A stretch of 64,000 nucleotides of DNA from contig JAUXOL010000022.1 of the NCBI GenBank assembly GCA_030682375.1, positions 62,001-126,000 on the forward strand, read 5' to 3'. This document shows, piece after piece, positions 1 to 64,000 of the stretch. The notes under the pieces are model-generated. The model searched no databases, was not told the DNA's origin, and was given only the letters and a program-made list of their open reading frames with translations. Position numbers and translations under genes: made by a program. This DNA is from Gallionella sp. (GTDB lineage: Bacteria > Pseudomonadota > Gammaproteobacteria > Burkholderiales > Gallionellaceae). How positions within the stretch are numbered: position 1 is the first letter of the stretch; each line of letters starts with the position of its first letter.

Positions 1-1755
1 GATCTGCCCGTCGTCGACCAGCACCGTAGACGACACCGCGCGCTTGTTGGTGGTGACCCCGGCAGGATTGGCCGTAGCCGTGTCCACGCTGGAAACCTCC
101 TGATACATCTGCAGACGCACGGTTCCGCCTTCGGATATCTGCGGCTTGATGCGCAGCGTCAGGCCGACATCGCGCCGCTCCACCGTCTGGAATGGCGTAG
201 GCGTGGTGGCGGCGCCCGACATCGCATACTGGCCGGTGACGAACGGGACATTCTGGCCGATGATGATGGAGGCCTCTTCGTTATCCAGCGTCAACAGCGT
301 CGGCGTGGACAGGATATTCGCCCTGGCATCCGTTTCCAGCGCGCGCACCAGCAGACCGAGATTGACGACCTGACCGATACCGGGGATGGTGACCTGTCCC
401 TTGACGATCCCGATGTTGAGCCCGCTGGCGACCGATGTCGGATTCCGGGCGATGCCGACGATGTTCTGTCCTGCATTGCCGAAATTGGTGCCGCCGAAAG
501 CCTGCGCACCCGCCTTGCCGAGGCCGCTCATGTCCTGCCACTGGATGCCGAATTCAGCGGCCTTTTCGGCGGTCACCTCGGCGATCAGCGCTTCGACATA
601 GACCTGCGCGCGCCGCATGTCCAGCTTGTCCAGCCCGGCGCGCAGATTGTTATAGATCGCGTCCGGCGCGGTGATGATGATGGAATTGGTCGCAGCATCG
701 GCCTGAATGATGCCCGGCGATGTCGCGGCCTGAGCCGGGCTGGAACTCGACGAGCCCGTGGTTCCTAGTGTTCCTAATGTTCCGGGGGTTCCCGGCGCCG
801 TGGTGGCGCGGGGTGCTGCGACATCCCCTTGATAGACGGCTCGCAGCGTTTCGGCAAGTTGCACTGCATCGGCATTCTTCAGGTAGACGACGTGAATATT
901 CCCGCCCGCGTTGCCAGGCGTATCCAGCATGGTCACGAATTTGCGCAACTGTTCGATCCGCGCAGGGTCGCTCGAGCGAGCCATCAGGCTGTTTGAACGG
1001 GCATCTGCAATCACGGTGAAGCGCTGCGCCGGTTCCGCCGCACTTGCAGAAGCCTCCGAAAACAAACGATTCACCGTCGCCGCGACATCGACCGCAGAAG
1101 CATATTGCAGCGGGATGACGACCGGATCGCTGCCGCTGGAGCGGTCTATCGATTCGATTATTTTCTGGAGACGCTGAAGATTGCTCGCATAGTCGGTGAT
1201 CACCAGCATATTGCTGTTCTGATAGGCGGTGATGGTGTTGTTCGAGGCGATCAGCGGCCTCAGGATGGGCACCATTTGCGTCGCCGATTCGTGCTTCAGC
1301 GTGAATATCCGGGTCTGTATCCTGTCCCCCGCGCCACGCGAGGATTCCGAAGTGCTGTACGTGGGACTGGAATTCACCTTGGCATCCGCCTCGGGCACGA
1401 TTTTCGTGATGCCGTATTCCTCTATTACCGAGAAACCCTGTAACCGCAGCGCCGAAAGGAACACGCCATATACCGCGGATCGTTTCATCGGCTTGGTCGA
1501 GATGACGTTGATCGATCCTTTCACGCGCGGGTCCAGCACGAAGTTCTTGCCGGTGATGTCGCTCACTACCTTGACCACGCCTTCGATATCGGCATTCACC
1601 AGGTTGAGGGTGACCACATCGGGACCGGCGGACGGGACATCCGCCTCGACCGGAGCACCCATCGCGGAAAGCGCCGCATTGTCGACCGACCATGCCGACC
1701 CGACAGCGCCGACCACGCACATACACAACAATCCGGCTTGCAAGCTGCGCTTCAT
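1..1755 (-). CDS. gspD: Type II secretion system secretin GspD (partial, 3' end outside window)
   Basis: Own translation of the minus strand from ATG at 1755 gives MKRSLQAGLLCMCVVGAVGSAWSVDNAALSAMGAPVEADVPSAGPDVVTLNLVNADIEGVVKVVSDITGKNFVLDPRVKGSINVISTKPM..., a secretin N-domain pattern, open to base 1. Absent from the ORF track because it is edge-truncated. Confidence 0.95.
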   Translation of the reverse strand, partial: MKRSLQAGLLCMCVVGAVGSAWSVDNAALSAMGAPVEADVPSAGPDVVTLNLVNADIEGVVKVVSDITGKNFVLDPRVKGSINVISTKPMKRSAVYGVFLSALRLQGFSVIEEYGITKIVPEADAKVNSSPTYSTSESSRGAGDRIQTRIFTLKHESATQMVPILRPLIASNNTITAYQNSNMLVITDYASNLQRLQKIIESIDRSSGSDPVVIPLQYASAVDVAATVNRLFSEASASAAEPAQRFTVIADARSNSLMARSSDPARIEQLRKFVTMLDTPGNAGGNIHVVYLKNADAVQLAETLRAVYQGDVAAPRATTAPGTPGTLGTLGTTGSSSSSPAQAATSPGIIQADAATNSIIITAPDAIYNNLRAGLDKLDMRRAQVYVEALIAEVTAEKAAEFGIQWQDMSGLGKAGAQAFGGTNFGNAGQNIVGIARNPTSVASGLNIGIVKGQVTIPGIGQVVNLGLLVRALETDARANILSTPTLLTLDNEEASIIIGQNVPFVTGQYAMSGAATTPTPFQTVERRDVGLTLRIKPQISEGGTVRLQMYQEVSSVDTATANPAGVTTNKRAVSSTVLVDDGQI

Positions 1756-1793
1756 CTCTACCCCTGACTGTCCATTGTTCATGATGGCGGCAT

Positions 1794-2309
1794 CTATTTG
1801 TTCGCTTGCTCAGTTCCGGCCGGTGCCTTCACCGTCCAGGCCAGCGTTTCGCGGATGCCCGCACGCTCCAGAATGACGTGGTCCGCGGCCACTTCGGCGA
1901 GCCGAATACCGGGAGCGACGTCTTCTCCTTCCTGCACCGAGAGTATTTTTCCCTGCTCAAGCTGCATGACCGCATATCCCTGCCGACCCGAAGGAGCGGC
2001 CAGGATGCCAAGCAACTTGATCGCGATTCCCGTTGGCGGCGCATTGCCTGGATTTCGTTCGATAACGCCGAACAAGGATTGCGCAGAACTCGTCTCGCCA
2101 CCTGCGGTCATGGCCGCCTGAGCGCGAGGCTCGGGGCGCGGCGCAAACAACTCCCAAGTCCAGTACGCAGCCACCAGCGCAAGCAGAACCAGCGCGGCAA
2201 CAGTCGCCAGTGCGACCGTCGCCGTTTGTGCAATATTTGATCTGTCGAATGAGAGCCGTAGCATCTTTAACTTTGCAGGCACCTGGATACAGAGGGAACA
2301 GCGCACCAT
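1794..2309 (-). CDS. gspC: Type II secretion system protein GspC (start probably internal, MLRLSF)
   Basis: Single N-terminal TM followed by a LFGVIERNPGNAPPTGIAIKLLGILAAPSGRQGYAVMQ HR-domain pattern; adjacent to gspD on the same strand. Confidence 0.85.
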   Translation of the reverse strand: MVRCSLCIQVPAKLKMLRLSFDRSNIAQTATVALATVAALVLLALVAAYWTWELFAPRPEPRAQAAMTAGGETSSAQSLFGVIERNPGNAPPTGIAIKLLGILAAPSGRQGYAVMQLEQGKILSVQEGEDVAPGIRLAEVAADHVILERAGIRETLAWTVKAPAGTEQANK

Positions 2310-2391
2310 AAGCGATCCGGCCAGACCGCATCCGGCCGGACAACATGCTGGTAAGCGTGTGGCGAGGTTAAAGAGAAAGCATGCCGACGTA

Positions 2392-2407
2392 TGTACGCTA
2401 GCGAACA
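2392..2407. promoter_or_regulatory. Palindromic operator candidate TGTACG-CTAG-CGAACA between gspC and gspG
   Basis: Exact match to TGTNCG-N4-CGNACA; extended TATGTACGCTAGCGAACAGAG. Confidence 0.65.
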
Positions 2408-2467
2408 GAGTTCATGCCGATGAAACGGATAATCGCTGCACCGCCATGTCAAAAGACTTTCAGATCA

Positions 2468-2908
2468 ATGCGACACATCGAAACAACTAAGCGGCAACGC
2501 GGCTTTACCTTGCTAGAGGTGATGGTGGTCGTGGTGATTATCGGCATACTCGCGGCCATGGTCGTACCGAAAATCATCAGCCGTCCCGACGAGGCTAGAG
2601 TGATGGCCGCCAAGCAGGATATCGCCAGCCTGATGCAGGCGCTCAAGCTCTACCGGCTGGACAATCAGCGCTATCCCGTTACCGAGCAGGGATTGCAGGC
2701 GCTGGTCACGCGCCCGGCCACCACCCCGCTCCCGCTCAACTGGAAAATGGGCGGATATGTCGAACGCCTGCCGCAAGATCCCTGGGGCAACCCCTACCAA
2801 TACCTGAATCCCGGCGTGCATGGCGAGATCGACATCTTCAGCCTCGGCGCGGATGGCAGCCCGGGCGGCGAAGCCAATGACGCCGACATCGGCTCCTGGT
2901 CTCTCTAA
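2468..2908 (+). CDS. gspG: Type II secretion major pseudopilin GspG
   Basis: RGFTLLEVMVVVVIIGILAAMVVPKI prepilin motif and YPVTEQGLQALV...DPWGNPYQYLNPG signature. ORF opens at 2414; MRHIETTKRQRG start preferred. Confidence 0.95.
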   Translation: MRHIETTKRQRGFTLLEVMVVVVIIGILAAMVVPKIISRPDEARVMAAKQDIASLMQALKLYRLDNQRYPVTEQGLQALVTRPATTPLPLNWKMGGYVERLPQDPWGNPYQYLNPGVHGEIDIFSLGADGSPGGEANDADIGSWSL

Positions 2909-2924
2909 CACTCGCGCCTTCGCC

Positions 2925-3422
2925 ATGTCGAAACAGACCGGCTTCACGCTCATCGAAATGTTGGTCGCGTTGCTGATCATGGGGCTGCTGATCGGGCTGG
3001 TCAGCGTCATCGCCCAGCCGGACGACAAAGCGTTGCTGCGGGTCGAAGCCGAGAGGCTGGCGCAGTTGTTGGAGCTTGCCGCGACAGAATCCCGCATCAC
3101 CGGCAAACCTATAGCGTGGACATCGGACGGGTCGGATTACCGCTTCTGGAGGTTCGCCGAAAACCCCGGCTGGAGCGAGATCGCCAACGACGATTTTCTG
3201 CGCGCGCGCAGTCTGCCGCAGGGCATGAAGATATCGAACATGCGCACGGAGAACCTGCGCTCGCCCGCACCGATGCGCGTGGAATTCGACTCCTATAGCG
3301 GAGCTCCTTCCTTCAGTGTCGAGATATCCATCGGCGCCTCGCGCTACACGGTGGAGAACTCTCCGATCGGCGCCGTGCGCGTATTTACAGAAACAACGGA
3401 AACAAGCGATGAACGGATCTAG
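2925..3422 (+). CDS. gspH: Type II secretion pseudopilin GspH
   Basis: MSKQTGFTLIEMLVALLIMGLLIGLVS prepilin motif; position in gsp operon. Confidence 0.85.
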   Translation: MSKQTGFTLIEMLVALLIMGLLIGLVSVIAQPDDKALLRVEAERLAQLLELAATESRITGKPIAWTSDGSDYRFWRFAENPGWSEIANDDFLRARSLPQGMKISNMRTENLRSPAPMRVEFDSYSGAPSFSVEISIGASRYTVENSPIGAVRVFTETTETSDERI

Positions 3423-3801
3423 CGCCGAATACCAAGGCTTTACGCTGATCGAAGTGCTGGTCGCGCTTGCCATTATTTCCATCGCGCTGCTTGCCTCGCT
3501 GCGCATCGCGGGCGGAGGCGCCAACAGCGCGGGCGAATTGCGCGCACGCGTGCTGGCCGGCTGGGTCGCGGAAAACATTCTGGCGGAACAGCGCGCACGC
3601 GGCGTCTGGTTGCCGCTAGGCATGCAGCGCGGCATCGAGAGTCAGGGCGGCATCGCTTTCGTCTGGCGCGAGGAAGTGATCGACACGCCCAATAGCTCGT
3701 TTCGGCGCGTCGATATTCGGGTATACACGGCAAGCGACGAATCGCACACGCTCGCCCATCTGATCGGATTCGTCGGATATTCACCGGGCTCGATCAAATG
3801 A
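3409..3801 (+). CDS. gspI: Type II secretion pseudopilin GspI
   Basis: YQGFTLIEVLVALAIISIALLASLRI...ENILAEQRARG; overlaps gspH and gspJ. Confidence 0.9.
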   Translation: MNGSSAEYQGFTLIEVLVALAIISIALLASLRIAGGGANSAGELRARVLAGWVAENILAEQRARGVWLPLGMQRGIESQGGIAFVWREEVIDTPNSSFRRVDIRVYTASDESHTLAHLIGFVGYSPGSIK

Positions 3802-4385
3802 ATGCCGCCCCGAAAAAATCCCTGTGCGGATTCACGCTGATCGAACTGCTGGCGGCGCTGTTCATACTCTCGCTGCTGGCCATGATGTCTTATCGCGGAC
3901 TCGGTGCGGTTCTCGATGCGCGCACGCACATAACGGAAGAAGCCGAGAAATGGCGTCGGCTGAGCGCCTTCATGGCACGCTTCGAACACGACATCCAGCT
4001 TGCCGCGCCGCGCCCGGTGCGCAACGCATCCGGCAACGCTCCCGCATGGCTGGGCACGCCCGAAGCGCATCTGGAATTCAGCCGCTTTGGCTCAGGCGAA
4101 GGCGGGGACACGCCGCTGCGGCTCGCCTACCGGCTGAACGAACAGCGGGAGATCGAACTGTGGCTATGGCCGGGGCTGGACGTGGCACCTGGCATGTTGC
4201 CGGCTCGCCATGCCGTACTGGGCGGTGTAGACCAGTTCGAATTGCGCTACCTGAATGCCGACCTGGCATGGGTGAATGCCTGGCCGACAACGGCGGGCGA
4301 CGCCCAGATTCCCCGCGCCCTGCGGCTACGCATCGTGCTCGCTTCCGGCGAGGAGATCGTACGCGTATTCGGGCTGAATTCATGA
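3798..4385 (+). CDS. gspJ: Type II secretion pseudopilin GspJ
   Basis: CGFTLIELLAALFILSLLAMMSYRGLGAVLDAR; ATGA overlap with gspI. Confidence 0.9.
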   Translation: MNAAPKKSLCGFTLIELLAALFILSLLAMMSYRGLGAVLDARTHITEEAEKWRRLSAFMARFEHDIQLAAPRPVRNASGNAPAWLGTPEAHLEFSRFGSGEGGDTPLRLAYRLNEQREIELWLWPGLDVAPGMLPARHAVLGGVDQFELRYLNADLAWVNAWPTTAGDAQIPRALRLRIVLASGEEIVRVFGLNS

Positions 4386-5290
4386 AAACGCGCCAACAAG
4401 GTGTAGCCATCGTGCTCGCCATGGGCGTCGTGGCACTGGCCGCGATGGCGGCGACGGCGATGATGGTCACGCAGAGTATCTGGCTGCGGCAGAACGAGCT
4501 TGCCAGCGAGCATGTCCAGGCAAAGGCACTGGCTCAGGCCGGACTGGACTGGACTCGAGCGCTCTTGAGCAACGACCTCCGCGCCGGGAGCATCGATCAT
4601 CTCGGCGAACCCTGGGCGATGCAATTGCCGCCCATGCCGGTGGAGAAGGGCGTACTCGCCGGTCATATCGAGGACGGACAAGGTGCGTTCAATCTGAACA
4701 ACCTGGTCAAAAACGGCAAGATAGACATCGCACAGCTCGCGTATTTCCAGCGCCTGCTGGAAATCCTCGGACTGCCAACCGCGCTCGCCGCGACGCTGTC
4801 CGACTGGATGGATGCCGACAGCACACCGCAAGGCGGTGCCGAGGACGAGTTCTATCTGGCGTTGCCGTCGCCTTACCTTGCGGCCAACCGGCCATTGACC
4901 GACCTGTCCGAGCTGGCGCTGGTGCGCGGCTTCGACGATGGCGTGCGTGCGCGACTCCTCCCCTTCGTGTCGGCATTGCCCGCGTTCACGGCCGTGAACG
5001 TGAACACCGCCCCGGCCGAAGTCATTGCGGCCGTGATCGACGGCTTGAGCCTGGACGATGCCCGCTCACTGGTGGAAAAGCGCAAACGCGCCTATTTCCG
5101 CGACTACGCCGATCTCCTTGGCCAGCTGCCCCGCGGCATCGCGCCCGCGTCCGGAAACATCTCGTTCAGCAGCAATTACTTCATGGTGCAAATGCGCGTA
5201 ACCATAGGCGATGCGGAGGCGCGCAGCGTCGCGCTGCTCGCGCGCACCAGCACGAATTGGCCGACCATCGTTTTCCGGAAAATATTATGA
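4382..5290 (+). CDS. gspK: Type II secretion minor pseudopilin GspK
   Basis: MKTRQQGVAIVLAMGVVALAAMAATAMM ... FNLNNLV ... LSDWMDADSTPQGGAEDEFY; start at 4382 within the longer ORF 3824..5290. Confidence 0.93.
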   Translation: MKTRQQGVAIVLAMGVVALAAMAATAMMVTQSIWLRQNELASEHVQAKALAQAGLDWTRALLSNDLRAGSIDHLGEPWAMQLPPMPVEKGVLAGHIEDGQGAFNLNNLVKNGKIDIAQLAYFQRLLEILGLPTALAATLSDWMDADSTPQGGAEDEFYLALPSPYLAANRPLTDLSELALVRGFDDGVRARLLPFVSALPAFTAVNVNTAPAEVIAAVIDGLSLDDARSLVEKRKRAYFRDYADLLGQLPRGIAPASGNISFSSNYFMVQMRVTIGDAEARSVALLARTSTNWPTIVFRKIL

Positions 5291-6537
5291 CCTTGCTTCG
5301 CATCCATGTACCCGACTCACCGGGGGCAATCTTCACAGGATCGGCCGCCGACAATTCATTGGCCGCTCCTGCACAGCAATGCCAGTGGGCATTGATCAAC
5401 GAGCCTCGCGAAACGGTTGCCGGATCGGGCAAACTGACCGACCTTCCGCGCGGCATTGAACGCGTTCAGCTTGTGCTTCCCGCCGCACAGGTGCTGATCG
5501 TTCGCGCATCCGTACCGGCCAGCGCCCGACGCCGCGCCGGATCGCTGCTGGCCTTCGCCGTAGAAGAAAGGATAGTGGGCGAACCGGACGCCAATCAGGT
5601 GAGTTGGCTGGGTTCATCAGGCGACGAAGACGTGCTCTCGATCACCGACAAACAGGAACTGGGGCGCTGGCAACAGGCACTCGCCGACGTCGGCATACAC
5701 ATCGACGAAGTTCACTGCGAAACGCTGCTGCTGCCTGTCCGGAACAATGAATGGAGCATCGCCTGGAACGGTAGCGAAGGCTTTGTGCGCAGCGGGGAAT
5801 TCGAAGGGGGCGCGACAGATTGCGGCGACCGTGAATCCCCGCCGCTGTTGCTCCGCCTCATGCTGAAAGAAGCGGCGGCACGCGGCGCAACACCTGCATC
5901 GATTGCTCTTTATATGACGGAGCAGAACGAGCCGCCCAACATCGCGGCATGGCAGCGCGAGCTCGGCGTCAACCTGCACATTGCCGGGATATGGGATTGG
6001 CGCACCGCACCGTCCGATGCCGGCATCAGCCTGGTGCAACAGCAACGACGCTGGCAGTTCGTTTCCGGAGCGGCCAAACGCCTGAAACCGGCAGCATGGA
6101 TACTGGGAGCCGCGCTGGCGCTGCATGCCGTTGCGCTGCTCGCCAACTGGACGCTGCTCGCCAACGAGCAGCGCGCGTTGCGCCTGCAAATGGAATCGCG
6201 CTTTCGCGCCGCGTTCCCCGACGCGGTCGCCGTGGCAGATCCGGCATTGCAAATGCGCCGCAAGCTCGCCGAGGCTCGCCATGACGCCGGGATAAGCGAC
6301 GACGGCGATTTCCTGCCCATGATCGAACATCTGTCCGCAGCAGCCGGTGAACTTCCGGTCGGCACGCTGCAGATCGTGTCTTATGAGAGCGGTCGCATGA
6401 CGCTGGAATTTGCGGCAGGCCAAGGAACGGCTGCGCAGCGCATCGCGGCGCGGCTGATTGAATCAGGCCTGATCGTCGATACCTCACCCGCTTCGTCACC
6501 TGCGACGGCGATCACACTGACGGTACGAACATCATGA
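5287..6537 (+). CDS. gspL: Type II secretion protein GspL
   Basis: Actin-like cytoplasmic domain, one TM (AAWILGAALALHAVALLANWTLL) and periplasmic domain; ATGA overlap with gspK. Confidence 0.88.
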   Translation: MTLLRIHVPDSPGAIFTGSAADNSLAAPAQQCQWALINEPRETVAGSGKLTDLPRGIERVQLVLPAAQVLIVRASVPASARRRAGSLLAFAVEERIVGEPDANQVSWLGSSGDEDVLSITDKQELGRWQQALADVGIHIDEVHCETLLLPVRNNEWSIAWNGSEGFVRSGEFEGGATDCGDRESPPLLLRLMLKEAAARGATPASIALYMTEQNEPPNIAAWQRELGVNLHIAGIWDWRTAPSDAGISLVQQQRRWQFVSGAAKRLKPAAWILGAALALHAVALLANWTLLANEQRALRLQMESRFRAAFPDAVAVADPALQMRRKLAEARHDAGISDDGDFLPMIEHLSAAAGELPVGTLQIVSYESGRMTLEFAAGQGTAAQRIAARLIESGLIVDTSPASSPATAITLTVRTS

Positions 6538-7025
6538 AGACACAGCTGCGCAAGATCTGGGAATCGCGCGCCCCACGCGAGCGCACCTTCATCGCCGTAG
6601 CGGCAGCGTTGCTTGGGGTCGCGTTGTATTGGTGGCTGGTGCAGGCCGGGGGACAGGCATACACGCAATTGCGCACCCGCGTGGCAGCGCTGCAATCCCA
6701 GACAGCCCGTCTCGAACAGCAGGCAATCGAGTTGGAGCATCTGCGCGCCGCACCAGTTAAATCGACATCGCAAACCGATCTTCATACGCTGGTGCAAGCC
6801 CATGCCAGTGCCGCAGGGCTCTCTCGGTCACTGGTCAGGATCGAAGTCGGAGACGCCGATCAAGTGATCGTGACCTTCGGCGCCGTGGCTTTCCCCGACT
6901 GGCTAGCCTGGATCGCCAGCCTGAAAGCACAACAAGTCCGGATCGACAATTGCCGGATCGAAGCCCTGTCCACACCGGGCATGGTCAGCGTGACCGCGAC
7001 CCTGCTGCGCCCCCAGCCTCGATGA
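6534..7025 (+). CDS. gspM: Type II secretion protein GspM
   Basis: N-terminal TM protein WESRAPRERTFIAVAAALLGVALYWWL; gene order L-M-N. Confidence 0.85.
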   Translation: MKTQLRKIWESRAPRERTFIAVAAALLGVALYWWLVQAGGQAYTQLRTRVAALQSQTARLEQQAIELEHLRAAPVKSTSQTDLHTLVQAHASAAGLSRSLVRIEVGDADQVIVTFGAVAFPDWLAWIASLKAQQVRIDNCRIEALSTPGMVSVTATLLRPQPR

Positions 7026-7765
7026 AACATCGACACATGCTCGCAATCGGACTCGCAGCCTATGCGCTGGCATTGATAGCCAGCGCGCCAGCCAGCCTGC
7101 TCGATGCCGGATTGCGACACATCACCGATAGCAGGCTGCGCCTGGCAGCAACGCAAGGCACGCTATGGTCGGGCTCGGGACAGTTCGAGATCCGCGACTC
7201 GAACAAGGTGACCGGCATTTCCAGAAGCCTGGATTGGCGCATCAGACTCTCCGCGCTGCCACGCGGAAAACTGGTTTACGAGATCGACTTGGGGCAATCC
7301 CGGCGCCCATTCCCCGTGACATTGTCGCCATCCCGGATCGCGCTGACGGATACCGACATCGACTTGCCCGCCGCCGCGCTGGCGCTCGGCGCCCCCCGAC
7401 TTGCGGCGCTGAACCTCACCGGCGATATATTGCTGCATATCGACAGCCTCAGCATCGAGCGCGAACAAACACTGGGCAAGCTCAGCCTGCAGTGGCGCAA
7501 CGCCGGTTCGGCATACACCTCCATCTCGCCGCTGGGCAATTACGAACTGAATCTGGATAGCGACGGCAAGACTATCCAGGCGCTGCTGCACACCCTGGAC
7601 GGACCGCTGCAACTCGACGGAAATGGCTCATGGATCAACGGAGGCAATCCCGATTTCCTGGCTGTAGCCCGCGTTCCGCCTCAGCACCGACAGCAACTCA
7701 GTCCCTTGCTGCGCATGATCGCGACCGAACGCGGTGCGGGCGACTTTGAGTTCCAGCTCCATTAG
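7022..7765 (+). CDS. gspN: Type II secretion protein GspN
   Basis: N-terminal TM, GTLWSGSGQFEI and LDWRIRLSALPRGKLVYEI patterns; ATGA overlap with gspM. Confidence 0.85.
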   Translation: MKHRHMLAIGLAAYALALIASAPASLLDAGLRHITDSRLRLAATQGTLWSGSGQFEIRDSNKVTGISRSLDWRIRLSALPRGKLVYEIDLGQSRRPFPVTLSPSRIALTDTDIDLPAAALALGAPRLAALNLTGDILLHIDSLSIEREQTLGKLSLQWRNAGSAYTSISPLGNYELNLDSDGKTIQALLHTLDGPLQLDGNGSWINGGNPDFLAVARVPPQHRQQLSPLLRMIATERGAGDFEFQLH

Positions 7766-7811
7766 TGAGTCCGCCAATAGTTGCCGTACAAGTCGACGAG
7801 CGGCGGCCCGA

Positions 7812-9644
7812 TTATTCATTCTGCGAAAAAATAACTACCGTGTAGGGGCCGATACTTATTTTCCCTGAACAGGGTAACCCGTCTTTGCCCCCCTCGCTGG
7901 CTTCGACATCCGGGGCGGGATGGTTGGCGAAGTCGGGGGCGTAGCTGTAGGAGTCGCTATTCAACCGCGTTTTCCACAGACCGGCGCGCGGGAAGGCGAT
8001 GAGATAATCATCGCGACTTTGATTCATCAAGTTCACCACCACAACGACGCTATCTCTCGGCCCCTGTTGGTCCCAGCGATGAAACGCGATGATCTTGCAT
8101 CCGTCATCAAAGTGATAGAGATGAATGTTTTGGCCGCACAGTCCGCGTGTCACACCCGACAGGTTACGCCGCAGGGCGATCATGTCCCGGTACATGCTAA
8201 AAATGCCGTGTTCGTCATTCGCCCTAGACCAGTCTATCGGGTCCTTGTCCTGAAACCACCGGTCCTCCAGCAACTCTTGCCCTTCAAACAGCAGCGGAAT
8301 GCCGGGTGAAGTCAGCACCAGCGCACCTCCCAAGGTCGAGCGTTTTTTGGAAAACCAACTATCCACTTTCCCCGGCCAGATTTCCTCCGGCACCCGAGCC
8401 CGGCCATTGGCGACCTCGTCATGCGATTCGGTATAAATGATTCGCTGAAATGCGTCCGAATCATAGCGATGCTCGATCGCCTTACAGACCGCGCCCAAGT
8501 CGCGGGAGGCATCATCACGGACAATAACGGCCTCACGAACCGGGTGAACAAATTGGGCATCCCATTGCGCATTGAATCCAGCGCCGCCCGCTCCTACCCC
8601 TTTAGTAAGCCATGAACTATTTCTGAAGTGCTCCCCTATGCTGATTTTTCCCGGAAATAGCCGCTGAATTTCCGTATTGATCCATTGCATCAAGCTCCAG
8701 CCTTCGGGGATTTCGTTGGATGGGTCGCTACCGTTGCCGTCTATGCTTTCGATATAGATAGTCATGTCCCAACGCAAGCCATCGACATGATATTCATCGA
8801 ACCACATCATGGCGTTATTTCGCAGATACTGGCGCACCTCACCCCGCCCATAATCGGGGCGAGTCTCGCCCCATGGAGTTTGCGCACGGCGATCATTGTA
8901 AAAATAAATTCCGCCTTTTCCGTTTTCGCTCCAACCGTCAAACTGCCACAAATCAAGATCGGACGGGCCGAAGTGGTTGTAAACGACATCGACGATCACC
9001 GCCATGCCATGCTCGTGCGCCGCCTTTACAAACAGTTTAAAAGCATCGGGGCCGCCGTAAATACTCTCGATGGCAAAGGGATGCGATGGATTGTAGCCCC
9101 ATGAAAAATCTCCCGGAAACTCCATGACCGGCATCACTTCAATGGCGTTGATACCCAGATCTTGCAGGTAAGGGAATTTTTCAACGGCACTCGCGAAAGT
9201 GCCCGGATGCCCCGCTTCTGTTACGTTGAAAGTGCCGACATGCATCTCGTAAATCACCAACTCATTCCCCGAAGCCATCGTAAATTGGTCGTCGCCCCAA
9301 TCGAACGCTTTAGCATCGTAGATAACAGCGTTACCCACCGAGTTCGTCACTTTTCGGGCATAAGGGTCGATCCGGGAAAAAGGCGGGAGCTGCCAGTCGG
9401 CGGGGGGGTGAATCATGTACAGGTACTTATCGCCTGCCTTTGCGCCGGGCACCTCAACCGACCAGCACCCGTCCTGCTCGCGGGTGAGCAGAATTGAGGT
9501 TTTATTCCAGCCATTGAAGCTGCCGGTCAAGTAAACTTTTTCTGCATGGGGAGCCCAAACTCGAAAACTGGTCCCCTTTGCATCAGGCATCGCGCCCATG
9601 CCCGGTTGATTCGTCACAGCATTGGTTTCATCCGTCATTTTCAC
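7812..9644 (-). CDS. GH13 alpha-amylase-family protein with N-terminal CBM48-like domain (branching-enzyme / trehalohydrolase type)
   Basis: TSFRVWAPHAEKVYLTGSFNGWN (CBM48-like), VIVDVVYNHFG, GLRWDMT, ISIGEHFR, ESHDEVANG GH13 motifs. Confidence 0.85.
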   Translation of the reverse strand: MKMTDETNAVTNQPGMGAMPDAKGTSFRVWAPHAEKVYLTGSFNGWNKTSILLTREQDGCWSVEVPGAKAGDKYLYMIHPPADWQLPPFSRIDPYARKVTNSVGNAVIYDAKAFDWGDDQFTMASGNELVIYEMHVGTFNVTEAGHPGTFASAVEKFPYLQDLGINAIEVMPVMEFPGDFSWGYNPSHPFAIESIYGGPDAFKLFVKAAHEHGMAVIVDVVYNHFGPSDLDLWQFDGWSENGKGGIYFYNDRRAQTPWGETRPDYGRGEVRQYLRNNAMMWFDEYHVDGLRWDMTIYIESIDGNGSDPSNEIPEGWSLMQWINTEIQRLFPGKISIGEHFRNSSWLTKGVGAGGAGFNAQWDAQFVHPVREAVIVRDDASRDLGAVCKAIEHRYDSDAFQRIIYTESHDEVANGRARVPEEIWPGKVDSWFSKKRSTLGGALVLTSPGIPLLFEGQELLEDRWFQDKDPIDWSRANDEHGIFSMYRDMIALRRNLSGVTRGLCGQNIHLYHFDDGCKIIAFHRWDQQGPRDSVVVVVNLMNQSRDDYLIAFPRAGLWKTRLNSDSYSYAPDFANHPAPDVEASEGGKDGLPCSGKISIGPYTVVIFSQNE

Positions 9645-9853
9645 TCCCGCTTTGTAGCCCGCGAATGGGGAGCTCTAGGCTGAAGGTAAACTTGCCATCG
9701 GTCTGTACGGCAAACCGCCCTGAACCCCACTTTCCCATTCAAATCTGGGACACCCACCGACACTCTGAGCCCCTTGTCATTCATGGCCTTCAACGAAGGC
9801 TCCTTGGAGCTGACAGAAATGGTATTAAGGTTAGAAATACCGGATCGCGGTGA

Positions 9854-10798
9854 CTACGCGTCGGCGATGCAATAGCCGTTCTTGCCTTTGCGCTTGGCCT
9901 CATGCAAAGCCAAATCGGCACACTTCAACAGACTCTTGGCTTCCTTGCCATGCGTGGGGTAGATGCCGATGCCCGCGCTGATAGTTATGTTTACGCTGTG
10001 CCCTTGAATGTCATAGGGCTGCGACACCGCATGCATCACCTTGGATGCCGGCTTGTCCGCGCCCTCGGCATGACTTAACTCCCACAACAGGATCACGAAC
10101 TCATCGCCGCCCATGCGCGCCACGGTATCCTCCTGACGCACCGAAGCCGACATACGCTCGGCGACCATTTTCAGCAGCGCATCGCCCGCATCGTGCCCCA
10201 AGGTATCGTTCACCTGCTTGAATCCGTCCAGATCGAGATAGATTACCGCCATCAATCCGCGGCTCCTGTGCGCATGGGCGATGGCCGACGAGAACCGGTC
10301 CATCAACAGCCTTCGGTTCGGCAATCCGGTCAGCGCGTCGTGCAACGCTAGGGACGCCAACACCTTGTTGGCTTCCACGAGCTCGCTATACAGCAAGCGT
10401 ACTTCCAGCATGTTGTGGACGCGCGCCAGCACATCCGCCAGTTCGAATGGCTTGCTGATGAAATCCTTGGCGCCTGCTTTCAGTGCGCGCAGCTTGTAGT
10501 CCTGCTCGGCAGTGATCACTAGCACGGGTAGATAACCATGCGGTTCGATCTTCTGCAGGCCTTCCAGCACCTGAAACCCGTCCATGTCGGGCATATGTAG
10601 AGAAAGCAGGATCAGGTCGTATCGGTGTGTGCGGTGAAGTTCGCAGGCCTCTGCCGGATTCGTCGTGGACGAGACGGCGTCATAGCCGGCACCGCGCAGT
10701 ATCTGATCGAGCAGATCGACATTGGCTTCCAGCTCATCGACGATCAGAATTTTGCCGTGAAGGATGTTGGCCGGATCTTTCATCTGAAGATTCCCCAC
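9854..10798 (-). CDS. REC-GGDEF diguanylate cyclase with degenerate receiver
   Basis: GGDEF with RxxD I-site (RQEDTVARMGGDEF); REC phosphoacceptor Asp replaced by Ser (LILLSLHMPDMDG). Confidence 0.92.
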   Translation of the reverse strand: MGNLQMKDPANILHGKILIVDELEANVDLLDQILRGAGYDAVSSTTNPAEACELHRTHRYDLILLSLHMPDMDGFQVLEGLQKIEPHGYLPVLVITAEQDYKLRALKAGAKDFISKPFELADVLARVHNMLEVRLLYSELVEANKVLASLALHDALTGLPNRRLLMDRFSSAIAHAHRSRGLMAVIYLDLDGFKQVNDTLGHDAGDALLKMVAERMSASVRQEDTVARMGGDEFVILLWELSHAEGADKPASKVMHAVSQPYDIQGHSVNITISAGIGIYPTHGKEAKSLLKCADLALHEAKRKGKNGYCIADA

Positions 10799-10804
10799 CG
10801 CAGT

Positions 10805-11869
10805 TTATGTCGAGTACTCATCGAAGATATTGCAGAACATCGGGTGATTTTGCTCGAACGCGGCCAAAACGACCGGATCGAAATGTTCCGGACGGGTTCG
10901 TCCGTCGCCCTGGGTAATGATGCGCACGGCCGTCGGATGATCGAAGGCGGGTTTGTAGGGGCGCTTGCTCCGCAGCGCATCGTAGATATCGCAGATATTC
11001 ATGATGCGCGCAGACAGCGGAATAGCCTCGCCCTGCTTGCCGTTCGGATACCCTCCGCCATCCCAGCGCTCGTGGTGATTAAGCGCGATCTCCGCACCCA
11101 TGGTCAAATAGGGCGACTTGCTGTTGCCGAGAATTTCCGCGCCCATCGCGGCGTGTTTCTTCATGATCTCCCACTCGTCCGGCGTAAAGCCGCCCGGCTT
11201 GAGCAGGATATGGTCCGGCGTTCCGATCTTTCCGATATCGTGCATCGGGCTGGCAAAAAATATCCTGTCGATGAATACCTTATCCATACCCAGCATCCCT
11301 GCAAGTTCCCGGCTGTAATAACTGATGCGCTTCACGTGCGCGCCGGTGTCCTCATCCTTGTGCTCCGCCGCGCGCGTCATCGCGAATATGGTTTCCAGAT
11401 AATTTTGCTGCAGCTCGGCCGTCCTTTCGCTGACGCGCTGTTCCAGCACCTCGTTGTAAACGTGCAACTCCTTGTGCAACAGCCTCACCTCCAGCATGTT
11501 ATGTACGCGCGCCAGCACCTCGGCGAGCTCGAACGGCTTGCTGATGAAGTCTTTCGCTCCCGCTTCCAGCGCGCGCAGCTTGTGTTCCGGCTGGGCGGTG
11601 ATCACGATGACGGGAAGATAGTCTCCCGTTTCGATTTCCTTCAGACCTTCCATCACCTGGAACCCGTCCATGCCCGGCATTTGCAGGTCGAGCAGAATCA
11701 GGTCATAGCGGTTCTTGCGGTGCAGATCGCAAACCTTTCGCGAGTCCGTCTCCGATGTAACGGCGCCATATCCCGCAACATGCAGCATGCGATCAAGCAG
11801 ACGGACATTGGCTTCCATATCGTCGACGATCAGGATGCCTGCATTGAATATCGAGGATGGATCAAGCAT
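10805..11869 (-). CDS. REC-HD-GYP phosphodiesterase (RpfG-like response regulator)
   Basis: LILLDLQMPGMDG receiver; HDIGKIGTPD and HHERWDGGGYPNG HD-GYP motifs. ORF track extends to 11926; MLDPSS start preferred. Confidence 0.93.
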   Translation of the reverse strand: MLDPSSIFNAGILIVDDMEANVRLLDRMLHVAGYGAVTSETDSRKVCDLHRKNRYDLILLDLQMPGMDGFQVMEGLKEIETGDYLPVIVITAQPEHKLRALEAGAKDFISKPFELAEVLARVHNMLEVRLLHKELHVYNEVLEQRVSERTAELQQNYLETIFAMTRAAEHKDEDTGAHVKRISYYSRELAGMLGMDKVFIDRIFFASPMHDIGKIGTPDHILLKPGGFTPDEWEIMKKHAAMGAEILGNSKSPYLTMGAEIALNHHERWDGGGYPNGKQGEAIPLSARIMNICDIYDALRSKRPYKPAFDHPTAVRIITQGDGRTRPEHFDPVVLAAFEQNHPMFCNIFDEYST

Positions 11870-12410
11870 GGGAAGATCCCCCCTCGATTGCAGACCGGAC
11901 GTCGCAAGTTCCGTCGGTCTCGTCATGATGCCGAAGCATCAGGTTTCGGCCCGCCGCCGTTTCCCTAATCTTCTCTTCCAGCGATTTGATATAGCCCTGC
12001 ATTTCGAGGAGGAACATTCGGGCTTCCAGCATGTTGTGTATACGCGCCAGCAGCTCCGGCAAATCGAACGGCTTGCTGATGAAGTCCCGTGCGCCGGCCT
12101 GGAGCGCCTTCAATTTGTACTCCGGATGAGCGGTAATCGCGATGACCGGCAGAAGCCCGCCAGCCTCGATCTCCTTGAGCCTCTCCATCACCTGGAATCC
12201 GGAGAAATTCAAGCGCGGCATCTCGAGATCGAGCAGGATCAGATCGTAGCGATGCTTGCTATGCAGGTCGCAAGCCTTGTTCGAGTCGGTGGTGGACGAG
12301 ATGGAAACATAGCCGGCATCGCGCAGCATGGCGTCAAGCAAAGAAATATTGGCTACGCGATCATCCACAATCAGGATTTTCGCGTGCAGAATGTCGGTTG
12401 GACTGATCAT
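11862..12410 (-). CDS. Stand-alone receiver (REC) response regulator
   Basis: KILIVDDRVANISLLDAM...LILLDLEMP...GARDFISKPFDL; no output domain after a short helical tail. Confidence 0.88.
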   Translation of the reverse strand: MISPTDILHAKILIVDDRVANISLLDAMLRDAGYVSISSTTDSNKACDLHSKHRYDLILLDLEMPRLNFSGFQVMERLKEIEAGGLLPVIAITAHPEYKLKALQAGARDFISKPFDLPELLARIHNMLEARMFLLEMQGYIKSLEEKIRETAAGRNLMLRHHDETDGTCDVRSAIEGGSSHA

Positions 12411-15400
12411 GACGATTGCTCCTGTGTAGCCTTGTCCGACAAGCGATTCACAGATCCCAGCGTCGCATTCAACGCCTCCATGAACTCATCGACCTTGATC
12501 GGCTTGGTGATATATCGAAAGAAACCCGCCTTCAGCCCACGCTCTATATCGCGGGGCATCGCATTGGCACTGATGGCAATAACGGGAATGTGCGCGGTGA
12601 TCGGGTCTTCATGCAGTATCTTCATCGCATCGAAGCCGCTGATGCCGGGCAGATTGATATCCATCAGAATCACATCCGGCTGTGCTGTGCGCGCAATCTC
12701 GATGCCGTCATTTCCGTTCACGGCAGTCCGCAGACTCAGGTCGGGATGGCGCGCGATGATCTGTTCCACCAACCTCATGTTCGCCGGATTGTCTTCCACG
12801 TAAAGCAGGGTATGCGGGCGCACTTCGCGAGGCAGACTGAATTGAGTCGGCCCTGTTCCCTCCTCGCCCCCAACGAGTAGCGGCTCACCGACCGACATTA
12901 ACTCGAACCAGAAAACGCTTCCCGCCCCGACGACGCTCGCCACACCGATGGCTCCGCCCATCAGTTCGACCAAACGCTTCGCTACCACGAGGCCGATGCC
13001 GGTTCCCTCCTCGCTTCCCGCCTCTTGTCCGAGACGATTGAAAGGCTGGAACAGCTGCTGCAACTGCTCCGAAGGCAATCCGGCACCGCTGTCCTTGATG
13101 CTGATGCGTGTGCGTCCGGGTGCGCTCTCGCCGCAAGTCACCTCCACCGTTCCCTGCTTGACGTTGTATTTGATCGCATTGGACAGCAGGTTGATCAGCA
13201 CCTGTTTCAGCCGGGTTCTATCGGCACGAACGAACATGGGGATATCGAACTCCGGGAAGGTCAGCGTGATGCCGCGCTGTTGTGCCTGAGGTTCGATCAT
13301 GGACTGGCACTCGAGCAGGACTTCGGCCAGCGACACCGGCTCTTCCGACAAGGGAACCTGCCTGGATTCGACCTTGGCGAGATCGAGAATTTCGTTGATC
13401 AGCTTCAGCAGGTGCCATCCGGCCTGGAGTATCTGGGCGACGCCTTCCTTTTGAGACGGCGTTGGCGGCGGAGTGTCGGACTCCATCAGCTGAGCGAACC
13501 CCAGTATGGCATTCAGCGGACTGCGCAACTCGTGACTCATGCTGGACAGGAAATCCGATTTGGCGAGATTGGCTTTTTCCGCCACCGACTTGGCATTCTC
13601 CAGCTCGGCATTTTTTTCCTCCAGCACCTGATCCAGCAATTTGCGTTCGGAGACATCGCGCGCGGCGGCGAATACGCCCTGCAGCCGCCTGTCCCTGTCG
13701 TAAAGACTGGTCGCATTGAAGGACACCACCGTTTCCTTGCCGTCGCGAGCGCGCGCAGTGAGTTCATAATTGGTCAACTTCTTGCCGCTCAGCACCAATT
13801 CGATGCTTTTCTCGGCTCGTTCCGGATCGGTGAAATAATTCTTGAACGGCGCACCGATCAACTCGTCTCGCGTACATCCGGTGAGTGCCTCCATCTGTTT
13901 GTTGACGTCGTTGATGATGCCGGACAGGTCGGTGGTCATCAGCGCATCGATATTGGACTCGAACAATGAGCGCGTATAGAACTGATGATCGCGCAGGCGC
14001 TGGCTGAGCTGTTTCTGCTCCGCCTCTATCTGCTTGCGCGCGGTGTTGTCGGTGCCGATCAACAAATAGCCGATGATGTCGTTTTGCGCATCGCGCAGGG
14101 CAGTGACCGACACCACCGCGGGGAATCGGCTGCCGTCCTTGCGGATGTAAGTCAGCTCGTAGATATCCTCGATGCCGCGCGATGCCTTGAACACCAAGGC
14201 ATCGAATCCAGGCGTGATCGGCGTGCCGAGTTCTGCGCTCAAGGCTTCGGCACGCGCGATCACTTCCTGCGGATCGGAGATGTCCGCCGGGGTGATCTTG
14301 TTCATCACGTCGGCGGCCGTGTAGCCCAGCATGCGCTCCGCGCCAACATTGAAAATCTGGATCACGCCTTGGGCATCCGTGGCGATACTGGAAAAGTTGG
14401 CACTATTGAAGATCGCGCTCTGCAATGCGCCGGCCTTGAGCAACGCCTCCTCCGCCTGCTTGCGCGCGGTGTTGTCGGTGCCGATCAGCAGGTAACCGAT
14501 GATCGCATCCTGATCGTCGCGCAGCGCCGTCACCGAAAGAACGACCGGAATGCGACTGCCATCCTTGCGTATGGATGTCAGCTCATAGATATCCTCGATC
14601 CCGCGCTCCGCCTTGAACACCAGCGCCTCGAAACCCGGCGTGATCGTCGTGCCGAATTCGCTGCTCAACGCCTCGGCACGGGCAATCAATTCCTGCGGAT
14701 CGGAAATGTCCGCCGGGGTGATCTTGTTCATCACATCGGCGGCCGTGTAGCCCAGCATGCGCTCCGCACCGACGTTGAAAATCTGGATCACACCCTGTGC
14801 ATCCGTGGCGATACTGGAGAAATTCGCGCTGTTGAAAATCGCTTTCTGCAATGCACCCGCCTTGAGCAGCGCCTCTTCCGCCTGCTTGCGCGCGCTGTTA
14901 TCGGTGCCGATCAGCAGATAGCCGATGATCGCATCCTGATCGTCGCGCAGCGCCGTCACAGACACGACGGCCGGGAACCGGCTGCCGTCCTTGCGGATAT
15001 AGGTCAGCTCGTAAATATCCTCGATGCCGCGCGACGCCTTGAACACCAGTGCGTCGAAACCCGGCGTGATGGGTGTACCGAGTTCGATGCTGAGCTCCTT
15101 GGCGCGCGCGATCACTTCTTGCGGGTCCGAGATGTCCGCCGGGGTGACCTTGTTCATCACATCGGCGGCCGCGTAGCCCAACATGCGCTCCGCACCGACG
15201 TTGAAAATCTGGATAACCCCTTTGGCATCCGTGGCGATACTGGAAAAATTGGCGCTGTTGAAAATGGCGCTTTGCAAAGCCCCAGCTTTCAGCAGCTCCT
15301 CTTCCGCCTGTTTGCGCGCGCTATTGTCGGTGCCGATCAACAAGTAACCGATAATTGCATCTTGATCATCGCGCAGCGCCGTCACCGACACGACGGCCGG

Positions 15401-15820
15401 AAAGCGGCTTCCGTCCTTGCGGATATAGGTCAGCTCATAGATGTCCTCGATGCCGCGCGACGCCTTGAATACCAAGGCATCGAAACCCGGCGTAATCTCC
15501 GTACCGAGTTCGACGCTGAGCGCCTTGGCACGCGCAATCACTTCCTGGGGGTCCGAGATTTCGGCCGGGGTAATCTGATTGATCACTTCGGCGGCGGCAT
15601 AACCCAGCATACGCTCCGCACCTACGTTGAAGATCTGGATTACGCCGTTCGCATCGGTGGCGATACTGGAGAAATTCGCGCTATTGAAGATCGCGGCCTG
15701 CAGCGCATCGGCTTTAAGCAAGGTTTCCTGACGCCGGGTTTCGGTGCTATCCCCTACCCGCACTACGGCTGAACCGTTAACGGCAGGGGCAGGGGCAGGG
15801 GCAGGGGTAGGATTGTCCAT
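12407..15820 (-). CDS. Multi-PAS hybrid sensor histidine kinase (4 near-identical PAS + divergent PAS + HisKA/HATPase + REC)
   Basis: Four ~142-aa repeats (IFNSANFSSIATDA.GVIQIFNVGAERMLGY...), SHELRSPLNAILGFAQLM H-box, GTGIGLVVAKRLVELMGG, DVILMDINLPGISG. Confidence 0.95.
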   Translation of the reverse strand: MDNPTPAPAPAPAVNGSAVVRVGDSTETRRQETLLKADALQAAIFNSANFSSIATDANGVIQIFNVGAERMLGYAAAEVINQITPAEISDPQEVIARAKALSVELGTEITPGFDALVFKASRGIEDIYELTYIRKDGSRFPAVVSVTALRDDQDAIIGYLLIGTDNSARKQAEEELLKAGALQSAIFNSANFSSIATDAKGVIQIFNVGAERMLGYAAADVMNKVTPADISDPQEVIARAKELSIELGTPITPGFDALVFKASRGIEDIYELTYIRKDGSRFPAVVSVTALRDDQDAIIGYLLIGTDNSARKQAEEALLKAGALQKAIFNSANFSSIATDAQGVIQIFNVGAERMLGYTAADVMNKITPADISDPQELIARAEALSSEFGTTITPGFEALVFKAERGIEDIYELTSIRKDGSRIPVVLSVTALRDDQDAIIGYLLIGTDNTARKQAEEALLKAGALQSAIFNSANFSSIATDAQGVIQIFNVGAERMLGYTAADVMNKITPADISDPQEVIARAEALSAELGTPITPGFDALVFKASRGIEDIYELTYIRKDGSRFPAVVSVTALRDAQNDIIGYLLIGTDNTARKQIEAEQKQLSQRLRDHQFYTRSLFESNIDALMTTDLSGIINDVNKQMEALTGCTRDELIGAPFKNYFTDPERAEKSIELVLSGKKLTNYELTARARDGKETVVSFNATSLYDRDRRLQGVFAAARDVSERKLLDQVLEEKNAELENAKSVAEKANLAKSDFLSSMSHELRSPLNAILGFAQLMESDTPPPTPSQKEGVAQILQAGWHLLKLINEILDLAKVESRQVPLSEEPVSLAEVLLECQSMIEPQAQQRGITLTFPEFDIPMFVRADRTRLKQVLINLLSNAIKYNVKQGTVEVTCGESAPGRTRISIKDSGAGLPSEQLQQLFQPFNRLGQEAGSEEGTGIGLVVAKRLVELMGGAIGVASVVGAGSVFWFELMSVGEPLLVGGEEGTGPTQFSLPREVRPHTLLYVEDNPANMRLVEQIIARHPDLSLRTAVNGNDGIEIARTAQPDVILMDINLPGISGFDAMKILHEDPITAHIPVIAISANAMPRDIERGLKAGFFRYITKPIKVDEFMEALNATLGSVNRLSDKATQEQSS
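14018..15721 (-). repeat. Four tandem 426-bp in-frame PAS-encoding repeats
   Basis: Repeat starts near 15721, 15295, 14869 and 14443; the string 'gttgaaaatctggat' and its variants recur with 426-bp period. Confidence 0.9.
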
Positions 15821-15931
15821 GACTTAAACCTTTGCTCAAATTACCCGAATGCGAATTGCAAGGCGGTCGCAACCCCATGTACAGGGCATTTTCAGCGTAG
15901 AGCCATCCTAGTGAGCGGCCTTCCGTTTATC

Positions 15932-15947
15932 CGTACGCCATCGCACA
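15932..15947. promoter_or_regulatory. Palindromic operator candidate CGTACG-CCAT-CGCACA upstream of the 4xPAS kinase operon
   Basis: One mismatch; reverse strand reads TATGTGCGATGGCGTACGGAT, oriented toward the kinase. Confidence 0.55.
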
Positions 15948-16054
15948 TAACCATGCCACCGCCGGGAATGACCGGGATGAGGCATGAGGCTAAAGCGGAA
16001 GAATTTATGCGGGGAGAGAGGGGACTGCGTGGACAGATTAGTTCTGTAGTGCTG

Positions 16055-16081
16055 TTGGTCGGGTTAGCGTAACCCGACCAA
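16055..16081. repeat. Inverted repeat (terminator- or REP-like) after REC-PAS gene
   Basis: TTGGTCGGGTTA-gcg-TAACCCGACCAA perfect 12-bp stem, no T tract. Confidence 0.7.
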
Positions 16082-16087
16082 CGAAGA

Positions 16088-16933
16088 CTATTCCTGCGGT
16101 GTCTGTTTGGCGCGGATAGATTCGGTCACATCCTTGCCGATCCCGCGGTAGCCGGTAAAGCCGCCGGAAGAGTCGAACATCGGCTCTCCGCTCACCATCA
16201 GATATTGCGTAGCGCCGTCCGGCATGGTTCGGCTGTAGACGAAATCCAGGAATGGCCGCCGCGCCGTCATGTTGGCTTCCAGCGCCGCGCGTTCTGCCTT
16301 GTTCCATCGCGCCGGATGCGATTCCGGGGATTCTCCGATCAGGTTATCGACGGGGATGCCCAGCATCTCCATCACCGGGCCGTAAACCTTGGTGAAATTC
16401 CCTCGCTCATCCTGTTCCCAGTACCAATCGGATGCCAGCTCCGTCAAACGGCGGAAGCGCGCTTCGCTGGCCCTGAGCTCGTTCGTGCGCTCCAGTACTG
16501 CCTGTTCCAGCATCTGGTTGTAGCTGCGAAGCTCCTTGTACAACAAGCGCACTTCGAGCATGTTGTGGATGCGCGTCTTGATTTCCACCATGTCGAACGG
16601 CTTGGCGACGAAGTCCTTGGCACCGGCGGCGAGCGCGCGCAACTTGTGGTCGGGCTGGGCCGTGATCACGATCACCGGAAGATAGTCGTCGGTTTCGATT
16701 TCCTTCAGGCACTCCATGACCTGGAAGCCGTCCATGCCCGGCATCAAAAGATCGAGCAGGATCAGGTCGTAGCGGTTGTCGCGATGCAGCTCGCAGACTA
16801 CGTGCGGGTCCATCGTGCTGGTGATGTGCCGATAGCCGAATTCCTGCAGCATTTCATCCAGCAGCTGAACGTTGGATGACTGATCGTCGACGATCAGAAT
16901 ATTGGCATTAAGAATTTGCTGATCGTTAATCAT
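16088..16933 (-). CDS. REC-PAS response regulator
   Basis: NILIVDDQSSNVQLLDEM...LILLDLLMPGMDG...; C-terminal PAS (RRLTELASDWYWEQDERGNFTKVYGPV). Confidence 0.88.
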   Translation of the reverse strand: MINDQQILNANILIVDDQSSNVQLLDEMLQEFGYRHITSTMDPHVVCELHRDNRYDLILLDLLMPGMDGFQVMECLKEIETDDYLPVIVITAQPDHKLRALAAGAKDFVAKPFDMVEIKTRIHNMLEVRLLYKELRSYNQMLEQAVLERTNELRASEARFRRLTELASDWYWEQDERGNFTKVYGPVMEMLGIPVDNLIGESPESHPARWNKAERAALEANMTARRPFLDFVYSRTMPDGATQYLMVSGEPMFDSSGGFTGYRGIGKDVTESIRAKQTPQE

Positions 16934-18699
16934 GTCGTTTGTCCGGTTTCATTTTCGTTGGCGTGCCTCAGTTCGGAAAACATCAGCGCCTCATCGAGCA
17001 CATTAATCAGATCGTTGATCTTGATGGGTTTCGCCAGATACTCGAAGAATCCCGCATCGAGGCCGATCGAGATATCGCCGGGTATGGCGTTGGCGGTAAT
17101 GGCGATGACGGGGATATATCTCGTCGCCTTATCTTCGCGCAGAATTTTCAAGACCTCTATTCCGCTGATATCGGGCAGATTGATGTCCAGCAGGATCACA
17201 TCCGGAAGCTCGGCACGCGCCAGCTCGATGCCGGGTTTCCCGGCGGAAACGCTCGATATGCGCAGATGCGGGAATTCCTGGACGAATTGCTCTATCAGCA
17301 TCAGGCTGGCCGGATCGTCCTCGATGCAGAGCACGGTGCGCTGCGCCGCATTGAGCAGGTTTTGCAGCGCCTGCCCAGGCGGCTTGTCGTCTGCGATAGC
17401 GGCAGGCGGCGCTACGCTGCGGGACAATTCGATCCAGAATTCGCTGCCGACCCCCATGGTGCTTTCCACGCCGATCTCCCCGCCCATCAGTTCGACCAGT
17501 TGTTTGGCCAGCACCAGGCCGATGCCGGTACCGGTCTCGATGCCGCTCTCCTGTCCGAGGCGATTGAATGGCTGGAACAGCTGCGCCAAATGCACCTGCG
17601 ACAATCCTATGCCGCTATCCTTGACGCTGATGCGTACGCGTTCCGTGCTGGCGCTGCACCGCACCTCGATCGCCCCCTGCGGACGGTTGTATTTAAGCGC
17701 ATTGGACAACAGATTGATCAGAATCTGCTTGGTGCGTACCCGGTCGGCATTGACCAGCAGACTCTCGTCGAACGGAAGAAAGGTGATCCGGATGCCGCGC
17801 TGCTGCGCCTGCGCCTCGAACATGGCCTCGCACTTGCGCATGATGTAGGCCAACGACACCGGCTCTTGCACCAACGACAACCTGCCGGATTCGATCGTAG
17901 CCAGATCCAGGATCTCGTTGATCAGTTCGAGCAGATACCAGCCTGCCTCGGTGATCTTGCCGAGCCTACCCCGCTGAATATCGGTTTGCGGCACCGAACT
18001 GCTTTCCATCAACTGCGCGAAACCGAGGATGGAGTTCAGCGGGGTGCGCAATTCATGGCTCATATTGGAAAGGAAAATCGATTTCGCACGATTGGCATTT
18101 TCCGCTGCCAGACTGACGCGCTCCAGTTCGGCGTTCTTGTCCTGCAGCAGCCTGTCCATGCGTTTTCGCTCGCTGATGTCGGTCAGCGTGACGCGCAACG
18201 TCTGGGTTGCGGCATCGACCTCGCTGAACAGCCCATCCAGATGGGCATCGAAGCAGCTGCCATCGCTGCGCTGCAGCATCAGTTCGCAAACCTGCGGACC
18301 GCCGGGTTGCATGGCATCGATGAAATACTGCTGCCAGAGATTGCGATCCGCCGGCAAGACCATATGTGCAAAACGGCGTTGCAACAACCTTTTTCGCTCT
18401 TCCCCCAGCAATTCGGCACCGGTCAGGTTGATGGAAGCGATTTTCGCCTCGCTCGACAGCGTCAGATAACCGACCGGCGCGAATTCGTAGAGGTCCACAT
18501 AGCGGTCGCGGCTTTCCTCCAGCAACTCCTGAGTGCGGCGCAATTCCTCGTTCTGCATCTCCAATTCGACCTGATGCACCTGAAGATCGTGCAGGAGCTT
18601 CTGGACCGTATGCGGAATAGCCTCCGTGGCCGGCGAACAAACGAGCCGCTTCTCGGCTTCATCGCGCAGCGTATCTTGCTGACTGGAGTTAGGGCTCAT
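16930..18699 (-). CDS. PAS hybrid sensor histidine kinase with C-terminal REC
   Basis: SHELRTPLNSILGFAQLMESS, GTGIGLVLAKQLVELMGGEIGVES, DVILLDINLPDISG. Confidence 0.93.
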   Translation of the reverse strand: MSPNSSQQDTLRDEAEKRLVCSPATEAIPHTVQKLLHDLQVHQVELEMQNEELRRTQELLEESRDRYVDLYEFAPVGYLTLSSEAKIASINLTGAELLGEERKRLLQRRFAHMVLPADRNLWQQYFIDAMQPGGPQVCELMLQRSDGSCFDAHLDGLFSEVDAATQTLRVTLTDISERKRMDRLLQDKNAELERVSLAAENANRAKSIFLSNMSHELRTPLNSILGFAQLMESSSVPQTDIQRGRLGKITEAGWYLLELINEILDLATIESGRLSLVQEPVSLAYIMRKCEAMFEAQAQQRGIRITFLPFDESLLVNADRVRTKQILINLLSNALKYNRPQGAIEVRCSASTERVRISVKDSGIGLSQVHLAQLFQPFNRLGQESGIETGTGIGLVLAKQLVELMGGEIGVESTMGVGSEFWIELSRSVAPPAAIADDKPPGQALQNLLNAAQRTVLCIEDDPASLMLIEQFVQEFPHLRISSVSAGKPGIELARAELPDVILLDINLPDISGIEVLKILREDKATRYIPVIAITANAIPGDISIGLDAGFFEYLAKPIKINDLINVLDEALMFSELRHANENETGQTT

Positions 18700-18715
18700 T
18701 TATTTTCGGCCGCGG

Positions 18716-21700
18716 CTATGAAACCGTTTCTATCGCAAGCAGGATCATCTGGGTATCGCCGTTGTGATCGACGATACGGCGTGCATTCAGCAACATCTTG
18801 TGATGGCCGATAACGGGAAATTCGTGCTCGACGACGAAGTCATCGAAACTCTGGCTGTTCGGCAGGATGTTTTCCAGCAGTTCGCGCAAGGCGGGGATGT
18901 CCCACTGGTGGTTGCCCAATTCGTAGATAGAGCGCCCCTGAGTCGCTTCGCGCGTGACCTGGAAATCCCGGTAAAAAGAGCGGCTGGCGGAGACGATCTC
19001 CATCTTGTCGTTCAATACGACGAGCGGTTCGCGCGCCGTATTCACGATGCCTTCCGCCAGTGTGCGCGCCTGCCGCTCCGCCGCCTCGGCGACGACACGC
19101 GGGGTGATATCGACGAAGGTCAGCACCACCCCGTCGATCACGTTGTCCAGCGTGCGATAAGGCTGGATGCGCGTCAGATAACAACTGCCGCCCGGCGTGC
19201 GCACCTCGCGCTCGCGCGGCACTAGGCTATCCAGCACGGCCTGCGCATCGACCAGCAGATCGTCGGTGTCTATGTTCGACTTGATGTCGTTCAATGCCCT
19301 GCCCACGTCCGAGGCGACCAGACGGTAGACCTGTGCAGCCTCGCGGGTATAGCGTTTGATATTGAGATGCTCGTCGAGAAAGATGGTGCCGACATTGATG
19401 TTGTCGAGCAGGTTCTTCATATCGTTCTGCATCCCGGCGAGCAGTTCTATCTTGGCCTGCAATTCGGCATTGACGGTGATCAGCTCTTCGTTGACGGATT
19501 GCAGCTCCTCCTTGGAGGTTTCCAGCTCCTCGTTGGTCGACTGCAGCTCCTCGTTGGTCGACTGCAGTTCCTCGTTGGTCGATTTCAGCTCTTCGTTGGA
19601 TGCCTGCTGTTCTTCGATGGTGGCCTGCAGATTTTCCCGGGTGTAGATCAATTCGCGCTCGAGTTCGTCGATGCGCGCAACACCGCGCGTCCCGGACATG
19701 GACGTGCGCTTGCCGGACGCAGCTTTGTCGGGCGCAGACTTGCCGGATACCGTATCCGGCAAATCCTGAAAACTCACCAGCAACAAACCCTCGGCGCTCT
19801 CCGTTGCGGGAAGCGGACGCACGCTGAAGCTGGCCCTATGAAAGTCGCCGTTGGTCCTGACCGACAGTTCGCGGCCCAAAGTAGGCTCGCCCTGAGCCGC
19901 GAGATGAATGGCCGTGCGCAGCTCCAGCTGTAGGCCCTCGCGCGCCATATCGACGACGTTGAGCGTGGCCTGTCCCGGTGCCGGGCGCAGGTAACGGCCG
20001 GTCTCGCCATGCACATAGAGGATATCGCCATTCAGGCCGGTCACCACCGAGGCAGGCGCATAGGACTGCAACAGAAAACGCTTGGCCACTTCGGCGAAGT
20101 TGGTCTCTCTGGTTTTACTCATGATTTCCTCCGGTGCCTTGGTGTTTCTTTCCGAGGCCCAGGTCAACGTGCTGGTCAGCGCAGAACGCGTTGCGGCGGC
20201 GGAATGGGTGGCTCGGTAGAACTTCCACTTGCGATTGAGCGGCACGAACAGATCGGTGTGATTGCCGATACTCTCCGAGGGCGACAGAAACATCACACCG
20301 CCTGGCTTGAGCGCATATTGAAATGCCGACATCAGGCGGTCTTGCAGTTCCGGCTCCAGATAGATCATCAGATTGCGGCAGCTGAGCAGATCGAGCCGGG
20401 TGAAGGGCGGGTCCTTGATGACGTTCTGGGTCGCGAACACCACCATCTCGCGTATCTCTTTCTTTACCCGATAGCCGGCATCGGTCTGGACGAAGAAACG
20501 GGCCAGCCGTTCGGGCGTGACATCCTGTGCGATGTTGGGCGGATAGATGCCCGCGCGCGCGGTGGCGATGGCGTCGTCGTCGAGATCGGTGGCGTATATC
20601 TGCACCCGGAACTCGGGCCGGGTGTCATCCATCAATTCGCGCAGCAGAATAGCGATGGAATAGGCCTCCTCGCCGCTGGCACAACCCGGCACCCAGGCAC
20701 GGAACACATAGCCATCCGGCTTCGCCGTCAGCAGCTGCGGCAGGATGTCGTTGCGCAGCGCCTTGAAAGCCTCCGCATCGCGGAAGAAACTGGTGACATT
20801 GATCAACAGCTCCTTGAACAGCACCTGCACCTCGGCCGGATGCTCCTTCAGATAGCGGGAATAGACCTCGGTGTCCTCGATATCGTGCTGCAACATGCGC
20901 CGCTCGATGCGACGGGATATGGTGCTCTTCTTGTACAGCGAAAAGTCATGGCCGGTGGCGCTACGCAGTTGCAGCAGGATGCGATTGATACCGCTCGCCG
21001 CCGCTGGCGTGGCAAGCGACGATGGCGGATGCGGTAAATCAACCGCGTGGCGCGCCCTGGCCGACAACGCCTGATGCATGCCTTCCGGCGACAGCACATG
21101 GGTGGCGTAACCGGCGCCGATGGCGCTTGCCGGCATACCGTCGTATTTCGCACTGGCCGGCTCTTGCACCAGCGTTATGCCGCCGGCGCCCAGGATGGCG
21201 CGCAAGCCCAGGGTTCCGTCGGTACCGGTGCCGGATAGAATAATGCCTATGGCCAGCTCGCCCTGATCTTCGGCCAACGAGCGCAGGAAGGCATCGATGG
21301 GCATGCGCTGCCCGCGCGGCTGCTCCGGCACGCTGAGTTGCAGCATGCCGTGAAAGATCGCCATATCGCGATTGGGTGGAATCACATACACGCAGTTCGG
21401 CGCGACCCGAACCTGATCCTGAGCCTCGATCACCGGCATGGCGGTACTGCGCTGCAGGATTTCGGTGAGCATGCTGGCGTGGTCCGGGTCGAGATGCGAC
21501 ACCAGCACGAAAGCCATGCCGCTATCGGCCGGGAGATCGCGGAAGAACAATTCGAAGGCTTCCAGCCCTCCGGCAGATGCGCCGATGCCGACGATGGGAA
21601 AACCGACCGAAGCGGGCGCGGCGGATTCGGCCGAGCCGGGAATTTTGCCGATCGCAGCGGCAGCCTGCTCCGCGCTCTGCCCCTGCGCTCTCCGCTTATT

Positions 21701-21838
21701 TTTAGTCTTGTCTGTCTTGATAACCACGGTAATCCTTAATATGCAAAATCCGCTGCCGTTCGCATTCCGTCCAGCCCCCGTCTCAGCCTCGTATTTTACG
21801 GGCATCGAAGCAATAGCGAAGCACCGATCTTGCCACAA
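18716..21838 (-). CDS. CheB-CheR-PAS fusion (methylesterase/methyltransferase); true start probably downstream, near 21733 (GTG)
   Basis: FPIVGIGASAGGLEAFELFFRDLP (CheB); ATGHDFSLYKKSTISRRIERRM ... VPGCASGEEAYSIAILL (CheR); (S)TNEEL(Q) coiled coil; PAS at C-terminus. Confidence 0.92.
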   Translation of the reverse strand: MWQDRCFAIASMPVKYEAETGAGRNANGSGFCILRITVVIKTDKTKNKRRAQGQSAEQAAAAIGKIPGSAESAAPASVGFPIVGIGASAGGLEAFELFFRDLPADSGMAFVLVSHLDPDHASMLTEILQRSTAMPVIEAQDQVRVAPNCVYVIPPNRDMAIFHGMLQLSVPEQPRGQRMPIDAFLRSLAEDQGELAIGIILSGTGTDGTLGLRAILGAGGITLVQEPASAKYDGMPASAIGAGYATHVLSPEGMHQALSARARHAVDLPHPPSSLATPAAASGINRILLQLRSATGHDFSLYKKSTISRRIERRMLQHDIEDTEVYSRYLKEHPAEVQVLFKELLINVTSFFRDAEAFKALRNDILPQLLTAKPDGYVFRAWVPGCASGEEAYSIAILLRELMDDTRPEFRVQIYATDLDDDAIATARAGIYPPNIAQDVTPERLARFFVQTDAGYRVKKEIREMVVFATQNVIKDPPFTRLDLLSCRNLMIYLEPELQDRLMSAFQYALKPGGVMFLSPSESIGNHTDLFVPLNRKWKFYRATHSAAATRSALTSTLTWASERNTKAPEEIMSKTRETNFAEVAKRFLLQSYAPASVVTGLNGDILYVHGETGRYLRPAPGQATLNVVDMAREGLQLELRTAIHLAAQGEPTLGRELSVRTNGDFHRASFSVRPLPATESAEGLLLVSFQDLPDTVSGKSAPDKAASGKRTSMSGTRGVARIDELERELIYTRENLQATIEEQQASNEELKSTNEELQSTNEELQSTNEELETSKEELQSVNEELITVNAELQAKIELLAGMQNDMKNLLDNINVGTIFLDEHLNIKRYTREAAQVYRLVASDVGRALNDIKSNIDTDDLLVDAQAVLDSLVPREREVRTPGGSCYLTRIQPYRTLDNVIDGVVLTFVDITPRVVAEAAERQARTLAEGIVNTAREPLVVLNDKMEIVSASRSFYRDFQVTREATQGRSIYELGNHQWDIPALRELLENILPNSQSFDDFVVEHEFPVIGHHKMLLNARRIVDHNGDTQMILLAIETVS

Positions 21839-21844
21839 ACGAAC

Positions 21845-22645
21845 TCATTTATTCCGGGCTTGGCCGGTGCAGCTTGACTGCATATTGCCGGACAAACTGC
21901 CGACCGTGGGCGCCTCGCATAGCAAACGCTCGAATTCATTCTTGACGACCGCATAGCATTCGCAAGCACGCGACTCCAATCCGTTCCTGTCGATGACCGA
22001 AATATGCCCGCGGCGGTAACTGATCAATCCCGCGCGCTGCAAGTTTCCGGCGGCTTCCGTGATGCCCTCGCGTCGTACGCCCAGCATGCCGGCGATCAAC
22101 TCCTGGGTCATTGTCAGGTCATTCGAGGACAAGCGATCCAGCGTCAGCAACAGCCAGCGACATAATTGCTGCTCCACCGAGTGATAGCGATTGCAGGCAG
22201 CGGTTTGCGATATCTGCGTCATCAGCGCCTGGGTGTAGCGCAGCAGCAAATTGCGCAATTCTCCGGCACAAGGCCCCTCGGTACGATTGAATTCCTCCAT
22301 CAACCACCGCTCGGGCAAACGGTAGCCGCAGCCTGCGGTCTGCACGGTGGCGCGGTTGGGCATGGTATTGCCGCCCATGAACAGCGCAATGCCGAGTACG
22401 CCCTCATTGCCCACCCCCGCGATTTCGGCGGATGCCCCATTCTCCATGACATAGTGCAACGACAGGATGGCAGTGGTTGGAAAGTAGAGGTGTTGCAATC
22501 GCCCGCCGGACTCGTGGAGGACATCGCCTAGCGACATCGAGACCAGGGCCAAATGAGGAGCCAGTACCTCAAGCACTTCGGCGTGCAAAGCCCCGAGCAG
22601 GCGGTTCTGGTTAGGCGTCTGCGATGAAGGAATAATAGTGACCAT
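21845..22645 (-). CDS. Crp/Fnr-family transcriptional regulator (paralog 1)
   Basis: cNMP-binding-like barrel plus HTH LIAGMLGVRREGITEAAGNLQRAGLISYRRGHI; ATG at 22645 (ORF track starts at TTG 22651). Confidence 0.9.
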   Translation of the reverse strand: MVTIIPSSQTPNQNRLLGALHAEVLEVLAPHLALVSMSLGDVLHESGGRLQHLYFPTTAILSLHYVMENGASAEIAGVGNEGVLGIALFMGGNTMPNRATVQTAGCGYRLPERWLMEEFNRTEGPCAGELRNLLLRYTQALMTQISQTAACNRYHSVEQQLCRWLLLTLDRLSSNDLTMTQELIAGMLGVRREGITEAAGNLQRAGLISYRRGHISVIDRNGLESRACECYAVVKNEFERLLCEAPTVGSLSGNMQSSCTGQARNK

Positions 22646-22763
22646 TTTCAAGATTCCATGCGCTCCGACGCGGGGGTGGATTCGATAAAAACAGCAGGGC
22701 GGACATGGCCGAACATCGTTTGAGACTACATCGCGTTTTGTTATAACACGTTACTTGGAAGTA

Positions 22764-22779
22764 TGTACGGCAGCGAACA
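22764..22779. promoter_or_regulatory. Palindromic operator candidate TGTACG-GCAG-CGAACA
   Basis: Exact TGTNCG-N4-CGNACA match upstream of Crp/Fnr paralog 1; paired with 22788..22803. Confidence 0.65.
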
Positions 22780-22787
22780 AACCCGTA

Positions 22788-22803
22788 TGTTCGGTAACGC
22801 ACA
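22788..22803. promoter_or_regulatory. Palindromic operator candidate TGTTCG-GTAA-CGCACA
   Basis: Exact motif match, 24 bp centre-to-centre from the previous site. Confidence 0.65.
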
Positions 22804-22827
22804 GATTCCGAACCGGCAATGCAGGCG

Positions 22828-23535
22828 CTAGCCTCGCGCAACGTTATGCATGCCCCTGACGATCTGATAACACTGACAAGCCGCCGCTTCCAGCCCATCA
22901 TCGTCGAGTATGGTGATTTCACCGCGGTTATAGCTGATCAGGTTGCGCTGGCGCAGCGTACCGGCGGCCTTGGTAACGCCAACCCGCCGCACTCCCAGCA
23001 TATTGGCGAGCAGTTCCTGCGTCAGATGGAATCGGTTCGATCGCAAGCGATCGCGCGTCATCAGCAACCATCGAGCAAGGCGGGCTTCGATCAGGTGAAA
23101 TCGATTGCATGCGGCGGTTTGTGTCGTTTGTATCATCAGCTCGTAGATGTACCAGTACACCTCTCGCCGCAGCGGCATGCTGCGCTGAAATTCCTTATGG
23201 AAGTCCGCGGCACTCATGCGCAAGGCCTCGCCCGCCACCTGCACCACGGTACCTACCGGGGAGGCGTTCACCCCGAGCGCGAGGGGAGTGCCGAGCATGC
23301 CCTCGCGGCCGACCAGGCCGACTTCCAGTGCCTGATGGCCTTCTGCCTGTACCAGCAAGGAAACCAGCACATCGCTGGGAAAGTACACCTGAGTGATCGG
23401 CTCCCCCGGATGGTAGAGTTCCTCGCCAAAGCTCAACGCAACCTGTTCGAGGCGAGGCCGCAGCAATTGATACTCCTTGTCTGGCAAGGCTGCCAGCAGG
23501 CTGTTTGCAACAGGAACTTGATCTGCAACTTGCAT
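22828..23535 (-). CDS. Crp/Fnr-family transcriptional regulator (paralog 2)
   Basis: Barrel plus HTH LLANMLGVRRVGVTKAAGTLRQRNLISYNRGEI; clear paralog of the neighbouring gene, shared ACxCY motif near C-terminus. Confidence 0.92.
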   Translation of the reverse strand: MQVADQVPVANSLLAALPDKEYQLLRPRLEQVALSFGEELYHPGEPITQVYFPSDVLVSLLVQAEGHQALEVGLVGREGMLGTPLALGVNASPVGTVVQVAGEALRMSAADFHKEFQRSMPLRREVYWYIYELMIQTTQTAACNRFHLIEARLARWLLMTRDRLRSNRFHLTQELLANMLGVRRVGVTKAAGTLRQRNLISYNRGEITILDDDGLEAAACQCYQIVRGMHNVARG

Positions 23536-23788
23536 TGAGCCATCCCGGGTAATTCGCAGTCAGGAAAAATCATGGGCAACCAGCGGAAATACAAAGTCGC
23601 TTATCCGATATCAGAATCCGGATTTTCAGAGATGTCCTAAACACAGATTGGTCGTGTGCAACTGGCCGATGACGGCGCAATCGCTCAGCAGCATCGCTAT
23701 GGGCAATATCAAGGACATGGCCCACATTTTTGATAGCGCGGGCATATGCATTCGACCCCTCGATTTCGACCGGACTTTCAGATTACGG

Positions 23789-24070
23789 CTACTTGCCGTG
23801 CAGCTTGTGTTTCATCTGCCATGCGACCCAGCCGATTTGCAGCCACTTGCCGACGCGTCCAAGCCGCAATGCTGCAAGCAAGGCTGCGACGCCAACGATC
23901 CCGATGGCGGGATGGCTACGGACGAATCGCAACGCGACCAGCCCTTGGTCTACCCGAGCCAGAGGAGTACGCCATGGCTCTATGCTTTGTGCCAACATCG
24001 CTCGCTGTTCCGCCGCCTGTGCAACCAGATGTTTTCGCCGCAGGAGCAGACGATCAAGTCTTGCGCTCAT
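23789..24070 (-). CDS. YqjK-like small protein
   Basis: RRKHLVAQAAEQRAMLAQSIEPWRTPLARVD...; next to YqjE- and YqjD-like genes. Confidence 0.65.
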   Translation of the reverse strand: MSARLDRLLLRRKHLVAQAAEQRAMLAQSIEPWRTPLARVDQGLVALRFVRSHPAIGIVGVAALLAALRLGRVGKWLQIGWVAWQMKHKLHGK

Positions 24071-24079
24071 GATCGCCCC

Positions 24080-24472
24080 TCAGATCCGGGAGTCCAGCGA
24101 CTGCCTGTCTTTCGACAATTCCGACAGACTCGCCGAAAACATACGCGGCTTGGTTCTGATCTTGTGCATCGCCAACAGCCAGACCGAAACACCGACCGCC
24201 AGAAACGCGCCAGCAAGCACGCCCAGCACCAGGATGCGCTGCGTATCCCAGAACAGGATCACAAGCAGGATGGTTCCCAGCACCGCCCCGACTCCCAAAC
24301 AGAACAGCCCGACCAGCGTCAGCACCAGCAGCGACAACAAACGCTCCCTATCTTCCTCCAGATCGGAGGACAACAGAGCCAGGCGCGTATGCGCAATCGC
24401 GACCAGCGTTGCCGCAAGCACCGTCAGAGAATCGAGCAGGCCTCTGTTCCCGCCGGATGTCTTCTCCGTCAT
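24080..24472 (-). CDS. YqjE-like / phage holin-superfamily III membrane protein
   Basis: LAATLVAIAHTRLALLSSDLEEDRERLLSLLVLTLVGLFCLGVGAVLGTILL two-TM pattern; between yqjD-like and yqjK-like genes. Confidence 0.75.
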   Translation of the reverse strand: MTEKTSGGNRGLLDSLTVLAATLVAIAHTRLALLSSDLEEDRERLLSLLVLTLVGLFCLGVGAVLGTILLVILFWDTQRILVLGVLAGAFLAVGVSVWLLAMHKIRTKPRMFSASLSELSKDRQSLDSRI

Positions 24473-24483
24473 GATGCGCGCGG

Positions 24484-24798
24484 CTAGCGACGGCCGATCA
24501 GCAAGCCGATCACCACACCGACGCCGGCGGCGACACCGATGGCCTGCCACGGATTGTTATGCACATAGACATCGGTCGCCTTCGCGGCAGCCTTGGTTCT
24601 GACCAGCAATTCGGCTTGCGCATCCGCCATTCTTGCCTTTGCCACCTTGAGCGACGATTCCGCCTTGGCGCGCAACGCGATCAGTTGCTCGCCGCCCTGA
24701 TTGGCCGTAGCTTTCAGCAACGCTTCTGCATCGGCCACGACCACCTTGAAGTCGTCGATCAATTGTTCCTTACTTGCTTCATACGATGACTGGTTCAT
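24484..24798 (-). CDS. YqjD/ElaB/DUF883-family ribosome/membrane-anchoring-type protein
   Basis: KEQLIDDFKVVVADAEALLKATANQGGE...VHNNPWQAIGVAAGVGVVIGLLIGRR. Confidence 0.88.
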   Translation of the reverse strand: MNQSSYEASKEQLIDDFKVVVADAEALLKATANQGGEQLIALRAKAESSLKVAKARMADAQAELLVRTKAAAKATDVYVHNNPWQAIGVAAGVGVVIGLLIGRR

Positions 24799-24931
24799 GT
24801 TGTTCTCCATTGTTGGCCATATTTCCAGACGAGCCGTCCGCCCGGAATGATTTCAATACGAAGTCTCATCCGCCTCTCGCGAGACTGGGATTTATGACTT
24901 TATTTATTCCCGCATTTTTTCATCGGGCACT

Positions 24932-25090
24932 TCATAGCCGCCCCATCAGTAGCAGGATGATCAGTATCATCAATATCAGTCCGATCCCGCCGCTCGGGCC
25001 ATAACCCCATGCCCTGCTGTGAGGCCAGGTCGGAATCGCGCCGATCAGCATCAGTACCACAACGATCAATAGAATTGTTCCTACTGACAT
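24932..25090 (-). CDS. DUF3309-type small hydrophobic protein (52 aa)
   Basis: Own translation: MSVGTILLIVVVLMLIGAIPTWPHSRAWGYGPSGGIGLILMILIILLLMGRL; below the ORF-track length cutoff. Confidence 0.88.
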   Translation of the reverse strand: MSVGTILLIVVVLMLIGAIPTWPHSRAWGYGPSGGIGLILMILIILLLMGRL

Positions 25091-25166
25091 ATCGATTCTC
25101 CTCATGCAATGAACTGCACGACCGGCCTCAGGAGTGCAATCACCCTCTGAAGCCGCTTATAAGTGG

Positions 25167-26072
25167 CTAGCGCCCAACGATATTGCCGTTGCTGTCGGAG
25201 AGAATGATCTCTACGCGCCGGTTCATTTGGCGACCGGCTGCCGTGTCATTGCCTGCAACAGGGTATGCCTCACCATAACCGCGCGTCGTGATGCGGTCGC
25301 TGGCTATCCCTTTATCGATCAGAGCCATCCGCACGGCGCTGGCGCGACGATCGGAGAGGCCCTGATTGAAAGTGTCGCTACCGGTGCTGTCGGTGTGACC
25401 CTCAACCAGCACTTTTTGCTTGGGATACTGCTTGAGGAAGTCGGCCAGCTTTTGCACGTTGTGGATACCGCCGGACTTGAGTTGCGCCTTGCCGGTATTG
25501 AACAGCACGTCGCCCAGCGTGATCACCAGACCGCGTTCCGTCTTCTTGGCGTTCAGTTCCTTTAGCTGCATCTCCTGTTTGGCGATGAGCTCCTGGTCGC
25601 GTTCCGCATTGGCGCTGGCGGCCGCCAGTTCTGCAGCCTGCTGATCGGTGGTTTCCTGCGCAATCGCCACCTGTCGCTTGGCCGCATCGGCTTCGGCCGT
25701 TCTCGCTTCGAGTCGAACTTCGGTGCGCTTCGCTCCGGCATTGGTGACCGCCAGTTCAGCCGTTTTACGGCTGGCGGTTGCCTGCGCAATACCAGCTTGC
25801 TGATTGGCCATGTAGGCCAGATGATTGACCGTATCGGTGCCCTGCCCCTTGCTGAAGGCATCATCCGCCTTGGTCAGCGTGTCACCTGCCTCTTTCAATT
25901 CCAGCGCAGCCATACTGACGACCTGCGGGTTGGCACGTGCACTGTTGTAGCTTTCATGCGCCGCATTAAGCGCCGCATTTTGTGGCGCAGACGCGGTGCC
26001 GCAGGCAGACAGAACCGAGACGGCGATCAGAGCCAACGGCAGATATAGATTTTTTTTCATGATGAACTCCAT
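25167..26072 (-). CDS. OmpA-family lipoprotein with N-terminal DUF4398-like region
   Basis: Lipobox VLSACG; C-terminal KQKVLVEGHTDSTGSDTFNQGLSDRRASAVRMALIDKGI...NRRVEIIL. Confidence 0.92.
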   Translation of the reverse strand: MEFIMKKNLYLPLALIAVSVLSACGTASAPQNAALNAAHESYNSARANPQVVSMAALELKEAGDTLTKADDAFSKGQGTDTVNHLAYMANQQAGIAQATASRKTAELAVTNAGAKRTEVRLEARTAEADAAKRQVAIAQETTDQQAAELAAASANAERDQELIAKQEMQLKELNAKKTERGLVITLGDVLFNTGKAQLKSGGIHNVQKLADFLKQYPKQKVLVEGHTDSTGSDTFNQGLSDRRASAVRMALIDKGIASDRITTRGYGEAYPVAGNDTAAGRQMNRRVEIILSDSNGNIVGR

Positions 26073-26078
26073 TGATGA

Positions 26079-26477
26079 TTATTGGGCTTTACGATCAAGT
26101 TCTTTGCGCAGCACGCGATTGTCTTCCTGCAAGGCGTCCGCAGCTTTTTTCGCCTTGGCAGCGCGTGCTGTCGTCTCGGCCAGCTTTGCATCGACCAGCG
26201 CTTCTTCTGCCAGCAGTTTGGCTCGCGCATAATTCTTTTCGCCCATGGCGCGCTCGGCCCAATCCATTTTTTCCATCGCGGACTTGAGCTGCAACGGCGC
26301 AAACTCATTGCCGCCCGCGCTGCTTGCGTTGTTTACCGCAGCCCTGGCAACTGCCATTTGCTCAGTGGGTGCGGGAGCGGAGGGCGTGCTTGCGCAACCC
26401 GCCACAAAGATTGCAGCAGCGACGGCGATGCCGATCCTGCTTGCCCGAAACGACTGGGTGAGATTCTGGGTTTTCAT
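26079..26477 (-). CDS. DUF4398-type lipoprotein
   Basis: Lipobox FVAGCAST; VARAAVNNASSAGGNEFAPLQLKSAMEKMDWAERAM. Confidence 0.8.
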   Translation of the reverse strand: MKTQNLTQSFRASRIGIAVAAAIFVAGCASTPSAPAPTEQMAVARAAVNNASSAGGNEFAPLQLKSAMEKMDWAERAMGEKNYARAKLLAEEALVDAKLAETTARAAKAKKAADALQEDNRVLRKELDRKAQ

Positions 26478-26650
26478 TTTTAGTCATCCTTTGAGTTAAA
26501 TGCCGAACACAACCGCGGCTATAAATGATCATTGAAACGATGTTCATTTCAACCAACAACAATCGAACTGCAATCCGGATACTTTTTCTTGCGCTCTATC
26601 CATTTCAAGAACTGCACAGGGGGATTAAATCCCCATTCGCCGATGTGCTC

Positions 26651-26666
26651 CGTGCGCAAGCGAACA
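26651..26666. promoter_or_regulatory. Palindromic operator candidate CGTGCG-CAAG-CGAACA
   Basis: One mismatch to TGTNCG-N4-CGNACA; upstream of the DUF4398/OmpA genes; reverse strand reads TATGTTCGCTTGCGCACGGAG. Confidence 0.55.
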
Positions 26667-26670
26667 TATC

Positions 26671-27102
26671 CTAGCGACCGCGTTCATGGTCGTTGCCACG
26701 TTCCTTGCCGCCCTGCTTCCCGCCACGATCACCGCCGGATTCGCTGTGGCGATCATCGCGATGATCACGATGCTTTTCCTGATAACGCGGCACATATTCC
26801 TGGTTGTACCAACTGTCCCGAACGAAATAGACCCGCTCACCACAAGCGTTGTATTCGCGGCAATGCTTGCGCCAGTTTTTGGCATGCCCCGGCGGCACAT
26901 GCAGATACACCGGCTGACGACTGACCGGGACCCGATGAACCATCACCGGCTGGCGGTAGATCAATTGCGGCTGAGGATAATTATTGATATCGATCTGCCC
27001 GTAAAAGCCGGGCTGGCCGATGCTGACCGATACGCCGACATCGGCAGCGACAGCCGACGTGGAGACAACAGCGAGCAGGCTCGCAATTAATAGACGTTTC
27101 AT
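26671..27102 (-). CDS. Secreted hypothetical protein with charged H/R/D/G-rich tail
   Basis: Signal peptide MKRLLIASLLAVVSTSAVAA; WRKHCREYNACGERVYFVRDSWY. Confidence 0.75.
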   Translation of the reverse strand: MKRLLIASLLAVVSTSAVAADVGVSVSIGQPGFYGQIDINNYPQPQLIYRQPVMVHRVPVSRQPVYLHVPPGHAKNWRKHCREYNACGERVYFVRDSWYNQEYVPRYQEKHRDHRDDRHSESGGDRGGKQGGKERGNDHERGR

Positions 27103-27248
27103 TTTCGGTTTCCTTTGCTTGCAGATAGTCGTTGGAAATACAAAACAGAAGATTCAAAGAGGGGCGGCTGCATCAGCCAAGCGCCGTATGCGACAACCTG
27201 AAATCGCCACAGAAAAAACGGCAACGCCGCCCTATGAGCCGTATCGGT

Positions 27249-27464
27249 CTACTTCTTGATCTCGTGACCGATCACACCGCCAACCGCCGCACCGCCCACC
27301 GTACCGACTGCACTTCCGCCCGTCAGCACCGAGCCGCCAACTGCACCGACCCCAGCACCGATCGCGGTGTTTTTCTCCTGCGCCGTCATTCCGGCACATC
27401 CACCCAGACATAACAGCACGGTAAGTGCTATCGCATTCTTTGCAACATTTGGTTTCGTGTTCAT
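27249..27464 (-). CDS. Glycine-zipper lipoprotein (OsmB-like)
   Basis: LLCLGGCAGMTAQEKNTAIGAGVGAVGGSVLTGGSAVGTVGGAAVGGVIGHEI. Confidence 0.85.
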   Translation of the reverse strand: MNTKPNVAKNAIALTVLLCLGGCAGMTAQEKNTAIGAGVGAVGGSVLTGGSAVGTVGGAAVGGVIGHEIKK

Positions 27465-27570
27465 TTTTATAGTCTCCGGCGTTGATGTAACGATCAGCCA
27501 TCGGGAGCAAAAATCATTGACGAAATACGCTCTTGGCTCACGAATAGTCACGCGTTACGCACATATCTGC

Positions 27571-27586
27571 TGTGCGATGGCGCACA
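27571..27586. promoter_or_regulatory. Palindromic operator candidate TGTGCG-ATGG-CGCACA
   Basis: Exact, fully symmetric arms; upstream of the glycine-zipper gene; additional half-site CGCACA at 27558..27563. Confidence 0.65.
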
Positions 27587-27677
27587 TAGACTGCGTCAAG
27601 CGCATTCCGCTTGCGTCATTCCGGCGGCATGGCTTCCGCATGATTTTTCGCCATGTCCGGCACGATAATTTTTCATA

Positions 27678-27693
27678 TGTACGCTATCGCACC
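27678..27693. promoter_or_regulatory. Palindromic operator candidate TGTACG-CTAT-CGCACC
   Basis: One mismatch; oriented TATGTACG... toward the ice-binding-like gene 1. Confidence 0.55.
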
Positions 27694-27891
27694 GAGAATC
27701 AAGAGCAAAAACAGGATAAAGACACGTCGCTCAAGCTTTGGGGATTGATAGCTCCTGTTGAGCACAGGCTGTACCGCACCTGATCGCTCGGCGCATGGCA
27801 TTTCTACCGGCGAAGCTGATGCCCCACTGCGATGGCCAGTTACGATCGAGTATCCCTAAACACCTCGGGAATAGACATAAAGGAGAATGAC

Positions 27892-29736
27892 ATGAACATA
27901 TTCACAGGAATTACCAGTCCACTAACGCGCGCCATTCCATTACTGCTGCTCGCGCTGATGGCAGGATGCGGCGCGGGCCCCGGCAGCGTAGCCACCGTGG
28001 GCGACACCACGCCCCCCAGCGCAAGTTCCACCGTACCTGCGGATGGGACTACAGGCATAGCGATCAACGCCAATGTCACCCACACCTTTAGCGAAGCGAT
28101 GGACCCGGCAACCATTTGCGGTCCGTCAGGGCTGACGGCGGCATGTCCGGCAGCGACCTTCACCTTGATGCAAGGTGCCACAGCCGTTCCAGGCGCGGTG
28201 ACTTACGTGGGCACAACGGCGATTTTCAATCCGACCGCCAACCTTGCTCCCGGCCTGCCCTACACGGCCACGATCACAACCGGCGCCAAGGATCTGGCCG
28301 GCAATGCATTGGCAAGCAACAACGTCTGGACGTTTACCACCGGCGCAGCAGTCGATGCCACCGCACCCACGGTGATTTCCACCATTCCGGCGAATGCATC
28401 CACTGGCGCGGCACTAGGCGGGAACGTCGCCGTTACTTTTAGCGAGGCGATGGACCCGACAACCATTTGTGGCTCGGCAGGCCTGACGGCGGCATGCCCT
28501 GCCGCGACCTTTACCCTGAGGCAGGGCATCACGGACGTTGCAGGCGCGGTGACCTACGTGGGCTCTACCGCAACCTTCAATCCGACCAGCGCACTTGCAG
28601 CCAGCACCGTCTATACAGCCACGATTACCACCGGAGCCATGGATCTGGCAGGCAACCCGCTGGCCGTCAACAAGACATGGACATTTACCACCGGGACAGT
28701 GCCGGACACTACTGCGCCTACCGTGAGTTCAACCATCCCGTTGAATGCGGCCATCGGCGTGGCCACCAATTCAAACATCAACGCCACCTTTAACGAGGCT
28801 ATGGATCCCGCCACGATCACCACCGTTACCATGACCCTGAAGCAAGGGGCGACGGCTGTCACCGGCGCGGTGACCTACCTGGGCACTACCGCGACTTTCA
28901 ATCCAGCCGCCAATCTGGCAGCCGGCACCGTCTATACAGCCACGGTTTCCACTGGGGTCAAGGATATGGCCGGCAATGCATTGGCAGCCCTTAAAACCTG
29001 GAGCTTTACCACGGCCGCGACACCTGCCGCAGGCCCCGCACCCGTCATCCTCGGAACTGCAGGCAATTATGCAATTCTGGGAGAGACGCTGATCTCGACC
29101 ACGCTCACGGCGGGAACTGCCGTGACGGGAGATATTGGCATCAGCCCTGCTGCTGCAACATTCATCCAGGGATTTTCGTTGACGCTGGATCCATCCGGCT
29201 GCTTTTCGACGCCGACTCCATCAACACTGGTAACCGGAAGACTCTACGCAGCCGACTACAACACCGGCGGATGTCCGACACCGGCCAATCTGACCACGGC
29301 TATTGGTGACATGATGATTGCATACACCGATGCCGCAGGGCGAACGACGCCTGATTTCACCGAGCTGGGCACCGGCCTGATCGGCGGAATGACACTTGCC
29401 CCAGGCCTGTATAAGTGGGGGACGGGAGTCACGATAAATTCGGACATCACGCTCAATGGCGGCGCCAACGATGTCTGGATATTCCAGATAGCCGGAGACC
29501 TCACCATGGCAAACGCCACCAGCATGTTGCTGACAGGCGGCGCACTACCCAAGAATATCTTCTGGCAGGTGGGCGGCGGCACCGGTGTTGCCATTGGAAC
29601 CACAGCGCATTTCGAGGGCGTGATACTGGCCACGAAAGCGATCACCCTGAATACCGGCGCAACGGGAAACGGCAGATTGCTGGCACAGACTGCCGTCACG
29701 CTGGATAGCAATGCAATTACGCAGCCTGCCCCATAA
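27892..29736 (+). CDS. Lipoprotein with three Ig-like (Big_5-type) repeats and C-terminal ice-binding-like (DUF3494-type) domain
   Basis: Lipobox LMAGCG; DTTPPSASSTVPADGTTGIA...FSEAMDP repeats; AILGETLISTTLTAGTAVTGDIGISPAAATFIQGF...LAPGLYKW...NDVWIFQIAGDLTMANATSMLLTGGALPKNIFWQVGGG. Confidence 0.9.
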   Translation: MNIFTGITSPLTRAIPLLLLALMAGCGAGPGSVATVGDTTPPSASSTVPADGTTGIAINANVTHTFSEAMDPATICGPSGLTAACPAATFTLMQGATAVPGAVTYVGTTAIFNPTANLAPGLPYTATITTGAKDLAGNALASNNVWTFTTGAAVDATAPTVISTIPANASTGAALGGNVAVTFSEAMDPTTICGSAGLTAACPAATFTLRQGITDVAGAVTYVGSTATFNPTSALAASTVYTATITTGAMDLAGNPLAVNKTWTFTTGTVPDTTAPTVSSTIPLNAAIGVATNSNINATFNEAMDPATITTVTMTLKQGATAVTGAVTYLGTTATFNPAANLAAGTVYTATVSTGVKDMAGNALAALKTWSFTTAATPAAGPAPVILGTAGNYAILGETLISTTLTAGTAVTGDIGISPAAATFIQGFSLTLDPSGCFSTPTPSTLVTGRLYAADYNTGGCPTPANLTTAIGDMMIAYTDAAGRTTPDFTELGTGLIGGMTLAPGLYKWGTGVTINSDITLNGGANDVWIFQIAGDLTMANATSMLLTGGALPKNIFWQVGGGTGVAIGTTAHFEGVILATKAITLNTGATGNGRLLAQTAVTLDSNAITQPAP

Positions 29737-29766
29737 AACCGGCGACGCCTGATGCAATGTCGCTCC

Positions 29767-29794
29767 CCAAAGGCCGTCGCGAGACGGCCTTTGG
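29767..29794 (+). terminator. Rho-independent-type hairpin after ice-binding-like gene 1
   Basis: CCAAAGGCCGTC-gcga-GACGGCCTTTGG perfect 12-bp stem. Confidence 0.75.
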
Positions 29795-29933
29795 CATGGC
29801 GCGGCCCCGCCGACTCGGGAACGGCCAGCCTAATCCCCTCCCTGCCCCAGACATAAGCAAAGGTGCTTTCCCTGTCGGCAATCTCCATATCAACGATTGC
29901 TGCCAATCTCATTTTCCCGCTCCGCCCTCCTTA

Positions 29934-29949
29934 TGTGCGCAAACGCACA
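29934..29949. promoter_or_regulatory. Palindromic operator candidate TGTGCG-CAAA-CGCACA
   Basis: Exact, fully symmetric arms; TATGTGCG orientation toward ice-binding-like gene 2. Confidence 0.65.
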
Positions 29950-30184
29950 GAGCATCGCAACCGGAAAAGAGACAGTGCACAAACCCAAAAAATTGCCGTG
30001 GTTCCGGTCGAGCTGATTTCCGGGCTTGGAACGAACCATGCTGGAACTTGCATACAGTCGAGGTCAGATTGCTTCACTGCCACCAAACATGGCAATAGCG
30101 ATTACTGACGCAACACACGGGATTACGCAACAACAGGTTGGTCGATCACACCGATAGTTTATGGATGGAATAAAGGGGAAGAAA

Positions 30185-32782
30185 ATGAACAGACTCGCAA
30201 GCGTTACCAAACCACGGCTTCGATACATGGCATTGCTGCTAGCCAGTTTGGCGGCAGGATGCGGAGGCGGCGGGGGCGGACAAGATCCAATCCTGGGCGC
30301 AGGTAACGCCGTACTAGCACCTACGGTGATAGCCATCGCCCCTCTTCCCAATGCCATCGCAGTACCCGTCAACACCAAAATAATCGCTGCCGCCTTCAGC
30401 AAGGCGATGGATCAAGCCACGCTCACCCCTGCAAACTTTACGCTGGCCTGCGGCGCTGCAGGCACTGCCGGAGTTGTGGGCACACCTCTGACGCTCGTGG
30501 CAGGAGGCGCTGTTAGCTATGTGACTGCAGGCAACACAGCGACGCTCACCCTTGCGGGAACCCTTCCGGCCGACGATCTTCCGGCCACTGCCGACTGTAC
30601 TGCCACCGTGACCACCGGAACCAAGGACACGACAGGCATTCCTCTGTCCAGCAATTTCTCCTGGATATTTACTACGGGTATTGCGCGAGATCTTACCCGC
30701 CCCAGAGTGACGCTCACAGCACCTGCCACATCGATTCCAGGCCCGACGGCCGTTCCGATCGGCACTGCGGTCACCGCAACATTCAGCAAACCGATGAATC
30801 CGGCAACGATAGTCGCTCCCGGCGCATTTACGCTGACCTGTGCCTTGCCTTGCGTATCGCCTCCCGCATCTCCCGCTGGCGCTGGCAACTATGTGACCTA
30901 CGATCTCGTCAGCCAAACAGCGACCTATACGCCGCCAGCAACGCTGGCGCCCAGCACGATCTATACCGCGACGATCAAGGGGATAGGCGCTTTAGCAGTC
31001 ACCGACACGGTAGCCGCCGTCCCGGGCCCAGGCGCCAATGCACTGGCAGGCAATACAGTCCCGCTGGCCGGACCTAGCGACTATGTGTGGACTTTTACCA
31101 CGGGCCTGACGCCGGACACCACCCGCCCAAGAGTGCTGTCCACCTTCCCGGCCACCGGTGCTATCGTTGCCCCGGCAACGATTCCGAATCCGACGCCAGG
31201 CGTACCGACCAACACGGCCATTACCGCGACCTTCACCGAGGATATGTTCCCGTTAATAGCAGCCAACTTTACGCTGACCTGTGCAGCGCCTTGCGTATCT
31301 CCGGCAGGAACCGTGAGCTACGTTGGCAGGACGATGACCTTTACGCCATCGGCACCGCCGCTGGCAGCCGGCACAACCTATACCGCAACGATCAAGGGAA
31401 CCGGCGTCAGCCCGGCCAAGGACTTGGCGATTCCTGCCAATGCACTGGCAGGCAATCAGGCCGCATTGCCTGCGGCCAGCGACTACATCTGGAGATTTAC
31501 TACCGCAGCAGCCCCGGTTCCGCCGGGCAACATTTCGGTGTCTTCGACTAACACGGCATGCCCTAATGCCGTCAACGCGACCTTCACCGTGCCATCCGGC
31601 CTGGGTATGAATGCGCTGACGATTACCGCAGGAGCCAACTTTACAGTGACCGGGCCTGCGCCTGCCCTGGATGTCGTCCCGGGAACGATGACTTTTAATG
31701 CAGCCCCCATCACCCGCGCGACCTTTACGCCGACTACCGCCCTCACACCCGGCAGCAACTATACGCTCACCATTACAGGCGGAGCGACCGGGGTCAAGGA
31801 CTTGGCCGTCCCGGTGGCCAATACGTTGAATATCAATCCCTTTGTTCTGGTCTTTACTCCAGGCCCGGCAACCGGAGCTTGTGTAGCGCCGGCACGCCTT
31901 ACTGCAGCCGCTCCGTTCGGGACTTATGGGGGCTCCGCCGGAATGACCAACCAGGGAATTAATTCCATCATCAACGGCGATATCGGCACCATTGCGGCCT
32001 CTACCCTGGTGACCGGATTCCACGATAACTTGGTGGCTTATACGTCCCCACTCGTATTGGCACCCGCAGGAGCAGGTTGTACCTATACGGAAACGATACT
32101 CAACATCGGAGTTATCAATGGCCTGATCTACACGGCCGCGCCGCCTCCTACCGTGGCCTGTCCTAATGAAGGAACTGCAGCCACCAAGGTGATCGCGGAC
32201 GCCGCCGCACTCGATGCATGGAACGAGTTTAACGCCCTCGCGACACTGCCGGCAGGTCTCGATGTGTCGACATGTCCGGGTTGCGGTGGAATCGGAGCCG
32301 GAGCACTTGAACTGGGCGGTCGCACCCTCGCCCCCGGCACTTATGACTCCGCGAGTACTTATGCCATCACGTTCGGAGACCTCACTCTCGATGCCGGTGG
32401 CAATGCGAATGCAGTCTGGATATTCCGGATGGGGACGTCGCTCACCGTGGGTAACGGATTGGTTCCCAGCAACGTCATCCTGACAAACGGCGCCCAGGCC
32501 AAAAACGTCTTTTGGGTGGTCGGCACCGGCACCAACGGGCCGGGTCGCGTCATCGACGGAGGCGCCGGAGCTGCGACCATCAACGGAATCTCGGGGGGCG
32601 GCACCATGGTGGGAACCATCATCAGTACGGCTGGCGTCACATTCTCCACTCCCGGCGTCGTCGCAATAACAACACTGAACGGCAGAGCACTGTCCGTGAA
32701 AGGCCCCCTCATTGGCGGCGTGCCGTCGTCAGGGGCATCAGTCACCATGGTCAACACCGTGATCAACGTGCCGGCCCCGTAA
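30185..32782 (+). CDS. Lipoprotein with Ig-like (Big_5-type) repeats and C-terminal ice-binding-like (DUF3494-type) domain
   Basis: Lipobox LAAGCGGGGGG; repeated AAFSKAMD / ATFSKPMNP / ATFTEDM; ANAVWIFRMGTSLTVGNGLVPSNVILTNGAQAKNVFWVVGTG. Confidence 0.9.
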   Translation: MNRLASVTKPRLRYMALLLASLAAGCGGGGGGQDPILGAGNAVLAPTVIAIAPLPNAIAVPVNTKIIAAAFSKAMDQATLTPANFTLACGAAGTAGVVGTPLTLVAGGAVSYVTAGNTATLTLAGTLPADDLPATADCTATVTTGTKDTTGIPLSSNFSWIFTTGIARDLTRPRVTLTAPATSIPGPTAVPIGTAVTATFSKPMNPATIVAPGAFTLTCALPCVSPPASPAGAGNYVTYDLVSQTATYTPPATLAPSTIYTATIKGIGALAVTDTVAAVPGPGANALAGNTVPLAGPSDYVWTFTTGLTPDTTRPRVLSTFPATGAIVAPATIPNPTPGVPTNTAITATFTEDMFPLIAANFTLTCAAPCVSPAGTVSYVGRTMTFTPSAPPLAAGTTYTATIKGTGVSPAKDLAIPANALAGNQAALPAASDYIWRFTTAAAPVPPGNISVSSTNTACPNAVNATFTVPSGLGMNALTITAGANFTVTGPAPALDVVPGTMTFNAAPITRATFTPTTALTPGSNYTLTITGGATGVKDLAVPVANTLNINPFVLVFTPGPATGACVAPARLTAAAPFGTYGGSAGMTNQGINSIINGDIGTIAASTLVTGFHDNLVAYTSPLVLAPAGAGCTYTETILNIGVINGLIYTAAPPPTVACPNEGTAATKVIADAAALDAWNEFNALATLPAGLDVSTCPGCGGIGAGALELGGRTLAPGTYDSASTYAITFGDLTLDAGGNANAVWIFRMGTSLTVGNGLVPSNVILTNGAQAKNVFWVVGTGTNGPGRVIDGGAGAATINGISGGGTMVGTIISTAGVTFSTPGVVAITTLNGRALSVKGPLIGGVPSSGASVTMVNTVINVPAP

Positions 32783-32850
32783 GGCAGAAAGCTGCGATCA
32801 GAATCGAAACGATTTACAGCAATCATTTATTGTCATTTCTGGAGAGAAAT

Positions 32851-34014
32851 ATGAAGAGAGTCGTAAAAACCATAGGGACACTGGGTCTAGTCGGATGTGC
32901 CGCGATGAACAGCCCCTTCGCCATCGCGGAAGATTCCGGCTGGTACATCGGCGGCAACATCGGCCAATCCAGGGCAACCATAGACGATGCTCGCATCACC
33001 AGCAACCTGCTGGGCGGCGGCTTCACCACGACCTCTATCGTCGACGACAACCGCGACTCCGGATACAAGTTATTTGGCGGGTATCAGTTCAACGAGAACC
33101 TTGCTCTTGAAGCGGGTTATTTCGATCTGGGACAGTTCGGCTATACGGCGAACGTAGCCACAGTGCTGGCGGGAACGCCGGGAACCTTGACCGGACGCAT
33201 CAGACTCAAAGGCGTGAACATCGACGCAATCGGCATTCTACCCATCTCCGAACAGTTCTCGGTGTTTGGCCGAGTCGGTTTGAACTACGCTCAAGCCCGA
33301 GATAATTTCACCGGAACGGGATCTGCCAATGTGCTGAATCCCAATCCCAGCAAGAGCGACACCAACTACAAGTTCGGCCTGGGACTTCAATTCAATTTCA
33401 CTGAAGCCCTCGCCATGCGTCTCGAAGCAGAACGCTATCGGATCGACGATGCCGTCGGCAACAAAGGCGATATCGATCTTCTTTCGCTGGGCTTGACCTA
33501 TAAGTTCGGTGTGGAAAAACCTGTTCCCGTAGCGCGCATGGCAGAGCCCGAACCGGTTGCGGCCGCTCCGGCGGCACCCAAGCCGACAATTGCACCGCCG
33601 CCTCCAGTATCGAGAAAAGCTGTTTTCTCTGCAGACTCCTCTGCCGATGCCCTGTTCAGCTTCGGCAAAGCCGACATCAAACCTGGTGGCGAGCGTGCGC
33701 TCGATAAGTTCGCCGCAGACTTGAAGGGCGCCAACTATGAAGTCATCACGGTAACGGGACACACCGACCGTCTCGGCCCGCAAGCATACAACCTGAAGCT
33801 TTCGACGCAGCGCGCCGAAGCAGTCAAGAACTATCTGATCGAATACGCGGGGATACCATCCGACAAGATCGAGGCGAAGGGCGTAAACGGAGCAAATCCC
33901 GTCACGAAACCCGGCGAATGCGTAGGCACTAAAGCAACCGCCGAGCTCAAGGCCTGCCTCGCGCCCGATCGCCGCGTGGAAGTTGAAGTGAGCGCGACCA
34001 GGACCGTGAAATAA
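32851..34014 (+). CDS. OmpA-family outer membrane protein (beta-barrel + OmpA C-terminal domain)
   Basis: SGWYIGGNIGQSRATIDD...GGYQFNENLALEAGYFDLG; ITVTGHTDRLGPQAYNLKLSTQRAEAVKNYL. Confidence 0.92.
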   Translation: MKRVVKTIGTLGLVGCAAMNSPFAIAEDSGWYIGGNIGQSRATIDDARITSNLLGGGFTTTSIVDDNRDSGYKLFGGYQFNENLALEAGYFDLGQFGYTANVATVLAGTPGTLTGRIRLKGVNIDAIGILPISEQFSVFGRVGLNYAQARDNFTGTGSANVLNPNPSKSDTNYKFGLGLQFNFTEALAMRLEAERYRIDDAVGNKGDIDLLSLGLTYKFGVEKPVPVARMAEPEPVAAAPAAPKPTIAPPPPVSRKAVFSADSSADALFSFGKADIKPGGERALDKFAADLKGANYEVITVTGHTDRLGPQAYNLKLSTQRAEAVKNYLIEYAGIPSDKIEAKGVNGANPVTKPGECVGTKATAELKACLAPDRRVEVEVSATRTVK

Positions 34015-34235
34015 AGGGCCTTATCGCAATTGCCGTATCCGTCTTGTTTGCAACTTTGATCATGACGGCATTTTTAAGAGTCGGGCAAGCGATTACATTC
34101 GAATGCCCGGCCAAAGGTTTCTGAAGTTTTTCGGTGTTAGCTCATACGGAGAAAAAGTTGGGCACACAGCCCTGCAAATGGTTAGAAGTCCGCTTCTAAC
34201 TTAATCTGGATTTATCACAAACAAGGAGTTCTATC

Positions 34236-34550
34236 ATGACACTCGTACTCAAACGTTTTACTGCCTTCTTCTTCGCTCTGGCCCTGGCCTCCGCTCTCGG
34301 ATGCGCATCGACATCAACCCAGGAAGGCACCGGAGAATATGTCGACGACACTGTCATCACCAGCAAAGTCAAATCGGCAATCTTCGGCGAACCCACTCTG
34401 AAGTCTGCCGAGATCAATGTCGAAACCTTCAAGGGCGTGGTTCAACTGAGCGGCTTCGTCAGCTCCAGCGCCGACCAGCGCAAGGCGATCGATCTTGCGC
34501 GTAGCGTCACTGGCGTGAAATCGGTCAAGGACGACATGCGACTCAAGTAA
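34236..34550 (+). CDS. BON-domain lipoprotein
   Basis: Lipobox ALGCAS; VDDTVITSKVKSAIFGEPTLKSAEINVETFKGVVQLSGFVSS. Confidence 0.9.
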   Translation: MTLVLKRFTAFFFALALASALGCASTSTQEGTGEYVDDTVITSKVKSAIFGEPTLKSAEINVETFKGVVQLSGFVSSSADQRKAIDLARSVTGVKSVKDDMRLK

Positions 34551-34566
34551 CAAACCCTCGACTTCC

Positions 34567-34593
34567 TGCGGCCTCATCCAGCATGAGGCCGCA
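34567..34593 (+). terminator. Stem-loop between BON genes
   Basis: TGCGGCCTCAT-ccagc-ATGAGGCCGCA perfect 11-bp stem. Confidence 0.6.
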
Positions 34594-34670
34594 CGAAGTT
34601 CCGCAGTTTCCCCCTCGATCGATTGCAAATTCGATCCCGACATACGAATACCCCAGAAAAGAGAATCCAA

Positions 34671-35099
34671 ATGAAAACACTAGCCAACCTGAAGTTAATC
34701 GGCATTTCGACACTATTGGTGGCGGGTCTTGCCGCATGCGATAACACGCCTCCCGGCCCGGCCGAATCTGCAGGCAAAAAAATAGACCAGTCAGTTGAAA
34801 ATGCCGGCCAGAAGATGGGCGAGGCCAGCGACAAAGTTGCCACCTCCATGGCCGAACAAAGCAACAAGGCTGGCGCAGTCATCGACGACGCCGAGATCAC
34901 AACCAAGGTCAAGGCAGCTATTTTTGCCGAGCCGGGTCTCAAGACGCTGCAAATCGGCGTCGACACCGTCAAGGCCGTAGTAACCCTGAGCGGCTCGGTC
35001 GATTCCCAGCAAAATAGCGACAGGGCCAGCGCCCTTGCCGGTGCAGTATCGGGTGTAGACCGCGTTGAAAACCGCCTGGCGATCAAAGCGGGCAATTGA
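34671..35099 (+). CDS. BON-domain lipoprotein (OsmY-like)
   Basis: LAACDNTPPGPAESAGKKIDQSVENAGQKMGEA...IDDAEITTKVKAAIFAEPGLKTLQIGVDTVKAVVTLSGSVDS. Confidence 0.9.
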   Translation: MKTLANLKLIGISTLLVAGLAACDNTPPGPAESAGKKIDQSVENAGQKMGEASDKVATSMAEQSNKAGAVIDDAEITTKVKAAIFAEPGLKTLQIGVDTVKAVVTLSGSVDSQQNSDRASALAGAVSGVDRVENRLAIKAGN

Positions 35100-35132
35100 A
35101 ACTAGCAGCATCGACAATGCCAGGAGCGGATC

Positions 35133-35420
35133 ATGGAAATTCAAGAAGCATACAAACAGAAACTGGCGGCACAGCTGAACGAATGGGACGCCCAGATCAA
35201 TTTGCTGGAAGCGAAAATCGAGAGCGTGAGCGCCGACATGAGAGTCAAGCGCGCCCAGGAACTCCATGAGTTGCGCGCCAAACAACATGCCGCATCCGAA
35301 AAGATGCAAGAGTTTGGCAAAGCCAGCGGCGAAGCTTGGGAGCAGGTCAAGGAAACGGCGGACAAAATCTGGGACGATCTTAAAGTCGGCATCGCCGAAG
35401 CCCAGGCCAAATTCAAGTAA
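35133..35420 (+). CDS. Small coiled-coil hypothetical protein
   Basis: Heptad-like KLAAQLNEWDAQINLLEAKIESVSADMRVKRAQELHELRAKQHAASEKMQEF; ORF in the same run as BON genes. Confidence 0.75.
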   Translation: MEIQEAYKQKLAAQLNEWDAQINLLEAKIESVSADMRVKRAQELHELRAKQHAASEKMQEFGKASGEAWEQVKETADKIWDDLKVGIAEAQAKFK

Positions 35421-35485
35421 GCAGCGTTGCTTGATTCACCGGCAATCGCAAGGATTGGCAGTCAGCTTAAAAGGAGGCCGGAAAG

Positions 35486-35713
35486 ATGAATCTGAAATTG
35501 GTATTGGTAATTTTGCTCTCCAGCATGGCGGTGCTCTTTATCGCCCAGAATACCGACATAGTGGAAATCGGATTTCTGTACTGGCGACTCTCGATGTCCA
35601 GTGCGTTGCTGATATTTTTCACCATGACGGCCGGATTTATCCTGGGCTGGTTTCTGCATGGTTATCTTCTTTATCGAAAATCCAAGAAGAATGAATTGAG
35701 TTATTTGCGTTGA
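35486..35713 (+). CDS. LapA-like (DUF1049) membrane protein
   Basis: LVILLSSMAVLFIAQNTDIVEIGFLYWRLSMSSALLIFFTMTAGFILGWFL. Confidence 0.85.
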   Translation: MNLKLVLVILLSSMAVLFIAQNTDIVEIGFLYWRLSMSSALLIFFTMTAGFILGWFLHGYLLYRKSKKNELSYLR

Positions 35714-35821
35714 ATAGCGCCATCGAGTGCATCACCCCACCTTACCGAAAGGTGTTTGCAATTTAACCGGAAAACCACAACAGCCTGTTATGGCAACCGG
35801 AAATTTTTCAGGAGAAAAATA

Positions 35822-36217
35822 ATGAACTCACAATTTATGCGCATCACCAGCCGATTCATGATTGCCAGCGTTCTGAGCCTGGGCCTGCCCATCCAGTCGG
35901 CTTACGCCGGCATCGTGGGAACCGACAAGGTCGCTGCCGCAGCCCACACCCAATCCGAACGCGCACGTATCGGCTCATATCTTGAGCGCGAAGACGTAAG
36001 CAAGGCATTGCAAGCTGAAGGTATCGATGCGGACGCAGCAAAAGCTCGTGTGGCAGCGATGACCGACGAAGAAGTACTGAAGGTTGCCGGCAAGCTCGAC
36101 CAGGTTCCGGCCGGCGGCGATGTCGTCGGCGTATTGCTCACCGTTTTCATCATCCTGCTGGTAACCGACATTCTCGGCTTCACCTCGGTGTTCCCGTTCA
36201 CACACTCGGCCAGGTAA
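35822..36217 (+). CDS. PA2779-family protein
   Basis: MRITSRFMIASVLSLGLPIQSAYAGIVGTDKVAAAAHTQSERARIGSYLEREDVSKALQAEGIDADAAKARVAAMTDEEV; followed by a PA2778-like gene. Confidence 0.85.
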   Translation: MNSQFMRITSRFMIASVLSLGLPIQSAYAGIVGTDKVAAAAHTQSERARIGSYLEREDVSKALQAEGIDADAAKARVAAMTDEEVLKVAGKLDQVPAGGDVVGVLLTVFIILLVTDILGFTSVFPFTHSAR

Positions 36218-36224
36218 CCTGACC

Positions 36225-37226
36225 GTGCTGTTTCGAACTTGCGCCCGCCTGATCGCGGGCGTTTTTCTATTGGGCTGGCTTGCCGGATGCGCCACACCGC
36301 AGACGCAAGCCCTGCTCCAGAATCGCTCCGAACAACTGCCTCCACGAGTAGAACTCACCGGAGTTCCGTTCCACCCACAAGAGATACATCAATGCGGCCC
36401 GGCCTCGCTCGCCATGCTGCTGAATGCGGGCAGCGTCATGGCGTCCCCGCAGGAACTGACGGAGCAGGTTTATCTGCCCGGGCGCGAAGGCAGCCTGCAG
36501 ATTGAAATGCTGGCCGCCGCACGACGCAACGGCCTGATCGCTTATGAACTCGCGCCGGAACTGAACGACCTGCTGATCGAAGTGGCCGCAGGTTCTCCGG
36601 TGCTGGTGCTGCAAAATCTGGCACTGAGCTGGTATCCGCGTTGGCACTACGCGGTGGTAATAGGTTATGACCTGGAGCGCGCCGAGATCATCCTGCGCTC
36701 CGGCCTGGAGCGGCGGCAAGTGATGCCGCTCACGACATTCGAACACACCTGGAAACGCTCCGGCTACTGGGGCATGCTGGCCATGCCGCCGGGTCAAATG
36801 CCGCGCACCGCGACAGAGTCCGCCTACGTTGCCTCAGCCGTAGCGCTAGAGCAGGCGGGGCATGCGCAAGGCGCAGCCGCCGCCTATGAGACCGCCCTGC
36901 TGCGCTGGCCGACCAACCTCACCGCCCGTATCGGCTTGGGCAACGCAGCTTACGCCACCCATGATTTACAGCGCGCCGAAAATGCCTATCGCCAGGCGAC
37001 ACTCGACCACCCCGAATCAGCCATCGCGTTCAACAACCTCGCGCAGACGCTGGCCGACCAACAACGCTATGCCGAAGCACTGATTGCGGCGCATCAGGCA
37101 GTCAGCCTGGGCGGAGCCGAGCAGGCTAGCGCCAGAGATACGCTGAAGCAGATCGAGATCCAGCTGCATGCATCCAAACTTCTACCCGAGGCTGACACAT
37201 CGCCTCCCACCAAAATTGGAAACTAA
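36225..37226 (+). CDS. PA2778-family C39-like cysteine peptidase lipoprotein with TPR repeats
   Basis: LAGCATP lipobox; GVPFHPQEIHQCGPASLAMLL and WHYAVVIGYD; C-terminal TPRs. Confidence 0.88.
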   Translation: MLFRTCARLIAGVFLLGWLAGCATPQTQALLQNRSEQLPPRVELTGVPFHPQEIHQCGPASLAMLLNAGSVMASPQELTEQVYLPGREGSLQIEMLAAARRNGLIAYELAPELNDLLIEVAAGSPVLVLQNLALSWYPRWHYAVVIGYDLERAEIILRSGLERRQVMPLTTFEHTWKRSGYWGMLAMPPGQMPRTATESAYVASAVALEQAGHAQGAAAAYETALLRWPTNLTARIGLGNAAYATHDLQRAENAYRQATLDHPESAIAFNNLAQTLADQQRYAEALIAAHQAVSLGGAEQASARDTLKQIEIQLHASKLLPEADTSPPTKIGN

Positions 37227-37517
37227 TCGGCACTTGGACGCTGCCGGGTGCGTCATCCGCCTCTCGGCAGAAGACGACATCGACGATGTATTGAGCCAGC
37301 CCGCCGAGCATCGTCATCCGATTGCCCAGATCGCCGTATTGCAACAAGACAGGCCGCACAAGACCGGGCATCCCCCGATATCGGCTGGGCCGTGTTACCA
37401 GAGCGAACCAAGAGATTTCTGGGACTTAATGACTATATATTTCGGGGGGTTTTCAAGGAAGCCCGAATCGATAGAATGCGCCCCGTCCCGCAAGAGCAAT
37501 CACCGAGCCGAATCCGC

Positions 37518-37880
37518 ATGAAAGCAAGCTTACCCGCCACTCACGTCGAGCATGAAGTCGAGGCGATCTGCTTCGAAACCGACGAAAAGGCGGGCCTAAT
37601 CTCCATCCACGGGAGATTCGACTTTAATACCCACCGTCATTTTAGACATGCATATGAACTTCTGATCGACAACCGGGGGTTAAACGACATCGAGATCGAG
37701 CTATCCGGGGTGAATTACATCGACAGCTCTGCCCTCGGCATGCTGATGCTGCTGCGGGAACGGGCAGGAAAAGCTAACAAGACCGTTTCGCTGGTGACTT
37801 CAGCGGGGGTCGTCGAACAGGTCCTGAACGTGGCGAACTTCGACCGGATTTTCAGCATCAGGAATACGCAAACACCCTGA
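37518..37880 (+). CDS. STAS-domain anti-sigma-factor-antagonist-like protein
   Basis: GLISIHGRFDFNTHRHF...LNDIEIELSGVNYIDSSALGMLMLLRERA. Confidence 0.85.
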   Translation: MKASLPATHVEHEVEAICFETDEKAGLISIHGRFDFNTHRHFRHAYELLIDNRGLNDIEIELSGVNYIDSSALGMLMLLRERAGKANKTVSLVTSAGVVEQVLNVANFDRIFSIRNTQTP

Positions 37881-37893
37881 CCCGCCCCTTGTG

Positions 37894-39921
37894 TCACTCT
37901 TGAGCGGGGCGCATCAATTCCGGCTCGAAGAACTTGATATTGTTTCGCCCCGACTCCTTGGCCTGATACATCGCGACATCGGCGGACTTCAGTATGTCGG
38001 TTTGATTGCCTTCATGATTGACGAACAGAACGACACCCATGCTCACCGTGCAGTGATGCTCGACCGCAGTATCGGGCTGGCCCCGATGCCTTATCGTCAT
38101 CCGGTAGGGAGCCGACAATGCAGAGCGTATTTTCTCGGCAACCATACGAGCCTGTTCGGCAGACCGGGCCTTGTCGGTATCCAGTTCGCTGAGCACGACC
38201 ACGAACTCGTCCCCGCCGAAACGGGCCACGGTGTCCATTTCGCGTATGCAGCCTCTCAGCCGGAACGCGGCCTCGATCAGCAACAGATCCCCCACCTCAT
38301 GCCCATGCGTGTCATTAAGCGGCTTGAAGTTATCCAGATCAAGAAAAATGACCGCCCCATAGAAACCGGTGCGCTTGCTTGCCGACATGGCCTGTCCCAG
38401 ACGATCATCGAGCAGACGGCGGTTGGGCAGCTTGGTGAGATCATCGTAAAAAGCGAGTTGGCGAATCTTCCCTTCCATCTTTTTGCGCTCGGTGATATCG
38501 CGGGTGACCGCCAGATGCACGACCTTGCCATTCTCCAGCATCGGCGCCGCATGGGTCTCCAGCCAGCGACGCCCTCCCTTTAAACCGAAAACCTCGAACT
38601 CCATCAGAATGGTCTCGCCGGCAATGACCCGTTTGTGCATCTTGATAAATTCTTCGCGATATTCGGGAGCGATAACGTCGATCATCGGACGACCTGCGAC
38701 CTGGTCCAAACAGTCAGCTTCTATCATCGCCAACCCGGCCGGATTCATCTGGACCAACCGCCCCTCAGCGTCTAGCGTCTTGATGCATTCGGGTTCGTTC
38801 TGGATCACGGTATGGAGATGTGATTCGCTTTCCTTCAACTGCAGCTCTTGCTGCAGCAGGGCGCCATGCTCCATTGCAAGCTTGCGCTTGGTGAACAACA
38901 GGCGCCCCCCCAGCAGCAGGATCACCCCAATAGCGATCAATGCGCCAATCAGCGGCCAGAAGTATTGATTCCACACATCCTGCACGCCAAACGACGGCGC
39001 CTCGTCAAAGGGCGGCATCCGCAGCTCCTTGAGCAAGTCGGCGACGGGCGTGTAATCCGCCGGGACCACGAAGCCATGTATTCCTATCTTCCGGGTGACG
39101 GCCGCATCCTCTTCCATCGTAAAAAGAGCCGCAGCGACACGGCGAGCGAGGTTCTCGTCGGTACTTGGCAGGGATGCGAACGGCCACTCCGGATACAGCC
39201 GCGTGGAAGCCTGCAGCTGAAAACCGGGGTGATACTGAAGATTCAGCACCTTGATCCGTGCAAGTTCGAGTTCGCCTTCGCGAGCCATTTCTTCCAGCAA
39301 GCCGGTGCGTACGAAGCCCGCATCGGCGCGACCGGAAAGCACCGCCATGACAACGTTATCGTGAGGCATGCCGGTAACGACCAAGTCGTCTGCCCGAATC
39401 TTTACGCCTTTGATGCTGAGCTCATAAGCCTGCATCTGGTAGCCGCCCAGCGAGTCCGTACTTGCCGTCGCAATAGTCTTGCCCTTGAGGTCGTCCAGCG
39501 AATTGATGTCGCCCCGATCCGCCCGACTGAGAATGACGCCGCCGAATTCAGTGCCTGGATGGCCATGATCATCGACAGCCAAAGTAGCAAGCGGAGCGGT
39601 CAATCCGATGCGCTTTGCCAGCAGCACATAGTGGCCGGGATTGGTCAGCAGGAAATCCAGATGCCTGCTTGCGGTTGCCTGCTCCATTTCAGGATAGGTA
39701 TAGGCCTCCACAACGAAATCCCTTTCGGGGATAGCCTGCTTCAGCACCGCGGCCAAAGGCTGCCACTGCTTTAGTGTTTGGGGTTTTGGGCGGAACGCGA
39801 GAACGCCGATGACAACAGGTTCTGCAGCATAGGCCGGGATGCTTGAAGTTACCGCCCCCGCCAGACAAATCACCTGAACGACAAATCGAAAGAATGCAAA
39901 TTTGCGGATAACGACAAACAT
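37894..39921 (-). CDS. PhnD-like periplasmic substrate-binding domain + PAS + GGDEF diguanylate cyclase
   Basis: Signal peptide then VVIGVLAFRPKPQTLKQWQPLAAVLKQAIP...HLDFLLTNPGHYVLL; PAS; REMDTVARFGGDEFVVVLSE. ORF track extends to 40200; start at 39921 preferred. Confidence 0.9.
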   Translation of the reverse strand: MFVVIRKFAFFRFVVQVICLAGAVTSSIPAYAAEPVVIGVLAFRPKPQTLKQWQPLAAVLKQAIPERDFVVEAYTYPEMEQATASRHLDFLLTNPGHYVLLAKRIGLTAPLATLAVDDHGHPGTEFGGVILSRADRGDINSLDDLKGKTIATASTDSLGGYQMQAYELSIKGVKIRADDLVVTGMPHDNVVMAVLSGRADAGFVRTGLLEEMAREGELELARIKVLNLQYHPGFQLQASTRLYPEWPFASLPSTDENLARRVAAALFTMEEDAAVTRKIGIHGFVVPADYTPVADLLKELRMPPFDEAPSFGVQDVWNQYFWPLIGALIAIGVILLLGGRLLFTKRKLAMEHGALLQQELQLKESESHLHTVIQNEPECIKTLDAEGRLVQMNPAGLAMIEADCLDQVAGRPMIDVIAPEYREEFIKMHKRVIAGETILMEFEVFGLKGGRRWLETHAAPMLENGKVVHLAVTRDITERKKMEGKIRQLAFYDDLTKLPNRRLLDDRLGQAMSASKRTGFYGAVIFLDLDNFKPLNDTHGHEVGDLLLIEAAFRLRGCIREMDTVARFGGDEFVVVLSELDTDKARSAEQARMVAEKIRSALSAPYRMTIRHRGQPDTAVEHHCTVSMGVVLFVNHEGNQTDILKSADVAMYQAKESGRNNIKFFEPELMRPAQE

Positions 39922-40156
39922 GATGTGCAGAGGAAATTCCAACTTCAAATGTGGTGGCATGATATGCCATGACAGGCAGCATTTGAGAAAAAATTCTCCT
40001 GCCCCCGAAAGCACTGAAAGACCCTGACACATCAAATGCCGTAGCTTGGGGCCGTATTTTGAATCTGGGCAGTTGTCTATAGGACCAAAGCCCAATATGA
40101 ACGGAATCGATGTTCCGATAGCATGTGCGAGCGTAATTTCAATCGAGAAAATTCCT

Positions 40157-41323
40157 ATGCAACAACCAAAGAAAACTTCACCTGCAGCAACCGCCAACAC
40201 TCAAGCTGCGCAGAAACGACGAAAATCAACCACCAGAGCCATTTCGGCCGGTGACATTCCGCCCGAGCTCACTGCTGAGGCGATAGAGGCTTTTACGGTG
40301 GAGCAGGCTGTCGGGGCCGCACATGGCGCCAAAGCGGCGGCAATGCAAGATATCCTTTCCAAGATAGACCGCGGCGATACTGATGCACTGGGCAAGGCGC
40401 TTACTGTGATATTCGACGAAGCCTCACCCGATGAGGCGACAAAACTTCGCGCGGAGTTGATGCGTCATCCGGCGCTGACCCAGAAGAACTCGAACAATCC
40501 GGACGAAGAACTTACCGATGATTGGCGCAGTGGCGGATATCCTTATCGCAACTTGCTCTCGAGGAGAGGCTACGAAAAACAGAAGTTCCAGCTGCAGGTG
40601 GAACTATTGAAGTTGCAGGCATGGGTGAAGGAAACCGGGCAGAAGGTCGTGATCCTGTTCGAGGGGCGCGACGCCGCGGGCAAGGGCGGGGCGATCAAAC
40701 GATTCATGGAACATCTCAATCCGCGCGGCGCGCGGGTCGTCGCATTGGAGAAACCGTCCGAGGTGGAACGCGGGCAATGGTATTTCCAGCGTTATGTACA
40801 GGAGTTGCCGACCGCCGGAGAGATCGTGCTGTTCGACCGCTCCTGGTACAACCGCGCAGGAGTTGAACAAGTCATGGGCTTCTGCACACCGGACGAGTAC
40901 AACGAGTTCATGCGTCAGGCGCCCGAATTCGAGCGCAACCTCGTGCGTAGCGGGATACATCTGATTAAGTTCTGGTTCTCTGTCAGTCGCGAAGAACAGC
41001 GGCGACGCTTCAAGGAACGCAAGGTGCATCCACTCAAACACTGGAAGCTATCCCCCATCGACCTTGCATCACTGGACAAATGGGACAGCTACACCAAAGC
41101 CAAAGAGGCGATGTTCTTCCATACAGACACTGCGGACACGCCGTGGAGCGTGATCAAGTCCGACTGCAAGAAGCGGGCTAGGCTGAATGCGATGCGCTAT
41201 GTGCTGCACAAGCTGCCTTATTCCAACAAGGACCTATTGCGTATCGGGCCGGTTGATCCATTGCTGGTTGGCCGCGCACATGTCGTGTACGAGCGCGGCG
41301 AAAAAGATGCAGCCATACTTTAA
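40157..41323 (+). CDS. ppk2: Polyphosphate kinase 2 (PPK2 family)
   Basis: VVILFEGRDAAGKGGAIKRFMEHLNPRGARVVALEKPSEVERGQWYFQRYVQELPTAGEIVLFDRSWYNRAGVEQVMGFC. Confidence 0.95.
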   Translation: MQQPKKTSPAATANTQAAQKRRKSTTRAISAGDIPPELTAEAIEAFTVEQAVGAAHGAKAAAMQDILSKIDRGDTDALGKALTVIFDEASPDEATKLRAELMRHPALTQKNSNNPDEELTDDWRSGGYPYRNLLSRRGYEKQKFQLQVELLKLQAWVKETGQKVVILFEGRDAAGKGGAIKRFMEHLNPRGARVVALEKPSEVERGQWYFQRYVQELPTAGEIVLFDRSWYNRAGVEQVMGFCTPDEYNEFMRQAPEFERNLVRSGIHLIKFWFSVSREEQRRRFKERKVHPLKHWKLSPIDLASLDKWDSYTKAKEAMFFHTDTADTPWSVIKSDCKKRARLNAMRYVLHKLPYSNKDLLRIGPVDPLLVGRAHVVYERGEKDAAIL

Positions 41324-41621
41324 AGACAATGCCGATTCCATCCTGATGGAAGATATCCGTCAGCGCATGCATGATGAAGGTGCCTCAAGCAGAAGTCTTT
41401 GTGCAGCTGTCGTAATATCCAGTTGCGCAGTGCTGCCGGATGAGGCAACCTTGCTTGCACTTTTGAATGATCCTGATGATTCAGGTACCGCCTGATCAAA
41501 TTGGCTAGCGCATGTGGTCGGCGCAATTGTTGTGGGTTTCGTATATGCGCGGGCTGGCATGCCAACTTTCACACGAGCATCGGTGCATGATGCGGGAGAT
41601 CGCAGCACTCGTCTCTATCAG

Positions 41622-42041
41622 CTAGCGTGCATCGATAGCAGCCCAATGACTACCCATTCCGGGCTCCAGGTAGCGCCCCTTGGTTTTTACCGTATGCAGC
41701 GCATCGACAAGAACCGCGGGCAGGCAGTTCTTCGAGACAAATCCGGCCGCACCCGCCTTTAAGACTTCCACGACAGTCGATGTGCTGTTATGCGCGCTGA
41801 GTACCAATATGGGAAGTGATGGGTAAGCTCGTTTTACACATTGAATGAGTTCCGCCCCGCAGATACCGGGCATTTGCAAATCCATCATCAACAGATTGAC
41901 TTCCGCGGAATGAAGCTTATCGAGCATTTCTGCGCCAGAGCCAGCTTCAGCGACAATGCGGATATTGGGCTGAACGGAAAGAAACTGCCGAATTGCACTG
42001 CGAACCATTTCATGGTCATCGGTGATCATTAAATCAATCAT
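41622..42041 (-). CDS. NarL/FixJ-type receiver without HTH output domain
   Basis: MIDLMITDDHEMVRSAIRQFLS...LLMMDLQMPGICGAELIQCVKRAYPSLPILVLSAHNS; ends about 20 aa after the receiver. Confidence 0.85.
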   Translation of the reverse strand: MIDLMITDDHEMVRSAIRQFLSVQPNIRIVAEAGSGAEMLDKLHSAEVNLLMMDLQMPGICGAELIQCVKRAYPSLPILVLSAHNSTSTVVEVLKAGAAGFVSKNCLPAVLVDALHTVKTKGRYLEPGMGSHWAAIDAR

Positions 42042-42225
42042 GATTTCGCTTTCTTTGCTGCAGCCGATAGAGTGATTTAAGTCTATCGATCTCAATGTGA
42101 AATTGAAATCAGATTGCGACGATCAACTTAGGGAATTACCGATTGACTTTGAATGGTCGTGGGGTGAACTCGGGATTTCTCATTCACGGCCACCCAGCTG
42201 AAAATGCACGAAAGATATTCGACGG

Positions 42226-43614
42226 CTAATCCGGATCGAAAAACCGAACGACATTACGCCCGGCTTCTTTCGCTTGGTACATCGCCATATCAGCCCACTT
42301 TAAAATATCTTCCTTGCTGTATATGTGATTGCAAAACATCACCACGCCTATACTGGCCGAACATCGATGTGAAATGAGCGCCTCTCCGATTCCATCCGGA
42401 ACGGTTAGCTCGTAAGGTTTGCTTAAAGTAGTCAATATTTTTTCAGCAACCTTTTGAGCATGAGATGTGGCTTCGACCTTGTTTTTTTCCAGCTCGCCAA
42501 GAATCACCACGAACTCATCGCCCCCGAAGCGAGCAACAGTGTCCATTTCGCGCACGCTATTCAGAAGTCTTTGCGATACTTCAATAAGCAACAAGTCACC
42601 TACGTCATGCCCATGCTGGTCATTCAACGGCTTGAAGTTGTCCAGATCCATAAACATGACGGCACCGTATCTGCCGGTACGTTTGCTCAACGCAAGTGCT
42701 CTGTTCAAGCGATCGTTCAGCATGCTGCGGTTCGGCAGATTTGTCAGAACATCATAAAAAGCCAAGTGACGAATTCGCTCCTCCGCTAGCTTGCGATCAG
42801 TAATGTCTTCAAAGACCGTCACAAATTGTTCGTCCGCAGGGGAGAACACATTGATGAGGAAGTGCTTGTTGAGTGGCGCGAAATATTGATCGAACTTGAT
42901 CGACTGCTTGGAGTGGGCCACTGCCGCATATATATCCAAAAAAGGCGCCGGCTCTGAACCATATGCCTGAGATGCAAGCGCGCCGACAACTGCAAGTCTG
43001 CTGAGCCCGGTTTGAGTTTCGAATGCGGGATTCACATCCAAGATCAGATAATCTATCGGTTGGCCTTTGTCGTCATAAATGACTTGATGGACGGCCATTC
43101 CTTCGGACATTGAAACAAACAGCGAATGAAAACGTTCGCTACTTTCTTTCTCAATAGCTTGAGCCAACTTGCGCTCTGAAATATCTTCAAACAATGCGTA
43201 AACGCCTTGCAGCAATCCGTTTTGAATCGGGAAGGCGCTAACAAGAATCCAGGTGTGTTTATCTAGCTTTGGACTGTAGACGCCCATTACAACATCGCGG
43301 ACTGGCTGTGCGGTTCTAAGTGCCACCATGGCAGGATGCTCCTCGCCGGGCCAGGGTGTGCCGTCTTCATGTATTGCGTGCCAACGAGGATCAACTGATT
43401 GAACACCGCGCATCTGGTCGAAAGACAGGCCAAGAATGTGCTCAGCTGCCGGATTGGCCGTGATTATCTGGCCCAGCTTGTTCTGAAAAACAATACCGAT
43501 GGGAAGCGTGTTGAATAGATCGGTGCTGTATGGGAATTGAACCTTATCGAGATGACTCGACTGATTCCTTGGCTTGCCATTCCGGAGTGCATTCATGTTG
43601 CAATTCCATTGCAT
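42226..43614 (-). CDS. PAS-GGDEF diguanylate cyclase
   Basis: Two PAS-like segments; REMDTVARFGGDEFVVILGE with RxxD I-site. Confidence 0.9.
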   Translation of the reverse strand: MQWNCNMNALRNGKPRNQSSHLDKVQFPYSTDLFNTLPIGIVFQNKLGQIITANPAAEHILGLSFDQMRGVQSVDPRWHAIHEDGTPWPGEEHPAMVALRTAQPVRDVVMGVYSPKLDKHTWILVSAFPIQNGLLQGVYALFEDISERKLAQAIEKESSERFHSLFVSMSEGMAVHQVIYDDKGQPIDYLILDVNPAFETQTGLSRLAVVGALASQAYGSEPAPFLDIYAAVAHSKQSIKFDQYFAPLNKHFLINVFSPADEQFVTVFEDITDRKLAEERIRHLAFYDVLTNLPNRSMLNDRLNRALALSKRTGRYGAVMFMDLDNFKPLNDQHGHDVGDLLLIEVSQRLLNSVREMDTVARFGGDEFVVILGELEKNKVEATSHAQKVAEKILTTLSKPYELTVPDGIGEALISHRCSASIGVVMFCNHIYSKEDILKWADMAMYQAKEAGRNVVRFFDPD

Positions 43615-44414
43615 ATGCTGAACGGGGCGATTGATTTGTTATCTCCGCGACGGGCGTTTCGCTGATGTAGCGATATTCCCGTAACTGCCCAAAAAATGTC
43701 AGCGTGGTCAAACCACGCTCCGCTGCAGGATGGGAGTAAATCCCCCCGATGTGCATTTGTTGCGAGACAACTCTCTTGCTCGTACCGCACTGGCAAAAAA
43801 ATGGGGGGCCGAAATGACCACCCTAGTGTTTGGAGGAGAGTATGAAAGGCTCTGGCAGAAACCTTTGCCGATATCACTCGATGTGCATTCTATCGTCGGC
43901 CTGGCAAATGTATATATGCCGAAATGCATAGACCTATCGACCTAGGAATTCCCCTAGGATGCACCTTCAAGCGAAACTCACCGCACTATGCAGATGATTC
44001 AGAATTTCTCGCACCTGGCGCATAACAGATGCATGAAGTGCGGGCTACAACTTAAGACTGGATCTCAAAATCGGTAGTTCGGGAACCGATACCGGATGAT
44101 TACTCGGGACGAGCGAAACGGATCGTTGCGAATGACCTCATTAGGGCGATGCACTGACGGACAAACAACGACTCGGTTCACTTTATCTGCCTGACTCAAC
44201 GCATCAACCCAAAGACTACTCAACCATCACGGAGGCATTGGTCAAAATCACACTGAAACCACACAAACCCAAGAACTCGCAGTCACAGAATAGGCACGGC
44301 AAAATTTCGGCATATTCTTAACTGACGTATCCATTCGAGTAAATCCATCTGGAGTATAGGTAACCTTAGAGATGAAGTCCTTAAATGTGCGGCCGCACGC
44401 TTCGCATCCGGCTC

Positions 44415-44546
44415 TCAGGCATCCGTCGACACGCAATGCTTGCAGCGTATCGAGCAGCCCTGCACCTGGAGCCCGATGCGCCGACTCGGACCGAGTACGG
44501 TCACGCGGCTATGCGCCTTGTTGAGCTGGAGAGTTGGCACCTTCAT
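44415..44546 (-). pseudogene. Truncated radical-SAM (NrdG/organic radical activating-type) N-terminal fragment
   Basis: Own translation MKVPTLQLNKAHSRVTVLGPSRRIGLQVQGCSIRCKHCVSTDA*; CX3CX2C cluster motif intact, then stop; starts 22 bp after the metallophosphoesterase stop. Confidence 0.65.
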
Positions 44547-44567
44547 GGCCGGCGCGCTACGCGCCCG

Positions 44568-45725
44568 TCATCTTGGCAGGAATAGCTCTTGCCTGGCCCG
44601 CAGCGTGGTGACACCGTCCTTCTGTTCGAAATACGGATCGTTGATGGGGCGGCCGTAACTCTTCGCCGCAATCCTGCCGTCGCGCAGTATCTCGACCATT
44701 GTGTAGCCGAAATAGGCGTCCTTGCCGCGCCAGGTGCTTTCGGGCGGGCTGCCTCCGTTGCCCGCGACGACCTGCGGCACCTTGCCGGTGTAATCGCCGA
44801 AAGTCAGTCCCGGCGCGAATCTCCACTCGTGGGCGTGAGCGGCGAGATAGGCGCGCACCTTTGTGGCGGAGCCGTCACCAGCCGGATCGTTCAGCAGCCT
44901 GTAGAGGGCTTCCGCCTGTTCCGGCCGGATCGCCGGATTGCCGGGATCCTCGTGATCGTCGGCGGCAGCGTTTTGCAGCGGCTTGTGTCCCATCACGAAC
45001 ACATGGCGGATCGTCTTGTCCTTCTGCGCCTTGCGCAACTGCTTGCCCAGCCAGTACATCGGTACGTCGCCTATGGTGTATGAATCGATCATCGTATCGG
45101 TGTTGAGCACAACGAACAGCACATCCTCGTTGCGGAAGCTGTAGCTCAGCCGCGTCTCGTCGACCAGCAGCCCGTCCGCGCCGCCCTTTTTTGGGCCGTT
45201 GTGGCCGGCGATGAAATCGTATCCGGCCGGGTTGTTTTCCATGAACTCCTGCCAGTAGCGATAGGCCGGCGGATTGGGACACTGCCAGTATTTACAGACG
45301 TCGCTATCTTCCTTGTTCACCAGTAACTCGTGATTGCCCGTGAAGGCCACCATCGGCACACCCTTCGCGACCAGCGGATTCTTCTGCGGATCGGCGGCAA
45401 GCTCCACCCAGGCGTCAAGCTGCTTTGCCAGCGTCTTCGTACCCGGCTTCTTGCCCTTGACGATGTCCCCCGCGAGGAACAGCAAGCGCGGCAACACGGG
45501 CTGCGCTGCGATGTCGCGGAAAGACTGCAGCAGCTGCGCCTCGTTCGCCGTGCTGGTGAATCCGGTGGCGTCGACACCCTCCTTGTTCAGCCGGTTGCAG
45601 CCGAAGAAGGCGAAGGAATAAATCGCGGCATCGTCCGCCCCGGGATTCGCGGCGGCAGCGCTGCCGCACAGACAGCCCAGGCCGACCAGCGCGGCCAGCA
45701 TTGAATGTTTGAATGTGCGCATCAT
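44568..45725 (-). CDS. Secreted metallophosphoesterase
   Basis: Signal peptide MMRTFKHSMLAALVGLGCLCGSAAAA; LLFLAGDIVKGK, AFTGNHELLV, HVFVMGHKPL, YLAAHAHEW motifs. Confidence 0.88.
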   Translation of the reverse strand: MMRTFKHSMLAALVGLGCLCGSAAAANPGADDAAIYSFAFFGCNRLNKEGVDATGFTSTANEAQLLQSFRDIAAQPVLPRLLFLAGDIVKGKKPGTKTLAKQLDAWVELAADPQKNPLVAKGVPMVAFTGNHELLVNKEDSDVCKYWQCPNPPAYRYWQEFMENNPAGYDFIAGHNGPKKGGADGLLVDETRLSYSFRNEDVLFVVLNTDTMIDSYTIGDVPMYWLGKQLRKAQKDKTIRHVFVMGHKPLQNAAADDHEDPGNPAIRPEQAEALYRLLNDPAGDGSATKVRAYLAAHAHEWRFAPGLTFGDYTGKVPQVVAGNGGSPPESTWRGKDAYFGYTMVEILRDGRIAAKSYGRPINDPYFEQKDGVTTLRARQELFLPR

Positions 45726-45744
45726 GTGATCCCTCGTCCCGGGA

Positions 45745-46010
45745 AAAGCCCGGCTGGCGCAACGATACCAAAAACCCAGGGCCGTTGTCGCTGCGGATGT
45801 GCTCCGGGATTCCATGCACGATCATGGCATTGGCCAACTGCTCAATCACGACATCTGCCCCGATGTGCCATGCGCAATGGATGATCAAACAGATACAGCT
45901 GAACTTATCGATCATCGTCAGCATCCTGATCTTGCGACCGTATGGCCCCAAAGCCGAGTAGCAGACATTCACCGCAATGGCGCCCAGCTTTATCTGTTCG
46001 ACCGGCGTAT
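45745..46010 (-). mobile_element. Degraded IS3-type (rve integrase) transposase remnant
   Basis: YSALGPYGRKIRMLTMIDKFSCICLIIHCAWHIGADVVIEQLANAMIVHGIPEHIRSDNGPGFL resembles the IS3-family catalytic core around the second Asp; no intact transposase ORF or terminal repeats seen. Confidence 0.75.
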
Positions 46011-46021
46011 AGACCGGCAAG

Positions 46022-46059
46022 AAAAAAGGCTTGATTCTCATGAGAATCAAGCCTTTTTT
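46022..46059. terminator. 38-bp perfect palindrome, bidirectional terminator-like, 3' of tRNA-Arg
   Basis: AAAAAAGGCTTGATTCTCA|TGAGAATCAAGCCTTTTTT, zero mismatches, A/T tracts on both flanks. Confidence 0.85.
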
Positions 46060-46064
46060 GAAGG

Positions 46065-46141
46065 TGGCGCGCTCGGCGGGAGTCGAACCCACGACCCTTG
46101 GCTTCGGAAACCAATACTCTATCCAGCTGAGCTACGAGCGC
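46065..46141 (-). tRNA. tRNA-Arg (CCG anticodon)
   Basis: Minus strand GCGCTCGTAGCTCAGCTGGATAGAGTATTGGTTTCCGAAGCCAAGGGTCGTGGGTTCGACTCCCGCCGAGCGCGCCA; 7-bp acceptor stem, loop TTCCGAA, encoded CCA. Confidence 0.96.
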
Positions 46142-46228
46142 GTACTTTGGAGGCGCGCAGCATAGCGGTTTTTACCCGCCCAGTCCAACGAAAGCCGGCT
46201 CCAACGCAATAGCCCGGCTCCAGCGCAA

Positions 46229-46549
46229 TCAGCCAGAAATACAGGCCAGCCCCTGCGAATGGCACACATAGCCCTTGGCGTAAATCAGCGCGACCCATAA
46301 CCAGAAAAGCAGAAAGAAGCTGACCAGCCCGAGATGCTGGTCGGCGACGAGGCGTGGCGTGATGGCGCGCGCGATTTTAAGGATGGGGGCGGTGACGATC
46401 TGCAGCAGGCGGTAGACGAAGTTTTCATGGCGTGTGCGACCGGACAGCAAGGCGACCAGGCCTTGGGCGAGCAACGCCATCACGGCGATTTCCACCAGCG
46501 CCTTGAGCGCGCTGACGATGAACAATTCGATGGAGAACATGTCATCCAA
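46229..46549 (-). CDS. Small membrane protein, hypothetical
   Basis: Multiple hydrophobic segments; ORF of 106 aa between tRNA and symporter. Confidence 0.7.
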   Translation of the reverse strand: MDDMFSIELFIVSALKALVEIAVMALLAQGLVALLSGRTRHENFVYRLLQIVTAPILKIARAITPRLVADQHLGLVSFFLLFWLWVALIYAKGYVCHSQGLACISG

Positions 46550-46633
46550 CCAATATTGGAGTAAGGCGGAAGTTTAACGCTTTCGGCCTTAGCTGCTTCC
46601 TGAATGAATGATTCGATATTCCGTTTTCCCGGA

Positions 46634-48721
46634 TCAGGCAGCTCCGGTCTTGATGCCGCCTTCCGGATTCGGGTAGCGCACATGGTCCACCAGTTCCTGC
46701 ATCTCCTTGTCCGGCGCGGCGGTGAGCAGACTGCCGACGATCACACCGGCGAAACCGGCCGCCATGCCGAAGATGCCGCCGGAGATCGGGTTGATGCCCC
46801 ACCACAGCGGTGCATTTACGCCGAAGAACGGATAGGTCGTGTACATGTAGTACATGCAGACGCCGAGGCCGCCGACCATGCCCACGACCGCACCGGCCTT
46901 GTTGGCGCGCTTCCAGAATACGCCCAGCACCAGCGCGGGGAAGAATGCGGAGGCCGCCAGCGAGAACGACACTCCGACCAGCAACAATATGTCTCCCGGC
47001 TTGAGCGAGGTGACGTATGCGGCGAACACCGCGACGATCAGCAGCAGCCCCTTGGAGATCATCAGGCGGCGGGCCGTCGATGCCTGCGGATCGACCATCT
47101 TGAAATACACGTCGTGCGACAGCGCGTTGGCGATGGTCAGCAGCAGACCGTCCGCGGTGGAGAGCGCAGCAGCCAGACCGCCCGCCGCAACCAGCGCGGT
47201 GACCACGTAAGGCAGGCCGGAGATCTCCGGCGTCGCCAGCATGATCAGGTCGCCGCCCATGGTGATCTCGGCCAGCTGCACGATGCCGTCCATGTTGATG
47301 TCGGTGACGCTCATCAGCGTCTTGTCCACGGCGGCCCAGGCGGAGACCCAGCTCGGCAATTCGGAAAAACTGGAACCCACCAGCAGGGTGTAGACGTCGT
47401 ACTTGGCCAGCACTGCCAGCGCCGGCACGGTGATGTAAAGCAGCGTGATGAACAGCAGCGACCAGAATACCGACTGGCGCGCCTCGCCTACAGAAGGCGT
47501 GGTATAGAAGCGCGTCAGGATATGCGGTAGCGCGGCGGTGCCTACCATCAGGCACAACACCAATGCGAGGAAGTTCTTGCGCTTGTTGTCGCTCTCCGCT
47601 TCGTCCTTGCCGACAAAGGGCTCGGCATGGGCCGGGATAGGCGCGGCCTTGGCCTTGGCCGCATCGGCGGCCTTCTTCCATGCCGCGCGAGCCGCCGCCA
47701 CATCGGCGGGGAACGTGGCCACCGCCCGATCGGCCGCCGCAACCGCTGCGGGATCGGCTCCGGGCCTGGCTCTCAACTCGGCGGCCGCCTTAACCACCCG
47801 GCTTCTTTCTTCGGCCAGCCAGACATCGCCGCCGGTCGCCAGCGCCTGCAGCCTGGCCTCGGCCGTTTCGCGCTTCTGCATGAAGATCGCACGGACTTCC
47901 GCCTCGCGCGCGCCGTCCGGCGTGGCCGGGTCGTTCAGCGCCTGCTCGCGCGCGGTGACTTTTTCCAGCACATAGCCGTAAGCGACTTGCGGCACCGGGT
48001 TGCCGGTGTGCTTCACCGACAGCCAGATCACCGGGATCATGTAGGCGACGATCAGGATCACGTATTGAGCCACCTGCGTCCAGGTCACCGCGCGCATGCC
48101 GCCGAGGAAGGAACACAGCAGGATGCTGCCCAGGCCGACGAACACGCCGACGCCGAATTCAAGCCCGGTGAAGCGGCTGACGATCAGCCCCACGCCGTAG
48201 ATCTGCGCGATCACATAGGTGAACGAACACAGGATCGCGGCGAACACGCCGATGGAACGCGGAAGGTTGCCGCCGTAGCGCGCGCCGAGGAAATCGGGAA
48301 TGGTGAACTGGCCGAACTTGCGCAGGTAAGGTGCGAGCAACAGCGCCACCAGGCAGTAGCCGCCGGTCCAGCCCATCAAGAAGGCGAGGCCGTCGTAACC
48401 GGACAGGTACAGCGTGCCGGCCAGGCCGATGAAACTGGCGGCCGACATCCAGTCCGCGGCGGTCGCCATGCCGTTGAACAAGGCGGGCACGCGCCGTCCG
48501 GCGACATAGTATTCGGCGACGTCCGAGGTTCTCGACAGGATGCCGATGCCCGCATACAGCAACACCGTCGCGCCAAGGAAGATGTAACCCAGCATCACGT
48601 TCGGCACGCCCATCTGTTCGAGGATGGCCAGCATGACGACGAAACCGATGAAGCCGCCGGTATACAAGGTGTAGTGGCGCTTGAGCTGCGTGACGAAGCG
48701 CCCCTGGGTCGTGCCGGACAT
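46634..48721 (-). CDS. Sodium:solute symporter (VC_2705/ActP-type large subunit)
   Basis: YYVAGRRVPALFNGMATAADWMSAASFIGLAGTLYLSGYDGLAFLMGWTGGYCLVALLLAPYLRKFGQFTIPDFLGARY. Confidence 0.93.
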   Translation of the reverse strand: MSGTTQGRFVTQLKRHYTLYTGGFIGFVVMLAILEQMGVPNVMLGYIFLGATVLLYAGIGILSRTSDVAEYYVAGRRVPALFNGMATAADWMSAASFIGLAGTLYLSGYDGLAFLMGWTGGYCLVALLLAPYLRKFGQFTIPDFLGARYGGNLPRSIGVFAAILCSFTYVIAQIYGVGLIVSRFTGLEFGVGVFVGLGSILLCSFLGGMRAVTWTQVAQYVILIVAYMIPVIWLSVKHTGNPVPQVAYGYVLEKVTAREQALNDPATPDGAREAEVRAIFMQKRETAEARLQALATGGDVWLAEERSRVVKAAAELRARPGADPAAVAAADRAVATFPADVAAARAAWKKAADAAKAKAAPIPAHAEPFVGKDEAESDNKRKNFLALVLCLMVGTAALPHILTRFYTTPSVGEARQSVFWSLLFITLLYITVPALAVLAKYDVYTLLVGSSFSELPSWVSAWAAVDKTLMSVTDINMDGIVQLAEITMGGDLIMLATPEISGLPYVVTALVAAGGLAAALSTADGLLLTIANALSHDVYFKMVDPQASTARRLMISKGLLLIVAVFAAYVTSLKPGDILLLVGVSFSLAASAFFPALVLGVFWKRANKAGAVVGMVGGLGVCMYYMYTTYPFFGVNAPLWWGINPISGGIFGMAAGFAGVIVGSLLTAAPDKEMQELVDHVRYPNPEGGIKTGAA

Positions 48722-48984
48722 CAGCGCTCCCCTTCCTGCGCCGCGTATTCGCGATCCAGCTTGTCCATGCGCCAGGCGTAATATCCGACCACGGCCACGT
48801 AGATCAGCAGCGCGCCCTGCGCGCCCATGTAGAACGGCAACGGGAAGCCGAGGAAGGTCAGGGATTGCAAGTCTCGCGCGAACCAGCCGACGACGAAGGT
48901 CGCAACGAACCAGATCGCCAGCAGCATCCCGGTCAGCTGGAGATTCTTTTTCCAGTAGCGGCGCTGCTTTTCGGCAAGCTGCAT
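48721..48984 (-). CDS. DUF4212 symporter small subunit
   Basis: RRYWKKNLQLTGMLLAIWFVATFVVGWFARDLQSLTFLGFPLPFYMGAQGALLIYVAVVGYYAWRMDKLDREY; overlaps the symporter start. Confidence 0.92.
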   Translation of the reverse strand: MQLAEKQRRYWKKNLQLTGMLLAIWFVATFVVGWFARDLQSLTFLGFPLPFYMGAQGALLIYVAVVGYYAWRMDKLDREYAAQEGER

Positions 48985-49192
48985 ATTCTCCCTTTTAACC
49001 AGATCAGGCATGGGCCGCAGTATATCGCGGATGCCGCACCGCGGCCTTGTCCGGAAGTAAACGCCGCGCGGATTCGACATGCGTTTTGACATTTCCCTCC
49101 CGCCAATTAGAATCGGCCACCACAAGCGGCAGGCTCGCTCCATACCATGAGCGAGCCTGCCGCCACGACCTTACGCGGAACCTGAGACCACC

Positions 49193-49864
49193 ATGCGGAT
49201 ACTGATTGCGGAAGACGACGAAGTGCTGGCCGACGGACTGAGCCGCTCGATGCGCCAGTCCGGTTATGCGGTGGATCGCGTCGGCACCGGACTGGAGGCG
49301 GATTCGATACTGCGCGGCGAGCAGCCTTACGACTTGATCATCCTCGACCTCGGGCTGCCCCAGATGGACGGGTTCGCCGTGCTGCGCAACCTGCGCGAAC
49401 GCAACCAGCACGCCCCCGTGATCATCCTCACCGCACGCGACAGCGTCGGGGATCGCGTCAAGGGACTCGATCTCGGCGCAGACGATTATCTGGTCAAACC
49501 GTTCAGCCTGGAAGAACTGGAAGCGCGCGTGCGCGCGCTGCTGCGACGCGGCCAGTGCGGCACCAACCCGATGCTCTGCTGCGGCTCGCTGAGCTTCGAC
49601 AGCGTCGGCCGCCGCGCCTCCATCAACGGCCAGCCGCTTGAACTGACCTCGCGCGAAGTGAGCCTGCTGGAAGCGCTGATGCTGCGCGCCGGAAAAGTGG
49701 TCAGCAAGGAGCAGTTGCTGGAACGGCTGTACAGCTATTCCGAAGAGGCCAGCAACAACGCCATCGAAGTCTACATACACCGCCTGAGGAAAAAGACCGC
49801 GCCCGCGGGCGTATCGATCCGCACCATACGCGGCCTGGGCTACATCATCGACAACCAGCCCTGA
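49193..49864 (+). CDS. OmpR-family response regulator
   Basis: MRILIAEDDEVLADGLSRSMRQSGYAVDRV ... winged helix YIHRLRKKTAPAGVSIRTIRGLGYIID. Confidence 0.95.
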   Translation: MRILIAEDDEVLADGLSRSMRQSGYAVDRVGTGLEADSILRGEQPYDLIILDLGLPQMDGFAVLRNLRERNQHAPVIILTARDSVGDRVKGLDLGADDYLVKPFSLEELEARVRALLRRGQCGTNPMLCCGSLSFDSVGRRASINGQPLELTSREVSLLEALMLRAGKVVSKEQLLERLYSYSEEASNNAIEVYIHRLRKKTAPAGVSIRTIRGLGYIIDNQP

Positions 49865-49879
49865 TCGCCGTTCGCCGCA

Positions 49880-51292
49880 ATGAGCGCCGTGGAAAACAAG
49901 ACATTCTCCCTGCGCAGTTACCTCATGCAGAGGTTGCTGATCTCGCTCTATCTGCTGTGGCTGGTCAGCACCGTCGTCGGCTATTTCGCCACCATCAATT
50001 ACGCCAACCAGCCTTACGACCTGGTGTTGCTGCAACGCGCCAATGCGGTGGCCGAACAGTTGCGGCTGGGCAGCGGCCACGAGTTGCTGGACGTGGTGCC
50101 GTCGCTGCCGGACGGCACCGAGCCCGGCATGCCGGACCGGGTGGTCTATACCGTCACGGATAGCGAGGGCCGCAAGCTCGCCGGCACCGGCGACACGCTG
50201 CGCCCGCTTTCCTACCGGCGCGGGCGGCCCGGCCCGCTATTCAGCAACGGCGAGCGCGAGGGACAAAAGACGCGCATGGTCAGCCTGACCTATCCTTCCA
50301 ACGGCAAGCTGCTGCAGCTGCATGTCTCCGAGACCACGCAGCAGCGCCAGATGCTGATACGCGGCATCCTGTCCAACATCGTCATCCCGCAACTGCTGCT
50401 GACGCTGATCGCGCTGGCCGTGGTCTGGTACGGTTTGAAGCAGGGCCTGAGGCCGCTCGAACGCCTGCGCAGCGAAGTGGTGAACAGGAAGCGCGACGAC
50501 CTGAGCCAGCTCGACGGCAGCCAGGCGCCGACGGAAGTGCGTCCGCTGATCGATGCCGTCAACGATCTGCTGGAACGATTGAAGCAGGTGATGGCCGCAC
50601 AGCAGCGCTTCGTCGCCGACGCGGCGCACCAGTTGCGCACCCCGTTCGCCGGGTTGAAGACCCAGTCCGAATTGGCCTTGCGCAGCGACGACCCGCAACA
50701 GAAACAGCTCGCGCTAGAACACATCCTCACCAGCACGCAGCACGGCATCCGCCTGGTCAACCAGTTGCTGGCGCTGGCCCGCAACGAGCCGGACGCCCAG
50801 GACACGCGCAACTTCACCGCCATCGACCTCAACCTGCTGGCGCAGGAATGCACGGTCAACTGGGTGACCATGGCGCTGGAGAAGGACATCGACCTCGGCT
50901 ACGAAAGCGCATCCGCGACGCTGGAGATACAGGGAGACTCGAACAGCCTGACGGAGATGCTCAACAACCTGATCGACAACGCGATACGCTACACGCCGGC
51001 AGGCGGGCATATCACCGTCGGCGTCAGCGCGACGCCGCAGGGAGCGGAACTAAGCGTGGAAGACAACGGCCCCGGCATCGCGCCGCAACACCGCGAGCGG
51101 GTGTTCGAACGCTTTTACCGCATCCTCGGCAGCGGCCAGAGCGGCAGCGGACTGGGGCTGGCCATCGTCGCCGAAGTTGCCAAACGGCATGGCGCGGAGA
51201 TCCGGCTGGATGAGGGCAGCGGCGGCACAGGCGCACGCATCGGCATCCGTTTCCCCGCATGCTCCGATCCGGCCGTCAGGCACGGGAATTAA
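49880..51292 (+). CDS. Two-component sensor histidine kinase
   Basis: FVADAAHQLRTPFAGLKTQSELALR H-box; NNLIDNAIRYTPAGG; GSGLGLAIVAEVAKRHG. Confidence 0.95.
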   Translation: MSAVENKTFSLRSYLMQRLLISLYLLWLVSTVVGYFATINYANQPYDLVLLQRANAVAEQLRLGSGHELLDVVPSLPDGTEPGMPDRVVYTVTDSEGRKLAGTGDTLRPLSYRRGRPGPLFSNGEREGQKTRMVSLTYPSNGKLLQLHVSETTQQRQMLIRGILSNIVIPQLLLTLIALAVVWYGLKQGLRPLERLRSEVVNRKRDDLSQLDGSQAPTEVRPLIDAVNDLLERLKQVMAAQQRFVADAAHQLRTPFAGLKTQSELALRSDDPQQKQLALEHILTSTQHGIRLVNQLLALARNEPDAQDTRNFTAIDLNLLAQECTVNWVTMALEKDIDLGYESASATLEIQGDSNSLTEMLNNLIDNAIRYTPAGGHITVGVSATPQGAELSVEDNGPGIAPQHRERVFERFYRILGSGQSGSGLGLAIVAEVAKRHGAEIRLDEGSGGTGARIGIRFPACSDPAVRHGN

Positions 51293-51293
51293 A

Positions 51294-51650
51294 CTAGTCC
51301 ACCTTGTTTCTGGCGACAAAAGGATGGGCATGCCGACTCAGGATGAAGTCGGCGATGAGTTTCAGCCAGATGGTGACGCCGGCCATCGAGCTCCATGTCT
51401 CGTAATCGAAACTGGCGGTCAACACGCCGACGATGACCGAGACGATCACCACACCGGCAAGCAGATTGATGGCCGCCGCATAGGGCGCATATTTCTCCGG
51501 ATGATCCGGCGCAACACCCTTCTTTAACGCGACCTCCGAATAGTCGCGTCGGACGCCGATGCGCCATGTCCGGCGCAACCAAATGAACGCCATCGGAAAC
51601 AACGCGATGAACAACAGCCAGGTCATCGCGACCGTGATATCGAAAACCAT
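51294..51650 (-). CDS. Small membrane protein, hypothetical
   Basis: Three hydrophobic segments; ORF downstream of second symporter. Confidence 0.7.
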   Translation of the reverse strand: MVFDITVAMTWLLFIALFPMAFIWLRRTWRIGVRRDYSEVALKKGVAPDHPEKYAPYAAAINLLAGVVIVSVIVGVLTASFDYETWSSMAGVTIWLKLIADFILSRHAHPFVARNKVD

Positions 51651-51662
51651 AGAGACTCCAAG

Positions 51663-51690
51663 AAAAAACCCCGCCGGGATACGGCGGGGT
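51663..51690 (-). terminator. Terminator hairpin after second symporter
   Basis: Minus strand ACCCCGCCG-tatcc-CGGCGGGGT followed by T tract. Confidence 0.8.
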
Positions 51691-51716
51691 CAATGTTACA
51701 GGTAAATCAAACTGCC

Positions 51717-53522
51717 TTAGTGCGCGCCATCGACCGCTTTGGAACCGCGCGGTGTACGGACGCTTTCCACCAGGTGCTGGATGTGCTCCGGCGGCTCCTT
51801 GGTGAACTTGTCCACCACGAAAGCCACGATGAAGTTGAACAACGCGCCCACCGCCCCGAACGCTTCCGGCGTGATGCCGAAGAACGGGTTGGGTCCGCCG
51901 ATCAGGTCCAGGTACTCGGTGCCCTTGATGAAGAAGATACCCTTGTGTGCGAACACATAGAACAGGGTGATCGACAGGCCTGCCAACATACCGGCGATCG
52001 CGCCTTCCTTGTTCATCTTCTTGCTGAAGATACCCATCATGATGGCCGGGAACAGCGAGCTGGCCGCGATACCGAAGGCCAGCGCGACCGTACCCGCCGC
52101 AAAGCCGGGCGGATTCAAGCCCAGATAACCAGCGACGAAGATCGACACAGCCATGGCGATCTTGCCTGCCATCAACTCGCCCTTCTCGCTGATGTTAGGA
52201 TTGAACACGCCCTTCACCAGATCGTGCGAGATTGCGGAAGAGATCGCCAGCAACAGACCCGCAGCGGTAGACAACGCCGCAGCAAGACCGCCCGCAGCAA
52301 CCAGTGCGATCACCCAGTTCGGCAACAGCGCGATTTCCGGGTTGGCCAACACGATGATGTCGGGATTAACCGTCAGCTCGTTGCCCTTCCAGCCAGCTGC
52401 TTCGGCCTTGGCCTTGGCTTCGTCGTTCTTGGTCTTGTCGTTGTAGTACTGGATACGACCGTCGCCGTTCTTGTCTTCGAACTTCAACAGGCCGGTCTTT
52501 TCCCAGCGCTTCATCCAGTCCGGACGCTCATCCGCCTTGATGCTGGACTCGACCGCATACAGATCGCCGCCGCTGACGACCGCGGTGTTCACCGTGGAGT
52601 GCAGGTTCAGCTTCGCCATCGCGCCCACTGCCGGGGCAGTGGTGTACAGGATAGCGATGAACACCAGCGCCCAACCTGCGGAAGAACGCGCTGCAGCCAC
52701 TGTCGGCACCGTGAAGAATCTCATGATGACGTGCGGCAGACCGGCAGTACCGATCATCAGCGACAGGGTGTAGACGAACATGTTGAGCGTGCTGCCCGCA
52801 GTCGTCGTGGTGTATTCACCGAAACCCAGATCGACCACGATGCTGTCCAGCTTCTGCAGCAATGACATGTCGGTGCCTACCAGATCGCCTCCCAGGCCCA
52901 GTTGCGGGATCGGGTTGCCGGTCAGGTGCAGGGAGATGAAGATCGCCGGAACGGTGTACGCGAAGATCAGCACGACATATTGCGCCACCTGGGTGTAGGT
53001 GATGCCCTTCATGCCGCCCAGCACCGCGTACACGAACACGATGCCCATGCCCACGTAGATGCCGGTCTCGCTCGATACGCCGAGGAAGCGCGAGAACGCC
53101 ACGCCGACGCCGGTCATCTGGCCGATCACATAGGTCAGCGATGCGGTCAGCAGGCAGACCACCGCGACGGTGGAGGCCGACTTCGAGTAAAAGCGGTCGC
53201 CGATGAATTGCGGCACGGTGAACTTGCCGAACTTGCGCAAGTACGGCGCCAGCAGCAGGGCCAGCAACACATAGCCGCCGGTCCATCCCATCAGGAACAG
53301 ACCGCCGCCATAACCCATGTTGGAGATCAGACCCGCCATGGAGATAAAGGAAGCGGCGGACATCCAGTCCGCCGCCGTGGCCATGCCGTTCACGCGCGGG
53401 CCGACACCGCCGCCTGCGACGTAGAACTCGCTGGTGCTACCGGCGCGCGCCCAGAGGGCGATGCCGATGTAGAGCGCAAAACTCGCGCCCACCACCAGAT
53501 AAATCGTTGTTTGCAGATCCAT
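51717..53522 (-). CDS. Sodium:solute symporter (VC_2705-type large subunit, paralog)
   Basis: FYVAGGGVGPRVNGMATAADWMSAASFISMAGLISNMGYGGGLFLMGWTGGYVLLALLLAPYLRKFGKFTVPQFIGDRFYS. Confidence 0.93.
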   Translation of the reverse strand: MDLQTTIYLVVGASFALYIGIALWARAGSTSEFYVAGGGVGPRVNGMATAADWMSAASFISMAGLISNMGYGGGLFLMGWTGGYVLLALLLAPYLRKFGKFTVPQFIGDRFYSKSASTVAVVCLLTASLTYVIGQMTGVGVAFSRFLGVSSETGIYVGMGIVFVYAVLGGMKGITYTQVAQYVVLIFAYTVPAIFISLHLTGNPIPQLGLGGDLVGTDMSLLQKLDSIVVDLGFGEYTTTTAGSTLNMFVYTLSLMIGTAGLPHVIMRFFTVPTVAAARSSAGWALVFIAILYTTAPAVGAMAKLNLHSTVNTAVVSGGDLYAVESSIKADERPDWMKRWEKTGLLKFEDKNGDGRIQYYNDKTKNDEAKAKAEAAGWKGNELTVNPDIIVLANPEIALLPNWVIALVAAGGLAAALSTAAGLLLAISSAISHDLVKGVFNPNISEKGELMAGKIAMAVSIFVAGYLGLNPPGFAAGTVALAFGIAASSLFPAIMMGIFSKKMNKEGAIAGMLAGLSITLFYVFAHKGIFFIKGTEYLDLIGGPNPFFGITPEAFGAVGALFNFIVAFVVDKFTKEPPEHIQHLVESVRTPRGSKAVDGAH

Positions 53523-53531
53523 GTTGTCCCC

Positions 53532-53786
53532 TTATTCTTCGTGAACGTCGAACTTGCGATCGATCTCGCCCATCTTTTTAGCGTAGATGAAGATCAGCGC
53601 CACGAAGATGTAGATGGACCCCTGTTGGGCGAACCAGAAACCCAGCGGGTAACCGCCCAGATGTATGCCGTTCAGCATGTCGGCAAACAAGATGCCTGCG
53701 CCGAAAGAGACCAGGAACCAGACTACCAGTATCTTGGTCAGCAAACCCAACGTGGCCTTCCAATAGGCCTCGCCGCTTTTGTCCAT
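53532..53786 (-). CDS. DUF4212 symporter small subunit (paralog)
   Basis: YWKATLGLLTKILVVWFLVSFGAGILFADMLNGIHLGGYPLGFWFAQQGSIYIFVALIFIYAKKMGEIDRKF. Confidence 0.92.
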   Translation of the reverse strand: MDKSGEAYWKATLGLLTKILVVWFLVSFGAGILFADMLNGIHLGGYPLGFWFAQQGSIYIFVALIFIYAKKMGEIDRKFDVHEE

Positions 53787-54043
53787 TGCGTTCTCCTCTG
53801 AAAATAATGATGTGACCCGACCGGGATGTCGCCGAGCTGCATGTTGCGGAACGGCAGCCAGTGATATCTTCCACTTTCCCAGTCCAGTCGCTTTGATCGG
53901 GCTATTTCTCCCGACCCCCTTGCACTGCTGCCGGGCAGGTTACTTCAAGAAGCTTACGTTCAGCTTACGCCGCCGGCCGGGCACTACCGCCCCCGACCAA
54001 CGCCGGGCGGCGGCCTCTCCGCAGCCGGGGAAATCGGTTCGAA

Positions 54044-55306
54044 TCAGAGGAATACATAGGTCGCCGCACCTGCAACGTAGCCAAGTATGGCCAGCAGGCT
54101 GATCTTCTTCACGTACCAGAAGAACTCGATCTTCTCCAGCCCCATCGCGGCCACGCCTGCAGCCGAACCGATGATCAGGATGGAGCCGCCCGTCCCCGCC
54201 GCATAAGCCATGAACTCCCAGGTGAAGGAGTCCGTCGGATATAGCGCCAACGGGTACATGCCCATGGAGGCGGCGACCAGCGGCACGTTGTCGACGATCG
54301 CGCTGGCTATACCGATCAGGAACACGATGGCGGCCTGGTTGCCCACCGTCGCATCCAGCCATTCCGCCAGCGCGGCCAGGATATGCGTGTGCTCCAGCGT
54401 CGCGATGGCGAGCAGGATGCCGGTGAAGAACACCAGCGACGGCATGTCGATGCGTTGCAATGCGGCGACCAGTGTCAGGTGCTGCTTGGCCTCTTCGTCC
54501 TTGTTGCGATGCACCAGTTCACCGACCAGCCACAACAGACCGAGACCGAACAGGATGCCCATGAACGGCGGCAGATGCGTCAGCGTCTTGAACACCGGCA
54601 CGGCGCACAGGATGCCGATGCCGGCATAGAACATCAGGTTGCGTTCGAACACTGCTGTCCGATTTGCGTTGCCATGGGCTTCAGCCTTGGCCGGGGTAAC
54701 GACCGACTTGCCCCGGAGCGTATAGCTGACCACCAGCAGCGGCACCACCAAGTTCACCAGCGCGGGGACGAACACGCCTTCCATGATCTTCAGCGCGGTG
54801 ATCTGCCCGCCTATCCACAGCATGGTGGTGGTCACGTCGCCTATCGGCGACCATGCGCCGCCCGCATTCGCGGCGATGACGATGATACCGGCGAAGAACA
54901 GCCTGTCGTCCCGATTGCCCAGCAGCTTGCGTATCACCGAGATCATCACGATGGTCGTCGTGAGGTTGTCCAGCGCCGCACTGAGGAAGAAAGTGACCAG
55001 CCCGATCAGCCAGAGCAGCGTGACCAGATTGGTGGTCTTGATCTTGTCGGTGATGACTTCGAAGCCGTCGTGTGCGTCGATCACCTCGACGATGGCCATC
55101 GCCCCCATCAGGAAGAAGATGATCTGGGCTGTCGAAGAAAGCGTCTCGTTCAGTTGTTCGGTGACATGGCCGGCGGATACCGCGTAGATGGTCCACAGCA
55201 GCCCCGCGCCTATCAAGGCGGGCACGCTCTTGTTGATCTTCAGCGGATGCTCGAAGGCGATGGCTGCATAGGCGATGACGAATATCACAACTAACAACGA
55301 ATCCAT
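54044..55306 (-). CDS. nhaD: NhaD-type Na+/H+ antiporter
   Basis: FFLMGAMAIVEVIDAHDGFEVITDKI...FFLSAALDNLTTTIVMISVIRKLL...GIIVIAANAGGAWSPIGDVTTTMLWIGGQI. Confidence 0.93.
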   Translation of the reverse strand: MDSLLVVIFVIAYAAIAFEHPLKINKSVPALIGAGLLWTIYAVSAGHVTEQLNETLSSTAQIIFFLMGAMAIVEVIDAHDGFEVITDKIKTTNLVTLLWLIGLVTFFLSAALDNLTTTIVMISVIRKLLGNRDDRLFFAGIIVIAANAGGAWSPIGDVTTTMLWIGGQITALKIMEGVFVPALVNLVVPLLVVSYTLRGKSVVTPAKAEAHGNANRTAVFERNLMFYAGIGILCAVPVFKTLTHLPPFMGILFGLGLLWLVGELVHRNKDEEAKQHLTLVAALQRIDMPSLVFFTGILLAIATLEHTHILAALAEWLDATVGNQAAIVFLIGIASAIVDNVPLVAASMGMYPLALYPTDSFTWEFMAYAAGTGGSILIIGSAAGVAAMGLEKIEFFWYVKKISLLAILGYVAGAATYVFL

Positions 55307-55545
55307 ATCTCGACTCTCTCGGAATGTGCTGCAAGTAAATAAAAAGATGCCCGCGATGACTATGCAAAAAACGGGCCCGATTCTCTCACGATTGCACCGG
55401 CCGCACATCCCGGCGGCAGGCCGCGCTTTTCCGGCAGGGGTCGTTATCTTCCCGGCGACGAATCATGTCGGGAATGCCACAAATCAGGGGGCGTGAGCGA
55501 TCACCCGCATCTTGCCGGACGAAGAATAAGCCGCGAGGCTTACGA

Positions 55546-56247
55546 TCAACTTACGCCGCTGCCCCAGCGCTGGGCCTTTTCCAGATCGCGCAGCCCGGCG
55601 AATCCGGCGATGTTCTTCCTGCGGGCCTGGGCCTGCGCGACTTGCAGCAGCTGCGCCGTCGCCAGCGCGTCCGCCAGCGCGTTGTGCCGCGCATCTATGC
55701 GTATATTGAATCGCTTGATCCAGTCGTCCAGCACGCGATGGCTGTAGACCAGCGCCGGGTTCAGGGCGGGCATGACATAGGCCAGGTCCAGCCACGGATG
55801 CTTGAACGACATCCCCAGATACTGGCGCAGGGCGCGCCGTATCATGGTCTCGTCGAACGCGACATGAAACGCCACCAGCGGAGACTTGCCCAGAAATTCG
55901 AGGAACGCCAGCATCGCTTCGACCGGCTCCATGCCTTCGCGCTGCACGCTGCCGGAAATACCGTGCACCAGGATGTTTTCCTTGCGGCTGCTCTCGCGCT
56001 GCTGCAACACCATGTAATAACTGTCGCCCAGCGCGATGCGCCCATCCACTACAGCCACGGCACCGATGGAGATCAGCGTATCGCTCATCAGGTTCAGGCC
56101 CGTCGTCTCGACATCCACGACCACGCAGCGCTGGAGGACATCGCCCTGCGGCTGCACCGGAAGCGCATGCCAGGCGGCAAGGCGCTCCGCCTGTTTCGGC
56201 GTCAGGCGAGGCCGGGGCGCGAACCAGCGTGCAAGCAACTTCCTCAA
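55546..56247 (-). CDS. 3'-5' exonuclease (DnaQ/epsilon-like)
   Basis: CVVVDVETTGLNLMSDTLISIGAVAV ... VAFHVAFDETMIRRALRQYLG ... HNALADALATAQLL. Confidence 0.92.
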   Translation of the reverse strand: MRKLLARWFAPRPRLTPKQAERLAAWHALPVQPQGDVLQRCVVVDVETTGLNLMSDTLISIGAVAVVDGRIALGDSYYMVLQQRESSRKENILVHGISGSVQREGMEPVEAMLAFLEFLGKSPLVAFHVAFDETMIRRALRQYLGMSFKHPWLDLAYVMPALNPALVYSHRVLDDWIKRFNIRIDARHNALADALATAQLLQVAQAQARRKNIAGFAGLRDLEKAQRWGSGVS

Positions 56248-58145
56248 AGCTGGTACTCCAGCGCCAGACGCGACTGCAGTTTGCGCGCCTGGCGGAACGC
56301 CTCCTTCAGGATGCGCCTGTCCAGTTCGTTCAACTCTTCCGGATCGATCAGATTGTCCAACGCATCATCGGCGGCACCCTGCGCGATGGCTTCATCATGG
56401 TGGCGCAGGCGCAACACCTGGATGAACAACAGCGCATCCACCCACGCATCGATCTCCGCCTCCCGAAAGTTCAACTTGCCAGCACTGGTGCGCAGTCGCT
56501 GTATGGTGTTCGTTTCCTTCACCCCGGCGGCAAGACCGAATATGCGCGCGGCATCGACGAACGGCGTGACGCCGTTCATTTTGAGATCGAGCTTGTTCTC
56601 CTTGCCCACGACGAAGTCGCGCACCACGCCCAGCGGCGGACGGTTGCGCAAGGCATTGCCCGCCATCATGTGCAGGAAGCGAGTGTTGTCGCTGGCGACC
56701 CGCGCCAACCAGCCGCGCAGATGGTCGGTCAGCCGCTCCGCGCCGTACAGCGTGCGGAAGTCGAAGAAGATGGAGGCATTGAGCAGCGCCTCCGGCGAAC
56801 CGCCGCTTATCCAGCCGTTGAAAGTGCGCTTCCATTCTTCCAGCGACAGACACCACTTCGGGTTGCTCGCCATGATCTCGCCCTTGCACAAAGGGAAGCC
56901 GCATTCCGCCAGCGCCTCGTTGATGCGCCGCGCGACCGGCAGCAACTGTGCACGGACCTGTTCGGCATCCATGCCTTGCGGCACATCGAAGATGATGGCG
57001 TTGTCCTGGTCAGTGTTCAGCGTCTGTTCGAAACGCCCCTCCGATCCCAGCGCCATCCAGCAGATGCCCTCGTGCAGCTGTGTGCCGATCAGGCCCGCGA
57101 CCTTGAATTCCAGCTCGACGATGCGCACGGTGAGCAGATCGTTGAAGGCGGAGATGAACTGCATGAGCTGCTCGGGTGCGACGCCCTGCGCCATCATGTT
57201 GTGCGCCATGCGCCGGATGTCGGTCGCGGCCCGCGTGAGCACCGCGACCGATTCGGCGTTGCGTATCGCAGAACCGATCTGGCGCAAGCCGACGCGCTGC
57301 AGCGCGAACAGATCCTTCTCCGACACCAGGCCGACCAGTTTTTCGTTCTCGACCACCAGCACATGACGGAAGCCTTCCTTGGCCATCGTCAGCGCGGCCT
57401 CGTGCGCCAGCGCCTGCGGCGGCAAGCTGGACAGCCTGCTGCTCATGATGCCGATGACCGGCTGGTCCAGGTCTATCTGCGGGATGGCGATGCGGTCCAG
57501 CACGTCGTGCAGCGTCATGATGCCCAGCGGGCGTCCGTCCTCATCCACCGCGACCATGGAGCCGATACGCTGCTCGCTCATCGTTGCCAACGCTTGGCGC
57601 ACCGTGGTCTCGGGCGAACAGGTGATGGGCGCGCGACGGACGACCGCCGACAACGGGCTGGCCAGCGATTGCTGCTCGGTGCTTTCCTGGCTGTACTGCG
57701 CCTGTATCACCTGCTTGGAGTGCTCCAGCAGATTGGCGATGCGCCGCGTGCAGAAATCGCGGAACGGCGCGCTCATGACGAGCAGGATATGGAAATCGGC
57801 CGCCGGCAGTTCATAGCAGAAGGCATCGCTGCCCGCGCGATAGACGCTGGCGACGGGCCGGTTGGCCAGCAACGCCCCCAGCGGGAAGCATTCGCCTTCC
57901 ATCAGCTCCAGCCAGGTATCGGAATCTGCGGCCTTGGCGACGTTCTGCTCGCCATGCACCACGCCCTGCTTGATGATCAGGAAGCTATCCGCCACGCCCT
58001 GTTCCGGCGAAACGATCACTTCGCCTTCGGCGTAATAGCCGAGATGCATGCGCTCCATCATCCACAGCACATGCGCAAGTTCCATGCGGTCGAACGGCGC
58101 ATGCTGGGTGATGAAAGACAATTCTGCAGGATGGATCGCGCTCAA
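56244..58145 (-). CDS. cNMP-binding + CBS + DUF294 nucleotidyltransferase-like protein
   Basis: N-terminal cyclic-nucleotide-binding-like barrel; CBS pair (MSEQRIGSMVAVDEDGRPLGIMTLHDVLDRI); MALGSEGRFEQTLNTDQDNAIIF. Confidence 0.93.
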   Translation of the reverse strand: MSAIHPAELSFITQHAPFDRMELAHVLWMMERMHLGYYAEGEVIVSPEQGVADSFLIIKQGVVHGEQNVAKAADSDTWLELMEGECFPLGALLANRPVASVYRAGSDAFCYELPAADFHILLVMSAPFRDFCTRRIANLLEHSKQVIQAQYSQESTEQQSLASPLSAVVRRAPITCSPETTVRQALATMSEQRIGSMVAVDEDGRPLGIMTLHDVLDRIAIPQIDLDQPVIGIMSSRLSSLPPQALAHEAALTMAKEGFRHVLVVENEKLVGLVSEKDLFALQRVGLRQIGSAIRNAESVAVLTRAATDIRRMAHNMMAQGVAPEQLMQFISAFNDLLTVRIVELEFKVAGLIGTQLHEGICWMALGSEGRFEQTLNTDQDNAIIFDVPQGMDAEQVRAQLLPVARRINEALAECGFPLCKGEIMASNPKWCLSLEEWKRTFNGWISGGSPEALLNASIFFDFRTLYGAERLTDHLRGWLARVASDNTRFLHMMAGNALRNRPPLGVVRDFVVGKENKLDLKMNGVTPFVDAARIFGLAAGVKETNTIQRLRTSAGKLNFREAEIDAWVDALLFIQVLRLRHHDEAIAQGAADDALDNLIDPEELNELDRRILKEAFRQARKLQSRLALEYQL

Positions 58146-58208
58146 GGTCTTGCCCCTTCTCTGTCTTGTGTTGGTTTATTATAGCCACCAAGCTTTCTGG
58201 AACCTGAC

Positions 58209-58625
58209 ATGACCTACTCCAATCCCTCTGCGGAATTTATCCGCCAGCTGTTGCAAGACGTGCACAGCGTGGCCGTGCTGGGGCTGTCGCCGAATCCTGC
58301 GCGCCCCAGCTTCCGCGTCGCGCAAGGCTTGCAGGCCAAGGGCTACCGCATCATCCCGGTGCGGCCTCTGGTGGACGAGGTGCTGGGCGAAAAAGCCTAT
58401 CCCGACCTGGAGAGTCTGCCGGAGTTGCCGGACATCGTCGATGTGTTTCGCGCATCCGAGCATGTCCCGGCCATCGTAGACAGCTGCATCAAGCTCGGCA
58501 TCAAGCGCATCTGGCTGCAGGACGGCGTGATCCACGAAGAAGCCGCACAACGCGCCCGCGACGCCGGCATCACCGTCGTGATGGACCGCTGCATGTGGCG
58601 CGACTGCATGCAGTTCTGCCAATGA
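58209..58625 (+). CDS. CoA-binding-domain protein
   Basis: SVAVLGLSPNPARPSFRVAQGLQAKGYRIIPVRP...IVDVFRASEHVPAIVDSCIKLGIKRIWLQDGVIHEEAAQRARDAGITVVMDRCMWRD. Confidence 0.92.
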   Translation: MTYSNPSAEFIRQLLQDVHSVAVLGLSPNPARPSFRVAQGLQAKGYRIIPVRPLVDEVLGEKAYPDLESLPELPDIVDVFRASEHVPAIVDSCIKLGIKRIWLQDGVIHEEAAQRARDAGITVVMDRCMWRDCMQFCQ

Positions 58626-59185
58626 ATCGTTGCGCCTGGGTGGGAAACGACCCGCTGTACCGCGCCTATCACGACACCGAATGGGGCGTGCCGCTGCACG
58701 ACGACCGCGCGCTGTTCGAGTTCCTGATCCTGGAAGGCGCCCAAGCGGGCTTGAGCTGGATCACCATTCTGAAGAAACGCGACAACTACCGCGCCGCATT
58801 CGACAATTTCGATGCAACGCGCGTTGCCCGCTACGACGCGAATCAAATAGAATCGCTGCTGCAAAATCCCGGTATCGTGCGCAACCGCCTGAAAGTGCAA
58901 TCCGCAATCGTCAACGCGCAGAAATTCCTGGCCGTGCAGCAGGAGTTCGGCAGCTTCGATGAGTTCATCTGGCGCTTCGTCGGCGGCAGGACAAAACAGA
59001 ATGCGTGGCGCAGTCTCGCCGAAGTCCCCGCGAGCACCGCCGAGTCGGATGCGATGAGCAAAGAATTGAAACGGCGCGGCTTCAAGTTCGTCGGCAGCAC
59101 GATCTGCTACGCATTCATGCAGGCGACCGGCATGGTGAACGACCACACGACCGATTGTTACAGACATAAAGAACTACAGAGATGA
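58622..59185 (+). CDS. tag: DNA-3-methyladenine glycosylase I
   Basis: [58 protein letters not shown]. Confidence 0.96.
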
Positions 59186-60009
59186 TCCTTAAATTCACCA
59201 AGATGCATGGCGCCGGCAACGACTTCGTCGTGATCGACGGCGTGCGCCAGAAGATAGAGCTGACACCCGAGCAGTTCCGCTTCCTCGCCGACCGCCATTT
59301 CGGCGTCGGCTGCGACCAGATCCTGCTGGTGGAAAAGCCCGAGCATCCGGAAGCCGACTTCCGCTACCGCATCTTCAACGCCGACGGCGGCGAGGTCGAG
59401 CAATGCGGCAACGGCGCGCGCTGCTTCGTACGCTTCGTGCACGACCACAAGCTGACGCCCAAGCGCGAGATCGTCGTCGAGACCTACGGCGGCCTGATCC
59501 GCCCCAGCCTCGAAGCGGACGGCCGCGTGACCGTGAACATGGGCGCGCCGGTGTTCGATCCCGCGCGCATCCCGTTCGACGGACAGGGCGCAGTCACCGA
59601 GCCTCTGGAAGTCGCGGGCGAGACGCTGGAGATCAGTGCCGTATCGATGGGCAACCCGCATGCGGTGCAAGTGGTTGCGAATATCGAGCATGCCCCAGTG
59701 GCAACCCATGGCCCGATGATCGAGCATCACCCGCGCTTCCCCAAGCGCGTCAACGCCGGCTTCATGCAGATCAAGGACCGCGGCCATATCCGATTGCGCG
59801 TGTTCGAACGCGGCTCTGGCGAAACGCTGTCCTGCGGCACCGGCGCCTGCGCGGCGGTGGTTGCGGGCATACGCCGCGGCCTGCTGGACAGCCCGGTGAA
59901 CGTCGCCACGCATGGCGGCACACTCACTATCGCGTGGGCGGGAGAAGGCGAGCCGGTGCTGATGACCGGCCCGGCGATCACAGTATTCGAAGGCGAAATT
60001 CATCTATAA
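59182..60009 (+). CDS. dapF: Diaminopimelate epimerase
   Basis: [54 protein letters not shown]. Confidence 0.97.
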
Positions 60010-60019
60010 GGGAGCAGCA

Positions 60020-60649
60020 ATGAGAGCCGAAGACGTCGTACAGTATCTGCAGGACAATCCGAAATTCTTCGAAGAGCACATCGACCTGCTCGCGCAGATC
60101 ACGCTGCCGCATCCGCACGGCGGCCGCACCATCTCGTTGCCCGAGCGGCAGATGATCACGCTGCGCGAAAAGAATCAGGCGCTGGAGAAGCGACTGCACG
60201 AACTGATCGGCTACGGACTGGAGAACGATGCGCTGCAGCGCAAGGTGCAGGCCTTCGTCGTCTCTCTGTTCGCTGGACGCGATCTGGCCACCTTGCAGGA
60301 AATGGTGCCGCACCTGCTGAAGGACATCTTCGATGTGCCGCATGTCGCCCTGCACATATGGCAGATCAATCCGCCCACCGTGGAAGTGCTGGCGTTCGCC
60401 GACGCGCAAGAAGACCCGGTATGCCTGCACCAGCCGCCGCACGACACGGCAAGCTGGTTCGGCGAAACCGGCAAGTATCTGCATTCCTTCGCCTACCTGC
60501 CGCTGCACGCGGGCAGCGACACCGTCGGCATGCTGATACTCGCCAGCGAAGACAAGCAGCGCTTCTACCCGGAGATGGGCACGCTGTTCCTGCAGCGCAT
60601 CTCCGAAGCGGTGAGCTCGGCGCTGCATCCGTATCTCGACCATCAATGA
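60020..60649 (+). CDS. DUF484-family protein (GAF-like)
   Basis: VVQYLQDNPKFFEEHIDLLAQITLPHPHGGRTISLPERQMITLREKNQALEKRLHELI; between dapF and xerC. Confidence 0.95.
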   Translation: MRAEDVVQYLQDNPKFFEEHIDLLAQITLPHPHGGRTISLPERQMITLREKNQALEKRLHELIGYGLENDALQRKVQAFVVSLFAGRDLATLQEMVPHLLKDIFDVPHVALHIWQINPPTVEVLAFADAQEDPVCLHQPPHDTASWFGETGKYLHSFAYLPLHAGSDTVGMLILASEDKQRFYPEMGTLFLQRISEAVSSALHPYLDHQ

Positions 60650-60657
60650 AGCCTCCC

Positions 60658-60760
60658 CCGTAGGGGCGCGATTCACCTCGAAGAGGTTCTGTACCCTTTG
60701 GGTATCGCGCCCTTTTTGAAACACGGATAAATCAGGGCGCGATGAATCGCGCCCCTACGG
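60658..60760. repeat. Cloverleaf-like multi-branched inverted repeat between DUF484 gene and xerC
   Basis: Outer 18-bp perfect stem 60658..60675/60743..60760 enclosing hairpins CCTC-gaa-GAGG, TACCC-ttt-GGGTA and TCGCGCCCT...AGGGCGCGA. Confidence 0.85.
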
Positions 60761-60775
60761 AGACCTCCCCTTCGC

Positions 60776-61687
60776 ATGACCGCCGCCACATCCAATCAAA
60801 ATTACCTGAATGGCTATCTGGCGTGGCTGCGCAACGAGAAGCGCTATTCCGAACTGACCGCCGAGAACTATGCGCGCGACTTGCGCCGGTTGTTCGAACT
60901 GGCAGCGGACACGCCGCTGGCGAATCTCAAAATCCATCACATCCGCCGCTTTATCGCGCAACTGCACGGCAAGGGCTTGGGCGGTCGTACGCTCGCTCGC
61001 ATGCTGTCCGCCTGGCGCGGCTTCTACACCTATCTGATGCGCGACCACGGCCTCGCCGACAATCCCTGCATCGGCCTGCGCGCGCCGAAGTCGCCCAAGA
61101 CATTGCCGCAGGCGCTGTCGCCCGACGAGGCTGCGCGACTGGTCGATATCCCCGCAGACACGACGGAAGCGATACGCGACAAGGCGATGTTCGAGCTGTT
61201 CTATTCCTCCGGCCTGCGTCTCGCGGAGCTGGTGAACCTCGACCCGACACAGGTCGATTTTTCCGACGGCGAAGTGCGCGTCACCGGCAAGGGCAGCAAG
61301 ACGCGCATCGTACCGCTGGGCTCGCATGCGATTACGGCATTACAGGCATGGCTCGCGGTGCGCGACCGGCTCGCGAAGCCAGACGAGACCGCACTGTTCG
61401 TCGGCGCGCGCGGCAGCCGCATCACGCCGCGCGTGGTGCAACTGCGCATGAAGCAATGGGGAATCAAACAGGGACTGAACAGCAACGTGCATCCGCACCT
61501 GCTGCGCCACTCGTTCGCGACCCATGTGCTGCAATCCTCCGGCGACCTGCGCGCGGTGCAGGAGATGCTGGGCCACGCCAGCATCTCGACGACGCAGGTC
61601 TACACCCATCTCGATTTTCAGTACCTCAGCAAGATTTACGACGCGGCGCATCCGCGCGCGAAGAAGAAACCACAGGAAAAAACATGA
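60776..61687 (+). CDS. xerC: Tyrosine recombinase XerC
   Basis: FYSSGLRLAELVNLD, HLLRHSFATHVLQSSGDLRAVQEMLGHASISTTQVYTHLDF; dapF-DUF484-xerC context. Confidence 0.95.
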   Translation: MTAATSNQNYLNGYLAWLRNEKRYSELTAENYARDLRRLFELAADTPLANLKIHHIRRFIAQLHGKGLGGRTLARMLSAWRGFYTYLMRDHGLADNPCIGLRAPKSPKTLPQALSPDEAARLVDIPADTTEAIRDKAMFELFYSSGLRLAELVNLDPTQVDFSDGEVRVTGKGSKTRIVPLGSHAITALQAWLAVRDRLAKPDETALFVGARGSRITPRVVQLRMKQWGIKQGLNSNVHPHLLRHSFATHVLQSSGDLRAVQEMLGHASISTTQVYTHLDFQYLSKIYDAAHPRAKKKPQEKT

Positions 61688-63036
61688 CCAGCTCAAAATC
61701 CAAATCGGCACAAGCCAAATCGCCCTCTACGCCGCACCGCACCTCGCAAGGCAACCGCGACTTTCGCAAACGCACCCGGCACGACACGAAACCCGCCGCA
61801 GCGCATGAGCCGACCCAGCGCAATATTGTGCAAGGCGAAGCCAATGCGCGCCCCGCCATCATCCTCAGGGCGGGGCGCGAAAAATCGCTGCAACGCCGCC
61901 ACCCCTGGATTTTCTCCGGTGCGGTCGAGCGCGTCGACGGCGCACCCGCCCGCGGCGATACGCTGCAGGTGCGCGATGCCGAAGGCGGCTTTCTCGCCTG
62001 GGCGGCGTACAACCCGGATTCGCAGATCACCGCGCGCGTCTGGTCGTGGCGCGAAGATGAAGTCATCGATGCGGAATTTTTTCGCAAAAAAATTTCCGGC
62101 GCACTGGCCGCGCGCGCCACGCTCAACCTCGCGCAGCACAGCAACGGCATGCGCCTGATCCACGCCGAATCCGACGGCCTGCCCGGCCTCATCGTCGACC
62201 AATACGGCGACACGCTGGTGATGCAGATCGGCAGCGCAGGCGGGGAACGCTGGCGCGACACCCTAGCCGACCTCTTGCAGGAACAGTGCAATCCCGCGTG
62301 CATCTACGAACGTTCGGATTCAGACTCGCGCGGCCTGGAAGGTCTGGAGGCACGCAACGGCGTGCTGCGCGGCAGCCTGCCGGAACATGTCGAAGTCGTC
62401 GAACACGGCTTGCGCTTCGCGGTGGATGTCGCGGCAGGCCAGAAGACCGGCTACTACCTGGATCAGCGCGACAACCGCGCGCTGACCGGCACGCTGGCGC
62501 AAGGCAAAGATGTGCTGAACTGCTTCTGCTACACCGGCGGCTTCTCGCTGTACGCGCTCAGAGGCGGCGCAAAATCCGTGCTATCCATCGACTCCTCGCA
62601 GGAAGCCTTGCAACTGGCGCAAGCCAATGTGACATTGAACGAGCTGGACGAAGGCAAAACGGAATGGCTGTGCGCCGACGTGTTCGAAGCCCTGCGCAAA
62701 CTGCGCGACCAGAACAGAAAGTTCGATCTCATCGTCCTCGACCCGCCCAAATTCGCCCCCACTGCCGCCTTCGCCGAAAAAGCCTCGCGCGCCTACAAGG
62801 ACATCAACCTGCTCGGCTTCAAACTGCTCAGACCGGGCGGCCTGCTGTTCACCTACTCCTGCTCCGGCGGCATCAGCGAAGACCTGTTCCAGAAAATCAT
62901 CGCGGGGGCGGCGCTGGATGCAAACGTGGACGCTCAGATCGTGCGTCACCTGCATGCCAGCCCGGATCACCCGACGCTGCTGAGTTTCCCGGAGGGGGCT
63001 TATTTGAAGGGGTTGGTGTTGAGGGTGGCAGGTTAA
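61684..63036 (+). CDS. rlmI: Class I SAM-dependent rRNA methyltransferase (RlmI-like)
   Basis: LQRRHPWIFSGAVERVDGAPARGDTLQVRD; GQKTGYYLDQRDNR; VLNCFCYTGGFSLYAL; FDLIVLDPPKFA. ORF track overextends to 60742. Confidence 0.9.
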   Translation: MTSSKSKSAQAKSPSTPHRTSQGNRDFRKRTRHDTKPAAAHEPTQRNIVQGEANARPAIILRAGREKSLQRRHPWIFSGAVERVDGAPARGDTLQVRDAEGGFLAWAAYNPDSQITARVWSWREDEVIDAEFFRKKISGALAARATLNLAQHSNGMRLIHAESDGLPGLIVDQYGDTLVMQIGSAGGERWRDTLADLLQEQCNPACIYERSDSDSRGLEGLEARNGVLRGSLPEHVEVVEHGLRFAVDVAAGQKTGYYLDQRDNRALTGTLAQGKDVLNCFCYTGGFSLYALRGGAKSVLSIDSSQEALQLAQANVTLNELDEGKTEWLCADVFEALRKLRDQNRKFDLIVLDPPKFAPTAAFAEKASRAYKDINLLGFKLLRPGGLLFTYSCSGGISEDLFQKIIAGAALDANVDAQIVRHLHASPDHPTLLSFPEGAYLKGLVLRVAG

Positions 63037-63049
63037 TTCGGCAACCAAG

Positions 63050-63110
63050 GCCGTTCGCCCTGAGCTTGTCGAAGGGCATAGCAGGTAGGATGGGTTGAGC
63101 GTAGCGATAC
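63050..63110. repeat. Short dispersed-repeat-like sequences (CGTTCGCCCTGAGCTTGTCGAAGGGC and GGATGGGTTGAGCGTAGCGATACCCATC)
   Basis: Both strings carry internal inverted repeats and resemble dispersed intergenic repeats common in proteobacterial genomes; copy number in this genome not testable here. Confidence 0.6.
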
Positions 63111-63139
63111 CCATCAATCGAGATCAAAGTCAAAACCGT

Positions 63140-63345
63140 CGGGGGTAGCCCGACAGCTAGTCCCTTTTCTTGTCTTGCCAAGAAAAGGAACCAAAAGAAG
63201 GCGCCCCCGGTTTGCCGCCGCTGCGCGGTTCCCTGCGTTGCTCGGCCGGTCAGGCGGCTGCGGAACTCGCGCTACGCGCTCAGACAGTCCTCGCCGACTA
63301 CCCCTGACCAACCTGCGCTACTCGGCGGCGCACAGGGGAATGAAA
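63140..63345. repeat. Dispersed-repeat-like intergenic element (CCCTTTTCTTGTCTTGCCAAGAAAAGGAACCAAAAGAAGGCGCCCCC...)
   Basis: Recognised as a recurring type of non-coding element in beta/gammaproteobacteria; no credible ORF. Confidence 0.55.
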
Positions 63346-63362
63346 AGCAAAATTCAAAAACA

Positions 63363-63398
63363 TTAAGGCATAGCAGGCTGTCGCCCGCTATGCCTTAA
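63363..63398. repeat. Hairpin TTAAGGCATAGC...GCTATGCCTTAA, followed by second hairpin 63408..63434
   Basis: 12-bp perfect stem; next GGAGCAATA-tgcgtagtg-TATTGCTCC 9-bp perfect stem. Confidence 0.75.
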
Positions 63399-63505
63399 TT
63401 AATGTAAGGAGCAATATGCGTAGTGTATTGCTCCGGAAGTCACGTAACATACGATGCAATGTCTATTGAATATTATGCCTACATTCGACATTCAATTCCC
63501 AAACA

Positions 63506-64000
63506 ATGTCTTCTCAAAATTTTAGTGAAGAAGCATTCTTCTCAGCCTACAAACAGATCAGGAATCTGTTCCGCAGGTATTTGCCGCATACAGTAGCTGC
63601 TTCGGCTTTAAATTACTTAAGGACACCAACTTCAAAATCGGTTGATGAATTACAAAAACATCCTTGGTTGGTTTTTCTGTTACTTAAGTGGGTCTTACTG
63701 GATGAGCAATACTATCACCGTGATAAGCGCAGGATAACAAGCGGAGAATTTCTGATCCTTTTGGGGAAAATGCATGGCTTGGGATCAAGGTCAATAACAC
63801 GTATGCCAAGCGAGTATGCTCATTACCGTCTGTGGTTCCGAAATATTTCTTACCAACAATTTCTTTACCAAGCAGACTTTAACAGTTCAGCATTCGCCAG
63901 GCAGAGTTTGTTATTTGACAAACTTCCCGCAAATCACACATTTAGGCTTGAATTTCAAAAGGCCACGAGCATCCCCTTAGCTGACTTTTTTGAATTGTCA
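63506..64000 (+). CDS. Hypothetical protein, partial (3' end outside window)
   Basis: Own translation MSSQNFSEEAFFSAYKQIRNLFRRYLPHTVAASALNYLRTPTSKSVDELQKHPWLVFLLLKWVLLDEQYYHRDKRRITSGEFLILLGKMHGLGSRSITRMPSEYAHYRLWFRNISYQQFLYQ..., 165 codons open to the edge, AT-richer than flanks; missing from ORF track. Confidence 0.75.
   Translation, partial: MSSQNFSEEAFFSAYKQIRNLFRRYLPHTVAASALNYLRTPTSKSVDELQKHPWLVFLLLKWVLLDEQYYHRDKRRITSGEFLILLGKMHGLGSRSITRMPSEYAHYRLWFRNISYQQFLYQADFNSSAFARQSLLFDKLPANHTFRLEFQKATSIPLADFFELS

Follow-up and report, generated by a model that had tools for sequence, protein, structure and literature searches.

The question raised by this locus is which regulator, if any, reads a palindrome that recurs between the genes of a Gallionella sp. 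contig, and what it does there. In the stretch of 64,000 nucleotides analysed (the window), an initial annotation had listed eight copies of TGTNCG-N4-CGNACA, and all of them are present, outside the accepted genes and with a TATGT extension on one side of each copy, as it had described (Table 1). The five exact copies (starting at 2392, 22764, 22788, 27571 and 29934) are not a product of chance, as dinucleotide-preserving shuffles of the window gave 0.08 expected matches, close to the 0.06 first calculated, and none of 100 shuffles reached at least five. The three copies with one mismatch (15932, 26651 and 27678) are also real, with matrix scores of 15.0-15.4 nats, but the mismatch class by itself is weak: up to one mismatch yields 10 matches in the window against 2.67 expected from shuffles, and the two further one-mismatch matches, at 29272 and 44986, score under the matrix threshold. 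The imperfect copies can be told apart from noise because a matrix trained on conservation picks them. The TATGT side had been placed upstream at six of seven loci, with the Crp/Fnr gene as the exception, which stands except that the 2392 site lies between the divergent gspC and gspG genes, with a -10-like hexamer on either side. The real element goes beyond the bare 16-bp palindrome, and is composed of about 20 bp plus a -10 hexamer at a fixed distance.

Table 1. Palindromic sites and neighbouring genes in the window; hexamer distances are counted from the 16-bp core.
Feature	Position	Strand	Context or product	Hexamer	Score (nats)
Site 1	2390..2409	none	between divergent gspC (-) and gspG (+), type II secretion cluster	TAACCT, 21 bp toward gspC (-10-like); GATAAT, 20 bp toward gspG	19.9
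Site 2	15930..15949	-	upstream of multi-PAS hybrid histidine kinase	-10 TAGGAT, 21 bp	15.0
Site 3	22762..22781	none	upstream of crpB, nearer the gene	TATAAC, 18 bp toward crpB	15.6
Site 4	22786..22805	none	upstream of crpB, farther	CATACT, 22 bp toward crpB (-10-like)	18.9
Site 5	26649..26668	-	upstream of DUF4398 lipoprotein and OmpA-DUF4398 genes	TTTAAT, 21 bp	15.1
Site 6	27569..27588	-	upstream of OsmB-like lipoprotein (family match under curated cut-off)	-10 GACTAT, 21 bp	13.8
Site 7	27676..27695	+	upstream of Big_5/ice-binding-like surface protein gene	GATAAA, 21 bp	15.4
Site 8	29932..29951	+	upstream of second Big_5/ice-binding-like gene	GACAGT, 21 bp	16.7
Downstream signalling genes	9854..18699	-	hybrid kinases, receiver-PAS, more receiver proteins (domains of last three ORFs from sequence reading only)		
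Receiver and diguanylate-cyclase-like gene	9854..10798	-	by sequence reading		
Multi-PAS hybrid histidine kinase	12407..15820	-			
CheB-CheR-PAS fusion	18716..21838	-	directly downstream of crpB; probably co-transcribed with it, judging by the 6 bp gap		
crpB	21845..22651	-	Crp/Fnr-type regulator, recognition helix GVRREGITEAAG; proposed DNA-binding activator		
crpA	22828..23535	-	tandem paralogue of CrpB, 44% identical; recognition helix GVRRVGVTKAAG		
DUF4398 lipoprotein and OmpA/DUF4398 protein genes	25167..26477	-			
Big_5 and ice-binding-like protein 1	27832..29736	+			
Big_5 and ice-binding-like protein 2	30161..32782	+			

Sites 3 and 4 lie between the tandem genes crpA and crpB, upstream of the latter, and the conservation of the motif was analysed in 80 loci with CrpB relatives (62-78% identical) from beta- and gammaproteobacteria. 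Unsupervised expectation-maximization (EM) for a symmetric 20-mer, started from random seeds on the 320 bp upstream of the 80 crpB relatives and with the window left out, converged repeatedly on TMTGTGCGCTAGCGCACAKA, with a log-likelihood of 312 versus 44-47 for shuffled sequence. This motif precedes about 43% of these genes, and about 57% show no recognised site within the 320 bp, some of which may be paralogues, operon members or genes with weak sites. The resulting window-free matrix finds exactly the eight sites of the window (13.8-19.9 nats), and no other position there exceeds 7 nats. Across the 80 CrpB neighbourhoods (1.24 Mb), it detects 228 sites of at least 9 nats, about 35 of them training sites, versus 2 with the reversed matrix; 191 (84%) are intergenic according to home-made gene calls, which assign 17% of the DNA to intergenic regions. 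Loci outside the training gave 56 sites versus 2 in the control. Both halves of the palindrome, a symmetry that the EM run had imposed, are visible in the unsymmetrised counts of 118 sites, so that the operator is a two-fold palindrome with a 16 bp core and the half-site spacing typical of Crp. The proposal of an undescribed regulon with Crp/Fnr-type sites is thus supported, as the matrix motif is strongly intergenic and kept in front of genes for CrpB orthologues as well as of genes homologous to other targets. As for frequency in coding DNA and lack of conservation, the grounds on which the initial annotation had considered that its proposal could fall, the matrix motif comes through, but the bare palindrome is often found in ORFs.

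Elsewhere in the genome of the window there are nine exact 16-bp palindromes, mostly inside long ORFs and with low scores (4.3-8.9 nats for seven of them); a copy at C9:21924, inside a flgJ-like ORF, has a high matrix score, and another at C14:50717 lies upstream of a CheB-like gene. A 46-position model including the -10 hexamer (R1) recovered the same sites in the window, together with a few beyond it, with weak E-values because the spacer is not conserved. The bare TGTNCGN4CGNACA was rejected as a genome-wide marker, since genomes lacking CrpB also show some enrichment of it (404 matches versus 280 in the control), and a stricter 19-letter pattern was adopted for this reason. In 150 genomes of the same order as the window, with the reversed pattern as control and fully symmetric sites counted once per strand, this strict pattern gave 177 matches (8 in the control) in the 38 genomes that encode a close CrpB; the 103 genomes without any CrpB relative gave 35 (28 in the control). 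The number of motifs is associated with the presence of CrpB (Mann-Whitney p = 2e-15, a value that overstates independence because the genomes are related). Six of the 38 genomes that encode a close CrpB contain no strict match, and a few of the 103 genomes without a relative contain 2-5. A genome of the same genus lacking both Crp genes (G115) has a single strict match, and genomes with CrpB only keep the motif (10 matches in G103, 6 each in G036 and G113).

The sites show a precise promoter geometry. A hexamer xAxxxT occurs exactly 21 bp past the 16-bp core, on the gene side, in 69 of 112 sites oriented by their downstream gene, versus a mean of 6.6 at other distances (p about 1e-55), and in 31 of 48 sites from loci outside the training, oriented by the asymmetry of the site alone (2.5 expected). 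The hexamers observed at this distance, whether in the window or elsewhere in its genome, are TAACCT, TAGGAT, TTTAAT, GACTAT, GATAAA, GACAGT, CATGAT, GATACT, GAGAAT and TACCCT, which resemble the housekeeping -10 element TAxxxT. With start sites deduced from these hexamers, the 21-bp gap places the centre of the site at -41.5, which is the position of the activator site in CRP-dependent class II promoters, and the predicted arrangement is that of a class II activator. Moreover, the palindrome is followed by G and A at -33/-32, corresponding to the GA of TTGACA and 17 bp away from the -10; this residual -35 element is the reason for the TATGT...ACA-GA asymmetry of the site. The two crpB sites of the window, 24 bp apart, lack the 21-bp geometry and show candidate hexamers at 18 and 22 bp, so autoregulation in the window could be negative or mixed: the pair could combine activation and repression, with site 3 overlapping the promoter set by site 4.

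The genes downstream of the sites in the relatives belong to recurrent families: CrpB itself (29), multi-PAS kinases (about 20), BON/OsmY-like proteins (14-15), CsbD (8), DUF4398 (7), OmpA (4), DUF883 (4), porins (3), glycine-zipper lipoproteins (3) and ice-binding-like proteins (2). These families together form a putative envelope-stress and surface set. Homologues of the multi-PAS kinase of the window occur in 65 of the 80 CrpB neighbourhoods, 33 of them within 1 kb downstream of crpB and on the same strand, and such kinases turn up repeatedly as targets in the relatives. Elsewhere in the genome, sites were located ahead of four genes whose products, by sequence reading, are a CheY-like protein (in the type II secretion region), a membrane sensor, a formylglycine-generating-enzyme-like protein and one resembling CheB.

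CrpB shows the layout of the Crp/Fnr superfamily, with an N-terminal cyclic-nucleotide-like beta-roll, a long dimer helix and a C-terminal Crp-type HTH. The Pfam profile HTH_Crp_2 matches it above the cut-off (52.7 bits) and cNMP_binding below it (23.5 bits, cut-off 27.5); this weak match to the cyclic-nucleotide domain makes cAMP a doubtful ligand. Its AF2 model (pLDDT 82) has a Crp fold, and Foldseek matched it to CRP/GlxR/NtcA/FNR with E-values down to 3.6e-13 and 16-20% identity, the best solved matches being mycobacterial CRP, GlxR, NtcA and FNR. In comparison with the E. coli CRP sequence, to which hhalign aligned only the HTH, GVRREGITE of CrpB corresponds to GCSRETVGR (179-185 region), with R180 and E181 kept and R185 changed to E. 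Across 44 CrpB proteins, no variation is seen in T198, in G191-E195 (near-invariant positions excepted) or in the cysteines C153, C230 and C232, and sequence reading revealed no N-terminal FNR-like cysteine cluster in CrpB. The kept arginine may recognise the G of TGT, and recognition of the new CG step may fall to the residue that changed.

With the sites, their conservation, their co-occurrence with CrpB, the promoter geometry and the target families all computed, the palindrome is very probably the operator of CrpB, which would act as a class II activator of its own gene, of kinases and of envelope-stress and surface genes. We infer that CrpB binds the sites and activates, and that kinases and a ligand set its activity. 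A CrpB dimer would read TATGTNCG-N4-CGNACA-GA (toward the gene), centred at -41.5, and recruit the housekeeping RNA polymerase in the class II mode; the downstream half-site would merge into a degenerate -35 (G-33, A-32), and a spacer of 17 bp would separate this element from a weak -10. CrpB would activate its own gene in many species, and also the adjoining multi-PAS sensor kinases, together with BON/OsmY-like, OsmB-like, CsbD, DUF883/ElaB-like, DUF4398 and OmpA genes, and in the window also the type II secretion genes and the two ice-binding-like surface proteins. Relative to the initial annotation, the data add that CrpB, and not CrpA, is the likely reader, that the mode is likely class II and that a residual -35 is likely present.

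Reading of the sites by CrpA, or by CrpA and CrpB jointly, would be conceivable for a protein of the same superfamily that adjoins CrpB, the more so as sites are also found upstream of the crpA genes of relatives; it is nevertheless improbable, because CrpA-type genes generally occur alongside a CrpB-type one in the genomes examined, whereas CrpB without CrpA is common and the motif is kept, because CrpA occurs in only about 6 of the 80 site-rich CrpB neighbourhoods, and because its recognition helix (RRVGVTKA) differs. A little less credible is that CrpB acts mainly as a repressor occluding the -35 region. The site does overlap the -35 position, and site 3 of the window could cover the crpB promoter, but a repressor needs no fixed register, and the exact -41.5 centre, weak -10 and degenerate -35 correspond to the arrangement of a class II activator.

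The vicinity of sensor kinases and receiver proteins, together with a fixed distance to the -10 that resembles a bipartite promoter, could also point to a kinase-linked response regulator or an alternative sigma factor. This is very improbable for a two-fold palindromic element that shows the 16-bp spacing of Crp, has a housekeeping-like TAxxxT as its -10 and follows CrpB across the order; no conserved linked DNA-binding response regulator was noticed in a non-systematic look. Finally, a palindrome may fold into a hairpin, and the exact 16-mers located elsewhere in the genome often fall within genes, as terminators, mobile repeats or chance palindromes might. We give these readings hardly any credit and reject them, since they are contradicted by the strict -10 distance on the side of the downstream gene and by the controls, with the reversed one near zero, and the sites have unrelated flanks and are kept across families.

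Operation through CrpB would provide a DNA code, a promoter architecture and a target list for a Crp/Fnr group spanning Gallionella, Methylobacter, Massilia and Undibacterium, and would place the multi-PAS kinases and several orphan families of envelope stress (BON, CsbD, DUF883, DUF4398) under a single regulator, making their role and signal directly testable. We lean, if only slightly, towards a broader reading in which CrpB would be the founding member of a Crp/Fnr subfamily not described so far, made up of global activators that have a DNA code of their own and respond to a non-cAMP signal. In many beta- and gammaproteobacteria, it would control a conserved, self-amplifying programme of envelope stress and surface genes linked to multi-PAS phosphorelays. 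No study of a CrpB-type regulator, its motif or its regulon was found among the open-access papers searched; in PMC6446978, TGTGCG is a primer, and the motif of that paper is classified there as an FNR site. The family and the geometry are known, whereas the DNA specificity, the regulon and the regulator appear to be undescribed in the papers covered.

Among the closest parallels are the class II promoters of E. coli CRP, such as galP1, which share with the CrpB sites the Crp fold, a 16-bp TGT...ACA palindrome, the -41.5 centre and the overlap with a degenerate -35, whereas the operator of CRP is TGTGA-N6-TCACA instead of TGTNCG-N4-CGNACA. The initial annotation was right that the motif fits neither this classical site nor that of FNR (TTGAT-N4-ATCAA), as the half-site is TGT-N-C-G and not TGT-G-A. 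FNR/DNR proteins have the superfamily, fold and dimer-site geometry in common with CrpB, and the A. fischeri FNR is among its best structural matches, but CrpB has neither the FNR site nor the Fe-S cysteines. In the case of NtcA, the nitrogen control regulator of cyanobacteria with the site GTA-N8-TAC, the superfamily is the same and the CrpB profile matches the solved structures (CrpA gives a weak NCBIfam match to NtcA, 23 bits for a cut-off of 245), whereas both the site and the recognition helix differ from those of CrpB. GlxR and mycobacterial CRP, the best structural matches of the CrpB model at about 18% identity, are cAMP receptors with TGTGA-type sites. Lastly, Bcam1349/BerA and Clp are c-di-GMP-responsive Crp-like regulators of surface and biofilm genes, and resemble CrpB in being Crp-like and linked to surface genes; a role of c-di-GMP in CrpB activity is suggested only by the nearby diguanylate-cyclase-like gene.

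The predicted operator of the Crp/Fnr-type regulator CrpB is common, in the window, to type II secretion genes and to those of ice-binding-like surface proteins, and the same pairing is found again in a Gallionella contig, which hints at the co-regulation of secreted cargo with its secretion system. Outside the window, the promoter model (46 positions, including the -10) also matches another place in the same genome, and a high-scoring site falls just within the 5' end of a flagellar gene resembling flgJ, where it may be due to chance or act as an internal promoter.

Among the other genomes compared, G015, which lacks CrpB, carries four near-identical motif matches spaced by multiples of ~60 bp, and these look like a repetitive gene rather than an operator array. 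The presence of 8 CrpB-family paralogues together with 19 strict matches (19-letter pattern) in a single genome, G090, suggests an expanded network. In several relatives the motif is present upstream of crpA too, so that CrpA, the tandem paralogue of CrpB, appears to be under the control of the CrpB circuit and may also modulate it.

Coordinates of the features discussed (nats, score against the matrix trained on CrpB relatives)
Feature	Location	Score
Type II secretion genes	window 1794-7765	
Ice-binding-like protein genes	window 27832-32782	
Both gene sets, Gallionella contig	L024:5558-9170	
Promoter-model match	G000:C5:330921-330962	16.1 bits
flgJ-like gene site	L102:1023 (G000:C9:21923-21941)	15.3 nats
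G015 matches	G015:C1:474132-476670	
crpA	window 22828-23535 (-)	
crpA of relatives	L103-L132
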